Part shown: positions 1 through 64,000 of the stretch, in pieces
How positions within the stretch are numbered: the stretch's first letter is position 1
How the letters are laid out: the number at the start of each line of letters is the position of its first letter
Source: Tubulanus polymorphus
Lineage: Eukaryota > Nemertea > Palaeonemertea > Tubulaniformes > Tubulanidae
Length of the DNA: 64,000 nt
Assembly (NCBI RefSeq): GCF_964204645.1
Contig: NC_134028.1
Location: 20,496,153 to 20,560,152, forward strand
Direction of reading: 5' to 3'
Made by a program: the position numbers and the translations under genes
Notes under the pieces: generated by a model
What the model saw: only the letters and a program-made list of their open reading frames with translations
What the model was told of the DNA's origin: nothing
The model's database searches: none

Positions 1-95
1 AATTGTATAGAATATTATTGGTTCGAACGAAATAAATATTGTTCCAACGAAAGAATTTTCAAGGGAAAGGTCTTTTGAACGAAAAAAAAGATATT
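1..95. repeat. Short TTCGAACGAA-type repeat tract
   Basis: Three spaced variants of a short palindromic word (GGTTCGAACGAAA, GTTCCAACGAAAG, TTTTGAACGAAAA) lie in under 100 bases. The same word family forms denser arrays near 15.7, 24.95 and 52.85 kb, so this is probably an edge of the same dispersed repeat. No coding signal is seen. Confidence 0.5.
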
Positions 96-313
96 TCTGG
101 TGCTCCGCAGTAACTTAAAGCCAGACGTTGGTTGTTCTTGTGACACGATGCGATCCTCGCGTTGCATCGCAAGTTTCGATGCAAGTCGCTTGCAATACGA
201 TTGTGTGCGACTAGTTTCTGCCAGTCGCAAGAGCGCGTCGGTTGGTTGTGACAGTCGTGTCGCGTCGCAGAAAGTAGAACACCTACGACTCCATGTGACT
301 GGCGTTGCTGAAA

Positions 314-981
314 GATGAGGACGCCAGTGATATGACGACTGAGTTTCAAGTCGTCAAAACGTCACGATATGTCGACATATTCATGTCGAATTGATGCGAT
401 ATATCGACATAGATATGGCGACTTGTCGAGTTGGAACGCAACAACTCGAGGCCCTTTATCGCTTCCGTAGATCTTTCATTAAGTAGGATCACTTGAATGA
501 TCGCTTTAATATCACTTTTAAAAAAAAGAATCTGCCAAAATGACCTTAATATTCGACACTATATCTACGGAAGCGATAAGGGGCCTCGAAATGACGCGTT
601 CCAACTCGACAAGTCGCCATATTATTGTCGACATACCGCGATGTATCGCGTCAAGTCGACATGAATATGTCGATATATCGTGACGTTTTGACGACATATT
701 TCGTTTTCTCAACCATTTTCCTCGCGAAAAGTCGACATATTCATGACGACTTGAAACTCAGTCGTCATATTACTGGCGTCCTCATCTTACATTTAGACAT
801 GTCTTCAAATGACGGCTTGTCCCGTGGAAAATGAGCAAATAAGCGAAATTTGTCGTGAAAACGTCACGATATGTAGACATATTCATGTGGACTTGACACG
901 ATATATCGCGATATATTGACATAAATATGGCGACTTGTCGAGTTTGAACGTGACAACTCGAGGCCCTTTATCACTTCCGTA
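314..981. repeat. Fold-back inverted repeat with a third partial copy
   Basis: Bases 314-472 are an imperfect reverse complement of 562-789, around an ~90-base AT-rich spacer. The right arm is longer because a GTCGACATATTCATGACGACTTG-like piece is duplicated in it. A third partial copy, in the orientation of the left arm, occupies about 858-981. All copies contain TCGACATATTCATGTCGA-type words and GGCGACTTGTCGAGTT. This looks like a non-autonomous fold-back or MITE-type element; short ORFs across it follow the repeat and are not genes. Confidence 0.7.
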
Positions 982-1087
982 CTATATCAGATTAATCGAC
1001 TTCAAAATAGGCGAAAGCATAAGTCTTTATTACGTTATTAATTGGCCCAATTATTCAAAAGCTAATAATGTGGGCGACAAAACCAAA

Positions 1088-2555
1088 AAAATTAATTGTC
1101 GCGGGCGATAAAACCAAAATAATCAATTGTCGCGGGCGATAAAACCAAAATAATCAATTGTCGCTGGCGATAAAACCAAAATATTGAATTGTCACGGGCG
1201 ACAAAACCAAAAAATGAATTGTCGCGGGCGATAAAACCAAAATCATGAATTGTCGCTGGCGACAAAACCAAAATATTCAATTGTCGCGGGCGACAAAACC
1301 AAACTAATGAATTGTCGCGGGCGATTAAGCCAAAATAATGAATTGTCGCGGGCGATAAAACCAAAATATTGAAGTGTCGCGGGCGATAAAACCGCGACAA
1401 AAAGAGAAAAAAATTGTCGCGGGCGATAAAACCAAAATAATGAATTGTCGCGGGCGATAAAACCAAAATATTGAATTGTCGCCATTGTCGCGTGCGACAA
1501 AACCAAAATAATGAATTGTTCCGGGCGATAAAACCAAAATAATGAATTGTCGCGGGCGATAAAACCAAAATATTGAAGTGTCGCGGGCGATAAAACCGCG
1601 ACAAAAAGAGAAAAAAATTGTCGCGGGCGATAAAACCAAAATAATGAATTGTCGCGGGCGATAAAACCAAAATATTGAATTGTCGCCATTGTCGCGTGCG
1701 ACAAAACCAAAATAATGAATTGTTCCGGGCGATAAAACCAAAATAATGAATTGTCGCGGGCGATAAAACCAAAATATTGAAGTGTTGCGGGCGATAAAAC
1801 CGCGACAAAAAGAGAAAAAAATTGTCGCGGGCGATAAAACCAAAATAATGAATTGTCGCCATTGTGTTGTGCGACAAAACCAAAATAATGAATTGTTGCG
1901 GGCGATAAAACCAAAATAATGAATTATCGCGGGCGATAAAACCAAAATATTGAATTGTCGCGGGCGATAAAACCAAAATATTGAATTGTCGCAGGCGACA
2001 AATCCAAAAAATGAATTGTCGCGGCAGAAAAACCAAAATATTGAATTGTCTTGTACGACAAAACCAAAATATTGTTTTGTCGCGGGTGACAAAACCAAAT
2101 TAATGAATTGTCGCGGGCGATAAAACCAAAATAATGAATTGTCGCGGGCGATAAAACCAAAATAATGAATTGTCGCTGGCGATAAAACCAAAATATTAAA
2201 TTGTCGCGGGCGACAAATCCAAAAAATGAATTGTCGCGGCAGAAAAACCAAAATCTTCAATTGTCGCGGGCGACAAAACCAAACTAATGAATTGTTGCGG
2301 GCGATAAAACCAAAATAATGAATTGTTGCGGGCGATAAAACCGCGACAAAAAAAAAATTGTCGCGGGCGATAAAACCAAAATAATGAATTGTCGCGGGCG
2401 ATAAAACCAAAATATTGAATTGTCATGGGCGACAAAACGAAAATATCGATTTGTCGTGGGTGACAAAACCAAATTAATGAATTGTCGCGGGCGATAAAAC
2501 CAAAATAATGAATTGTCGCGGGCGACAAAACCAAAATTATTGTTTTGTCGCGTTA
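1088..2555. repeat. 31-bp minisatellite with 204-bp higher-order repeat
   Basis: About 47 head-to-tail copies of a ~31-bp unit read AATTGTCGCGGGCGATAAAA followed by CCAAAATAATG or CCAAAATATTG. Within it, a composite block starting with the variant GAAGTGTCGCGGG recurs at 1371, 1575 and 1779, so the higher-order period is 204 bp. A 31-base unit without stops on the minus strand gives open reading frames of up to 361 codons in all three minus frames, all repeating the same Tyr/Phe/Arg-rich peptide. Those ORFs are a by-product of the repeat and I do not call a gene here. Confidence 0.93.
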
Positions 2556-2650
2556 TTTTAGTTTTGTCGTTTTGTCAATAATGGCGCCCTCATTTGCATG
2601 TACGTGTTTTTTCACGCATGGCCCTTATCAGCCACCATACTAAAGCCTTT

Positions 2651-3001
2651 AGGTCGCGTAAAACTCGATAAACACTTCAAGCGACACAGCGAACGATCTC
2701 CTTTCCCCCACAGCCAACGCTTAACCTAGTAGAGGCTACTAGCCTATGTAGGCCTATGTATATGCGTAGGCCTAACATCCGGACAGATTGGTCGTAAGCC
2801 TATTGAATTTAACAACCCACCTAAATATCGTAAATTTTGTTTTGAAGTTCAATCCAATGAGTCCGTTAATAAACGCAACAATTGTACTGTGTTTGTTTGA
2901 GACAGTAAAGCTCAGTACCGGTAGGCCTAAAGCCGCGTCAAACTCGATAAACACTTCAAGCGACACAGCGAACGATCCCTTTCCCCCACAGCGAACGCTT
3001 A
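2651..3001. repeat. Dispersed direct repeat (~75 bp, two copies)
   Basis: Bases about 2651-2724 (from CGCGTAAAACTCGATAAACA through the CCCCCACAGCCAACGCTTA end) recur at about 2934-3001 with a few changes. The ~200 bases between hold no recognisable gene. Two further diverged direct repeats containing TCGATGTTTAC and CGACAG lie near 3370-3480 and 3600-3735. Confidence 0.7.
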
Positions 3002-3926
3002 CTCCGAATGTCAAGTGTGAGTCCAGCATACGGAAAGGATTATGTGTTATATACTTGTATTTAGTAAATACCTTGTGCATTTGACAATGATCGGTATGTA
3101 CTGTAGGAAATATAGAGTATTGATGGTATTGATCTAGAGGCCCGCGGCCGAATAAAGTAATATATTCTTTTATTTTGATACCTCGTCGACATAACAGCTT
3201 TTCTCCGCTATATCTCTTCGGCGTGTTTAGTTTAGGCCTACGATTCCCCTTTACACTAAAGATTTATCTTAGTAAATACACGGTTAATTCGGTAAAGAAA
3301 AATAGGTATTGTTATACTAACTCCTTGAAACCCGCAGCCAAATCACTGGTAGTAATAAATTAATTTGTACTCGATTTGATTCTCATGATGAGGAGAAACT
3401 CGCAGCTGATCCCCGGAACGACGATGTAGTAACACACGTCGATTCGTCGATGTTTACGGCTCGACAGTGCTTTTAAAATCTAAAGTAGTAAATCTCCAGT
3501 GTATCGGTAATATGATCTGATGAGGAAAATGGGCTATTGTTAAAATCACTGTTTGAAGACCGCGACTGAATGTGAAGTCTGCGACAATAAATTAGTTCAT
3601 TTATACTTGAATTGATAATCGAAGTGACAGTCGGCCTGCGGGTTGATTTCGGGATGACGACTCGAAAAACATGTCGCCCCATTGAATGGGGCTAAATTTT
3701 CGATGTTTACAGCCCGACAGCGCTTTTGTAACGATGATTCGTGAAAAAACACGCGGGCTATTTGTAGATCTCAGTGAGCTGAACGATATTATATGGATTG
3801 TATATGAAACAGCGGTAAGGTAACAAAGCCTATGTTCTTTTGGTAAAAATAGTGTGGAAGAAAATAATAATAATAATAATCACGCGGATATCAATAGGGT
3901 TTTCTGTGAAATAACAGAAAACCCTA
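3002..3926. other. Intergenic, no gene seen
   Basis: Only short ORFs without homology features occur. The stretch holds the second diverged direct repeat and a short (AAT)n microsatellite at about 3863-3880 next to the start of the duplicated 3.5-kb block. Confidence 0.5.
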
Positions 3927-4095
3927 ATAATTGGTGTTCTTGTTGCCATACAGCAGACAGTGTTGTGATCGATAGCCGGAAGACACGCGCGCACACCGGT
4001 CACTGCAGGTATCAGCTTTCTCATAAAACATGTCAAGTTGGCACTTGTGTCTCCCCCTGGCGTTTCCGCACTGTTGATTTGTTTTTCTCTCGCAG

Positions 4096-4225
4096 ATGAA
4101 CCGAAACACTATCGTTGTCGGATGGTGTGGGACGGTGTTAGTTGTTGGGATATCACGCTAGGTGGGGTTACGGTAACAGAAACTTGTCCCGTGTATTGGA
4201 CGCTGTCTGGAACAACTGGGAACTT
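4096..4225 (+). pseudogene. Class B GPCR hormone-receptor (HRM) domain exon, gene B copy in unit 1
   Basis: An AG acceptor (TCTCGCAG) and a good donor (AACTT|GTAAGT) frame 130 bases. The reading frame shows RCRMVWDGVSCWD, a Gly-Val turn and CPVYW. This Cys/Trp spacing (C-x3-WDG-x2-CWD-x(n)-CP-x-Y) is that of the HRM domain of secretin-family receptors, closest in feel to calcitonin-type receptors. The exon enters in phase with the upstream exon seen complete at 11595-11848, but in this unit that exon is truncated by the duplication boundary (~3927). The third disulphide partners and the seven-helix part were not found nearby, so this is an isolated, probably non-functional exon. Confidence 0.6.
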
Positions 4226-4538
4226 GTAAGTATCACCTGCTAACATGTTCGCGGGTACTTGTAAATATCATCTGCTCATCGGTATTCGGGGGGAACTGTA
4301 AACTGCGAACCATCAATGAAATCAATACATCACTACATTCGTTTCTAATGCCGATTAAGAATTATTTATTTGCATTTTCAAACATTGACACAAATTATGA
4401 TTGTATAGAACAAGGAAATGCGAAACCTATAGAATTAGAACATATATTTTCTAGTATGATAGAATGTTGCTCGAATTATCCATCATTTCCATGGCATTTT
4501 CTAGTTTCCCAGTTGTTTCAATGCTGTTTCCAAAGATT

Positions 4539-5256
4539 TCAAATTTTACTTAAATCTTTCACATTGTTTCTTGCGAAATCGATAATCAGCGATTTACCTT
4601 GAATTGAATTGAAGATTGTCGGCGAAATGTTACCTAGTAGATCCGTTGACTTAAGATCGTCCAAGATATTGCTTTGGACGATAGTATCGCAATCTAATTT
4701 ACTCAGTGGTCCCGATATGGCCTTGCCATAAAACTCGACAGCATGAGATGATACCTGCCAATAAAAACAAACGCAATCGAAAATGCTTTTTCTTGGTAAA
4801 TCCTTAAGATACAACAGTGAAAATCATGATTATAAGAATACTAAGAGGTTATAAATAATTGGCACTATTTCCAGTCTTGAATACAATTGCATAAAAACCC
4901 ACAATATAGATCTTAAACAACAGTTATTATTTCATTCTAACGTTTCGGGTTGAATACTTCCACTCATTTTCAGAGATTTGTTTCAAATACTGAGATGTAT
5001 ATCCGTCAATTCGTCTTTCCCTGAAGAATATCAACTGCACGTTGGACCAAGAAGGTTGGTAGACTTTAGGTTCATGAGTGTAGCTGCGATGGATTAACTC
5101 TACATATTACATTCGATTGGTGAATCGCTTTGACGATACAGCGTTTCCTCTTTATAGGGAATTATTTACCTTGCTACATGTACTTTCATCAGCAATGGCA
5201 TCGGTTGAAACCCAGAAAACCGCTAGAAAAACCACCAAAAAACTGATCAATTTCAT
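4539..5256 (-). pseudogene. Gene A copy 1: small secreted protein, C-terminally frameshifted
   Basis: Exon 1 (5170-5256, read leftward) encodes a 29-residue signal-peptide start beginning MKLISFLVVFLAVFW and ending in ADESTCSK before a GTAAAT donor. Exon 2 (4539-4754) follows a GGCAG acceptor in phase 0 and includes YGKAISGPLSKLDC. Compared with the near-identical copy at 21561-22316, one T is missing from a T-run near 4546, so the last ~14 residues are replaced by an immediate stop (100 instead of 113 residues). The product may still be secreted. A TATAAAA box lies at 5453-5459 on the minus strand. I do not recognise the family; the lesion could be real or a homopolymer sequencing error. Confidence 0.75.
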
Positions 5257-5452
5257 GTTGTCTCTGGAAAACTGCAATCAGATCATAGAAATAGAGACTG
5301 GTTTCCGGCAGTGTCAGAACAGGAGACTGGTTCCCGGCTGTGTCAGACCTATAGATATTACGAGTGATCTTACCTGTATGATATGTGTTGAGATTTAGCG
5401 TGGTGTTGAAGCGACTGACGAATGTCTCATTTTGTCGATTGAATCTTGCCAG

Positions 5453-5459
5453 TTTTATA
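5453..5459 (-). promoter_or_regulatory. TATA box of gene A copy 1
   Basis: TATAAAA on the minus strand, about 200 bases upstream of the ATG. It is preserved at the same relative place in the intact copies, followed by a short untranslated exon ending in a CAG|GTAAGATC donor. Confidence 0.6.
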
Positions 5460-5544
5460 CATATTTTGGGATGAATAATATTTGATCAGAAGTTGCTTAA
5501 CGGTTTCACATTATATATCCAACTCAGTAGATTCAATTCCAACT

Positions 5545-5660
5545 ATTTACAGGATCGATTCGATTATTTTTGCTTTGTTTAATCTGTCTGGCCCTGTTTT
5601 TCTACTGTATATTGCTGGAAATTTGAAGGACGATGGAGGTTTAATATTTTTCACCCACAT
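5545..5660 (+). other. Conserved exon-like hydrophobic segment divergent from gene A
   Basis: Upstream of each gene A copy, on the opposite strand, a TTTACAG acceptor-like site is followed by ~70 bases open in two frames. One frame gives a very hydrophobic 22-residue stretch starting IRLFLLCLICL and ending LLEI-stop (5558-5626); it is kept in the copies at 14.7, 17.8 and 26.2 kb. The other frame, IDSIIFALFNL, joins in phase to the HRM exon. Whether either is translated is unknown; it could instead be conserved promoter-proximal DNA. Confidence 0.3.
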
Positions 5661-5734
5661 ATGAATAAAATCTTGTAAAAGGCTACTTTATGAACTGTAT
5701 ATTCAAATATTAATTGAATTGCATCCGGTTCCAC

Positions 5735-6265
5735 AGTTCCACATTTCCACAGTAGAATTATTCAAATTATTGAAAACTCGTAAATCAAATATAACCAAAC
5801 TTTAGAACTTTGTCCTGGACTGTGGAACGGGATCCTAAGTAAGCAAGTCCTGAAGTGTGAAAAAGTGTGGTAAAAGTAAGTAGAAGTAGGTCATGAAGTG
5901 TGGAACTTGGCCCACAACTGTAAAAGTAGGTCCAGAACAATGGAACTGCGTCGGCAACTGTAGAAAGTAGTCCACAATTGTGGAACTTGCTCTACAACTG
6001 TAGAAGTAGGTCATGAAGTGTGGAACTTGGTACACAACTGTAAAGGAAGTTCCAGAACAATGGAACTGTGTCGACAACTGTAGAAAGTAGGTCTAGAAAC
6101 GTGGAACTTGCTCTACAACTGTAGAAACATGTCCAAAACTGTGGAACTGTTTCCAAAACCGTAGAATGGGCCCGAACTGGGTCGACAAGTAAGGAAGGTG
6201 CATTTCTGTGGAACTCGATCCAAAAATTAGGTCTACACCAAGACTGTGGAACCGGGAAAACTGTA
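5735..6265. repeat. Degenerate ~40-bp minisatellite (unit 1)
   Basis: Alternating words of the type GTGGAACTTGG, CCACAACTGTAGAAGTAGGTC recur every ~20 and ~40 bases with many changes. The same array, in either orientation, lies beside each gene A copy (14.9, 17.1, 22.9, 25.3, 51.8, 54.2 kb). Confidence 0.8.
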
Positions 6266-6714
6266 ATTAGAGAGTTTTCAGAACTTTGTCCAAAACTGTG
6301 GAAATGGATCTAGTTTTATGGAACTTGGCAGGAGTGTCGAACTGAAAACTGTGAAAAACTGCGGGATTGGCTCTCTTGGAAAAGTTCGAAGTTTTGACAT
6401 AAGAATCTATTCTATATCGTGTGTTTTCGGTATCTGCAGTTGAAATTGACGAGAACTTGTTCAATTTGGGGAAAATCGGCGAAAAAACCAATTACGCCAA
6501 ACGTTTTAACAGTAGTAAATATCAATAAAATCATTGATTGCATCGATCACGAGTTAGGTTCTATTCAAACTGACTATTGATTATTCGTAGATGATAGCTT
6601 TGATCAGATCCCCTCTATAGGAAACATCCAAGTCATGTGTAGAAGTTTCTGCCACATTTTGAATTTGCCAAAAAGAATCTGCATGATAAAAATTGTTAGC
6701 TTGAAAAAATCTAA

Positions 6715-6950
6715 TGAATTTGAAACCGTAGGGCAGTCTAGGGGTACCGTAATAACTTCTCCCTATCCTGAACAGACAGAGTATCATCAAACACATGACC
6801 TTTCAAACTTATTGTATTGCAAGGCCGCACTTATTACACATTGTTTTCTATTATACCATGACCCCGAGAGCTGGTGTAGAATTTGACCTTGTACCTGATT
6901 GCACTCGTTCAGTAAAAATAGTCTATATTTTCAGAACAACAAAATTTGTA
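6715..6950 (+). pseudogene. Possible CUB-like exon remnant of gene B
   Basis: One frame reads SRGTVITSPYPEQTEYHQ, which resembles the start of a CUB domain; after a frame change a second frame reads GVEFDLVPDC, resembling a CUB strand with its Cys. The second frame is kept in the inverted copy near 16.45 kb (VEFNLAPDRTRS), which hints at past coding. The frame break and the short length make this a tentative call. Confidence 0.25.
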
Positions 6951-6992
6951 TTTAAAAATATGGAAATACGATTGTATAATGCTTTGTTTCAG

Positions 6993-7097
6993 GGTGAAAT
7001 GAAGGTGATTTTAAAGATTGCGGTTTATGTCGGGTTTGGTTGTGGTATCACCAGTATGCTTTGCCTTCTAAGGAGCCTCCGGAAGTGTTATAAGTGA
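6993..7097 (+). pseudogene. Single membrane-segment terminal exon of gene B, unit 1
   Basis: After a TGTTTCAG acceptor the frame reads GEMKVILKIAVYVGFG, a ~22-residue hydrophobic helix, then a basic end RSLRKCYK and a TGA. The helix followed by RSLR-K-C looks like helix 1 and the first intracellular loop of class B GPCRs, but the ORF stops at once, so the encoded product would be single-pass. An identical arrangement exists at 23963-24067 and a decayed reverse copy at 16258-16352. The link to the HRM exon ~2.8 kb upstream is inferred from order and strand. Confidence 0.4.
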
Positions 7098-7477
7098 CAT
7101 TGTGAATTTTTTTTATTAACTTGCGTCCGATCGAAATGTTTTGCGACGTAGAAACTAAATAATTTTTTTCGTAGAAACGAAAATGTGTGACATGGTGGAA
7201 AATATTATTTTCTAACTAACTGTGGGTTAGGATCAGAAAAAGAGGTTTGGGGTGTCTTGCCCATTACTCGCACTCCCAATTAAGGCACAGGCACTCCACC
7301 GTTGCACGGATAGCCGGAAGCTTGTTGTAAGTGTTCTTACCCCAAAGCCTTCTAAAAAGCCTTCGCAAAATTACCCCTCAGACAATAACCCTTCGCAAAT
7401 GATCCCCAAAAATAACACATCACCTTCGAATTGCCCCAGAATAACAACCCCCAGACAACTCATGGAGATTGCCAACC

Positions 7478-7555
7478 CTACATTGAAGCATTCCATCCGT
7501 CGCGTGAAAGGTGAATGCTTGAATTACATCAGCTCCAGCTAGAGCAAATTCTTTA
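7478..7555 (-). other. BHMT exon 2 fragment copied into a rearrangement junction
   Basis: These 78 bases equal 31867-31944, inside exon 2 of the BHMT gene, with one mismatch (A for C, changing an Arg codon to Leu in the BHMT frame). They lie exactly between the end of duplication copy 1 and the end of the inverted arm that starts at 7556. No splice sites or rest of the gene accompany them, so this is a non-functional filler. Confidence 0.9.
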
Positions 7556-8905
7556 GGCTCACAACCTGACAGAGTTACCAGAGCTTAGTCCATGCATGTG
7601 TCTGGACAGCCAGATGTGGTTTCGATCTAGGGACCTCTTGGTTCCCAGTCCTCCACTCAAACAACTGCACGAGACCCCAATCTCAACGATAACAAGTAAT
7701 TCGGTTCATCTGCGTTAGAAAACCAATTAAACAGTTTAGAAACGCCAGAAAAAAGATTTGTTTCAACTTGACATGTTCAATAAGAGAGCTGATACCTGTA
7801 GGTTTGACCGATGTGTGGGCGTGTCTTCCGGCTGTCACTGACAGCTGTGTCTGGCTGTCCGGCAACGAACGCCATTTTTCACATTCCTGTCCGCCGAGAT
7901 ATTTCTTATAGACGAGTGAATTAAACCTGAAGGCGTACGGTATTAAATACTGTGACAGTGGTTCTCTTTTGGAACGAGGTTTAACTGAGCCCGACTGTAA
8001 ATCAACTGTTATAAAAACTCCCACAAAGCAATGCGAACGGGAAATAAGTCTGAAATTGTTTATTTTTTGCTTATTCATAATAAGGGCCGGAGACAACTGG
8101 GCCTCAGTCAAACTGTGAATACCAGTCGTATCAACTGATTCTCATCAAGCTGTAAAATCGTCTTGAAAGTGAAAATTTTCAGTTTTTTGACAAGCCGCCA
8201 TCATTAGTCTCCACCGACCTTGACCTAGTAGAGGTGTGTCGCAAATACAAATTAACTATATACCATTTATATATGAGCTGAGCAATTCAACATGGAATTT
8301 TGATCTTGAAAATCTTTAACAGTTTGAAAATTGACGTGACAATAGCTTAACCCGCGTATGCAGAAAATCGACGGTCGACCACTTGCACGCTTTGCACTGA
8401 TCAACCCGTGGTCACGCGCGTTTCTATGAAGATAGTTTTACGAATGCAGTATAAACAAAATCCTCGGATGAAACTCTATATTGAAAAATTCTAAATTGTA
8501 TCTCAAAAAGTTAAAAAGTTACAGACAATGACACAGAATTACCAACTTTTTTGAGGCGCCTTCTTAAAAGTGACGCATCTTTTTTGTATCCGATTGTTGC
8601 AGCCGAGAAAAATGAAATAAACAATCAGAAAAAAAATTGTCAACTTTCTAACGATTCATAAGTTTAGATTTTGTGCCTAAGGAGGCATGGACGACAATTA
8701 ATCGCACTAAAGGTTTTAGTTTAGAACATGTTAAAATCTGCGGGACAATGCGGGACCCGCTGAAAATGGCACCTGGTAACTGAATGACACTTTCCTACTG
8801 TAATTAAATATTCGATGAATGACACGAGTTTAATATTTGGTTTCTACAAATCGAGTTTCTCGATTCAAATCTCTCAAAATTCACGTTTGGGGGGCTTTTT
8901 GCTTA
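7556..8905 (-). repeat. Left arm of large inverted repeat
   Basis: Reverse complement of about 10764-12085, and of 46040-47335. It contains gene B upstream sequence and exon b1 on the minus strand and part of the SINE-like insertion at its left end. The arm breaks inside the SINE at GGCTCACAACCTGACAGAG, where it meets the BHMT filler. Confidence 0.9.
7796..8049 (-). pseudogene. Gene B exon b1 (N-terminal part of HRM ectodomain), minus-strand copy
   Basis: A CAG acceptor at 8050-8052 and a TACAG|GTATC donor frame 254 bases, the same length and phase as 11595-11848. The frame runs LISRSHCFVGVF ... YKKYLGGQECEKW ... TAGRHAHTS. The Cys-containing helix before the HRM core is usual for class B receptors. 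The HRM exon that should follow leftward is lost at the 7556 breakpoint, so this copy cannot make a full domain. Confidence 0.5.
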
Positions 8906-8923
8906 TGTTTTATTTTGCCATTT

Positions 8924-9424
8924 TAACCCGTGGTCACCAGTATAAACTGAACGTGATTCGATCTTTATCGAAAGTGGGACAATCGTTTTATACACGTAGG
9001 ATATTAAGCCGTTGGAACAATCTTCCGTCAGATGTCGTATGTGCTCCGTCCTTAAACTGTTTCAAAAATAGATTAGACCGACACTGGGTTACAGTCGGTG
9101 AGGATATCTACGCGTTTTAACTTTGTATTGTATCTACAAGTTTCGTCCAGCCCGTTACTTGCTAATTGAGAATATTCTGCATCGTTAAATTTGTTGTGTT
9201 ATTAGCTACGTATTATCAACAAATCAAGCGGCTCCGATATGTATTTTGACAATATATAGTTTAAACTTAATGCGCACTCTCGAGTTATTTTTCTGTAATA
9301 TAAATTTGCTTTAGACCCGTAAGGGTTATTCCGCAACAACTTATGAACTGAACTGAACTGAACTCAACTCAACTCAACTCAACTCAACTGAACTGAACCG
9401 AACTGAACTCAACTGAACTGAACA
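8924..9424 (+). mobile_element. 5'-truncated non-LTR retrotransposon tail, nested
   Basis: Absent from the matching copy near 46.02 kb, where TTTGCCATTTATCAATTC is uninterrupted. The ORF (to 9120) ends with RRILSRWNNLPSDVV, then F-K-N-R-LD-HW, the typical C-terminus of an RTE/CR1-like reverse transcriptase. An AT-rich 3' UTR and a (AACTG/AACTC)n tail at about 9345-9424 follow. Only the last ~500 bases are present, as expected from abortive target-primed reverse transcription. Confidence 0.75.
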
Positions 9425-10355
9425 TTAATCAATTCAAACGCAATTCTTCAAAGTCAAGATAACTGTATGAATTTTTCGGAAAAATAAATCAAATATGATT
9501 GATAAACTTGTCTTCCTCGTAGGACCACGCGCTGTTCTAGTCAGGTTCTCTACTCTCTAAACAGCCCCTTGGACACCATGTTCCCGTATCGACCCTTCCC
9601 ATCTGTCCCTACTTTCTAGGGCAGTCCCGTGGACACAATGCTCCTATGTCTCGAACTTTCACGTCTCTACTCGTAGACGGAATCCAGTTATTTTTGGTTC
9701 AAAGTTTCAAAGACGTGCACGTGTATCTAGTCAGACTCCGGCCACCTCATTGTCTGTATCCTATTTTGTTATTTTTCATTTGTACATATTGATGGTGACA
9801 AATAAACTACTATACTATACTATCTACCCTAGACACATCTTGAGCCCAAAAACCGGCCTTGGCATAATCAAGATGGCCTACTGGCACAGCCATTGTTGTT
9901 CGCCAAAATCAGCACTTTTCACACATTTTTGAAGATTTTGAGGGAAATTTTGAAGACGCTTAAATCATTTACCTTGATCTTTCGCATGAATCCCCCAAGG
10001 GCCCATCAGTATGAGAGAAAAAAACGAAATATAGCGCAAAAACGAAATAAGTGCAAAAACAAAAGTATTCGATTTTGCTCTGTGATTTTTGGCTCCATAA
10101 TATTCGTTTTTGCGCCCGTTGTAGCTCATGACATGTACTATAATTGTGGTGAGTTTCGATGTTATTGGGTTTTGCATATGGTCACCAGGGGGCGTTGAAG
10201 AGTAGAATACTTAGCATTTCCTTAATATACTGGTACTTAGGCATATTTTGATATCACAATCAATTACAAAATCGTAGCTGCTGACATGTTCTATGATTGT
10301 GAGTTTTCAGATCATTGGTTTTTGTATATGGTCACCAGGGGGCGTTGAATATTGA
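9425..10355 (-). repeat. Repeat block R, reverse copy
   Basis: Reverse complement of 45180-46040. It contains a (CTATA)n-like stretch, TGGTCACCAGGGGGCGTTGAA twice, and several short ORFs without recognisable domains. It sits next to the inverted arm in the same order as in the 45-47 kb copy, so block R and gene B upstream DNA moved together. Confidence 0.85.
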
Positions 10356-10588
10356 AATTGTTATGATTGTTGAGCATCTGAAACCATTCCCAAGTGGGCA
10401 TGGTGTGACTCGGTCTCTTCCTACTGTATATGATTAGTTTTGCCAAAATACATAAGGAGGATTTTTTTATTTTCCTTGTAATAAATTTACAGCACCGTTA
10501 CAAACATTAAGATACTTCTTGTCTCTTTAGCCTGAGAGGACTATTGCGTTTACCTCTCCGTGCAAACTGAAATGCATGACAATGGCAT
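10356..10588. other. Unassigned sequence
   Basis: Between block R and the hairpin microsatellite. No ORF, splice pair or repeat is recognised apart from low-complexity AT-rich runs. Confidence 0.4.
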
Positions 10589-10702
10589 CTGCCTGCCTGC
10601 CTGCCTGTCTGTCTGTCTGTATGTCTGTCTGTCTGTCTGTCTGCCCGTCAACCAATCTTTTGGGTACCTCTGTTATGGTACCCAAAAGATTGGTTGACGG
10701 GC

Positions 10703-10759
<57 letters not shown>

Positions 10760-10760
10760 G
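10589..10760. repeat. (CTGT)n/(ACAG)n hairpin around a perfect unique palindrome
   Basis: A CTGC/CTGT tetranucleotide array runs into CCCGTCAACCAATCTTTTGG-GTACC (10644-10668), an 8-base spacer TCTGTTAT, then the exact reverse complement and a matching (AGAC)n array. Each arm is ~80 bases, so the whole can form one long hairpin. Confidence 0.93.
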
Positions 10761-10763
10761 GCA

Positions 10764-12090
10764 GATTTGAGAGATTTGAATCGAGAAACTCGATTTGTAG
10801 AAACCAAATATTAAACTCGTGTCATTCATCGAATATTTAATTACAGTAGGAAAGTGTCATTCAGTTACCAGGTGCCATTTTCAGCGGGTCCCGCATTGTC
10901 CCGCAGATTTTAACATGTTCTAAACTAAAACCTTTAGTGCGATTAATTGTCGTCCATGCCTCCTTAGGCACAAAATCTAAACTTATGAATCGTTAGAAAG
11001 TTGACAATTTTTTTTCTGATTGTTTATTTCATTTTTCTCGGCTGCAACAATCGGATACAAAAAAGATGCGTCACTTTTAAGAAGGCGCCTCAAAAAAGTT
11101 GGTAATTCTGTGTCATTGTCTGTAACTTTTTAACTTTTTGAGATACAATTTAGAATTTTTCAATATAGAGTTTCATCCGAGGATTTTGTTTATACTGCAT
11201 TCGTAAAACTATCTTCATAGAAACGCGCGTGGCCACGGGCTGATCAGTGCAAAGCGTGCAAGTGGTCGACCGTCGATTTTCTGCATACGCGGGTTAAGCT
11301 ATTTTCACGGCAATTTTCAAACTTTTAAAGATTTTCAAGATCAAAATTCCATGTTGAATTGCTCAGCTCATATATAAATGGTATATAGTTAATTTGTATT
11401 TGCGACACACCTCTACTAGGTCAAGGTCGGTGGAGACTAATGATGGCGGCTTGTCAAAAAACTGAAAATTTTCACTTTCAAGACGATTTTACAGCTTGAT
11501 GAGAATCAGTTGATACGACTGGTATTCACAGTTTGACTGAGGCCCAGTTGTCCCCGGCCCTTATTATGAATAAGCAAAAAATAAACAATTTCAGACTTAT
11601 TTCCCGTTCGCATTGCTTTGTGGGAGTTTTTATAACAGTTGATTTACAGTCGGGCTCAGTTAAACCTCGTTCCAAAAGAGAACCACTGTCGCAGTATTTA
11701 ATACCGTACGCCTTCAGGTTTAATTCACTCGTCTGTCAGAAATATCTCGGCGAACAGGAATGTGAAAAATGGCGTTCGTTGCCGTACAGCCAGACACAGC
11801 TGTCAGTGACAGCCGGAAGACACGCCCACACATCGGTCACACCTACAGGTATCAGCTCTCTTATTGAACATGTCAAGTTGAAATAAATCTTTTTTCTGGC
11901 GTTTCTAAACTGTTTAATTGGTTTTCTAACGCAGATGAACCGAATTACTTGTTATCGTTGAGATTGGGGTCTCGTGCAGTTGTTTGAGTGGAGGACTGGG
12001 AACCAAGAGGTCCCTAGATCGAAACCACATCTGGCTGTCCAGACACATGCATGGGCTAAGCTCTGGTAACTCTGTCAGGTTGTAAGCCAT
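10764..12090 (+). repeat. Right arm of large inverted repeat
   Basis: Inverted match of 7556-8880 and direct match of 46052-47335. It begins the ~9.8-kb segment that recurs at 46-57 kb. Confidence 0.9.
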
Positions 12091-12253
12091 AACAACCTAT
12101 AAAAAGGCCTTGGTCGTCTCTTAAGAACCACTAGGGTTACACTGTTACTTGCTGCTGGGACCCAAAACTCTTCTAATTACACGCTAGGTGGCGTTACGGC
12201 AATAGAAACTTGTCCTATGTATTGGACACCGTCTGAAACAACTGGAAGCTCGT
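11595..12253 (+). pseudogene. Gene B, unit 3: exon b1 plus HRM exon broken by a SINE-like insertion
   Basis: Exon b1 (11595-11848) is open and framed by TTTCAG and CAG|GTATCAG. It encodes LISRSHCFVGVF ... QKYLGEQECEKW ... SVTAGRHAHTSVTPT, and its last base pairs with AT of the next exon to give Asp-Glu-Pro, as in the intact HRM exons. The HRM exon starts after ACGCAG at 11935 but is interrupted after CGTTGA by ~215 foreign bases and resumes at the LGGV-T region before a GTAAGT donor at 12252. The stop so created removes the HRM core, so this copy cannot encode the domain. Confidence 0.6.
11962..12176 (+). mobile_element. tRNA-derived SINE-like insertion
   Basis: Inserted in the HRM exon relative to empty sites at 4096-4225 and 21156-21285. 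It begins GGGGTCTCGTGCAGTTG and contains a polymerase III B-box match (GATCGAAAC) ~35 bases after an A-box-like TTGTTTGAGTGG, the spacing of a tRNA-type promoter. Other copies: ~13272-13490, ~47200-47415, ~48528-48745, and part of the inverted arm from 7556. Confidence 0.6.
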
Positions 12254-12508
12254 AAGTATCACCTGCTAAGAGGTTCCCGGGTACTTGTAAGTAATATCCG
12301 CACACCCCTTTTGGGGGAACTGTAAACTTCGAATCGTCAATGAAATCAATACATCACTAAATTCATTTCTAATGCCAAAAGAATTATTTATTTGCATAAA
12401 AATTTGAATCGTATAGAACAAGGAAACGCGAAACCTACAGAATTAGAAAATACATCTTCTAGTATAATGCGATGCTGTTCAAATTATCCATCATTTCTAT
12501 ATACATAT

Positions 12509-12656
12509 CTAGTTTTCTAGTTTTTTCAATGCATTTTTCAGAGATTTCAAATGGTTTCTTAGATCTTTGGCATTTTTTCGTACGTAATCGAAAATCAGCG
12601 ATTTGCCTTGTTTTGACTTGAAGACTTTCGACAAAACGCTAGGTAGTTGTGAACCT
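12509..12656 (-). pseudogene. Gene A copy 2: 3' fragment of exon 2
   Basis: Read leftward it encodes GSQLPSVLSKVFKSKQGKS onward to KKLEN and a stop, the last ~48 residues of gene A. Homology ends abruptly after GGTTCAC where unrelated sequence (TTATTTTTGG) begins; no first exon or 5' half of exon 2 is present. A near-identical fragment is at 47766-47914. Confidence 0.85.
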
Positions 12657-12805
12657 TATTTTTGGAAAAGAGTTGTTGTAAGAAGTCTATATTCGGGATT
12701 GGAAACTTCCGCGGAATCCTCAAAAGATTGGATTCGAACCTTTTACGGTATGTTCCATTGCGCATGTCTATTGCACGCGACAGAACAATAATCTCCCGTT
12801 CGATA

Positions 12806-13567
12806 TGGCTTCGATGTTAGACGTGAAAGATGAAACTAGGAAAAGATTTTCATATTTTAGTGTTGTTTGCGAGTTTATATCGATATTGTTTATAGGTAAT
12901 TCGATTTTCAGACTTATTTCCCGTTTGCATTGCTTTGTGGGAGATTTTATAACAGTTGATTTACAGTCGGGCTCAGTTAAACCTCGTCTCAAGAGAGAAA
13001 CCACTGTCACAGTATTTAATACCGGCCGGACGCCTTCAGGTTTAATTCACTCGTCTGTCAGAAATATCTCAGCGAAAAAGAATGTAAAAAATGGTGTTCG
13101 TTGCCGTACAGCCGGACAGAGCTGTTAGCGACAGCTGGAAGACACGCCCACACATCGGTCACACCTACAGGTATAAGCTCTCTTACTGAACATGTCGAGT
13201 TGAAACTTATATCTTTTTTCTGGCGCTTCTAAACTGTTTAATTTGTTTTGAACCGAATTACTTGTTATCGTTGAGATTGGGGTCTCGTGCAGTTGTTTGA
13301 GTGGAGGACTGGGAACCAAGAGGTCCCTAGATCGAAACCAGATCTGGCGTTGGCTGTCGAGACACTTGCATGGACTCAGCTCTGGTAACTCTGTCAGGTT
13401 GTGAGCCATAACAACCTATAAAAAGGCCTTGGCCGTCTCTTAGGAACCACTAGGGTTAAAGTGTTACTAGCTGCTGGGACGAAAAACTCTTCTTATTACA
13501 TGCTAGGTGGCGTTACGGCAATATAAACTTGTTCCATGTATTGGACACCGTCTGAAACAACTGGAAG
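12806..13567 (+). pseudogene. Gene B, unit 4: N-terminal exon, b1 and SINE-broken HRM exon
   Basis: An ATG near 12805 opens a short basic stretch and a hydrophobic segment (FSVVCEFISILFIG) that could be a signal or anchor, ending before a GTAATT donor. Exon b1 follows at 12912-13170 but carries extra bases (259 instead of 254), shifting the frame after KPRLKRET. The acceptor of the HRM exon is deleted and a SINE-like copy (about 13272-13490) separates its halves. This unit shows where gene B probably starts but is itself inactive. Confidence 0.5.
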
Positions 13568-13842
13568 CTTGTAAGTATCGCCTGCTAAGAGGTTCCCGGG
13601 TACTTGTAAGTAATATCCGCACACCCCTTTCTGGAGAACTGTAAACTGCGAATCGTCAATGAAATCAATGCATAACTAAATTCATTTCTAATGCCAAAAG
13701 AATTATTTATTTGCATTTTCAAGCACTGATACAAATTTGAATCGTATAGAACAAGGAAACGCGAAACCTACAGAATTAGAACATACATCTTCTAGTATAA
13801 TGCGATGCAGGTCAAATTATCCATCATTTCTAAATACTTTTT

Positions 13843-14377
13843 CTAGTTTTCTTTATTTTTTTTCAATGCATTTTTCAGAGATTTCAAATTGTTTCTTAGA
13901 TCTTTGGCATTTTTTCTTACGTAATCGATAATCAGCGATTTGCCTTGTTTTAACTGAAATACTTTCGCCAAAACGCTAGGTAGTTGTGAACCTTTTAACT
14001 TTAGATCGTCCAAGATCTTGCTGTTGACGATAGTTTCGCAATCTAATTTGCTCAGTGGTCCCGATATGGCCTTGCCGTAACGTTCGACAGCAAGAGATGA
14101 TACCTGTCGATGAAACCAAACACATAATTGAAAATGCTATTTCCCGGAAAACCCTTTTAAATACAACACTGAGATTATAAGAATTTTAAGAGGTTATAGT
14201 GAGTGTAGCTGCGATGGATTAACACACGTGATATGATTGAAAAAAACGCTTTTTGACGATTACAGCGTTTTCTCTTTATAGACAGATATTTACCTTGCGA
14301 CATGTACTTTCATCAATGGCATCGGTTGAAACCCAGAAAACGGCCAGAAAAACCACCAAAAAACTGATCAATTTCAT
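13843..14377 (-). CDS. Gene A copy 3: small secreted protein, intact
   Basis: Exons (leftward) 14294-14377 and 13843-14103 join in phase 0 across a 190-base intron, with GTAAAT donor and ACAG acceptor, giving 114 residues. Residues 1-20 form a signal peptide (MKLISFLVVFLAVFWVSTDA). The mature part is small, Lys-rich and probably all helical: a Cys in the DESTCRK end of exon 1 and a second in SKLDCE suggest one disulphide, then a basic C-terminal helix ending KKNKEN. TATA box at 14573-14579. Pairs head-to-head with copy 4. Function unknown; secreted ligand, defence or reproductive protein are all possible. Confidence 0.85.
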
Positions 14378-14572
14378 GTTGTCTCCGTAAAACTGTAATC
14401 AGATCATAGAAATAGAGATTGGTTTCCGGCAGTGTCAGAACTGGAGACTGGTCCCCGGCTGTTTCAGAAATACAGATATCATAGTGATCTTACCTGTTTA
14501 ATGTGTGTTGAGATTTAACGTGCTGTTGAAGCGACTGACGAATGTTTAATTTTGTCGATCGAATCATGCGAG

Positions 14573-14579
14573 TTTTATA
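14573..14579 (-). promoter_or_regulatory. TATA box of gene A copy 3
   Basis: TATAAAA on the minus strand at the same offset from the first coding exon as in the other copies. Confidence 0.6.
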
Positions 14580-14899
14580 CATATTTTGGGCTGAATAATA
14601 TTTGATCAGAAGTTGCTGAACGGCTTCACATTAAACATCCCACTCAGTAGATTTAATACCAACTATTTACAGGATCGAGATTCGATTATTTCTGCTTTGT
14701 TTAATCTGTCTGCATCTGTTTTTCTACTGTATATTGCTGGAAATTTGAAGGACGATGGAGGTTTTACATTTCAATCGACAATTCCACAAAAGAGTCAACT
14801 TATTATAGTAAATAAACTCATTTTAACTAAACTCATAAAAGATAAACTCATTTTAACTCTTGAGTCAAATTCAACTGAACTTAGGTACTTTGTCCAGGA

Positions 14900-15340
14900 C
14901 AGTGTAAATGGATCCTAGAAACAAGTCTAGAAGTGTGGAACTTGGTCAAAAACTGTAGAAGTAGGTCCAGAACTGGATCTATTATGCGGCTTTCATGAAT
15001 TATATTTATGGGCTTTCAGGAATATTATTGAGCTTCAGTTATTTCAGTTGTTAAACTATAGCAACAAGTAATGTACGGAAACTGGAGTTCATGGCATGTG
15101 TCGCTATTATCAGACAACCTGCGTTGATGCTTGCGTCACACGTATAAAACAATAACAGTAAGAAGATTTTAACAGAAACCCGATACTGGAGAAATGACAC
15201 AACCGCATCACTGGTTAACATTTAGCAACCATACCAGATCCACAACACTGTCGAAGTAGGCCTAGAAATGTGGACCTGGGTCCACAACTACGAAGTAGGT
15301 CTACAACTGTGAAACTGGGCCCACAACTACAACTTCACAT
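14900..15340. repeat. Degenerate ~40-bp minisatellite, unit 4
   Basis: Words such as GTGGAACTTGGTC and AACTGTAGAAGTAGGTCC, interrupted by ~205 bases (about 15030-15238) that are missing from the second segmental copy at ~51.96 kb. Confidence 0.7.
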
Positions 15341-15724
15341 TATTGATAAAATCATTGATTGCACTGATCACCAGTTAGGTTATATTCAAATCCACCATTA
15401 ATTATTCGTATCAATTAGATGACAATGATAGGTTTAATCAAATCCAATCTCTATAGGAAACAATACAAGTCATTTCTAGAAGTTTCTGCCACATTTTGAA
15501 TTTGCCGAAAATCTGCATGATTGAAAATTGCAAAAACGGGAGGGACTGAGGCAGTCTAGGGGTACCGTCTGACAAAGCCCCGGACGGTGTTGAGACATAA
15601 TAATGTTTAAACGCTGATATTTGAGTTCACACAGTTCACTTGTCCCTAACGCTAGCACGGTATATATCACACGAGCAAACAAGCGATCATTTAGACAAAC
15701 GTCATATTGTGTTACAAGATTATT

Positions 15725-15835
15725 TCGTTAATCTTTTTCATTCGAACGAAATGTTTTCTTGGGAACGGCTTTTTTTTCTAACGAAAAGTTCCTCGTGGGA
15801 ACGACACGTTTTTCGTTCGAGCGAAATGCTTGTTT
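15725..15835. repeat. Array of TTCGAACGAA-like palindromic words
   Basis: Contains CATTCGAACGAAATG, CTAACGAAAAG, GTGGGAACGACACG, CGTTCGAGCGAAATG at ~20-base spacing. Related arrays: 24945-25050 and 52855-52950. Confidence 0.7.
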
Positions 15836-16257
15836 TTTGATGGTAGCCAATTTCCCCTAACCCCTTAATCTATGGACGAGGTGGTCATACAGATTATCAA
15901 GGAGATCAGTGCCATTTGTCAGTCAAAGACCGATTCCGTAACTACCTAATATCCATTAAATCCTCCTAATATATGTTACTAACCCTTTATGTATAGAAAG
16001 TAGCCGAAATATTGTATGATTCTCATTTTGTTTCAATGATTACGTTGATTATAATGGAATGTTACCTGAATCGAGCATAAGATTAACTACTAGTGGATCG
16101 ATCACGCATTTGGAATTATAATCTAACACCCCAATGAAGTACCCCCTTTAAAATCACGTGAGCACCGCCCTTTACGTTCATACATGTATATGACATTCCG
16201 GTCGAAAACTCCGGTCGAGAATTCCTTCTTGTAAGAATAAATAAGGATATTTTTTCA

Positions 16258-16352
16258 TCGTGTCACCTGCGGGGGCAAGGCAAAGCATACTGGTGATATA
16301 TTACAACCAAACCCGACATAAACCGCAATCTTTAAAATCACCTTCATTTCAC
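16258..16352 (-). pseudogene. Decayed membrane-segment exon of gene B, inverted unit
   Basis: The reverse strand reads GEMKVILKIAVYVGFGC, identical to the exons at 6993 and 23963, then diverges (an AATAT change) so that the RSLRKCYK end and stop are lost. Upstream the VEF-L-PD frame is kept but ends at a TAG. Confidence 0.5.
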
Positions 16353-17084
16353 CTTGAAAAACTGCATTATACAATCGCATTTCAACAGTTCCTGCATTTG
16401 CGCAGATTTTTTTTTAGATCAATCTTGTTATTCAGAAAATCTAGACTATTTTTGCAGATCGAGTTCGATCAGGCGCAAGATTGAATTCTACACTAGCTCT
16501 CAATCGAATAATTGTGTAATACAATGTGTAATCAGTTGTTATGACTTGCAACAGAATATGACGTTTGTCTAAATGATCGTGTGTTTCATCACGGGATATA
16601 TACCGTATATACCGTGTAAGCGTTAGGGGACACGTGAACTGTGTAAACTAAAATATCAGTGTTAAAACATCATTTTGTCTGAACACCGTCCGACGCTTAT
16701 TCAGACGGTACCCCTAGACTTCATCGCCCCCTTCCCATTTAAAATTCACGTTCCTAAGGTTTACAATTCATGAGCATGCAGATTTGTCGGCATGAATTCA
16801 AACCGTGGCAGAAACTTCAAGACCTGCCTTGGAGTATTTGCCATAGAGGTGATCTGATAAAACCGACCATTGCCATCTAATTAATACCAACGAATCGATG
16901 ATCGGTTTGTAAAGAATCTTACTGGTGATCAATGCAATCAATGATTTTATTGATTTTCACTGCGTTAAAACAATCGACGTAATGCGTTATTTTCGCCCAT
17001 TCTCCCCAAATTAAACAAGTTCTCGTCGATTTATTGCAAATACAGAAAAAACACAGAATATGTAAGTCAAAACGTCCTTTTTTC

Positions 17085-17625
17085 AGGTTGAGACCCAATT
17101 CCGCAGTTTTGCCCATGAGTTCCACACTCCTGGACAAGTTCCATAAAACGAGATTCTGTTCCACAGTTCCGGATCTATTTCCACGTGTGGACCCAATTCT
17201 ACAGTTCTGCATGGACCCTCCAGTTGTGGACCCAGCTACGCAGTTCTGAATCTATCTACCGTTTTGGATCCAGTTCCACGGTAATGGAGATACGTCTACA
17301 GCTTGGTCCCAGTTCCACAATTATGGTACTACTTCTACCGTTGTGGATCCAGTTCCAGCTGGGCGCATTTCAACCATTGTCGATCGGTTATATAGTTCTC
17401 GACCTGCTTCTACAGTTGTGGACCCTGTTCCACAGTTCTGGATCTACTTCTACAGTTTAAGACCCAGTTCCACACTTCTGGACCCGTTTCTACAGTTGTT
17501 GGCCAAGTTCCACAGATGTGGACCTACCCCTACAGTTGTGGTCATGACTCCACACTTCTGGATTTGCTTATTTAGGATCCAGCGCCACAGTCCTGGACAA
17601 AGTTCCTAAGTTCGGTTGAATTTGA
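17085..17625. repeat. Degenerate ~40-bp minisatellite, unit 5
   Basis: Repeats of GTTCCACAGTTCTGGACC and CTTCTACAGTTGTGGACCC at ~40-base period; reverse orientation to the unit 1 and unit 4 arrays. Open frames across it are repeat by-products. Confidence 0.8.
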
Positions 17626-17929
17626 CTCAAGAGTTTGAAAATGAGTTCATTTTCAATAAGTTGCCTCTCTGTGAAATTGTGGAACTGTAGAACCGGAAGT
17701 AGTTCGTATGATATTTGAATCTAAAGTTTAAATCTTGTCTTTTACAATAATCAATTCATGTGTCCATAAAAAATATGTCGAACCTCCATCGTCCTTCAAA
17801 TTTCCAGCAATATAGAGTAGAAAAACAGGGCCAGACAGATTAAACAAAGCAAAAATAATCGAATCGATCCTGATAAATAGTTGAAATTAATTCAGCAACT
17901 TCTGATCAAATATTATTCAGACCAAAATG

Positions 17930-17936
17930 TATAAAA
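17930..17936 (+). promoter_or_regulatory. TATA box of gene A copy 4
   Basis: TATAAAA; about 30 bases downstream begins a short untranslated exon ending at 18015 (CAG|GTAAGATC), spliced to an acceptor ending at 18086 just before the coding exon. Confidence 0.65.
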
Positions 17937-18101
17937 CTGGCAAGATTCAATCGACAAAATGAGACATTCTTCAGTCGCTTCAACAGCACGTTAAATCTCA
18001 ACACACATTATACAGGTAAGATCAATTCTTATATTGGTAGTTCTGACTGCCGGGAACCAGACTCTATTTCTATGATCTGATTGCAGTTTTTCGGATACAA
18101 C

Positions 18102-18810
18102 ATGAAATTGATAAGTTTTTTGGTGGTTTTTCTGGCCGTTCTCTGGGCTTCAACCGATGCCATTGATGAAAGTACATGTCGCAAGGTAAATATCTTTTAG
18201 TCATATCACGTGTGTTAATCCATCGCAGCTACACTCCTGAACCTAAAGTCTACAAATCTCCTTGATCCTACGTGCAGTTGATATTACTTAGGGAAAGAAG
18301 ATTAATTAACGAAAAAACCTCTCAGTATTTGAAACAAATCTCTGAAGATGAGTGGAAGTATTCCACCCGAAACGTTAGAATGAAATAACAACTGTTGTTT
18401 AAGATCTATATTGTGGGTTTTTACGCAGGGACTGGAAATAGTCTCAACTATTTATAACCTCTTCGTATAACCTCCTGATAATCGTGACATCAATGTTGTA
18501 ATTTGAGGGTTCACCAGGAAAAACCATTTTCAATTACATTTTTATTATATAGGTAGCATCTCTTGCTGTCGAACATTACGGCAAGGCCATATCGGGACCA
18601 CTGAGCAAATTAGATTGCGAAACTATCGTCAACAGCAAGATCTTGGACGATCTAAAGTTACAAGGTTCACAACTACCTAGCGTTTTGGCGAAAGTCTTCA
18701 AGTCAACACAAGGCAAATCGAAGATTTTCGCTTACGTACGAAACAATGTCAACGTCATTAGAAACAATTTGAAAACTTTGAAAGAAGCATTGAAAAAACT
18801 AGAAAACTAG
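18102..18810 (+). CDS. Gene A copy 4: small secreted protein, intact
   Basis: Coding exons 18102-18185 and 18553-18810 join in phase 0 (AAG|GTAAAT ... TATAG|GTAGC), giving 113 residues. The signal peptide is followed by IDESTCRK; exon 2 has HYGKAISGPLSKLDCE, QLPSVLAKVFKSTQGKS and a basic helix ending KKLEN. Two Cys, no Trp in the mature part, many Lys/Asn/Leu in helix-like spacing. A 5' untranslated exon lies upstream. Compared with copy 3, changes cluster in the C-terminal third (SKIFAYVRNNVNVIR versus SLIIDYVRKNAKDLR) whereas the first ~60 residues barely change. Its duplicate at 55259-55967 encodes the same protein. Confidence 0.88.
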
Positions 18811-19004
18811 AAAATTCCATGCATAATGATCGATAATTCGAGCAAAATTGCATTTATACTAGAAGATGTATGTTCTAATTCGATAAATTCCGGGTTTCCT
18901 TGTTCTATACGATTAAAATTTATGTCAATGTTTAAAAACGCAAATAAATAGTTTTTAGTCGGCATAAAATGAATGTAGTGATGTATTGATTTCATTGAGG
19001 TTAA

Positions 19005-20250
19005 CATTACGGGTAAGGGAGTTAGTAGTGGGACGATCTTGCGTGCCAATTAACGCAAACGGGAGATTGTGAATGGAACCCGAGGATAAGTCTACAGAAT
19101 TTATTCCAACCTGGGTGGATATAGCTGTTTGGATCCAGCCAATGATTACATAATCAGTTAGACCAGGACGGCATTAAGAATCTTCAACTTATGACAACAC
19201 AATTTTCAATTCAATTCAAAATTTATTCAGTAAATAATCATATAAATGGTTGCGGCTTAATATAATAAAAAATTACAGCAAATGTATCAAAAATGTCAAA
19301 CATACAGCGGATGGCTTAGTTCGCGTAGCATGCTTAAACTAAATCGCCAAAATATTTATGATTGGACTAGTTTTCTTGTATCTATCTTTTCGACTCTTAA
19401 TCAACAGGCCCTTTGCCTAAACTTTGCAATGGAAAGCGAGGTGATCTAACCCGAATTTCATGTTTGTTTTAATGGCGTGCTCTAGATGGGAAAATCTGCG
19501 GGATGAACTCTTCAACGATATCATCAAAATATTCCCCAACATTAGAAGCCTCGACAAGGAACACCAATTAACCTACTACTTTCTTTCCATTCATTGGCCA
19601 AAATTGTAAGCAAATTCTTTAGATCAAGAGTTTAAGGCCTGAATATCTAATTCCATATCTACCCATTTCGAGTGAATATTAAATTCGGTAACTTGCATTA
19701 ATGTTAATTTTCTTTTCATTATCATTCTATGTATAAGTTTTATACATCATTTTTTTGTACAAATTTTATATCATCCACAATCGTGTACGATTGCATGAAT
19801 ACTAAACATTGAATAACCTGTATTGTGGAATTGAAAACGCTATCAATACCGACATGTTACTGAATCAATATTCACTGATGGCTTAATCAGGCCGCAAAAC
19901 ATATACTGCCTTGAAAATAGACGTTCGTCAGCAAAATATTGCAATCGCGACCAGCCCATCGGTATAGAGATATCTTGCTGCAGAAATAGATATATCACTG
20001 TGACGTACATTGTTTTAATTTCTGAAATTCTTCATTAGAATATTTGCATGTACTCTCATTCGACTCTCCTGGAGGAACTTGCTGTAGACCGCGATAATTG
20101 GAGGTCCCTTGCATATCACATCGTGACGCAGCGGCGTTGGTGATGTCATAGAAGAAGATCTCATTCGACTTAAAATTATGGCTGATGCAAAAAAGCAGCG
20201 AAAGCAATAAAAGAACAATATTTACAGGTGTAGTTGACACACTGATCAAA
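19005..20250. other. Duplicated intergenic block with a reverse-transcriptase-like relic
   Basis: Matches 56155-57415 and, in part, 27540-27740. No complete gene is seen. It contains the ORF relic annotated at 19487-19609. Confidence 0.6.
19487..19609 (+). pseudogene. Possible RT-element C-terminal relic
   Basis: An open stretch reads WENLRDELFNDIIKIF and ends HWPKL-stop. It resembles the segment after the Cys/His cluster at the C-terminus of some invertebrate non-LTR polyproteins (compare DLRNDLFSKI at 36.1 kb). Duplicated at 56644-56766. No flanking domain is intact. Confidence 0.35.
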
Positions 20251-20289
20251 TTTCATACCGAATTGGAACTGCCATTCCTCCGATGGAAT

Positions 20290-20617
20290 CACAAACAAGA
20301 TGAAAGAAAGTCGATGGACGGAAATTTCTCAGGCCGTAAACTCAGTGGCTCCAGTGCTCGAACGGAGAGTGCAGGAAAAATAAACCAATTTGAAGAGTCG
20401 TAGCAAACGGGGGCACATTTTTATGCGAAGACACCAGCATGGTACTGGGGGAAGAAACACCACTGGTGGAGATCTTACGCCTGTAGAAGGGAAGTTAATG
20501 GCGTTGATGACAAAAGAGCAGTTGACGTATGGAATCGAAAGCGACGCAGGCCTAACACTGCCGCGAGAACCTCGAAAAGAAATGAGACTGAGAATCTGTT
20601 TGTTATATAAATTATAA
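20290..20617 (+). pseudogene. Myb/SANT-like DNA-binding domain fragment
   Basis: Starting at ATGAAAGAAAGTCG the frame reads RWTEISQAVNSV, then ERRVQEK, an in-frame TAA where the family has Trp, then TNLKSRSKRGHIF and a HGTGGRNTTGG linker with LTPVE. This order (W-EI, V-EKW-NLKSR, TGGG, LTP-E) is that of Myb/SANT-like proteins of the kind linked to Harbinger-type transposons. The stop and the lack of a transposase indicate a relic. The second copy is split by the CR1 element (57447 and 62305-62545). Confidence 0.55.
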
Positions 20618-20782
20618 ATAACCATATGATAACAATGTTATATAATTATATAAAATATCAGATTCGTTTCAGAGTCAACTAGGGAAGAAGCAATGGAGAG
20701 ATATACCTTCCTAGGTAGGACGGGAATTGCGCATGCACAATCCCATTTCGTTCAAATGATTTCTTCAATTGCTGATTTTCAG

Positions 20783-21285
20783 ACCTTATTTTTCTGTTCG
20801 TATTGCTTTGTGGGAGTTTTTTTTTCCAATGGGGAGCACCTGGCGATCAATACGATAATGAATTACGGTCGAGTTCAGTTAAAAGTCGTCTTTAAAGAGA
20901 ACCAGAGTCAGCTTTTAATACCGGACGCGTTCAAGTTAATTTCCCTCGTCTGTAAGAAATATCTCAGCGAACAAGAATGTGAATAATTGGCGTTCGTGTT
21001 GCCATACAGTCAGACAGTGTTGTGATCGATAGCTGGAAGACACGCGCGCACACCGGTCACTGTTGCAGGTATCAGCTTTCTCATTGAACATGTCAAGTTG
21101 GCACTTGTGTCTCCCCCTGGCGTTTCCGCACTGTTGATTTGTTTTTCTCTCGCAGATGAACCGAAACACTATCGTTGTCGGATGCTGTGGGACGGTGTTA
21201 GGTGTTGGGATATCACGCTAGGTGGGGTTACGGTAACAGAAACTTGTCCCGTGTATTGGACGCTGTCTGGAACAACTGGGAACTT
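20783..21285 (+). pseudogene. Gene B, unit 6: diverged exon b1 and intact HRM exon
   Basis: The diverged exon b1 (20783-21068) keeps a TTTTCAG acceptor and VCKKYLSEQECE but then meets a TAA, and a second stop follows. The HRM exon (21156-21285) is intact: TCTCGCAG acceptor, RCRMLWDGVRCWD, CPVYW and GTAAGT donor, differing from 4096-4225 at only a few bases. With b1 broken, a full N-terminal ectodomain cannot be made unless another first exon is used. Confidence 0.5.
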
Positions 21286-21560
21286 GTAAGTATCACCTGC
21301 TAACATGTTCGCGGGTACTTGTAAATATCATCTGCTCATCGGTATTCTGGGGGAACTGTAAACTGCGAACCATCAATGAAATCAATACATCACTACATTC
21401 GTTTCTAATGCCGATTAAGAATCATTTATTTGCATTTTCAAACATTTACACAAATTATGATTGTATAGAACAAGGAAATGCGAAACCTATAGAATTAGAA
21501 CATATATTTTCTAGTATGATAGAATGTTGCTCGAATTATCCATCATTTCCATGGCATTTT

Positions 21561-22316
21561 CTAGTTTCCCAGTTGTTTCAATGCTGTTTCCAAAGATTTC
21601 AAATTTTTACTTAGATCTTTCACATTGTTTCTTGCGAAATCGATAATCAGCGATTTACCTTGAATTGAATTGAAGATTGTCGGCGAAATGTTACCTAGTA
21701 GATCCGTTGACTTAAGATCGTCCAAGATATTGCTTTGGACGATAGTATCGCAATCTAATTTACTCAGTGGTCCCGATATGGCCTTGCCATAAAACTCGAC
21801 AGCATGAGATGATACCTGCCAATAAAAACAAACGCAATCGAAAATGCTTTTTCTTGGTAAATCCTTAAGATACAACAGTGAAAATCATGATTATAAGAAT
21901 ACTAAGAGGTTATAAATAATTGGCACTATTTCCAGTCTTGAATACAATTGCATAAAAACCCACAATATAGATCTTAAACAACAGTTATTATTTCATTCAA
22001 CGTTTCGCGGGGAATACTTCCACTCATTTTCAGAGATTTGTTTCAAATACTGAGAGGTATATCCGTCAATTCGTCTTTCCATGAACAATATCAACTGCAC
22101 GTTGGACCAAGAAGGTTGGTAGACTTTAGGTTCATGAGTGTAGCTGCGATGGATTAACTCTACATATTACATTCGATTGGTGAATCGCTTTGACGATACA
22201 GCGTTTCCTCTTTATAGGGAATTATTTACCTTGCTACATGTACTTTCATCAGCAATGGCATCGGTTGTAACCCAGAAAACCGCTAGAAAAACCACCAAAA
22301 AACTGATCAATTTCAT
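21561..22316 (-). CDS. Gene A copy 5: small secreted protein, intact
   Basis: Exons (leftward) 22230-22316 and 21561-21815 join in phase 0 across a 414-base intron; 113 residues. Exon 1 encodes the signal peptide with an extra Ala before DESTCSK. Exon 2 reads VSSHAVEFYGKAISGPLSK, LDCDTIVQSN, LGNISPTIFNSIQGKS and ends ALKQLGN. Both Cys are kept. This is the diverged subfamily shared with copies 1 and 6. TATA box at 22512-22518. It is head-to-head with copy 6. Confidence 0.85.
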
Positions 22317-22511
22317 GTTGTCTCTGGAAAACTGCAATCAGATCATAGAAATAGAGACTGGTTTCCGGCAGTGTCAGAACAGGAGACTGGTTCCCGACTG
22401 TGTCAGTTCATAGATATTACGAGTGATCTTACCTGTATGATATGTGTTGAGATTTAGCGTGGTGTTGAAGCGACTGACGAATGTCTCATTTTGTCGATTG
22501 AATCTTGCCAG

Positions 22512-22518
22512 TTTTATA
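22512..22518 (-). promoter_or_regulatory. TATA box of gene A copy 5
   Basis: TATAAAA on the minus strand at the conserved offset from exon 1. Confidence 0.6.
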
Positions 22519-22889
22519 CATATTTTGGGATGAATAATATTTGATCAGAAGTTGCTTAACGGTTTCACATTATATATCCCACTCAGTAGATTCAATTCCA
22601 ACTATTTACAGGATCGATTCGATTATTTTTGCTTTGTTTAATCTGTCTGGCCCTGTTTTTCTACTGTATATTGCTGGAAATTTGAAGGACGATGGAGGTT
22701 TAATATTTTTCACCCACATATGAATAAAATCTTGTAAAAGGCTACTTTATGAACTGTATATTCAAATATTAATTAAATTGCATCCGGTCCCACAGTTCCA
22801 CATTTCCACAGTAGAATTATTCAAATTATTGAAAACTCGTGACTCAAATATAACCAAACTTTAGAACTTTGTCCAGGACTGTGGAACGG

Positions 22890-23230
22890 GATCCTAAGTA
22901 AGCAAGTCCTGAAGTGTGAAAAAGTGTGGTAAAAGTAAGTCCAAAACACGGTGGATCTGGATCAACAACTGTAGAAGTAGGTCATGAAGTGTGGAACTTG
23001 GCCCACAACAGTGAAAGTAGGTCCAGAACAATGGAACTGCGTCGACAACTGTAGAAAGTAGTCCAAAATTGTGGAACTTGCTCTACAACTGTAGAAACAT
23101 GTCCAAAACTGTGGAACTGGATCCAAAACCGTAGAATGGGCCCGAACTGGGTCGACAAGTAAGGAAGGTGCATTTCTGTGGAACTCGATCCAAAAATTAG
23201 GTCTACACCAAGACTGTGGAACCGGGAAAA
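22890..23230. repeat. Degenerate ~40-bp minisatellite, unit 6
   Basis: Same words as at 5735-6265, with ~90 fewer bases than the other copy of this duplication. Confidence 0.75.
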
Positions 23231-23962
23231 CTGTAATTAGAGAGTTTTCAGAACTTTGTCCAAAACTGTGGAAATGGATCTAGTTTTATGGAACTTGGCA
23301 GGAGTGTCGAACTGAAAACTGTGAAAAACTGCGGGATTGGCTCTCTTGGAAAAGTTCGAAGTTTTGACATAAGAATCTATTCTATATCGTGTGTTTTCGG
23401 TATCTGCAGTTGAAATTGACGAGAACTTGTTCAATTTGGGGAATATCGGCGAAAAAACTAATTACGCCAAACGTTTTAACAGTAGTAAATATCAATAAAA
23501 TCATTGATTGCATCGATCACGAGTTAGGTTCTATTCAAACTGACTATTGATTATTCGTAGATGATAGCTTTGATCAGATCCCCTCTATAGGAAACATCCA
23601 AGTCATGTGTAGAAGTTTCTGCCACATTTTGAATTTGCCAAAAAGAATCTGCATGATAAAAATTGTTAGCTTGAAAAAATCTAATGAATTTGAAACTGTA
23701 GGGCAGTCTAGGGGTACCGTAATAACTTCTCCCTATCCCGAACAGACGGAGTATCATCAAACACACGACCTTTCAAACTCATTGTATTGCAAGGCCGCAC
23801 TTATAACATATTGTTTTCTATTATACTATGACCCCGAGAGCTGGTGTAGAATTCGACCTTGTACCTGATTGCACTCGTTCAGTAAAAATAGTCTATATTT
23901 TCAGAACAAGAAAATTTGTATTTAAAAATATGGAAATACGATTGTATAATGCTTTGTTTCAG

Positions 23963-24067
23963 GGTGAAATGAAGGTGATTTTAAAGATTGCGGTTTATGT
24001 CGGGTTTGGTTGTGGTATAACCAGTATGCTTTGCCTTGTAAGGAGCCTCCGGAAGTGTTATAAGTGA
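23963..24067 (+). pseudogene. Single membrane-segment terminal exon of gene B, unit 6
   Basis: Same acceptor, helix and stop as 6993-7097, with one Leu-to-Val change in the helix end (CLVRSLRKCYK). The upstream CUB-like frame is also present (23690-23900) but interrupted. Confidence 0.4.
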
Positions 24068-24536
24068 CATTGTGAATTTTTTTTATTAACTTGCGTCCGA
24101 TCGAAATGTTTTGCGACGTAGAAACTAAATAATTTTTTTCGTAGAAACGAAAATGTGTGACATGGTGGAAAATATTATTTTCTAACTAACTGTGGGTTAG
24201 GATCAGAAAAAGAGGTTTGGGGTGTCTTGCCCATTACTCGCACTCCCAATTAAGGCACAGGCACTCCACCGTTGCACGGATAGCCGAAAGCTCGTAACTA
24301 GTCATAATCATGTGTGTGATTAGCGAATTAGTAGATCTTATCCAAATCCTAACATAACGCTCAAAGCGATATTAGCCCCAACTCAAGTGTTCTTACCCCC
24401 AAGCCTTCTAAAAAGCCTTCGCAAAATTACCCCTCAGACAATAACCCTTCGCAAATGATCCCCAAAAATAACACATCACCTTCGAATTGCCCCAGAATAA
24501 CAACCCCCAGACAACTCATGGAGATTGCCAACCCCC

Positions 24537-24944
24537 TTACTCCAGTAGGCGGGGGGATTTGTATTCTTACAATGAGGAATGCTACAATTTTTGACTCGAA
24601 TGATACATGTATGAACGTTAAGGGCTATGGTCATGTGATTTTCGATTGGGATTCCTGATTGGGGTGTTAAACTTTGTATCTATAATTCCAAATTCGTAAT
24701 CGACCCACACGTAGTTGATGCTGGGTTCAGGTAACATTCTGTTATAATCAACTTATTAAATATGACGAAATGAGAATCATACAATTATTCGGCTACTTTC
24801 TATACGTACAGCTTGTAGGGTTAGTAGGATTCATGGATAACAGGTAGTCATGGAATCGGTCAAAGACTGACAAATGGCTTTGGTCTCTTCAATAATCTGT
24901 TTGACCCCCCTCCATGGAGTCAGGGGTCAGGCGGACATGCCTCC
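24537..24944. other. Spacer related to the palindrome centre
   Basis: About 24655-24900 is a diverged reverse complement of 15880-16145. The first ~100 bases are unique. No gene is seen. Confidence 0.5.
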
Positions 24945-25050
24945 TATTAAAAAATATTTCGTTCGAACGGAAAAATTTCGTTCCCACGAAAATCTTTTCG
25001 TTAGAACGAAAACATTTCGTTCCCACGAAAACATTTTGTTCGAATGAAAA
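24945..25050. repeat. Dense array of TTCGTTCNNACGAA words
   Basis: Five near-palindromic words, alternating TTCGTTCGAACGGAA, TTCGTTCCCACGAAAA and TTCGTTAGAACGAAAA, every ~18 bases. Confidence 0.8.
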
Positions 25051-25329
25051 GATTAATGATATAATCTTGCAATACAATGTGTCGTTTGTCTAAATGATCG
25101 CTTGTTGCTCGTGGGATATACACTGTGTTAACGTTAGGGACAAGTGAACTGTATGAACTCAAATATCAGCGTTATTAAGACATAATTTTGTCTCAACACC
25201 AGTTGTCTCAACAATTGGCGTAATTAATTTTTTCACCAAATTGAGCAAGTTCTAGTCGATTTCAATGCGAAAACAGAAAATGCACAATATCGAATAGCTT
25301 TTTAAGTCAGAACTTCGAGCTTTTTCGGG

Positions 25330-26000
25330 TTGAGACCCAATTCTGAAGTTTATCACAGAGTTCCACATTCCTTGACCAAGTTCCATAAAACTAGATCCAG
25401 TTCCACAGAACACCACTCCACAGTTCTGGGTCCATTTCCACAGTTGTTGACCAAGTTTCATAGTTCTGCATGGAGCTTGCAGTTGTAGGCCAAGTTATTC
25501 TGTTCTGAGACCTACTTCCATAGTTGTGGTCTATGTTCAACAGTTGTGGGCGTACCTTTACAGTTGTGAACCAAGTTCCACAGTTCTGGGCCTACCTCAC
25601 TTGTGGTCCCAGTCACAGTTCTGGACCTACTCCTACAGTTTTGGATCCAGTTCCACAGTTTTGGACCTGCTTATAGAGTTGTAGAACCAGTTCCACAATG
25701 TGGACCTACTTCTATAGTTGTAGACCTAATTCCTCAGTTCGGGTCCTACATCTACAGTTATGGACACAGTTCCAAAACTTCTGGACCTACTTCTACAGTT
25801 TTGGACCTTCTTACACAATACTCGTCCTACTTCTTGAATTGTGGACACAATTCCAAACCCCTGGACCTACTTGTTCAGAAAGTTGTGAATCAAGATCTAC
25901 AGTGTGCTGGACATACCTCGGCAGCTTTGGACACAGTTCAACACTTCTGGACTTGCTTATCTAGGGTCCAATTCCACAGTCCTGGACAAAGTTCGGTTGA
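25330..26000. repeat. Degenerate ~40-bp minisatellite, unit 7
   Basis: The longest array of this family; repeats of CAGTTCTGGACCTACTTCTA and CAGTTGTGGACC. ORFs of 88 and 146 codons here only follow the repeat. Confidence 0.8.
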
Positions 26001-26530
26001 ATTTGATTCAAGAGTTAAAATGGATTCATTTTCGTCAAGTTGACTCTTCTGTGGAATTGTGGAACCGGGCGAAGTTTGGTTAATATTTGAATCTACAGTT
26101 CATATCAAGTCTTTTACAGGATTTTATTTCATTGTGTGGGTGAAAAAATGTACAACGTACTTCAAATTTCCAGCAACGACTGTAAACAAATCAGGCAGAT
26201 TAAACATGACAAATATAATCGAATCAATCCTGTAATCAGTTGGAATCAAATCTATATTTCAGTGAAGTGCTAATCCCGAAGCCGTTCAGCAACTTCTGAT
26301 CAGATATTATTCAGCCCAAAGTATGTATAAATCTCGCAAAATTTAATCGACAAAATGAAACATTCGTCGGTCGCTTCACCAGCACGTTAAATTTCAACAC
26401 ACATCATACAGGTAAGATCAGTAACGCAAAATATCCATGTTCTGGCAAAGTCGGGAACCAGTCGTTTGTTCTGGCTTAGCCGGGACCAGTCTCTATTTCT
26501 ATGATCTGATTGCAGTTTTCCGGAAACAAC

Positions 26531-27260
26531 ATGGAATTGATAAGTTTTTGGTGGTTTTTCTGGCGGTTTTCTGGGTTTCAACCGATGCCATTGATGAAAG
26601 TACATGTAGCGAGGTAAATATATGTCTATGATGAGGAAACGCCGTTTGTTAATCGTCGAAGCATTTCTTCAATCATGTTATGATCAAATAATCCATCGCA
26701 GCTACACTCATGAACCTAAAGTCTACAAACCTCATTGGTCCTATGTACAATTGATATTCCTGATGGAAAGACGAATCAACAGAAATAACTCTCGGTATCT
26801 GAAACAAATCTCTGAATATGGGTTGAAGTATTCATTCCCATGAAAAAGTAGCTGCTGTTTTGGATTTATGTTGTGGGTTTTTACGCAATTATATTCAAGA
26901 CTGGAAAAAGTCGCAATTATTTATAACCTCTTAGTATTCTTATATTAATAGTGATTATCAGTGTTGTATTTGAAAGGTTCACCAAAGAAAAAGCATTTTC
27001 AATTGTGTTTGTTTTATTGGCAGGTATCATCTCGTGCTGTCGAGTTTTACGGCAAGGCCATATCGGGACCACTGAGCAAATTGACTTGCAAGTCTATCGT
27101 TAAAAGCAATATCTTCGACGATCTTAAGTCACCAGGTCGACTAGGTAATATTTCGTCGACGGTCTTCAATTCTAGAAAGGGCAAATCGCTGATTATCGAT
27201 TTCGCAAGAAACAATGCGAAAAATCTAAGAAAAATTTTGATCCTTGATCTTGAGCCTTGA
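26531..27260 (+). pseudogene. Gene A copy 6: frameshifted
   Basis: Exon 1 (26531-26613) is 83 instead of 84 bases: one T is missing from the T-run after ATAAG, so the ATG is out of frame with FLVVFLAVFWVSTDAIDESTC. Exon 2 (27024-27260) keeps YGKAISGPLSKLTC and NISSTVFNSRKGKS but its C-terminus is altered after NLRK to ILILDLEP. It keeps both splice sites and a TATAAAT at 26326-26332. An upstream in-frame ATG (26437) exists but would add a non-signal leader. Probably dead, unless the T-run is miscalled. Confidence 0.75.
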
Positions 27261-27263
27261 AAC

Positions 27264-27985
27264 AACTGGGAAACTAGAAAACTAGAAAATGCCATGGAAA
27301 TGATGGATAATTCGAACAACATCGCGTCATACTAGAAGATCTAAATTCTAATTCTAATTCAGTTCTAGGTTTCGGGTTTCCTTGTTCTATACGATTCAAA
27401 TGTTTGTCAGTTATTTGTTTATAAATAAATGCAAATAGATAATTCTTCGTCGGCATTATAAATGAATGTAGTGATGTATTGATTTCATTGACGGTTCGAT
27501 CGCAGTTTGCAGTTCCCCCGGAAACCGGTGAGCAGATGAAACGAGTTCCCAGTATACGTAAGTATAGTTGGACCAGGACGGCATTGAGAATCTTCAACTT
27601 TTGACAACACATGAAGACAGCTGATGGCTTAGTTCGGCACACTCAGATATTAAACTAGATCACCAAAGTAATAATGATCGGACTAGTTTCCTTGTACCTA
27701 TTCTTTCGACTCTTAATCAACATGTCTTTTCTGAATGTAATGAACTTTCTCCAAATATCCCTATCAGAGAAGGAAAGAAAATCATCGGGAAAACTAGGCG
27801 TTCGCGCGATCACTATCGTTATCTGGGATATGAAGGCATAGGTTGTACATTTATTTAGTTATTCATCGTCTCAGTTCATACTAAGTAGAAAGATACGCAC
27901 AGGATAAAGAAATTGAAAGAAAAAACAAAAAATATTACATGATTACAAATGAACCAATACTATAATCATACAATCGATACAAAAA
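27264..27985. other. Gene A downstream region and transition to retrotransposon
   Basis: Up to about 27740 this is related to 19160-19440 (GACCAGGACGGCATT, GGCTTAGTTCG, TTCTTTCGACTCTTAATCAAC words). The rest has no recognisable feature up to the retroelement. Confidence 0.45.
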
Positions 27986-30312
27986 GGACTTACATTTATG
28001 GATATAATGAAAATGACCCACAAAGGTCGTATACTGTATTTATTTCTAAATTTACTCATTTATATGATACATGCTTTCCATTTATCAAACGCATGAACGC
28101 AAAAAACCAATAAGTCTAAACCCTGGTTAACTACGGGCTTGTTAGACTCTATTAAATATAAAAATCACTTATATAGGAAAACACTTTATAATTCAGATAT
28201 TGCTTTTAAATCCCGTTATTTAGAATATAAGCGATTATTATCACGTTTATTAAAAACTGTTGAAAAAGGTTACTATGATACTCAGTTATTTGGTGTAAAG
28301 AATGATATGAAAGCTACGTGGAAAATCTTAAAAACAGTTATTGGAAGTAACTCCGTCAAAGAACAACTACCAGCTTCCTTTAAGCTAAACAACGTAACTG
28401 TCAGTGGTAGTTTAAACATTGCAAATGAGTTTAATACTTTTTTTTGTTAATATCGGACATCGTTTAGCAAATATGATCCCCGAGTCTGAAAAACATTTCA
28501 GTTTTTATTTAAATCGTCCTAATAATGAAAACTTCTTTTTCTTCCCAACAAACTCGCTAGAAATTGATGAAATAGTAAATAAATTCTCTGGAAATAAAGG
28601 TATTGGCATTGACGGGATCTCTATAAAAATAGTTAAAAGAATTATTGATGTTATTAAATATCCACTTACTCATATATTCAACAATAGCCTTCATTCTGGA
28701 GTGGTCCCTGCTGAACTCAAAATTGCTCGGGTGTGCCCTCTGTATAAAAAAGGTGAATGCGATTCCTTTGACAATTATCGACCCTTATCTATTTTACCAT
28801 ATTTTTCTAAGATACTAGAAAAACTTGTTCATAAACGTTTAGTCGCTTTTTGTAAAAATTTGAAATTATTGATCATAACCAATTTGGATTTAGGAAAAAT
28901 TACTCAACATCAATGGCATTAACTCGTATATCTGATGAAATAGCAGCCAATATTGACGAAAGAAAAACAACGATTGGAATATTTTTGGATTTGTCTAAAG
29001 CTTTTGACACAGTAAATCACCGTATTCTTTTGGATAAACTTGATCATTATGGTATTTAAGGCACAGCACTTAATTGGTTTCAAAATTACTTAGAAGGTCG
29101 CAAACAAATAGTCCAGATTAAAGATACTAATTCTACCGCTTTAGATATTGATATTGGAGTACCACAGGGCTCCATTTTAGGTCCATTACTATTTATACTA
29201 TACATAAACGACTGTACTCGTGCATCTGATATCCTAAAGTTAATTTTATTTGCTGATGACACGAATGCTTTCTATAGTGATCATCTCGTTGACCGCCTGA
29301 TAAAAACGATCAATACTGAACTTTCGAAACTAGTTGTTTGGTTTGGTGCCCACAAGTTATCAATTAATATCAGTAAAACTTATTATATATTTAGTAAAAC
29401 TTTTGTTGGTAATACAAAGATTTATATCGATGATCGTGAAATTGAACGTGTCCACACTACCAATTTTTTGGGGGTTTTAATAGATGAAAAACTGTCATGG
29501 GATGATCACATAAAATCTGTGTATGTAAAAAAGTGTCACGTTGTGTTGGCGTTCTTCATCGTGTTGTCTTCCAATTCTTTACGTACCTTGTATTTATCCT
29601 TAATAGACCCGTATCTTCAATATTGTAACATTGTTTGGAAAAGAACTTCTGATTATAAACTGCATCCATTAACAATTCTACAAAAACGTGCTGTCCGTTT
29701 GGTCAGCAAATCCCATTATTTAGAACACACTGATCCAATTTTTGCTCGGTTAAATATACTTAAAATTAAGAATATTAACAAACTCCAACTAGCTATTTTT
29801 GTACATAAATTCGTCAATTCAAAATTGCCTCGGACCTTTCAGACTTATTGGAACTTCAATTATAAAATTCATAGTAAACCTACGCGTAATAGATTTAGAA
29901 TTAGATTGCCTTATTTTAGAACTGTAACTAGAAAATCTTCTGTCAAAATATCCGGTCTCCTATTATGGAATACTCTATCCGAATCAATTCAAACTATTCA
30001 AAGCGAACCTGCCTTTAAGCGTACCTACATTAAATCATTATTCAACACTTTGTACATTTTCATTCTATACAAACCTATGTTAATGTGTAATATGTGAAAC
30101 TTTTTTTTTCTTTTCGCCTGTTAATTACTTGTGTGCATGATGTGTGAGTGTGATGAATGTGGTGTGGATGCTTCTGGGTGATACGGCTTAGATAGACTGT
30201 TTCAGTCTCTCCGTGTAGCCCCATTATCCTGTTACATTTTTCTTCGTCTAATCATACTTATTATATCGTTCAATAATGTAACATCGTAATGAAAATAAAT
30301 TTCAATTTCAAT
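27986..30312 (+). mobile_element. 5'-truncated CR1/L2-like non-LTR retrotransposon, decayed
   Basis: Same family as 57448-62300. It begins within ORF2, between endonuclease and reverse transcriptase (FTHLYDTCFPFIK). RT motifs are present in broken frames: [49 protein letters not shown]-like and FADDTNAFY (~29250). The C-terminal ORF (29468-30097) keeps YCNIVW, LQKRAVRLVSKSHYLEHTDP and LLWNTLSES. At least three frameshifts or stops separate the pieces (28450, 28922, ~29057). The 3' end is an ATAAATTTCAATTTCAA tail ~20 bases from the BHMT stop codon. Confidence 0.85.
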
Positions 30313-30334
30313 ATATTGACGTAATGGGCTTGTA

Positions 30335-32343
30335 TTAATGAATAAGTTCCTTTTCTGAGTTGTAAGCAGCGCTGTTTGGACGACCGGTTTTAGGGATTAG
30401 ATTCATCCAATAATCTCTACCGTGTCTGCAATAAATAAAAGAGCATGATATATAAAGCGATGCTTCCGCGCAATATGGATACTGGTATAAAAACGTCAGG
30501 ATTATCCGGCTATCGGTTTACTTTTGACGATCATATTCATATACACTCTGTCCATATCCAGCCGCGAATGGTAAATTATGATCTTTTCCGGGTTGTCTGA
30601 ATCCTCGTTCCTCGGATAACTGTAATCAGGGAAGTGTGATGAGACACATCACACTTCCCTGCTGTAATCAATATAATTATAATGTTAATTATCATGCGAA
30701 TGGATTTCTCAATGTGATTTGGATATCGAAATGCAATGCAACATTTTGTGTACAAACTTCTTCAGCCATTTCACGAATATGATAACTCTCGAATCCGCAA
30801 CATCCTCCGATGTATCTCACTCCAAGTTCATAAGCTCTACGGGCATAATCTCTACATTCCCAACGAGTAAGAATGCGTGGTTCCATCGCTGAAAATGAAA
30901 AAGCATCTAAATACGCATGTATTAGCTATTTCAATGTCGAGACGATCGAAATGTTATTTCAGCTCACCTAACATACACTCGGGTAAATGAGAATATCCTT
31001 CAACTAGATACTCAGTTTCAGGAGAAAGGAATCCGATTGGCTGCATCATCAGAAATTGAGATAAACCAGCTTCATTCAGGGCATCTTTCATCAATTTCAT
31101 CGTTTACAGTTGCGCGTTATAATCAAACTGGCAATTTAAACCCACAATATCGGCCCCTGGGTGATTGAAAACAAACACATACGATTATGATTTAATAAAC
31201 TTTGCACGACATTGAAACATTTTTGAAAAATAACGAATATTAAGAGGGATGTTTCTTGAGTGAAGGCATGATTTGACACCTCGTTTAGCCATTCTAACTG
31301 AACATTCTCCTGCACTGATTCCATCCATACACCCAACTGGACCTATTCTCATGGTACACGCTATAGGTTTGTTGTAATTCTTCATGACATCAATCGCCCA
31401 CTCCATCTCCTCGATTGAACAGAAATACTGGATTCGAAAAATACATGTATACATTCGACAATACAGTGTTACACAAATGTTCGATTTGTTGATAGTGAAA
31501 TTCCAATGTAAAATACCAATGAATATCATCCTAGTCTTGAATAACAGATGCTTACCTCCGCTATAAAGAAATCGACATCCTTTTCTTTGAACACTTGGCA
31601 TTGCTTTTCGAATTCTGCTTGAACTGCTGCCTTCCCTTTCCAGCTGTATATGTCGGTGTAGGCGACAAACCTCCGCAAACTAGTAGATTGTATGATGTGG
31701 CAACATTACGTGCAAGATCGCACGCCGCGTGGTTTATAAATACATTATAAATATGTACATCATTACCAAAGCACTAACCATTCAGTACAATTTGTATGAC
31801 TGAATAGTTGAATAAGAGTGAGATAGATAAAGACCACAACCTACGTTATAATTTTTGGCCGACTCACTACATTGAAGCATTCCATCCGTCGCGTGAAAGG
31901 TGAATGCTTGAATTACATCAGCTCCAGCTCGAGCAAATTCTTTATGTAAACCACTGACTGAAAAATGGCAAATTAATGATTTTTCTTTTATCGGCGAATC
32001 CCAGTTTTGACTTGAAGATAACCCAACGGTTATTTTATAGGACTTTTTTTCTGGCAGATGCCTCGTAGTTCGTCATTGTTTAAATTCAAAATGATGCCCA
32101 CAAAACTATAGATTTTTTTGCAGGCAGGAAGGTGTGCTAAAATTGATCGGGTAAAGTTGGGCTGTGAATAGAATAAGTCACAAACATGTAAAACCTACCG
32201 GCGTCAGGATGTTCTAGAACGCATTCAGGAGTATACAGCCCAGCAGTCACATATCCTCTTTTTTCGAATGTATTCATGTAACTACCGTCGCCAATGATTA
32301 TGCGTTTTGCTAATATCTCCAGTATATTCGGTTTAGCTGCCAT
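30335..32343 (-). pseudogene. BHMT: Betaine-homocysteine S-methyltransferase, eight exons, two lesions
   Basis: BHMT transfers a methyl group from betaine to homocysteine, using a zinc held by three Cys. Exons (leftward): 32199-32343, 31845-31957, 31556-31773, 31280-31427, 30968-31156, 30758-30888, 30522-30619, 30335-30425; all junctions are GT-AG and in phase, and the total matches ~376 residues (vertebrate enzyme ~406). Visible motifs: [36 protein letters not shown] (zinc Cys), [10 protein letters not shown] (the other two). Lesions: a TAA at 31104-31106 replaces Lys just after the first zinc motif, and exon 3 is two bases too long near 31648 (a TA in ACATATACAG), shifting the frame. Zinc ligands and splice sites are otherwise intact, so either decay is very recent or these are assembly errors. 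The acceptor of exon 3 is the least certain. Confidence 0.85.
30627..30661. repeat. Perfect 15-bp hairpin in a BHMT intron
   Basis: CAGGGAAGTGTGATG, 5-base spacer AGACA, then its exact reverse complement. It sits a few bases from the acceptor of exon 7 (30620-30622) and duplicates the nearby CTGTAATCA on both sides. Confidence 0.8.
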
Positions 32344-33304
32344 ATCTAGTATTTTGCAAATAAGGCCACCTTGAATCGTTTAACGTTTGACAAAGATTTC
32401 CAAACTGGCCTATGAATTTTACAGAAAACACATTTTACTATTAGGTCAACCATCGTTGTCCCATTCGATGGTTATAGAAATTGATTGCCTTGATATACAT
32501 GTCACGCGTATATTCTGTTGTTGTTGTACGAGGTTCCGTCTAGGCAACTTGAATGAGAGTTTTGATGTATATCAAATCATTTACTGGACCGTTGCCATTG
32601 GGAAAAAGATTTCCCCCAAAAGTTGCACCTGTTCACGGTGACGAATATCCGCGATATCATAAGCTGAGATCCTGCCCTTTCTGATGATATCGACGAATAC
32701 TATCAAGTCCATTCAATTTGATCATGTATAAAGGTTTATTAAGGTTTTTATGGGTTCATACGAAATTCCTGGATGCTGCGGGGACCTGCTGTTTGAGGGA
32801 TGATTTCTCAAGGATTCTAGATTTTGGCAATTTGGTCGGAAGCCTTCATGAGTTGATAATTATATAATGTGGTTTTGTACGATATAAATTAGTTGCATCA
32901 TATCTATAGAACTAATTACTGGATGTAATTAATCTATACCGCTGTTAATTCGTCGCTGATTTTAATATGTCAATTAGATCTTAATCGATTTACTCAATTA
33001 CAATAATTAGAACAGCGTTGAATTAGTTTACCTTCACAGAAGTCGAAAATGTGTAATTAAGTAATTAATGTCAGTCGCCAGTGTTTTATTAATGAGATGT
33101 GCTCCTCTCTCACGTGTCGGGTTTGAGTGACAGATGATCCCGGTATAAAACAATCTGATGAGACATCAACAAATCAGTTCAGCCAATGACTAGTCATCAT
33201 CATCACTTTCATTGAATTAGCGGATAATCAGTAAGCGCGGGATTAACGAATTAACATTCAATCGATGATTTATGGATTACCACTCATAGGATTTAAAGAT
33301 TACA
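32344..33304. other. Intergenic region between divergent BHMT and BMPER-like genes
   Basis: No ORF with recognisable domains. AT-rich, with ATTAATTA-type words. The two genes are transcribed away from each other, so both promoters should lie here; I see no convincing TATA box for BHMT, and GGTATAAAACAATC at about 33141 is a candidate TATA for the gene on the right. Confidence 0.45.
33142..33148 (+). promoter_or_regulatory. Candidate TATA box of BMPER-like gene
   Basis: TATAAAA within GGTATAAAACAA, about 160 bases upstream of the ATG at 33305. Confidence 0.4.
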
Positions 33305-33590
33305 ATGGATTATTACGCCGTTAAAACGATTGTGTTGATTTCAGTAATCTATTTAGTAACGGGTTAGTCTTCATATCTTATCGATAATAACAATAAAGTT
33401 ATTAAATTATCAGATGTTAAATGATAATATTGAAATGTTGTTTTTCATCAATTAAAGGTTGTAAATATCGGAATAAAGAATATAAAAGTGGAGCTGAATA
33501 GATTGACGAAAAAGATCCCTGTAAACAGCACTCGTGTTCGGTAAGTAAATTGAACCTGGATTTCTCAAATAATATGTCACGTCTGAAATA

Positions 33591-33795
<205 letters not shown>

Positions 33796-34365
33796 AGCTA
33801 CGACCGAGTCCCATCTGCGTTAGAATCTAATTCATTAAACTTACAGAAAAACATCTCATTCTAACTCACTGGATCCTGATTGTTTTACATTATCAAAGCA
33901 ATGGTTTAATGTTTCAAGATATTTTTTTCAGTCCGGTGTTCTGACTCTAAGTAAAGTACAATGTCGCGCGGGATGTCGTGAACAGATATATAAACCGGGT
34001 CAATGTTGTCCGGCCTGTAGCAGCGAGAAAGAGAACACTAAAGGATGTGTTCTGAATGGAATAACCGTCGAAGATGGGAAATCAATGACAAAACCCGGTG
34101 AAAAGTGCACAACATGTAAATGCCAGGTATAAATGAATAATCATGTTTAGTTCTAAAACTTTTAAGCAATTCATACGTATTTCAATCATATACACACGTT
34201 CAATTTCATATAATATAAATATCATTGTTTTCGATGTGTTTCAGTCGGGGGAATTGACGTGTATTCGGAAAGTTTGCCCAGTTCTAAATTGTCCGCAAAA
34301 ATATCAAGTACACGAAGAAAATGTGTGCTGTCCAATTTGTAAAGGTAACTAATCTTTTAAGATAT

Positions 34366-34394
34366 CCAGGTTCGAGTCCTGGCCCGGTGGCATA
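34366..34394 (+). repeat. tRNA T-arm-like fragment
   Basis: CCAGG-TTCGAGT-CCTGG is a perfect five-pair T-stem with a canonical TTCGA loop, followed by CCCGGTGGC like an acceptor strand. No matching 5' half lies upstream, so this is a tRNA or SINE remnant, not a tRNA gene. Confidence 0.5.
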
Positions 34395-35907
34395 ATTATG
34401 TTTGGTCACAACTTCACCTCTTATATACCCTCTCTGAATTAATTAGGAGGAAAGAAACTTCGATCACTAACGAATTAGAGGGCTCAACGGGTTGAGGCAT
34501 AAACAACATAAGTTCTTGTCGTTTAATCTACAATATTTGATTTTTCTTGCAGGTAAAGAAGCCGTATCGGTCAGTTCTATTCACGGCAGTTGTTTATTTC
34601 GTGGTCATCTTCATCAGGAAAATCGACATTTCATGCCGGATAAATGCACGAAATGTTCTTGTTACAAGGGCGGGATGCAGTGTTATCGTAAATCGTGTCC
34701 AGATCTGAATTGCCCGAAACAATTCTTGGTCTACGATAAGAAATCGTGTTGTCCGATATGTAAGCGTCCAGCTGGATGTGCATACAAAGGCAAAATGTAC
34801 AAGGTAAATATCTTACTATTTGAGTTAAGAGCACATGACTCTTATTGTGAACATATATTCTAATAACCGTAGGATAAGCATTGACGAAATATCCCTGTAC
34901 ATTGTAGTATATTTTTCATAAAAAAGGGTGTATGCGACGAATAAGGAAAATACAGTTAATTTCCCTGTTTTCGGCTTAATTTTGAAGTAGATGAAAACCT
35001 GTTTTCTTTGAATTGAAGCCACGGGAACCACTTAACCTCATTTTCAAGCCGGCTTAGAATAGGCGATGTTGGGTTATTATGTCATTGATTTGCACAAAAC
35101 GGACACCAGTATAATCAAATTCCCATCCTCGATGGCGAGCGTTTCCAAAAACCCAGCAACAGTGAGTTCCGGGAACTCATTTTGACATGGAATGTCGGAA
35201 TCCCAGCCTTCGATAATTTCCCATCTCCACCATGACCCAATAGACTCAATTACTCAAATAATTTGCGGACCTCATTTTGACACGACGTTAAGAATTCAAA
35301 ACCCGCCAAGGAATCGACCACGAAATTGAATTAATAAAACTTTTGATAAATGAATAAAAGTTTACCGGTAGGAAATTATACGGAACAATTATCATCTTAC
35401 CCACGTACGTGTATATATATATATACCCAGCATTATAGATATTATTGAAGTTTTCAGTTAAACAAGCCATAACAGAATTTACGTGACATGAACTACTACC
35501 ACAAAATAAGCTTTTCATCTTATTCCTAAAGGAACTGGTTCAACACTAATCAGTTATCTATTTTGTTACTAGCATGCAAAGCAAAACATTCAAATGTTTT
35601 TGATATATTCTAAATGAATTTTTGCTTTTATTTCTATTAACGGGATTGATGGAAAAGTTGTTTAGCTGAATCGCAGTATCGTCTCGCAACTGGATCTTTT
35701 ATGACACAGTGTATTATACTTTTTCCACTGTCGGGTTATTTTCAAAGTGATTCACAATACGCGAGCGGATCTATTGCTATATGATAGTGATGGTGATTGA
35801 ATACTAATTAAAGATAGAATGTCAGCTCTTTTATCTGTATTAGTGTATATAAATATATATATTTATTAACGTGTCATCTCGATAAACAAGCCAGCCTATA
35901 ATAAGGC

Positions 35908-36711
35908 TTACAAGACACATTGACATTTACAAGTACAACAAACATGTGACATTGGATTAAGAATAAAGAATTTAGAATTTCGAAGTTTCATTGCGGCTGA
36001 TATGAATCCGCAAACACTTACGATACGACTATTACTTAGTAGAATTTTAGTTTTTACGGCATTAGACAAAAGATTGATATCTAGTTCTAGGATACCATTG
36101 ATCTTAGAAAAGAGGTCATTACGTAGATCAACGTATTTGTAGCAAGTGCACAAGAAACGTTCCTCTGTTTCAACTTCATTCGCTGTACATGCAACACATA
36201 TTGTTCAATTGGCAAATTACGGTAGCGACCTAGTTCTATGTTCAAGGGAAAAGTACCATTTCTTAACCTTGCTATTGTGGAGCGGTTTGAACGTGATGTG
36301 TGTAATTTGACATAGTCTTCTGTTCCAAATTTTGGCTTAAGTACGGTATAAGTACGGAGTTTTGATTGCAGAGGAACATTTCTTGACCACGTTATTGCAT
36401 AGTTTCTATATAAAATTATTCTAATATCATTCAAAACCTTTTTGATTTGATGGGTATTTAGAATAGATGTTCTCATAAAAATATTCCATATTACATTCAG
36501 TTAGAACTGACTTGACGAATGAACACCAATTAGCTTTGCCAATAAAGGCCTGTTCATAATCATAGAGAAACAAATGTTTGGTTAATCTAGTATCTGGCAT
36601 ATTACAAAGACGAAACCATAGGCGCAAAACCTCAATACGATGCCTAATAAATACCGGTAGCCATCCCATATCACCTTCAATCGATAACAAAGATGATTTG
36701 TATATGCCCAT
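35908..36711 (-). pseudogene. C-terminal part of a non-LTR-type polyprotein, frameshifted
   Basis: Three overlapping minus-strand ORFs form one product: RHRIEVLRLWFRLCNMPDTRL; then LRTYTVLKPKFGTEDYVKL, RSTIARLRNGTFPLNIELGRY; then CTCYKYVDLRNDLFSKI. The R-S-x-ARLR-G-x-PLxIE-GRY-x-P-E motif with a following Cys cluster is common at the C-terminus of endonuclease/reverse-transcriptase proteins annotated in molluscs and lancelets. At least two frame changes and no RT domain, so a relic. Confidence 0.6.
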
Positions 36712-39700
36712 GTAATAGCTAGAAAGGACATAAGTAGCAAATAATCACGAATCTGAGAATGTTCAATGTATACACTGACTTTTAAGTGTTCTTAATATCC
36801 AGCAGTGATGTATAGTGCGTGTATTATTGAAGTTCGTTTAAGTGTCCATGTGCAATAGGTATTATCGGGTAGACGGAATGGCCTGGTCGCTATCGGTCTA
36901 TATAGCTTTATGTCCTAATGTTACGGAATTATAAATAAAATGCTCTAGTATAGGCCTACAAAGAAAGTCTTTACAGCGGTCAAATGCATGGTCTCGAAGA
37001 AAGAGCGAACCATGCGAAAGTTATTTACAAAATAATGTGAATTATCAGGCCAGTAGTAGGCGGCATTGCAACTGATTCGAAATAGTTGTGTCATCACTAA
37101 GAAATATCACATTTAGATTAATAGTTTTAGCCGGTGCTCGTGGTAATTCTGATGCGAGAATGGTGTGATCAGATTAAACCAAATGATATTTTAATTTTCG
37201 TATAGTAATTACAATTGGTCGTTTGATTCAATTGTTCATTTTCTTGAAAATAGAAACCCTTATAGAACTCAGATGGAAAATCCACTATGTTAATCCACTA
37301 GTTTAAGCAAGTTTCGTTTTATCTAAATAATAGGCCTATGTTCAGTGAGTTTCGATCACAATGAGTTAAATTAGATATGATTATCATTGTTATGAGTATG
37401 AGCCAATTAGATTGGACTTATGATTGAACGTTCCGGTTTCATACAACAAAACAAATAGAATGGATATTCTATATCATGAAAATATCAAATAATATGTGAA
37501 ACATTTCACATTGACACGATGCAGTGATATTAGTGAGCTATTTGTTCTATTGACGTTGACCGTGAACATGAATAAATGTACTTGTACCAGCAGAACAATT
37601 TTTGTCAGAACAGTCTTTGAACAGTTGAGTTACCTCCAGTTGAAGAATTAACTTTATAGTATTTGAAAAAATGGATTTTAATGCCTGATTCATAAGTCCT
37701 CATTTAATATCTTCTGATATCTGTCTCATAATCGGGCAACGCATATGGTATAGGAACAAACCTCACGGGTTTCAAAGTCCTGAAATAGGCTTTTGAGATC
37801 GGAATCGCTGTCGTCATCTTGTTATCATTTTAATACCTTCAACATTATTCAGAGCTTATCTCTTATTTATTTGGTGTGTCCCTACTAACCCACCACTCCT
37901 GCCGGGACTGAATTACGGGCTCGGATTTTGAAGTCAAAATTCGGGGTAACGAATATTCTATGTATGGATTATCGCAGATTCACTGAAATTTCAGTTTATA
38001 TAAAACATCCAGTTAGGAAATTCCAGTTCAGTAAATAATTCCATTCAACCTGCACCAGCAAGCAACGATCTGGGGCTTTCAGTGTCGGCATTATATAATT
38101 ATATATAGGCCTACTTTGAAATTCTGAAATAACTGAGCCATATTGACTGTGTTTTTTCTGCTCTCGTTTTCAATGAATTAATAGTCCGAAAGTTAATATT
38201 AACACATAGACTATATAGGCACGCTACGGTTAAGATAATAGTGAAATCGATCAGTCTAATGCGACACAGATTAAAGGCATCGGTAATGAAAACTAGTCTA
38301 TGAAAAATAGGGTGTGAGTGCTGACTCCTACACCCTAAATTCTAGTAAAGAAATTTTTTTTTCATGTGGTCCAACCAGTATTTGATAAATCTATGCCAAT
38401 GAACCTACAGAAAGATCGCATAGGAGACAGTTTAGGTGATGGTCTCACTGTATAAACTAATAGGGTTGCTCGTTCAGCCGCTCTTAAGTGCTCTCAAGAA
38501 TACTTAGTTCTAATCCATCCCAAAATAAATTGTGCCATTTCTATTTGAAGCCTTTTACCTTATACAAAAACAAGAGGATATCGCCATAGTTGCACCATGA
38601 GCTCGCTATAACAAAAACAACTGAGGAGGTCAATAGTCAACGGGATCCAATATCCAGTACTCTGCTTTGCAATTAAAATGGACCTACAAAAATCCGAATA
38701 CATCTCTACATTTTGTTTCATGTCTTTCGAGAAAATAGAAAAAACCACACTATCAAAAACGATGATATCTAAAATGTGCAATGAACATCTTTAGGCAAAT
38801 ACTGACCTTCAATTTCAAAGATTGTATTTATAGATTAATAATACACGATATACATTAATAGACATAATTTAGTTATCGAGCCCATTGCAGGTCTATGCAA
38901 TCTGATATTATTTGAATATGTATTTATCAAGTAAGTTAACGCATTAATACGGTTGTTGATTTATAAGCGTGAGTCTATCCGGGTAACGGGTAATAATCCG
39001 CCACATAAAAATCTAGCCCTTCCAAATTGAATTTCATAACATGTTAATCGATGATTCTCATCTTGATTAAGAAAAACATTTATCGATGTTACTATTTCTA
39101 CTGAGCACTAGATGATCGACAGTAATCCCTTCAAAGTGTACTGCGAACGCTAGCGAAGCACACGAATCATTTTAAGGAATGATAACTTGAGGATATTTTG
39201 ATTCTAGGAGTACGAGTTGTTGATTAGATTCGAAACTCAGCCCATAGAATAAGACAATTGGCTAATAAAGGTCACGTGAAAATGAATAATGTCTATTTAA
39301 CCTAAATTCAATGATTTTACATATATATATTCCTCAACACCGTTGTAAAAAATATTATCCACGGGTTTCTAAAATATTGCATGTTTCCACTGTTTCCCAA
39401 TCTCTGCAGTATGCAATCCTTACGTCGAATTAAATACTACGATCAGAATTACAATTTCATAACCTTGTTTATCAACTTTAGGTGACAGTGATCAAATGAT
39501 AATTGAGAATACTAAAGAATATTGTTTCTGAAGTATACTTCAGAAACAATATTGCTTGGGGTATGTGTTTCGATTGAATTCGATTAATTCGCCATATAAA
39601 ACAAAAGCGATCAGACCATTTAGTACCCCGATAATACGGGTTTAGGCACGGGTATTTGTGCGGGCATCATCATCTCCATATACATATGATAAATTATTGC

Positions 39701-40430
39701 TGGAGATTTATAATATAAGTCAAAGCACTGATGCAGCATTGTAGTAAAGATTGACTGTTTATTTCCTGACGCTCGTTATTGCCTATAGGCCTACACAAGA
39801 ATAGAGATCAGATGAAATGAAGTCCTGTCATTCAACCAAACGGATATTCAATTAATTTCGTTAATAAAGAAGCAAACCAAACTAAAGAAATAAAATCATT
39901 TCTTTGACAGAATTTGAACTTGGACCCTGAATGCTTTGTTTTGCACACACCCAGCTACTAACAAAATACACAACGGTTTGTATTGCCTATTGATTCGTTG
40001 CGCATGCAGTGAAGTCATTGTAGTGTATAATACTATTTCTCGTGGATTTTATTGGAGGTTGGAAAATAAATGCGCTTACACTCTGCAAATATGTTTTACA
40101 CTCTATCAAGCATCAGAATTTGATAAAGTAACTTATCTATAATAATTGTGACTTTCATAATTACGGAACTTTGTTCCAGGTTTTGGAACCTAAAACTTCG
40201 ATTGTTATAATATATTTAAAAAGATGTATAGTGTACCTACTGATTAATGAGGTTTCAACTTGTTAATATGTAGTGGACTTAACAATAGTAATATATAAGA
40301 TAGAATAGTTTTTTGGGAGTTTTTCTTTATTTTCTACTTGATTTAAATTCGAGTCCCTGGCAGGTTTAAAATGTTTAATGCCGCGTTAACTCCGTAAATC
40401 ACGGTATTTGACCTTATTGGGCCATTAGGA
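36712..40430. other. Interior of intronic block, no gene seen
   Basis: Only short ORFs without domain features on either strand. Contains a perfect 36-bp palindrome at 39518-39553 and scattered TAGGCCTA words. Confidence 0.5.
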
Positions 40431-43041
40431 AGACGGGAAATTATCGAAGGCTGGGATTCCGACATTCCATGTCAAAATGAGTTCCCGGAACTCACTGTTG
40501 CTGGGTTTTTGGAAACGCTCGCCATCGAGGATGGGAATTTGATTATACTGGTGTCCGTTCTGTGCAAATCAATGACATAATAACCCAACATCGCCTATTC
40601 TAAGCCGGCTTGAAAATGAGGTTAAGTGGTTCCCGTGGCTTCAATTCAAAGAAAACAGGTTTTCATCTACTTCAAATTTAAGCCGAAAACAGGGAAATTA
40701 ACTGTATTTTCCTTATTTGTCGCATACACCCTTAAAAGAGCAAGAAACTGTCTTTTTAAATTTGAATTAAATCTTTATCTTTAATGCTAATCTGTCCTTT
40801 ATTCCAACCTTGAACTCAGTAGTATTCTATTTATAGATTGATCAGATCTGGAAGGATGGATCCTGTACTGATTGTAGTTGTAAAGATGGAAAAGTCACCT
40901 GCCAAGAAATAACGTGTGGTTCAACTCCTAAATGTTCACAGGTAAATATCTTAGTTTCCATGGCTGAAAACCTGGTAAAATTGAGGAATTAATATTAAGA
41001 TCATTATTGATTGAAAAAACCAATAATTATTGTTCTATCATTTCTTGAGTGAATACCTACTCGATGTTTCGACCATATCCTAATACTTGTTTGCAGGGAT
41101 ACTTTCGGGCTGTTTTTATTCTAAATGTGGGGGTTTATTTTAGTTTGATATGTTTTAATGCTGCCCGTCATCCATTTTTGGAGGGTTTTTCGATGGCGTT
41201 CAAATCATTTCATATTTTCGTGAAATCATGAAACTTGAATACATTATATCTTTTCATTTTTTTTCAGAAATCTATTCTCTATCGGTCTGAAGGAGAATGT
41301 TGCCCTCTATGTGTCGCGGCTCATAGTATCTGTTCAGTTACTAACTCGAACAAGGATTATCTATCGTACGCTTCGTTTGACGGGTTCAATTACAAATTCG
41401 GCGGAACTTGTCGCTACACTTTACTTCAAGACGTCGCAGATCGTCGGATTAACATCCGCGTCAAGAATGAGTATCATCCGTATCCGACTGTCAGAACTAA
41501 ACTCGTTACAATCATCGTATCTTCGTTATCTATCGGGCTTCATCGAGATCTGGATATCAGAGTGAATCGTAGTAAAATCGCTGTTCCGTTCAAACATGAA
41601 AACTTTACTATCGAAGTCGTCAAAAACGCGACAGTGGTCGTGAATATGATAAACGGATTTAGATTAACCTGGAGTAAACAAGGCGATATCAATGTTTACG
41701 TAACTGCGAGTTGGCAGAATAAATTAGGCGGTCTTTGCGGTAATTTCAATCAAGTCGTAAAAGACGATAGTAAAATGAAAATCAAGCAGGAAATTGTCTC
41801 AGACTCGGAGCTTTTCGCCAAGTCGTGGCGAGTCGGTGGTAAATGTAACTGCGACGAACCGTTTAATAGTAGAAAGTCGTCGTGTAAAACTGTGCTCATC
41901 AGAAATGTGCTGTCTTAAAGAGTCCGGCGTTCAAAAAATGCCACAAGAAAGTCCCCGTCCAACCATTCCTCAGGTAAATATCAACTTCTTTAGCAAAGAA
42001 ACCATTACGCGTTGGGGAATAGGTGGTTCATGAAAAAAGAATTTGTAAAATTCACGACCGAATTAACCAGTTTCCTCAGTTGGCTGGTACCGAATAAGGA
42101 ACAGTCCATATCTCATAGAAACAAGTTACGAAACTCATAAAATGAAAAACTAGTTTGATAATTATTTGTTATCTATTTTATTTTCAGGGCTTGCACTGAT
42201 AACGTTTGCGAATGTCCTTCGGGTAAAAACTGCGAATGCGCCATCGTGAAGTTTTACGTGAAAGAATGCGCCGAGCACAACATACAACTCAAACTACCTA
42301 AACAATCTCAATGTGACCATTCTACTCGGCAGAAACAACATGACTCTTACTCTTCAAAGAAGAAGAAGAACTTGAAGAAACAAAACAAGCAGAAAAGAAG
42401 AGGAAAAATGCCGTTGTTGTTACGATCATTAGGAGGTGTCGTAATTGGTGATGAGTTCGAAAACGCCATATTGGATTAGAACGGGCGAGATCCTACATAA
42501 TGATAAAACCTGTTCTGAAAAAATGTTGACTTTAAGATTAGTAAAAAAATTCAGAAAGATTTAGTGAAAAAAATGTTTGTGTCTAGTGGAAAAATTATTG
42601 ATATGATAATTGATTCTTGGTGTTCTTTTTTCCTGTTGCTGCTGCTGCTGTTGTTGATGTTGTTGTTGTTAATTAAACTTTTTATTTCAGAGTTTTCAGG
42701 ATTTAAAGTCATTTCGTAGAGTATGTAGAATATTTCTATATTTTTTTGGCATTGTTTTCAATGTCTTTATCTCTAACATTGCTTAACATATATATATACA
42801 CTGTACGATTTTGTTATCATATTGCGACTTTGTTTTGCAGGTTGCAATTAGTATGTTTTTGTAAATTTTTGTATTTTTATATAATTCTTTAACTCAAATT
42901 CAATGTCTTGACGTTTGTAATGTTACAACTTTTATATACTGTGCTCTAATAATGAATTTAGATTGTATTGATTTGTTACTAAAATATCTGGTTTTTTCAG
43001 GATAATGTAAATAATCGTATGTTTTTATAACATTTGTTTGA

Positions 43042-43047
43042 AATAAA
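43042..43047 (+). terminator. Poly(A) signal of BMPER-like gene
   Basis: AATAAA in GAAATAAAACATTTG, ~560 bases after the stop codon at 42479. The 3' UTR between is T-rich with a GCTGCTGCTGTTGTTG tract near 42637. Confidence 0.55.
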
Positions 43048-43099
43048 ACATTTGATATCATTTATAAACAATTTGTCGTCAAACTTCACTTATCCGCAA

Positions 43100-44255
43100 T
43101 ATCAAAATCGTGTCTTGAGTAGGGTGGTGATACTCGACCATCTCCGGGCGCGGTCGCAAAAGGGGAATTGTAGAAATTCTAACTAGTTTTTTCTTTTGAA
43201 AGGCAAATCAAAATATAAGTGGAACACAGCGAACTTCACGGGACCAGAAAATATGTTCATTATAACCGATAGTTATAACTAGTATGAAATCGATAACATT
43301 CTCTTACTTGGAACGGAATTCATCATATTTTTGTTGTCAACCGAGTTCGAAATAACAAGGTTTTACTGTATTTCTGAATGCATTTTACCAGCCTTTGCCC
43401 CTAAAAATTTTAGAAATCAAATCATGAAAATAATGTTCAAGTTCGATCTCCTGCTGTGTATGCCTGTTTAACCAAACAATTCTCATCGATGAGCAGGGAT
43501 TTTATTCGATCCCAGGATCTCCTCCGTAATTACGAGTCTGCATATTTGATATTGTATATTTCATTTTGTCAGGGGTCGCCGGTCGTCACAGGGTGCCCAC
43601 AACTTGCGAGGGTCGTGTCTAGCTATTATTGTACATGCCGGGGCCACTAGTTGTCCTCGCGGGATATATTCTGCCGAATATTGAATCAGCCGTAAACATT
43701 CAAAGCAAATCTTGATTCTGATTGGGGCAGTTTATCTGATATCAAGACAATCCATCTGAAGCCATCTTCAAAACTTATCTGGAAAATATCTTCAAAACTT
43801 ATCAAATATATCTGGACTCACGTGAAAAGGAGGTAGCCACTTTAAACAGATGTGGAACGAAACAAAATATGAGAGATAGGAATTGAGCTAATTTAAGCCC
43901 CATCAATTTATCTATAGACCATTCTGAAAAAAAATGGGATACAACGAATATCAATTAGCTTCAAACACCTGCAAAATCAATTCGTTCACTTCGCAAATCT
44001 ACAATAGACAAAATGCTCGCGCTTAAATGATTTCAGCATTTTCAGATCGAGTCATTAAATCAGATTTGATATTCAAAAGCAGCTAGGATGACTTGTATTC
44101 TGCGAGATACTTTGATGAATATCAACAGTTCGATTGACATGTACATGTTTATGGGATTCTAAGTCTATAACAAACGACTGCATTGAGTTCGGGATTAAGT
44201 AATTTCTATGCGGTATTTTGTCTCCGAAAGCTCCTCTATCAAAAAGGAATTAAGT
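43100..44255. other. Intergenic, no gene seen
   Basis: No ORF above ~65 codons with recognisable features on either strand. Confidence 0.5.
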
Positions 44256-44260
44256 CTGGT

Positions 44261-44267
44261 ATATATA
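44261..44267 (+). promoter_or_regulatory. TATA box of the host-defence-peptide candidate
   Basis: TATATAAA within GGTATATATAAACAGAG, followed ~30 bases later by a short untranslated exon ending at 44338 (GATTCC|GTAAGTAG). Confidence 0.65.
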
Positions 44268-44840
44268 AACAGAGATGAAAATCTAAACATTTAACTCTCA
44301 TCGAAAGCTTTTCGACTTGTCACAGAGTGAAAGATTCCGTAAGTAGATATATGTTCTTTGTTTTTAGTTTTACTGTATTTTTGTTGAAAGTGTAGCATTC
44401 AATCCTTAGTCAAATTATAGAAAATAGAGAGATTGGCCAGTTTGTTTGACTACATCTACCTATCATAGAATCGAAAGTGTAGTTGTTAACATATTTAACA
44501 CCATTCTGAAGAATGGCCAATTCTATTCTACAAGAGGGAATAGATTACATGTATATTGGTAACTATTGACTTGGTTAATGTTGACCTCATCATTCAGTGA
44601 GCTAATATCAGTGCAAATGAGTCAACCCCTGATCAACTCCGCACCCATATCGGTCATTTCGATTTTTGGCGAGTATAGCGTAATTTCAGAGGTTGATTTT
44701 GACCAGTTTCGAGACAAACGATCTGTTCCGTTCTCGGCAGTAAACCCGGCTTCAGACGGGATTGGCGGTATATCGGGGGTTTACTGTATTTTTTAAATGA
44801 TAATAATCTATAATTCATTGATTACAGACGAATCGGTAAA

Positions 44841-45080
44841 ATGAAATTTTCGGCAGTTTTTGTGTTGTGTTTTTTACTGGTGGTCGCCGTTACTGGTGAT
44901 CAAATAGAACGAGCTCTCCGAGACGCTGAGACTGCTGGACACGATCCGCTGGAGTTGATGGAGGCCAGACGAACCGTTCAACTGATGAAACGAGGATGGT
45001 TCAAGAAACTCTGGAAAGGAATCAAGAAACACTGTTCTATTGGTTACAACCGAGGCTTCACAGCTCAATGCAGTGGTTAG
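44841..45080 (+). CDS. Precursor of a cationic amphipathic peptide, candidate antimicrobial
   Basis: A 79-residue prepropeptide in one coding exon; an untranslated exon ends at 44338 and a GATTACAG acceptor lies 14 bases before the ATG. Order: signal peptide (1-19, SAVFVLCFLLVVAVTG), acidic propeptide (DQIERALRDAETAGHD...), a dibasic Lys-Arg site at 51-52, and a 27-28-residue mature peptide starting GWFKKLWKGIKKHC and ending in Cys-Ser-Gly. The mature end has net positive charge, an amphipathic helix, two Cys and a C-terminal Gly that could be amidated. This layout (acidic pro-region masking a cationic GWF-start peptide) is known from tunicate, fish and annelid host-defence peptides. Poly(A) signal at 45115. 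Activity is inferred; a neuropeptide is less likely given the charge and helix. Confidence 0.8.
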   Translation: MKFSAVFVLCFLLVVAVTGDQIERALRDAETAGHDPLELMEARRTVQLMKRGWFKKLWKGIKKHCSIGYNRGFTAQCSG

Positions 45081-45114
45081 AATAATGAAATATGCTAAAA
45101 CATTTAAAAACATG

Positions 45115-45120
45115 AATAAA
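45115..45120 (+). terminator. Poly(A) signal of the peptide gene
   Basis: AATAAATAAATG, 35 bases after the stop codon. Confidence 0.6.
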
Positions 45121-46835
45121 TAAATGTTAATCGAGCAGCAATTGAATACACCTTGAGTTTATTCAATCCTATGTTCAGATGATCAAAATTCAGTCAATAT
45201 TCAACGCCCCCTGGTGACCATATACAAAAACTAATGACCTTGAAACTCACAATCATGGAACATGTCAGCAGCTACGATTTTGTAATCGATAATGTGATAA
45301 AAAATATGCCTAAGTACCAATATAATATGGAAATGCTAAGCATTCTACTATTCAACGCCCCCTGGTGATCATATGCAAAACCCAATGACATCGAAACTCA
45401 CCACAATTATAGAACATGTCATGAGCTACAACGGGCGCAAAACGAACATCATAGAGCAAAAACGAAAATTTTCCTCAAAAACTTCAAAAATGTGTGAAAA
45501 GTGCTGATTTTGGCGTACAACAATGGCTGTGCCAGTAGGCCATCTTGATTCTACCAAGGCCGGTTTTTGGGCTGAAGATGTGTCTTGGGTAGATAGTATA
45601 GTATAGTAGTTTATTTGTCACCATCAATATGTACAAATGAAAAATAACAAAATAGGTTATATAAAGACAATGAGGTGACAGGAGTCTGAATAGATACATA
45701 TATAACCCAAATATCGAGACATTACATTGAAGCGTCTTTTTCCAAAAATTTCCAAAAATAACTGAATTCCGTCTACGAGTAGATACGTGAAAGGTCGAGA
45801 CGGGAATGGTGTCCAATGGGCTGCCCTAGAAAGTAGGGACAGATGTGATGGGTCGAGACGGGAACATGGTGTCCAAGGGGATGTCTAGAGAAGAGAACCT
45901 GACTAGAACAGCGCTTGGTCCTACGAGAAAGACAACGTGTCATAAGTTTATCAATCATATTCATTTTTCAGAAAAATTCATACACTCTTGACTTAGAAGA
46001 ATTACATTTGAATTGATAAATGGCAAAATAAAACAATAAGCAAAAAGCCCCCGAACGTGAATTTTGAGAGATTTGAATCGAGAAACTCGATTTGTAGAAA
46101 CCAAATGTTAAACTCGTGTCATTCATCGAATATTTAATTACAATAGGAAAGTTTCCAGTTACCAGGTGCCATTTTCAGCGTGTCTCACATTGTCGCGCAG
46201 ATTTTAACATGTTCAAAACTAAAACCTTTAGTGCGATTCATTGTCGTCCATCCCTTCTTAGGCACAAAATCTAAACTCGGCTGCAACAATCCGATACAAA
46301 AAAAGATGCGCGTCACTTTTAGGAAGGCGCCTCAAAAAATTGGTAATTCTGTGTTATTGGCTGTAACTTTTAAACTTTCTGAGATACAATTAAGAATTTT
46401 TCACTTAAGAGTTTCATCTGAGGATTTTGTTTATACTGCATTCGTAAAACTATCTTCATAGAAACGCGCGTGACCACGGGTTGATCAGTGCAAAGCGTGC
46501 AAGTGGTCGACCGTCGATTTTCTGCATACGCGGGTTAAGCTATTGTCACGTCAATTTTCAAACTGTTAAAGATTTTCAAGATCAAAATTCAATGTTGAAT
46601 TGCTCAGCTCATATATAAATGGTATATAGTTAATTTGTATTTGCGACACACCTCTACTAGGTCAAGGTCGGTGGACACTAATGATGGCGGCTTGTCAAAA
46701 AACTGAAAATTTTCACTTTCAAGACGATTTTACAGCTTGATGAGAATCAGTTGATACGACTGGTATTCACAGTTTGACTGAGGCCCAGTTGTCCCCGGCC
46801 CTTATTATGAATAAGCAAAACATAAACAATTTCAG

Positions 46836-47495
46836 ACTTATTTCCCGTTCGCATTGCTTTGTGGGAGTTTTTATAACAGTTGATTTACAGTCGGGCTCAG
46901 TTAAACCTCGTCTCAAAAGAGAACCACTGTCGCAGTATTTAATACCGTACGCCTTCAGGTTTAATTCACTCGTCTATAAGAAATATCTCAGCGGACAGGA
47001 ATGTGAAAAAATGGCGTTCGTTGCCGGACAGCCAGACACAGCTGTCAGTGACAGCCGGAAGACACGCCCACACATCGGTCACACCTACAGGTATCAGCTC
47101 TCTTATTGAACATGTCAAGTTGAAACAAATCTTTTTTCTGGCGTTTCTAATCTGTTTAATTGGTTTTCTAACGCAGATGAATCGAATTACTTGTTATCGT
47201 TGAGATTGGGGTCTCGTGCAGTTGTTTGAGTGGAGGACTGGGAACCAAGAGGTCCCTAGATCGAAACCACATCTGGCTGTCCAGACACATGCATGGACTA
47301 AGCTCTGGTAACTCTGTCAGGTTGTGAGCCATAACAACCTATAAAAAGGCCTTGGTCGTCTCTTAAGAACTACTAGGGTTACACTGTTACTTGCTGCTGT
47401 GACCCAAAACTCGTCTAATTACACGCTAGGTGGCGTTACAGCAATAGAAACTTGTCCTATGTATTGGACACCGTCTGAAACAACTGGAAGCTCGT
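46836..47495 (+). pseudogene. Gene B, unit 8: exon b1 and SINE-broken HRM exon
   Basis: Exon b1 (46836-47090) has one extra A (GAAAAAATGG), shifting the frame from ECEKW into KMAFVAG. The HRM exon starts after ACGCAG (~47177) and is interrupted by the SINE-like copy as at 11962; the 3' half ends at a CTC|GTAAGT donor. Confidence 0.55.
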
Positions 47496-47765
47496 AAGTA
47501 GCACCTGCTAAGAGGTTCCCGGGTTACTTGTAAGTAATTTCCGCACACCCCTTTTGGGGGAACTGTAAACTGCGAATCGTCAATGAAATCAATACATCAC
47601 TAAATTCATTTCTAATGCCAAAAGAATTATTTATTTGCATTTTCAAGCATTGACACAAATCTTAATCGTATAGAACAAGGAAACGCGAAACCTACAGAAT
47701 TAGAAAATACATTTTCTAGTATAATGCGATGCTGTTCAAATTATCCATCATTTCTATATACATAT

Positions 47766-47914
47766 CTAGTTTTCTAGTTTTTTCAATGCATTTTTCAGAG
47801 ATTTCAAATGGTTTCTTAGATCTTTGGCATTTTTTCGTACGTAATCGAAAATCAGCGATTTGCCTTGTTTTGACTTGAAGACTTTCGACAAAACGCTAGG
47901 TAGTTGTGAACCTT
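47766..47914 (-). pseudogene. Gene A copy 7: 3' fragment of exon 2
   Basis: Counterpart of 12509-12656 with the same breakpoint next to TTATTTTTGG, so the truncation predates the large duplication. Confidence 0.85.
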
Positions 47915-48061
47915 ATTTTTGGAAATGAGTTGTTGTAGGAAGTCTATATTCGGGATTGGAAACTTCCGCGGAATCCTCAAAAGATTGGATTCGAACCGTT
48001 TACGGTATGTTCCATTGCGCATGTCTATTGCACGCGACAGAACAATAATCTCCCGTTCGAT

Positions 48062-48830
48062 ATGGCTTCGGTGTTAGACGTGAAAGATGAAACTAGGAAA
48101 AGATTTTCATATTTGAGTGTTTTGCGAGTTGATATCGATATTGTTTATAGGTAATTCGATTTTCAGACATATTTCCCGTTCGCATTGCTTTGTGGGAGAT
48201 TTTATAACAGTTGATTTACAGTCGGGCTCAGTTAAACCTCGTCTCAAGAGAGAAACCACTGTCGCAGTATTTAATACCGGCCGGACGCCTTCAGGTTTAA
48301 TTCACTCGTCTGTCAGAAATATCTCAGCGAACAAGAATGTAAAAAATGGTGTTCGTTGCCGTACAGCCAGACACAGCTGTTAGCGACAGCTGGAAGACAC
48401 GCCCACACATCGGTCACACCTACAGGTATCAGCTCTCTTACTGAACATGTCAAGTTGAAACTTCATATCTTTTTTCTGGCGCTTCTAAACTGTTTAATTT
48501 GTTTTGAACCGAATTACTTGTTATCGTTGAGATTGGGGTCTCGTGCAGTTGTTTGAGTGGAGGACTGGGAACCAAGAGGTCCCTAGATCGAAACCACATC
48601 TGGCGTTGGCTGTCGAGACACATGCATGGACTCAGCTCTGGTTACTCTGTCAGGTTGTGAGCCATAACAACCTATAAAAAGGCATTGGTCGTCTCTTAAG
48701 AACCACTAGGGTTACAGTGTTACTAGCTGCTGGGACGAAAAACTCTTCTTATTACATGCCAGATGGCGTTACGGCAATATAAACTTGTTCTATGTATTGG
48801 ACACCGTCTGAAACAACTGGAAGCTCGTAA
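48062..48830 (+). pseudogene. Gene B, unit 9: N-terminal exon, b1, SINE-broken HRM exon
   Basis: Counterpart of 12806-13567. The N-terminal exon starts ATGGCTTCGGTG but loses bases in TTTGAGTGTTTTGCG, so its hydrophobic segment is out of frame. Exon b1 is 48167-48425 (259 bases, shifted as in unit 4). The SINE-like copy lies at about 48528-48745. Confidence 0.5.
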
Positions 48831-48960
48831 GTATCACCTGCTAAGAGGTTCCCGGGTACTTGTAAGTAATTTCCGCACACCCCTTTCTGGAGAACTGTAA
48901 ACTGCGAATCGTCAATGAAATCAATACATCACTAAATTCATTTTTAATGCCAAAAGAATA

Positions 48961-50720
48961 AACCATTTTACAGTTGCTAGCCGCCATTTTGTTAGGGTAC
49001 TTTTGCCCCGTATTGTTGGGTCATTTTTTTCTCTTTTTTAAAAACTATCCGTGATGTGTATTGTATCATATTTCATCTGTCCATGGATGGATTTTGACAA
49101 CTTCAGCAACATTCAAACCGCGTGAATCTCTAGTTTTCAGTTATGTAAAAATCATTTCTCAAATTTACAACAATGCGACATGAGAGCGATATAAAAATCG
49201 GTGGTCAGTTTTTGCCGTGCGCATAGAAATCCAGGGTACTGAACTTTGAAGTTCGTTTTTTTCAGAAATAATTTTCTAAAAAATCCAAACATTTCAAGCA
49301 CTGTGCGCATAAACGCCCCCTTTCAGGTGAACTTTGAAATTTTAATATATCTTGCCTAGTTTTTTTCCTATGGCTCTTTAACTGCAGCGCGTGTATTGTC
49401 ATTCCGAGATTCGGCGCTGTTTTCATTGCGTGTATTTCAGTATATGGGTGTTATTTCTTCATTTTAACTACACTTGTCTCTACGGAAAATGGTTTTAATT
49501 GTTGGTACGAGTATCAGGTTTAAATATCACGTCGTTTATGCAATATAATAGGTCGAAGACATTAGAGGTGTTGGGGTTTAAGGGATTTTTCTGACCAGTT
49601 TTAGCAGCGAGACTGAGCGGCATTTTGATCACGCATTCGAAGTTGCGCGCGGGAAGAGAATATATAGGCCTATATTGAGATGGAAGAAGAAAAGAAATAT
49701 AACACTCAAAATCGAGTATGATATGATGACCATTTAAATCAGTAGTCTATCAATAAATTTACATAAAAATCTACTGAAATTAGATGGATGGAGAAGTGGT
49801 CAAAAAGCTGGACAAATGGGGTGGGGCAAATATTCAGCTACTTTCTATGAATACTTTCTATGAGTACACACAAGATTGATTAGATTGGGAAGAAAATATA
49901 GGAAAACTTTCTTGTTTTGGAGGTGAAATATCAAGTATCAAGTTCGAATGTCATACGCAGGTGATAAAAAGTAAAAAGTGACATCTACCATCACAAAAAC
50001 GCAAGAAGTGTGTGGATTGCATTTACAACAAAAGAGTGATATTTTGGGTTTTCTTGGGTGCATGTACGTAAGCCTCTGCCTGCCGTAAAAGCGGCTACCA
50101 TTACAGCCATTACGAACTAGCGCCGGAGAACGGAATACAGTATTAATGCCGTAATATTTAAACCTGATACTCGTACCAACAATTAAAACCATTTTCCGTA
50201 GAGACAAGTGTAGTGAAAATGAAGAAATAACACCCATATACTGAAATACACGCAATGAAAACAGCGCCAAATCTCGGAATGACAATACACGCGCTGCAGT
50301 TAAAGTGCCATAGGAAAAAAACTAGGCAAGATATCTTAAAATTTCAAAATTCACCTGAAAGGGGGTGTTTATGCGCACAGTGCTTGAAATGTTTGGATTT
50401 TTTAGAAAATTATTTCTGAAAATAACGAACTTCAAAGTTCAGTACCCTGGATTTCTATGCGCACGGCAAAAACTGACCACCGATTTTTATATCGCTCTCA
50501 TGTCGCATTGTTGTAAATTTGAGAAATGATTTTTACATAACTGAAAACTAGAGATTCACGCGGTTTGAATGTTGCTGAAGTTGTCAAAATCCATCCATGG
50601 ACAGATGAAATATGATACAACACACATCACGGATAGTTTTAAAAAAAGAGAAAAAAATGACCCAACAATACGGGACAAAAGTACCCTAACAAAATGGCGG
50701 CTAGCAACTGTAAAATGGTT
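48961..50720. mobile_element. 1.76-kb element with ~570-bp terminal inverted repeats
   Basis: Inserted in the second segmental copy only; the empty site is at about 13690-13705. It starts AACCATTTTACAGTTGCTAG and ends with the exact complement, flanked by TA on both sides. Arms 48961-49530 and 50151-50720 match closely; the ~620-base centre has no transposase ORF. This is a long-TIR, non-autonomous (MITE/fold-back) element. The TA flanks suit a Tc1/mariner-type integrase, but this is an inference. Confidence 0.85.
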
Positions 50721-50862
50721 TATTATTTATTTGCATTTTCAAGCACTGATACAAATTTGAATCGTATAGAACAAGGAAACGCGAAACCTACAGAATTAGA
50801 ACATACATCTTCTAGTATAATGCGATGCAGGTCAAATTATCCATCATTTCTAAATACTTTTT

Positions 50863-51394
50863 CTAGTTTTCTTTATTTTTTTTCAATGCATTTTTCAGAG
50901 ATTTCAAATTGTTTCTTAGATCTTTGGCATTTTTTCTTACGTAATCGATAATCAGCGATTTGCCTTGTTTTGACTGAAATACTTTCGCCAAAACGCTAGG
51001 TAGTTGTGAACCTTTTAACTTTAGATCGTCCAAGATCTTGCTGTTGACGATAGTTTCGCAATCCAATTTGCTCAGTGGTCCCGATATGGCCTTGCCGTAA
51101 TGTTCGACAGCAAGAGATGATACCTGTCGATGAAACCAAACACATAATTGAAAATGCTATTTCCCGGAAAGCCCTTTAAATACAATACTGAGATTATAAG
51201 AATTTTAAGAGGTTATAGTGAGTGTAGCTGCGATGGATTAACACACGTGATAGGATTGAAAAAACGCTTTTTGACTATACAGCGTTTTCTCTTTATAGAC
51301 AGATATTTACCTTGCGACATGTGCTTTCATCAATGGCATCGGTTGAAACCCAGAAAACCGCCAGAAAAACCACCAAAAAACTGATCAATTTCAT
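50863..51394 (-). CDS. Gene A copy 8: small secreted protein, intact
   Basis: Exons (leftward) 51311-51394 and 50863-51123, phase 0, 187-base intron, 114 residues. Same layout as copy 3, differing in SLAVEHYGK (His for Arg) and VFQSKQGKS (Ser for Leu). Signal peptide, Cys at DESTCRK and LDCE, basic C-terminal helix ending KKNKEN. TATA box 51591-51597. The 1.76-kb element begins ~140 bases beyond its 3' end, so it may lie in or near the 3' UTR. Confidence 0.87.
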
Positions 51395-51590
51395 GTTGTC
51401 TCCGGAAAACTGTAATCAGATCATAGAAATAGAGACTGGTTTCCGGCAGTGTCAGAACTGGAGACTGGTCCCCGGCTGTTTCAGAACTACAGATATCATG
51501 AGTGATCTTACCTGTTTAATGTGTGTTGAGATTTAACGTGATGTCAAAGCGACTGACGAATGTTTCATTTTGTCGATTGAATCATGCGAG

Positions 51591-51597
51591 TTTTATA
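51591..51597 (-). promoter_or_regulatory. TATA box of gene A copy 8
   Basis: TATAAAA on the minus strand at the conserved offset. Confidence 0.6.
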
Positions 51598-51839
51598 CAT
51601 ATTTTGGGCTGAATAATATTTGATCAGAAGTTGCTGAACGGCTTCACATTAAACATCCCACTCAGTAGATTTAATACCAACTATTTACAGGATCGAGATT
51701 CGATTATTTCTGCTTTGTTTAATCTGTCTGCATCTGTTTTTCTACTGTATATTGCTGGAAATTTGAAGGACGATGGAGGTTTTACATTTTCAATTCAACT
51801 GAACTTAGGTACTTTGTCCAGGACAGTGTAAATGGATCC

Positions 51840-52275
51840 TAGAAACAAGTCTAGAAGTGTGGAACTTGGTCAAAAACTGTAGAAGTAGGTCCAGAACTGG
51901 ATCTATTATGCGGCTTTCATGAATTATATTTATGGGCTTTCATGAATATTATTGAGCTTAGAAGTAGGCCTAGAAATGTGGACCTGGGTCCACAACTATG
52001 AAGTAGGTCCACAACTGTGAAACTGGGCCCACAACTGCAGAAGTAGGTTTAGAAGACAGTGTGGAACTGGGTAATCATGTCGAAGAAGTTCCAGATTACT
52101 GTGGACTGTAGAAGTATGTCCAGAAGTGTGGAACTGGGTCCACGTATAGAAGTGGGTCTAGAAGTGTGGAATTGGGTCCACAACTGTCGAATAGGTCCGG
52201 CACTGTATAACTGGATCGAAAACTGTAGAAGCAGGTCCAAAATTGTGTAACTGGATTCACAACTGTAGAAATAAA
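51840..52275. repeat. Degenerate ~40-bp minisatellite, unit 9
   Basis: Counterpart of 14900-15340 with more repeat units (GAAGTAGGTCCACAACTGTG type) and without the 205-base insert. Confidence 0.75.
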
Positions 52276-52679
52276 TCGACGAGAAGTCGTTCAATTTGAA
52301 GAATGAAAGTTTTACATATTTGATGGGCGCTGTGATAATATATAGATTAGGGAGTCTAAAATTCAGTTCAAAGATTAAAAATGAACTTATTTTGACAGCG
52401 GAAACCTACTGCTCGTCAGGCCATCTGGCGGGATAGCAACTTTGTATGTACCCCATTGTTTTAACACATTGAATATTGATAAAATCATTGATTGCACTGA
52501 TCACCAGTTAGGTTATATTCAAATCCACCATTAATTATTCGTATCAATTAGATGACAATGATAGGTTTAATCAAATCCCCTCTCTATTGGAAACAATACA
52601 AGTCATGTCTAGAAGTTTCTGCCACATTTTGAATTTGCCGAAAATCTGCATGATAAAAAATTGCAAAAACGGGAGAGAC

Positions 52680-53860
52680 TGAGGCAGTCTAGGGGTACCG
52701 TCTGACTAAGCCCCGGACGGTGTTGAGACAAAATGATGTTTAAACGCTGATAGTTGAGTTCACACTTGTCCCTAACGCTAACACGGTATTATCCCACGAG
52801 CAAACAAGCGATCAAACGTCATATTGTGTAACAAGATTATTTCGTTAATCATGTCATTCGAACGAAATGTTTTCGTGGGAACGGCATTTTTTTCATTCTA
52901 ACGAAAATTTCCTCGTAGGAACGACACGTTTTTCATTCCAGCGAAATGCTTGTTTTTTGATGGTAGGCGATTTCCCCTAACCCCTTAATCTATGAACGAG
53001 GTGGTCATACAGATTATTAAGGAGATCATTGCCATTTGTCAGTCAAAAACCGGTTCCGTGAATACCTAATACCCATTAATCCTCCTAATATATGTTACTA
53101 ACCCTTTATGTATAGAAAGTAGCCGAAATATTGTATGATTCTCATTTAGTTTCAATGAAAAGGTTGATTATAATAGAATGTTACCTGAATCGAGCATAAG
53201 ATTAACTACTTGTGGATCGATCACGGATTTGGAATTATAATCTAACACCCCAATGAAGTACCCCCTTTAAAATCACGTGAGCACCGCCCTTTACGTCCAT
53301 ACATGTATATGACATTCCGGTCGAAAACTCTGGTCGAGAATTCCTTCTTGTAAGAATAAATAAGGATATTTTTTCATCGTGTCACCTCCGGGGGCAAGGC
53401 AAAGCATACTGGTGATATATTACAACCAAACCCGACATAAACCGCAATCTTTAAAATCACCTTCATTTCACCTTGAAAAACTGCATTATACAATCGCATT
53501 TCAACAGTTCCTGCATTTGCGCAGATTTTTTTTTAGATCAATCTTGTTATTCAGAAAATCTTGACTATTTTTGCAGATCGAGTTCGATCAGGCGCAAGAT
53601 TGAATTCTACACTAGCTCTCAATCGAATAATTGTGTAATACAATGTGTAATCAGTTGTTATGACTTGCAACAGAATATGACGTTTGTCTAAATGATCGTG
53701 TGTTTGATCACGGGATATATACCGTATATACCGTGTAAGCGTTAGGGGACACGTGAACTGTGTAAACTAAAATACCAGTGTTAAAACATCATTTTGTGTG
53801 AACAACGTCCGGGGCTTATTCAGACGGTACCCCTAGACTTCATCGCCCCCTTCCCATTTA
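52680..53860. repeat. Palindromic junction between gene A copies 8 and 9
   Basis: Counterpart of 15552-16729, again with the GGGGTACCGTCTGA arms, a TTCGAACGAA-type array (52855-52950) and a decayed membrane-segment exon on the minus strand (~53377-53470). Confidence 0.85.
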
Positions 53861-54234
53861 AATTCATTAAATTTCCTCAGGTTTACAATTCATGAGCATA
53901 CAGATTTGTCGGCATGAATTCAAACCGTGGCAGAAACTTCAAGACATGACTTGGAGTATTTGCCATAGAGGTGATCTGATAAAACCGACCACTGCCATCT
54001 AATTAAAACAAAATAATTACTGGTCGGTTTAGATAGAATATAACTGGTGATCAATACAATCAATGATTTTATTGATATTCACTGCGTTAAAACAATCGAC
54101 GTAATGCGTTATTTTCGCCCATTCTCCCCAAATCAAACAAGTTCTCGTCGATTTATTGCAAATACAGAAAAAACACAGAATATGTAAGTCAAAACGTCCT
54201 TTTTTCAGGTTGAGACCCAATTCCGCAGTTTTGC

Positions 54235-54745
54235 CCATGAGTTCCACACTCCTGGACCAAGTTCCATAAAACGAGATTCTGTTCCACAGTTCCGGATCTA
54301 TTTCCACGTGTGGACCCAATTCTTCAGTTCTGCATGGACCCTCCAGTTGTAGACCCAGCTACGCAGTTCTGAATCTATTTCTACCGTTTTGGATCCAGTT
54401 CCACGGTAATGGAGATACGTCTACAACTTGGTCCCAGTTCCACAATTATGGTACTACTTCTACAGTTGTGGATCCAGTTCCAGCTGGACGCATTTCAACC
54501 ATGGTGGATCGGTTATATAGCTCTGGACCTGCTTCTACAGTTGTGGACCCTGTTCCACAGTTCTGGATCTACTTCTACAGTTTAAGACCTAGTTCAACAC
54601 TTCTGGACCCGTTTCTACAGTTGTTGGCCAAGTTCCACAGATGTGGACCTACCCCGACAGTTGTGGTCATGACTCCACACTTCTGGATTTGCTTATTTAG
54701 GATCCAGCGCCACAGTCCTGGACAAAGTTCCTAAGTTCGGTTGAA
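54235..54745. repeat. Degenerate ~40-bp minisatellite, unit 10
   Basis: Counterpart of 17085-17625, nearly identical. Confidence 0.8.
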
Positions 54746-55054
54746 TTTGACTCAAGAGTTTGAAAATGAGTTCATTTTCAATAAGTTGCCTCTCTGTGAA
54801 ATTGTGGAACTGTAGAACCGGAAGTAGTTCGTATGATATTTGAATCTAAAGTTTAAATCTAGTCTTTTACAATAATCAATTCATGTGTGCATAAAAAATA
54901 TGTCGAACCTCCATCGTCCTTCAAATTTCCAGCAATATAGAGTAGAAAAACAGGGCCAGACAGATTAAACAAAGCAAAAATAATCGAATCGATCCTGATA
55001 AATAGTTGAAATTAATTCAGCAACTTCTGATCAAATATTATTCAGCCAAAAATG

Positions 55055-55061
55055 TATAAAA
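55055..55061 (+). promoter_or_regulatory. TATA box of gene A copy 9
   Basis: TATAAAA followed by an untranslated exon ending at 55142 (CAG|GTAAGATC); the coding exon follows the acceptor at 55241-55243. Confidence 0.65.
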
Positions 55062-55258
55062 CTGGCAAGATTCAATCGACAAAATGAGACATTCGTCAGT
55101 CGCTTCAACAGTACGTTAAATCTCATTATACACATTATACAGGTAAGATCAATTATAATATCGGTAGTTCTGACACAGCTGGAAACGAGTATCCAGTTCT
55201 GACTGCCGGGAACAAGACTCTATTTTCTATGATCTGATTGCAGTTTTTCGGATACAAC

Positions 55259-55967
55259 ATGAAATTGATAAGTTTTTTGGTGGTTTTTCTGGCCGTTCTC
55301 TGGGCTTCAACCGATGCCATTGATGAAAGTACATGTCGCAAGGTAAATATCTTTTAGTCATATCACGTGTGTTAATCCATCGCAGCTACACTCCTGAACC
55401 TAAAGTCTACAAATCTCCTTGATCCTACGTGCAGTTGATATTACTTAGGGAAAGAAGATTAATTAACGTAAAAACCTCTCAGTATTTGAAACAAATCTCT
55501 GAAGATGAGTGGAAGTATTCCACCCGAAACGTTAGAATGAAATAACAACTGTTGTTTAAGATCTATATTGTGGGTTTTTACGCAGGGACTGGAAATAGTC
55601 TCAACTATTTATAACCTCTTCGTATAACCTCCTGATAATCGTGACATCAATGTTGTAATTTGAGGGTTCACCAGGAAAAACCATTTTCAATTACATTTTT
55701 ATTATATAGGTAGCATCTCTTGCTGTCGAACATTACGGCAAGGCCATATCGGGACCACTGAGCAAATTAGATTGCGAAACTATCGTCAACAGCAAGATCT
55801 TGGACGATCTAAAGTTACAAGGTTCACAACTACCTAGCGTTTTGGCGAAAGTCTTCAAGTCAACACAAGGCAAATCGAAGATTTTCGCTTACGTACGAAA
55901 CAATGTCAACGTCATTAGAAACAATTTGAAAACTTTGAAAGAAGCATTGAAAAAACTAGAAAACTAG
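55259..55967 (+). CDS. Gene A copy 9: small secreted protein, intact
   Basis: Coding exons 55259-55342 and 55710-55967 give a 113-residue protein identical to copy 4. The conservation of both exons, splice sites, TATA box and untranslated exon supports an expressed gene. Flanks differ from copy 4 by scattered substitutions and small indels, so the duplication is young or has been homogenised by gene conversion. Confidence 0.88.
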
Positions 55968-56154
55968 AAAATTCCATGCATAATGATCGATAATTCGAGC
56001 AAAATTGCATTTATACTAGAAGATGTATGTTCTAATTCTATAGATTCCGGGTTTCCTTGTTCTATACGATTAAAATTTATGTCAATGTTTGAAAACGCAA
56101 ATAAATAGTTTTTAGTCGGCATAAAATGAATGTAGTGATGTATTGATTTCATTG

Positions 56155-57447
56155 AGGTTAACATTACGGGTAAGGGAGTTAGTAGTGGGACGATCTTGCA
56201 TGCCAATTAACGCAAACGGGAGATTGTGAATGGAACCCGAGGATAAGTCTACAGAATTTATTCCAACCTGGGTGGATATAGCTGTTTGGATCCAGCCAAT
56301 GATTACATAATCAGTTAGACCAGGACGGCATTAAGAATCTTCAACTTATGACAACACAATTTTCAATTCAATTCAAAATTTATTCAGTAAATAATCATAT
56401 AAATGGTTGCGGCTTAATATAATAAAAAATTACAGCAAATGTATCAAAAATGTCAAACATACAGCGGATGGCTTAGTTCGCGTAGCATGCTTAAACTAAA
56501 TCGCCAAAATATTTATGATTGGACTAGTTTTCTTGTATCTATCTTTTCGACTCTTAATCAACAGGCCCTTTGCCTAAACTTTGCAATGGAAAGCGAGGTG
56601 ATCTAACCCGAATTTCACGTTTGTTTTAATGGTGTGCTCTAGATGGGAAAATCTGCGGGATGAACTCTTCAACGATATCATCAAAATATTCCCCAACATT
56701 AGAAGCCTCGACAAGGAACACCAATTAACCTACTACTTTCTTTCCATTTATTGGCCAAAATTGTAAGCAAATTCTTTAGATCAAGAGTTTAAGGCCTGAA
56801 TATCTAATTCCATATCTACCCATTTCGAGTGAATATTAAATTCGGTAACTTGCATTAATGTTAATTTTCTTTTCATTATCATTCTATGTATAAGTTTTAT
56901 ACATCATTTGTATGTACAAATTTTATATCATCCACAATCGTGTACGATTCCATGAATACTAAACATTGAATTATCTGTATTGTGGAATTTGAAACGCTAT
57001 CAATACCGACATGTTACTGAATCAATATTCACTGATGGCTTAATCAGGCCGCAAAACATATACTGCCTTGAAAATAGACGTTCGTCAGCAAAATATTGCA
57101 ATCGCGACCAGCCCATCGGTACAGAGATATCTTGCTGCAGAAATAGATATATCACTGTGACGTACATTGTTTTAATTTCTGAAATTCTTCATTAGAATAT
57201 TTGCATGTACTATCTCATTCGACTTTCCTGGAGGAACTTACTGCAGACCCCGATAATTGGAGGTAACTTGTACATCACATCGTGATGCAGTGGCGTTGGT
57301 GATGTCATAGAAGAAGATCACATTTGACTTAAAACTATGGCTGATGCAAAAAAGCAGCGAAAGCAATAAAATAACAAGAGTTACAGGTGTAGTTGACACA
57401 CTGATCAAATTTCATACCGAATTAACTGCCAATTCCTCCGATGGAAT
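56155..57447. other. Duplicated intergenic block
   Basis: Counterpart of 19005-20290, including the RT-like relic (56644-56766). No complete gene. Confidence 0.6.
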
Positions 57448-57565
57448 CACAAATAAGAATGATATCCAAAATGGCGGCAGTGTTATGTTGTGATTTGTTA
57501 TCGGTCTCATAATTCTTGGATAATTTATACGTTCATCTTCGATAACAACGTAGTCTACCAACTTC

Positions 57566-59026
57566 ATGATGGATTTAAAGCGACCGTTAACTGTCATGTG
57601 TATGGGAGGTAAATTTTCTGAAGATGATGTGATTATTTCGCTCGGAAATAGCATTTCTAATGTTCGAGCTATCCAAATAATGAAAATGGGTGAATGTAGA
57701 ATAACATTCACCAATGTAGAGTCCATGACAGCATTTGTTAGGAGTAATCCGAAGATAAATAATCGGCAAATTAAAACTTTTATGGTTGATGAATTGCCTA
57801 ATACTACAAATGTAACCATAAAAGACGCACCGGTTGAATTATCTGATGCGTTCATCGCCGCTCAACTGTCCAGATTTGGTAAAGTAGTTAATGGCAGCAT
57901 TCATCGTGGAAAGATAAAAAATACTGAGATTTTGAATGGGACGATATATGCAAAAATGATTGATGTAAAAGTTATAGTTCCAGTTGAGACGAAATTTGGT
58001 AAATTTGATGTTAGAATTTATTGCGACAATAACAAGACACAGTGCCGATATTGCGGAGGTACCGATCACCCATATTTCCGTTGTCTTTTGCGATCGCGGA
58101 AATTGTGCTTCAAGTGCAAAGCTGCAGATCATATGGCAGCGGATTGCACATTAGGCATTGTATGTTTTTATTGCCGGACTGAAGGACATAAAAAAACTGA
58201 TTGCCCTAAACTGCGGGAAGTACAGACGAAATTATTTACTGAGCCGGATTCGAACTCAACTAGTGATCTCAACTCCGATATAGTTGAATCCACGCCAACT
58301 GACGTCCATCCAGCGCCTGAGCAAACTCAACCACCCGTAGCTGAGGTGTGCTCAGCTGTCAAATCGTCTGAATGCCTGATAATCGGCGATTCGAACTGCC
58401 ACCGCCTTATATTCACTGATATCCCAAATAAAGTCCGTGTGAATGGGTTATCGGGTGCGACTGCTCGCGAAATTAGTCAACAACTGTTGAACCTTGACAA
58501 GTCATTAGTTCGTGAGGAAATAAAATCAGTAATTTGTCATTTGGGGACAAATGACATATCTCTCCAGAAAGAGGATCATGATCAAGTTATACTTGATATG
58601 ACAAAAGCTGTGAATATCCTTCTCGGCCATTTCCCATCTGCTAATATAAACATATCTAGCATCCTGCTTCGGAAGGGAAAAAGTAAAAACATAATGACAT
58701 TGAATGACGTCACATCCCTCGTAAACAGATTCATAAAGAAACTTTGTGATAACGAGAGCAGACTCCATTATATTGATAATGATAAAAAATTCCGCCCAGA
58801 TGGATCAGTGGTACGAATGCTATTTGATTCTACTGACACCAAGGGTGTACATATCGGTATTGATGGAGCAAAGGAACTGACGCGCACGTTTTTGGACGTC
58901 TTAGGCGTCAACGCTGAAGCGAGTAAAAAGAGACTACGCAGTCAGTCGTCGTCCTCGGGTAGTCCGAACAGTGTACAGGCGTGTAAAATTCTTGTTACGG
59001 GTGACTCACCGGTAACTGTTGTATAA
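57566..59026 (+). CDS. Retrotransposon ORF1: zinc-knuckle plus SGNH-esterase protein
   Basis: 486 residues, intact. The N-terminal ~150 residues are RRM-like in pattern (alternating FTNVESMTAFV segments). Three CCHC knuckles follow (CRYCGGTDHPYFRC, CFKCKAADHMAADC, CFYCRTEGHKKTDC; residues ~153-210). After a Pro/Thr-rich linker (210-270) comes an SGNH hydrolase fold: IIGDSNCH (nucleophile Ser), GLSGATAR, HLGTNDIS and D-TKGVHI (Asp-His pair). ORF1 proteins of CR1/L2-type elements often carry this esterase; they bind element RNA. A start at the second Met (57569) is also possible. Confidence 0.88.
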   Translation: MMDLKRPLTVMCMGGKFSEDDVIISLGNSISNVRAIQIMKMGECRITFTNVESMTAFVRSNPKINNRQIKTFMVDELPNTTNVTIKDAPVELSDAFIAAQLSRFGKVVNGSIHRGKIKNTEILNGTIYAKMIDVKVIVPVETKFGKFDVRIYCDNNKTQCRYCGGTDHPYFRCLLRSRKLCFKCKAADHMAADCTLGIVCFYCRTEGHKKTDCPKLREVQTKLFTEPDSNSTSDLNSDIVESTPTDVHPAPEQTQPPVAEVCSAVKSSECLIIGDSNCHRLIFTDIPNKVRVNGLSGATAREISQQLLNLDKSLVREEIKSVICHLGTNDISLQKEDHDQVILDMTKAVNILLGHFPSANINISSILLRKGKSKNIMTLNDVTSLVNRFIKKLCDNESRLHYIDNDKKFRPDGSVVRMLFDSTDTKGVHIGIDGAKELTRTFLDVLGVNAEASKKRLRSQSSSSGSPNSVQACKILVTGDSPVTVV

Positions 59027-59052
59027 TTTCTCTGTTTATCTCACAATATATA

Positions 59053-61985
59053 ATGGATTTTTCTACAAACTTTGATAATATTTCGCCAAACTGTTTAGAT
59101 TGTAAATATTATAGTGATAACGATTTTCCTTTTCGTAAGGAGAAGTTTTCTATCTTATCCGTTAACATACGAAGTATCAACAAAAATTTTGACGCTCTAG
59201 CTCATTATCTGGATATTTTAAAACTTGAATTTTCGGTCATTGGTCTTTCTGAAACTTGGGCTAGCCAAATTAACAACAACAGCAACATGTACCACCTGAA
59301 CGGTTACAAAAGTATTTTTAGATGTAGGGAAAATGGGATAGGAGGGGGTGGGGTGTCTTTGTATCTCAAACATAATTTAGTTTTTAATCTACGTTCTGAT
59401 TTAAGTAAAGATGAGTCGACGTTTGAGTCTTTATTTGTAGAAATTAACTCTAAGAAGCATAAAAACACTATAGTTTGAATTATATACAGACCACCTGGAT
59501 TAAAATTCAAGGTTTTCAAGATGAATTTAATACACTTCTGGACAAATTAAATCGTGAAAACAAAAATTGCTATCTTTTTGGAGATTTCAATATCAACTTA
59601 CTCATGTCTGATGTGCATCATCCAACTGATGTTTTTATAAATACTTTGATTGCAAATTCCTTTTGTCCTTTGATTGATAAACCGACTAGAGTAACTACTG
59701 AGTCAGCCACATTAATAGATAATATTTTTTGTAATAACCTTGACGGGAGTTTTAAGTCCGGTATTTTATGTACCGATATCTCGGATCATTTCCCAATTTT
59801 TGTTGTATGTGGTGATAAAGAACCCACTACTCCAGTGAACAATATCAAGACAAGGAATTTTTGTGAGCGCAATATCGATTTTTTCATTCGGAAACTGCAG
59901 TCAGTAGACTGGTCGACAGTATCAAATAGTTTAGATGCCAATGAGTCCTATGATCTTTTTCTTGCTATGTTTAAATCACTTTATGACGAATCTTTCCCAT
60001 TAATAAATTCTAAAACTAATAAAGTAAATAGTAATAAACCCTGGGTGTCACTTGGTCTTTTAAAATCAATTAGACGTAAAAATTGTTTATACAAAAAATT
60101 CATAAGAAATCCTACGGAAGCGCGTAAGCATAAATATTCAAGATATAAAAATATTCTTGGTAATTTGTTAAAATGTGCAGAAAAATCCTATTACGGTGTG
60201 CAATTATTTTCGGCTTCTAATGATATGAAACAAACATGGAAAATTATTAACAATATTCTTGGTAAGTCATCAAACTCGGAAGAATTACCTGACGTATTCA
60301 AACTTAATGGGACACCTATAAATGGAAAAGCTAACATTGCTAATAAATTTAATGAGTACTTTGTAAACATCGGTAATAAGCTTGCCGAAAAGATCCCTAG
60401 CACAAATATAAATTTTAAGGATTTCCTGCATAACAGCCCAAATGAAAACTTCTTTTTATTCCCAACAACACCAGTCGAACTGATGAAAATAGTAAAAAAT
60501 TTTGACTCCAATAAAGGTTTGGGTACCGATGAGATTAGCATGAAAGTAACTAAAAAAATTTTTGACTTAATTAAAGATCCTCTCTGCCATGGTTTGAACA
60601 TGAGTCTACAGACTGGAATTGTTCCGGACAAATTAAAAATCGCTAGAATTCGACCTTTATACAAAAGTGGTGACAAAGATAACTTTAATAATTACCGGCC
60701 CATCTCAATTTTGCCTTGCTTTTCAAAGATTCTTGAAAAAGTCATGTACAACAGACTAATGTCTTATTGTGATAAATTTTCTATCATAAATTCAAATCAA
60801 TTCGGTTTTAGAAAGAATCACTCCTCTGCCATGGCAGTCATCAAAATTATTGATGAAATTTCATATAATCTTGAAAATAAAAATCCCTCTATCGGTGTTT
60901 ATTTGGACTTATCTAAAGCCTTTGATACAGTCAACCATGAAATATTATTGTCAAAATTAGATTTTTATGGAATTAAAGGTCGCGCACTTTGCTGGTTTAG
61001 AAATTATTTGGAAAACCGACAACAAACTGTTCAAATTGAAAATTGTAAGTCTCAACTTTTGAATATATCTACTGGTGTGCCTCAAGGTTCCATTTTGGGA
61101 CCGTTACTTTTTTTAATATACATAAATGACTGCGTTAATGTCAGCAACATTTTGAAATTTACGCTTTTTGCAGATGACACTAATGTCTTTGCGAGCGGTT
61201 CCGATATTCATCACCTTGCATTGACCGTGTCTAGTGAACTTGATAAACTAGCCACGTGGTTTTACGCTAATAAATTATCTTTAAACTTGCCAAAAACTCA
61301 TTGCATGGTATTTGGCTCACAACTACCACTTAACATTTCGATTCAAATCAGCGGAATTAATATTGATCAAGTTCATAGCACACATTTTTTGGGTATAAAT
61401 ATTGACGATAAACTTTCATGGATTGATCATATCAATAATGTTCAACGCAAGGTATCGAAGAGTATCAGTATGTTAAATAGATTAAAACGATTTTTACCTG
61501 AGAAAACTCTTATTCAATTGTATTTTAGTTTAGTGGAACCGTATTTAAGTTATTGTAACATAGTTTGGGCTCAAAATTTTAATGTCTATTTAGATTCATT
61601 ATTACTACTTCAAAAACGTGCGGTTCGAATAATAACAAATTCATATTATTTAGAACATACTGATCCACTATTTAAAAGACTGAAAATACTGAGAATTAAA
61701 GAAATGAACAAATTACAGTTAGGATGCTTCATGTTTAATTATAACAAATCCATGCTACCTGATTCTTTTAATAACTATTTTCAATTTCGACATGAAATCC
61801 ACAATTATCAAACTCGTAGCCAAAACAATATGGAAATCCCTCGATTTCAAACTCGAAGAAATAAATTTTCGGTAAAGGTTTCTGGTCCAAAACTTTGGAA
61901 TTCACTCGATTCAACTTTGAAGCAGTCGAAGAATGTTTATGTATTTAAACAGAATTTCAAGCAGTATCTGTTAACGGGTCAATAG
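59053..61985 (+). pseudogene. Retrotransposon ORF2: endonuclease-reverse transcriptase, two lesions
   Basis: About 975 codons. The APE-type endonuclease shows LSVNIRS, LSETWAS, GGGGVSLY, IYRPPG, FGDFNINLL and SDHFPIF. The reverse transcriptase shows [64 protein letters not shown] and the catalytic FADDTNVF. The C-terminal domain carries LQKRAVR and KLWNSLDS. A TGA at 59476-59478 just before IIYRPPG, and a frame change between ~59500 and 59515, break the endonuclease; all else is open. This copy should be unable to retrotranspose by itself unless the lesions are sequence errors. Confidence 0.88.
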
Positions 61986-62043
61986 TAATTTAACATTTGT
62001 TTAATATGCGTTTATAGGTCGATCTGAACTTAACTTGTCATTA

Positions 62044-62152
62044 TGGATGTGTGTGCGTGCGTGCGTGCGTGCATGCGTGCGTGCGTGCGTGCGTATGCGT
62101 GAGTGTTGTGGTGCAGGGTTGTGTACATGTGTGTGTGTGCGCGCGTGTGTTT
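62044..62152. repeat. (GTGC)n and (TG/CG)n microsatellites
   Basis: GTGCGTGCGTGCGTGC with single-base interruptions, then GTGTGTGTGTGCGCGCGTGTG, in the 3' UTR of the retrotransposon. The 28-30 kb relative has a milder GTGTG stretch at the same place. Confidence 0.9.
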
Positions 62153-62304
62153 GATTTCTATGGGCGCCAGGGCCATGTTTTATGGATATAAGTTTGTAAC
62201 TTCTCCTGGTGTCCGTCGACTTGAATTACATTATTTTATTATATTATCTTGTTGTAATTTTCTAGTGTAATTTAATTCGTGAATAAAGAAAGAAAGAAAG
62301 AAAG

Positions 62305-62570
62305 ACGATGGTCGGAAATTTCTCAGGCCGTAAACTCAGTGGCTCACATTTTTATCCGAAGACACCAGCATGGTACAGGGGGAAGAAACACCACTGGTGG
62401 AGATCTAAATCCTATAGAACAGAAGTTAATGGCGTTGATGATAAAAGAACAGTTGTATGGAATCGAGAGTGACGCAGGCCTAACGCTGCCGCGAGAACCT
62501 CGAAAAGAAATGAGACTGAGAATCTGTTTGTTATATAAATTATAAATAACCATATGATAACAATGTTATA
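62305..62570 (+). pseudogene. Myb/SANT-like fragment, 3' half separated by CR1 insertion
   Basis: Continues the match of 20310-20625: RWSEISQAVNSVAH joined directly to IFIRRHQHGTGGRNTTGG after loss of ~70 bases present in the other copy. Ends MRLRICLLYKL-stop. The 5' flank is at 57447. Confidence 0.55.
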
Positions 62571-62576
62571 TAATAA

Positions 62577-64000
62577 AGAAGTTTCCAGTTTCTAGGCGCC
62601 ATTTTGTGGCGGTCCCTCGAGGTCCCTATTGTTGCGATAATTTGCGCTCATTTTTAAAACATAAGTTTAGATTGAATATCATATAGTGCTGCAGTCCCTC
62701 GCTCGACGAAATCGATTTATACACCATTTTAAAGGAAATTAAATGCAGATATTTGCTGGCGTTTCTTGGAATTTTTGAACTCAACAATTGAGAACAGTGA
62801 AGATGTGAAACCAAGGACCGCATATCTTAACCGTGCGTAAAAGAAATCGCAATATTTATTAATTTTAAAATATCTAAGTATCTCTTAAAGCTATATTTCC
62901 AATTTTCACAGAGGTTAAAGAGGGTTATTTGCAGTTTAAGCCTGCGTTGAATTTTTTTGAATATCTTTCCTGACGACTGATCTGTACCCGCTTGAGTTTG
63001 AGATTACGCGCAAAAGGGGTCTCCCACTGCGCACCGCCATTTCACTGAACATTGAGATTTGTGAAAAGAAATCGCAAAAATTAGATTTTATACTGGTTTG
63101 TAATTATCAATATTGCTTCTGATGGTTATATATTACCTTTATTTTCGTATGGTTGAAAATGGACTTTGAGTGCTTTGATGAATTCGAGTTTTGTAGCGTT
63201 GGGAAATTAAAGGATTTCTTGTAAGAGTGGGGACTTTCTGTGTTGGTTGCAAATATGGCCTAGTTGAGAACCTAATTTGCGTTTCAACCGAATGTACCAC
63301 TCATGGTTGGACACTAGAAAAAAAATCTAAGTTTTTATATATTTTTTGATATGCGGCGCAGCTGAAAGTTGCCAAACTGGACGTTGACCCCCTAAAACAG
63401 AATATCAAATGGGGGACAGATATGAACCCCTTTAAATATTATATTGGAAATTTATATCAGTAAGGTTTTCTGGTCGATGTTTTCCAGCAAGAAGGTTGAG
63501 ATTCATTAAATAAATTCATCGTATGATCCCAGAATGAGGGATTACCAGAGAGAGATATGTGTTAAATATGTCCTAAGCGTTTAAATTGACTGGCACATTT
63601 CACCATCGACTCTAAAACGTTTGATTTCACCGAACACAAAATCGGCGCTAGGCTGGATGGGCTGTATACGACAATTCCTCAACTGGGCCGTTCACACTTC
63701 AATAGCGGGACAAACCGGATCCCGAAACCAGATTAACGAATTGCCCCCGCCAAAATACGGTACAAACAAGATATGTATTATCATCTCAAAATATCCCCAT
63801 GGAAAATGTGAAGAAATCAAATTGCATTTTAAAATTTCTTGTCGCAAATCTCAATGTTCAGTGAAATTACAATGCGCAGTGGGAGACCCCTTTTGCGCGT
63901 AATCTCAAACTCAAGCGGGTACAGATCAGTCGTCAGGTAAGATATTCAAAAGATTTTAACGCAGGCTTAAACTGCAAATAACCCTCTTTAAACTCAGTGA
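62577..64000. mobile_element. Partial inverted-repeat element cut by window end
   Basis: Bases 62907-63073 are an imperfect reverse complement of 63829-63995; the left sequence starts CAGTTTCTAGGCGCCATTTTG, a terminus resembling those at ~10866, 46156 and 48966. The ~750-base centre has no recognisable domain. The outer right end is beyond the window. Confidence 0.6.

What the first reader, a model, noticed from the sequence alone, without database searches (positions are those of the whole stretch)
4539..55967. Unrecognised, young multigene family of small secreted proteins (gene A)
Nine copies in 52 kb: five intact (113-114 residues; 13843-14377, 18102-18810, 21561-22316, 50863-51394, 55259-55967), two frameshifted, two fragments. 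Seen directly: signal peptide, phase-0 intron at the same site, two conserved Cys, a basic helical C-terminus, a conserved TATA box and an untranslated exon. Two subfamilies differ mostly in the C-terminal third. I match the protein to no known family. Lineage-specific expansion with a variable end suggests a host-interaction, defence or reproductive role; that is inference.
Basis: partly seen in the sequence, partly recalled or inferred. Interest (0 to 1): 0.8.

Follow-up and report, generated by a model that had tools for sequence, protein, structure and literature searches.

The report
Fast-evolving array of secreted-protein genes
An unidentified animal carries dozens of copies of a gene for a small secreted protein that matches no family I could search; the copies change fast, sit beside a likely antimicrobial-peptide gene, and look like part of the animal's chemical defences, though this has not been tested.

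Summary
Signal peptide, phase-0 intron, two cysteines, TATA box and untranslated exon are present. The protein matches nothing convincing in Pfam, NCBIfam, PDB sequences or PDB folds.

Two corrections. First, the window is a slice of a 0.85 Mb array, with at least 39 exon-2 copies there and on one unplaced contig, in four subfamilies plus degraded forms. Second, the family is older than the array: three intact paralogues on another chromosome share signal peptide and intron, and add an acidic repeat tail.

Within the commonest subfamily exon 2 is better conserved than the intron (p = 0.018). Between subfamilies dN/dS is near 1, and exon 2 differs more than the intron in 4 of 6 pairs. That fits birth-and-death with fast divergence; positive selection is not proven.

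The amplified segment also carries an antimicrobial-peptide-like gene (44841-45080) that starts GWFKK, as sea-urchin centrocin 1 does. My best explanation, at 0.38, is a secreted helical host-defence effector. Reproductive, venom or passive-duplication readings remain open. The species was not identified (animal, TTAGGG telomeres, 12 large scaffolds); no expression data were available.

The parts
13843..14377 (-). Intact copy, subfamily A: exon 1 14294-14377, intron, exon 2 13843-14103, 114 aa; TATA at 14579, untranslated exon ends 14494
18102..18810 (+). Intact copy, subfamily B: exon 1 18102-18185, exon 2 18553-18810, 113 aa; TATA at 17930, untranslated exon ends 18015
21561..22316 (-). Intact copy, subfamily C: exon 1 22230-22316, exon 2 21561-21815, 113 aa; TATA at 22518, untranslated exon ends 22433
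50863..51394 (-). Intact copy, subfamily A: exon 1 51311-51394, exon 2 50863-51123, 114 aa; TATA at 51597, untranslated exon ends 51512
55259..55967 (+). Intact copy, subfamily B: exon 1 55259-55342, exon 2 55710-55967, 113 aa; TATA at 55055, untranslated exon ends 55142
4501..5256 (-). Broken copy, subfamily C: reading frame disrupted near the end of exon 2; promoter and untranslated exon still present
   Evidence: (L033)
26531..27277 (+). Broken copy related to subfamilies C/D: frame lost in the signal peptide and near the end of exon 2; TATA box changed
   Evidence: (L034)
12509..12657 (-). Fragment: 3' part of exon 2
47766..47914 (-). Fragment: 3' part of exon 2
44841..45080 (+). Neighbouring co-amplified gene: 79-aa precursor with signal peptide, propiece ending in Lys-Arg, then a cationic segment starting GWFKKLWKGIKKH with two Cys; antimicrobial-peptide-like
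   Evidence: comparison with centrocin

Best explanation
The genes encode a secreted, probably all-helical host-defence effector of about 93 residues. Shown by sequence: a three-exon gene with a TATA promoter and an untranslated first exon; a signal peptide and the first Cys in coding exon 1; the rest of the mature protein in exon 2, including a second Cys and a C-terminal segment that is net basic in every subfamily tested. Inferred: the two cysteines form one disulphide that ties the N-terminus to the helical domain; the basic amphipathic helix contacts microbial or parasite surfaces; and duplication with fast divergence of exon 2 produces a repertoire of variants under one core promoter and export signal. 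In the chromosome-10 paralogues an acidic repeat tail follows the basic domain and offsets it fully in one (E3, +12 and -12), largely in another (E1, +21 and -17) and partly in the third (E2, +23 and -11), much as acidic propieces do in many antimicrobial precursors (recalled). The array copies lack that tail.
For: Gene anatomy. Intact frames in 24 of 32 models from the array and C61 and in 3 of 3 C10 models. Within subfamily A, exon 2 has 8 variable sites in 261 against 16 in 191 in the intron (p = 0.018); within A+B, nonsynonymous 13/532 against synonymous 12/149 (p = 0.0047). dN/dS between subfamilies is near 1; in the C-terminal part it exceeds 1 in 2 of 6 array pairs (A-C 1.36, B-C 1.23). 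The 450 bp upstream differ less than exon 2 in 5 of 6 pairs of representatives. Basic C-terminal segment in 7 of 7 sequences; acidic tail only in the three C10 paralogues. The same duplicated segments carry an antimicrobial-peptide-like gene, 8 copies in the array region, 7 of them 3-6 kb from a subfamily A copy. Its start and precursor layout resemble centrocin.
Against: Subfamily C is not cationic overall (-1), so a simple cationic-peptide mode does not fit every copy. The modelled subfamily D copy has lost the first Cys. The amphipathic moment of the C-terminal helix is only modestly above shuffled sequences (fractions 0.01-0.06). The structure model is mediocre (pLDDT 68, exon 2 only) and matches no fold. 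Proximity to the peptide gene follows from shared segmental duplication, so it is not independent evidence of shared function. In subfamily B exon 2 is no better conserved than the intron (10/258 against 14/367); subfamily C shows 3 nonsynonymous and 0 synonymous changes; in subfamily A exon 1 alone is about as variable as the intron (6/84 against 16/191); and beyond the core promoter the upstream 450 bp vary strongly among A copies (mean difference 0.107). McDonald-Kreitman-type tests are not significant. One intact A copy has no core promoter. The C10 paralogues have no peptide gene nearby. No expression data.
Confidence: 0.38

Rival explanations
1. Reproductive or signalling proteins (gamete, egg-coat, seminal fluid or pheromone) that diverge under sexual conflict or species recognition.
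For: Secreted, predicted helical, fast-diverging exon 2 with a more conserved signal peptide exon and core promoter; multicopy array with four subfamilies.
Against: Co-amplification with an antimicrobial-peptide-like gene rather than with an evident reproductive gene; the basic domain and acidic tail of the C10 paralogues look more like a defence precursor. None of this excludes it.
Confidence: 0.2
2. Offensive secretion: a venom, salivary or mucus component used on prey or hosts.
For: Small secreted protein, conserved signal-peptide exon and fast-changing mature part, tandem array: the usual pattern of such families (recalled); one search shows the pattern.
Against: Only two Cys, one of them lost in the subfamily D copy modelled; the organism and its feeding habit are unknown; nothing found in the neighbourhood points to a secretory gland.
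Confidence: 0.15
3. Mostly passive array: the genes multiply because they lie in a segment that duplicates, and most copies are decaying with little or no function.
For: The whole segment, including BHMT-like and von Willebrand D gene parts and the peptide gene, is copied. Many copies are broken, joined to foreign sequence or fragmentary. A one-ratio codon model gives dN/dS 0.925, not clearly below 1. One intact A copy lacks the core promoter.
Against: Exon 2 is better conserved than the intron and flanks within subfamily A, with depleted nonsynonymous change in A+B. Array against C10 exon 2 gives dN/dS 0.55-0.75 for A, B and C, clearest for A (bootstrap dN>dS 0.01-0.03). Neutral drift would leave a 114-codon frame free of stops with probability 0.27 (A-B) down to 0.04 (A-E3) (substitutions only, and the copies compared were picked for being intact). 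TATAAAA is kept in 22 of 24 intact array genes, while the three copies of one broken group have a changed box.
Confidence: 0.17
4. Partner or carrier of the neighbouring cationic peptide, for instance a secreted helical protein that binds, stores or neutralises it.
For: Seven of eight array peptide genes lie 3-6 kb from a subfamily A copy.
Against: The spacing is explained by shared duplication; subfamily A is itself strongly basic (+9), which disfavours binding a cationic peptide; C10 paralogues have no peptide gene nearby.
Confidence: 0.05

Closest known systems
Mytilus CRP-I gene family (PMC10138031, abstract and section list seen)
   Different: CRP-I is cysteine-rich with a proposed knottin fold; this family has at most two Cys in the mature proteins modelled and is predicted helical. 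No sequence comparison was made.
Mytilus myticalins (PMC12294457, search listing only)
   Same: Hyperdiverse multigene antimicrobial family
   Different: Described there as lacking cysteine; here two Cys in most subfamilies. No sequence comparison was made.
Sea-urchin centrocins, for the neighbouring gene only (PMC3561256 and PMC4805251, passages seen)
   Same: Signal peptide, about 30-residue prosequence, mature chain starting at about residue 51; centrocin 1 heavy chain starts GWFKK as does the window peptide
   Different: Centrocins are heterodimers with a light chain after a 24-residue interchain; the window precursor ends 28 residues after the Lys-Arg site, has two Cys there and no light chain

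Membership tests
Any described protein family in Pfam-A | hmmscan match | tested here: not met
   0 families at E<=10 for 3 of 3 array proteins and 0 for the distant C10:13.02 Mb exon; the two C10 tailed paralogues scanned give only weak hits under cut-off (best E 0.02 and 0.057) on the end of the domain and the repeat tail
NCBIfam | hmmscan match | tested here: not met
   0 families for 2 of 2 proteins; the library is made for prokaryotes
Secretoglobin (small secreted helical two-Cys proteins; resemblance recalled) | Match to a Pfam model of the family | tested here: not met
   No Pfam match of any kind
Arrayed secreted effector families (a kind, not a homologous family) | Tandem array with intact copies and pseudogenes | tested here: met
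Arrayed secreted effector families (a kind, not a homologous family) | Conserved signal-peptide exon and promoter, faster mature region | tested here: met
   Between representatives, exon 1 differs less than exon 2 in 6 of 6 subfamily pairs and the upstream 450 bp in 5 of 6. Within subfamily A the order is reversed: exon 2 is the least variable part
Arrayed secreted effector families (a kind, not a homologous family) | Positive selection on the mature region | tested here: inconclusive
   C-terminal dN/dS above 1 in 2 of 6 array pairs (A-C 1.36, B-C 1.23; bootstrap dN>dS 0.78, 0.73), 0.69-0.85 in the other four; N-terminal part of exon 2 A-D 2.73 (bootstrap 0.99) and B-D 2.07 (0.90); 3 of 90 region-by-pair comparisons reach 0.95, uncorrected; McDonald-Kreitman-type tests p 0.07-0.30; one-ratio model 0.925
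Cationic amphipathic antimicrobial proteins | Net positive mature protein with amphipathic helix | tested here: inconclusive
   C-terminal segment +3 to +8 in 7 of 7, but whole mature subfamily C is -1 and the moment is only modestly above shuffles
Cationic amphipathic antimicrobial proteins | Kills or binds microbes | not testable with these tools
   Needs protein and assay
Centrocin (neighbouring gene 44841-45080) | Heavy chain plus light chain joined by a disulphide | tested here: not met
   Frame ends 28 residues after the Lys-Arg site; no light-chain stretch
Centrocin (neighbouring gene 44841-45080) | Signal peptide of about 20, prosequence of about 30, cationic chain starting at about residue 51 | tested here: met
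   Predicted mature start at Gly-52, GWFKK (cleavage sites judged by eye) against residue 51 and GWFKK in the papers

The most novel reading that the evidence does not exclude
A defence gene complex of a new kind of effector: a protein family without known relatives, built on a basic helical domain with one disulphide, whose ancestral forms carry an acidic repeat tail that holds the domain in check, while array copies without that tail multiplied and diversified together with a centrocin-like peptide gene in the same duplicating segment.
Probability: 0.15. Interest if true: 0.6.

Novelty: new member of a known kind. Interest (0 to 1): 0.4.

Why it matters
The protein family itself appears undescribed in the libraries searched, and the array gives a natural experiment: near-identical copies beside subfamilies that differ mainly in one exon under a shared core promoter. 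If the copies are expressed defence effectors, the locus links the amplification of two unrelated secreted families in one segment and gives short proteins that can be expressed and assayed. The kind of system, a birth-and-death array of fast-evolving secreted proteins, is well known.

Tried and rejected
Tried without result. Organism identity: COX1 (control rang in 8 of 14), annelid haemoglobin linker, tunicate GH6 and mollusc haemocyanin gave nothing, with controls silent for the last three, so these exclude nothing; paper searches by assembly size and scaffold lengths gave no match that fits; the first 10 kb of small contig C77 show no sign of a mitochondrial genome. Literature search for peptide strings of the family gave 0 papers. 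Virus and prokaryote collections gave no confirmed relative (each scan used two short peptide patterns). Fold comparison gave one match at E 8.2, treated as none. No Rfam family at gathering score and no tRNA in the window.

Rejected. A transposon-borne gene: flanks hold a dispersed repeat of about 200 bp (query 191-394), but the gene itself was found only at family loci on C4, C61, C10 and, as a remnant, C8 (the tool scores only its best candidates, 40 of 59, so this is not a full census; the promoter was not searched on its own). A purely neutral array. Functional coupling with the peptide gene from distance alone: the 1-in-10000 placement result is expected from shared duplication and is not counted as functional evidence.

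Dropped rows. For selection within subfamilies I used 13 A, 6 B and 4 C copies that passed my gene model; L033, L034-L036, L038, L053, L054, L064 and the single modelled D copy L065 were left out (L053 only because my donor pattern missed its AAA-GTAAAT junction, so it may be intact; L064 because no exon 1 was found nearby). Seven of the nine subfamily D copies listed were not fetched. The A+B test leaves out subfamily C; with C it is p = 0.011. Pairwise tests used one representative per subfamily and two of the three C10 genes. The codon model used 11 of 21 distinct coding sequences, and its dN/dS = 1 comparison also fixed kappa at 2, so it is rough. A first promoter count used a wrong TATA pattern; one search replaces it.
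Full report
WHAT WAS CHECKED. The window is G000:C4:20496153-20560152 of a 267.8 Mb assembly with 77 contigs. Of the first 16 contigs by number, twelve are 11.5-32 Mb long and four are under 0.25 Mb; the start sequences of three of the twelve (C8, C9, C10) hold TTAGGG telomere repeats. With von Willebrand C and D domain exons, a BHMT-like gene and a LINE in the window, this is an animal; the species was not identified. Five have open spliced frames of 113-114 residues with a phase-0 GT-AG intron at the same site. Two are broken and two are fragments of exon 2. TATA box, untranslated-exon donor and acceptor before the ATG occur in six of nine window copies by exact pattern and align across subfamilies A-D and the C10 paralogue E1 (the E3 sequence held was too short to align there and E2 was not included). 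Among 31 gene models with an exon 1, 23 have ATGTATAAAAC and one ATGTACAAAAC 175-208 bases before the ATG; three B copies have ATATATAAAAC, the three copies of one broken group have a changed box, and one intact A copy, L045, has no such core. The untranslated-exon donor was found in 29 of the 31.

EXTENT. A genome search with one protein gave 109 matching pieces. Counting exon-2 matches of about 70 residues or more, 39 lie in the C4 array (37, at 19.855-20.704 Mb) or on the unplaced contig C61 (2), and three on C10 (3.01, 3.05 and 3.84 Mb). Remnants lie at C4:21.06 Mb and C8:10.49 Mb. A further single exon at C10:13.02 Mb, used as query, matched only itself and family members (best E 0.002) and is a likely, not certain, distant member. 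I modelled 32 of the 39 copies; 24 are intact, and with the three C10 genes that makes 27 intact genes and 18 distinct proteins. A tree groups subfamilies (A,B) and (C,D) with the C10 genes outside (midpoint root, bootstrap not fully settled). Four further loci, fetched from two other groups of matches, are degraded: in one group the signal-peptide frame is lost and exon 2 runs into sequence like that found downstream of other copies; the other lacks the intron donor and most of exon 2.

THE C10 PARALOGUES. They share the signal-peptide start (MNLIS against MKLIS), the intron position, the Cys before the intron, the 'DC' Cys and the C-terminal helix; the one tested, E1, also shares the core promoter and untranslated exon. 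They end in an acidic tail built of VDNSAES-type repeats. The tail aligns as an insertion just before the array stop codon, with 3' untranslated sequence aligning on the far side. Basic domain and tail charges are +21 and -17 (E1), +23 and -11 (E2), +12 and -12 (E3).

SELECTION. Within subfamily A (13 copies) exon 2 has 8 variable sites in 261 against 16 in 191 in the intron (p = 0.018). Exon 1 alone is not better conserved (6 in 84), and both exons together give p = 0.049. Flanks vary more (mean difference 0.107 in the 450 bp upstream, 0.039 just downstream, 0.0056 in exon 2). No exon of the 13 A, 6 B and 4 C copies has an indel. Within A+B, nonsynonymous 13/532 against synonymous 12/149 (p = 0.0047); with C added p = 0.011. 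Against this: in subfamily B exon 2 and intron are equally variable (10/258, 14/367), and subfamily C has 3 nonsynonymous and 0 synonymous changes. Between subfamilies, whole-protein dN/dS is 0.61 (A-B), 0.81 (A-C), 0.83 (B-C), 0.95 (A-D), 1.03 (B-D) and 0.79 (C-D). The C-terminal part gives 1.36 (A-C) and 1.23 (B-C), not significant, and 0.69-0.85 in the other four pairs. The N-terminal part of exon 2 gives 2.73 for A-D (bootstrap 0.99) and 2.07 for B-D (0.90). Of 90 region-by-pair comparisons 3 reach 0.95, uncorrected, so this is no proof of positive selection. Exon 2 differs at least as much as the intron in 4 of 6 pairs (A's intron is short and aligns only in part) and more than the upstream 450 bp in 5 of 6. 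Array against C10 exon 2 gives 0.55-0.75 for A, B and C and 0.72-0.92 for D, clearest for A (bootstrap dN>dS 0.01-0.03, 300 resamples). A one-ratio codon model on 11 of 21 sequences gives 0.925. Under a substitution-only neutral simulation a 114-codon frame would stay free of stops with probability 0.27 (A-B) down to 0.04 (A-E3); the copies compared were picked for being intact, so this is weak support. The pattern is divergence between subfamilies close to neutral speed or faster in places, then constraint among recent copies. It fits birth-and-death with diversification.

PROTEIN. Mature subfamily A is 94 residues, pI 9.7; subfamily C pI 5.7; subfamily D pI 11 (signal cleavage after TDA judged by eye). 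Two AlphaFold2 runs on exon 2 gave all-helical models of low to middling confidence (pLDDT 58.8 with 4 rows; 68.1 with 8 rows). The C-terminal helix is the best-supported part. Foldseek against the PDB gave one match at E 8.2, that is, none. Pfam and NCBIfam gave no match for array proteins. The tailed C10 proteins gave only weak Pfam hits under cut-off. PDB sequences gave E 0.018 to a designed protein and 1.1 to another.

NEIGHBOURHOOD. Window 44841-45080 encodes a 79-residue precursor with a signal peptide, a propiece ending in Lys-Arg, and GWFKKLWKGIKKHCSIGYNRGFTAQCSG. Twelve matching pieces exist in the genome: eight copies in the array region, three at C4:21.98-22.14 Mb and one short piece; two of the twelve rows list an internal stop. 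Seven of the eight array copies lie 3-6 kb from a subfamily A gene. The duplicated segment also holds BHMT-like and von Willebrand-domain gene parts, so proximity reflects shared duplication. Centrocin 1 heavy chain also starts GWFKK (PMC3561256, passages seen). EeCentrocins have a 20-residue signal peptide, a 30-residue prosequence and a mature start at residue 51 (PMC4805251, passages seen). The window peptide has the same layout but no light chain; Pfam gave it no match. It is antimicrobial-peptide-like, not shown to be a centrocin.

MECHANISM. I commit to a secreted helical host-defence effector (0.38). Shown: export signal, gene structure, Cys pattern, basic C-terminal segment, array with constraint among recent copies, acidic tail in the paralogues. 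Inferred: helical fold, disulphide, target, tail function, defence role. Rivals are reproductive (0.2), passive decaying array (0.17), offensive secretion (0.15) and partner of the peptide (0.05).

NOVELTY. The sequence family appears new relative to the libraries searched; UniProt, nr and HHpred were not available. The kind, a fast-evolving arrayed secreted family, is known, for example the mussel CRP-I cluster of about 50 genes and pseudogenes (PMC10138031, abstract seen).

Noticed in passing
window 44841-45080: Antimicrobial-peptide-like precursor with a centrocin-like start and layout, itself a multigene family with 8 copies in the array region and more at C4:21.98-22.14 Mb.
   Followed up: partly
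window about 34922-40737: A 5.8 kb element with 330-nt terminal inverted repeats (96% complementary) lies between von Willebrand C and D exons; copies at 99% identity on C9, C7 and C36: a young mobile element.
   Followed up: partly
window about 30700-32380 (-): Exons of a betaine-homocysteine methyltransferase-like gene, in a stretch also copied in other segments of the array.
   Followed up: partly
window 34492-34863 and 41235-41918 (+): Von Willebrand C and D domain exons, perhaps parts of one gene now split by the inserted element.
   Followed up: partly
window 57566-61985 (+): A non-LTR retrotransposon with a zinc-knuckle and GDSL-like ORF followed by a reverse-transcriptase ORF.
   Followed up: partly
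window 5430 (-), 17959 (+), 22489 (-), 51568 (-), 55084 (+): A conserved ATG in the untranslated exon opens a short upstream frame (about MRHSSVASTAR in several copies); a similar start is seen in the C10 paralogues L059 and L060.
   Followed up: no
window 17396-17567, 25504-25870, 54327-54692: 20-bp-period minisatellite (CTTCTACAGTTGTGGACC type) near several copies.
   Followed up: no
window about 13290-13493: Repeat of about 200 bp dispersed over several chromosomes (SINE-like), downstream of gene copies. The neighbouring stretch 13062-13214 resembles the sequence that exon 2 runs into in the degraded copy L072.
   Followed up: partly
window 33593-33790: Long CTG/CAG trinucleotide run.
   Followed up: no
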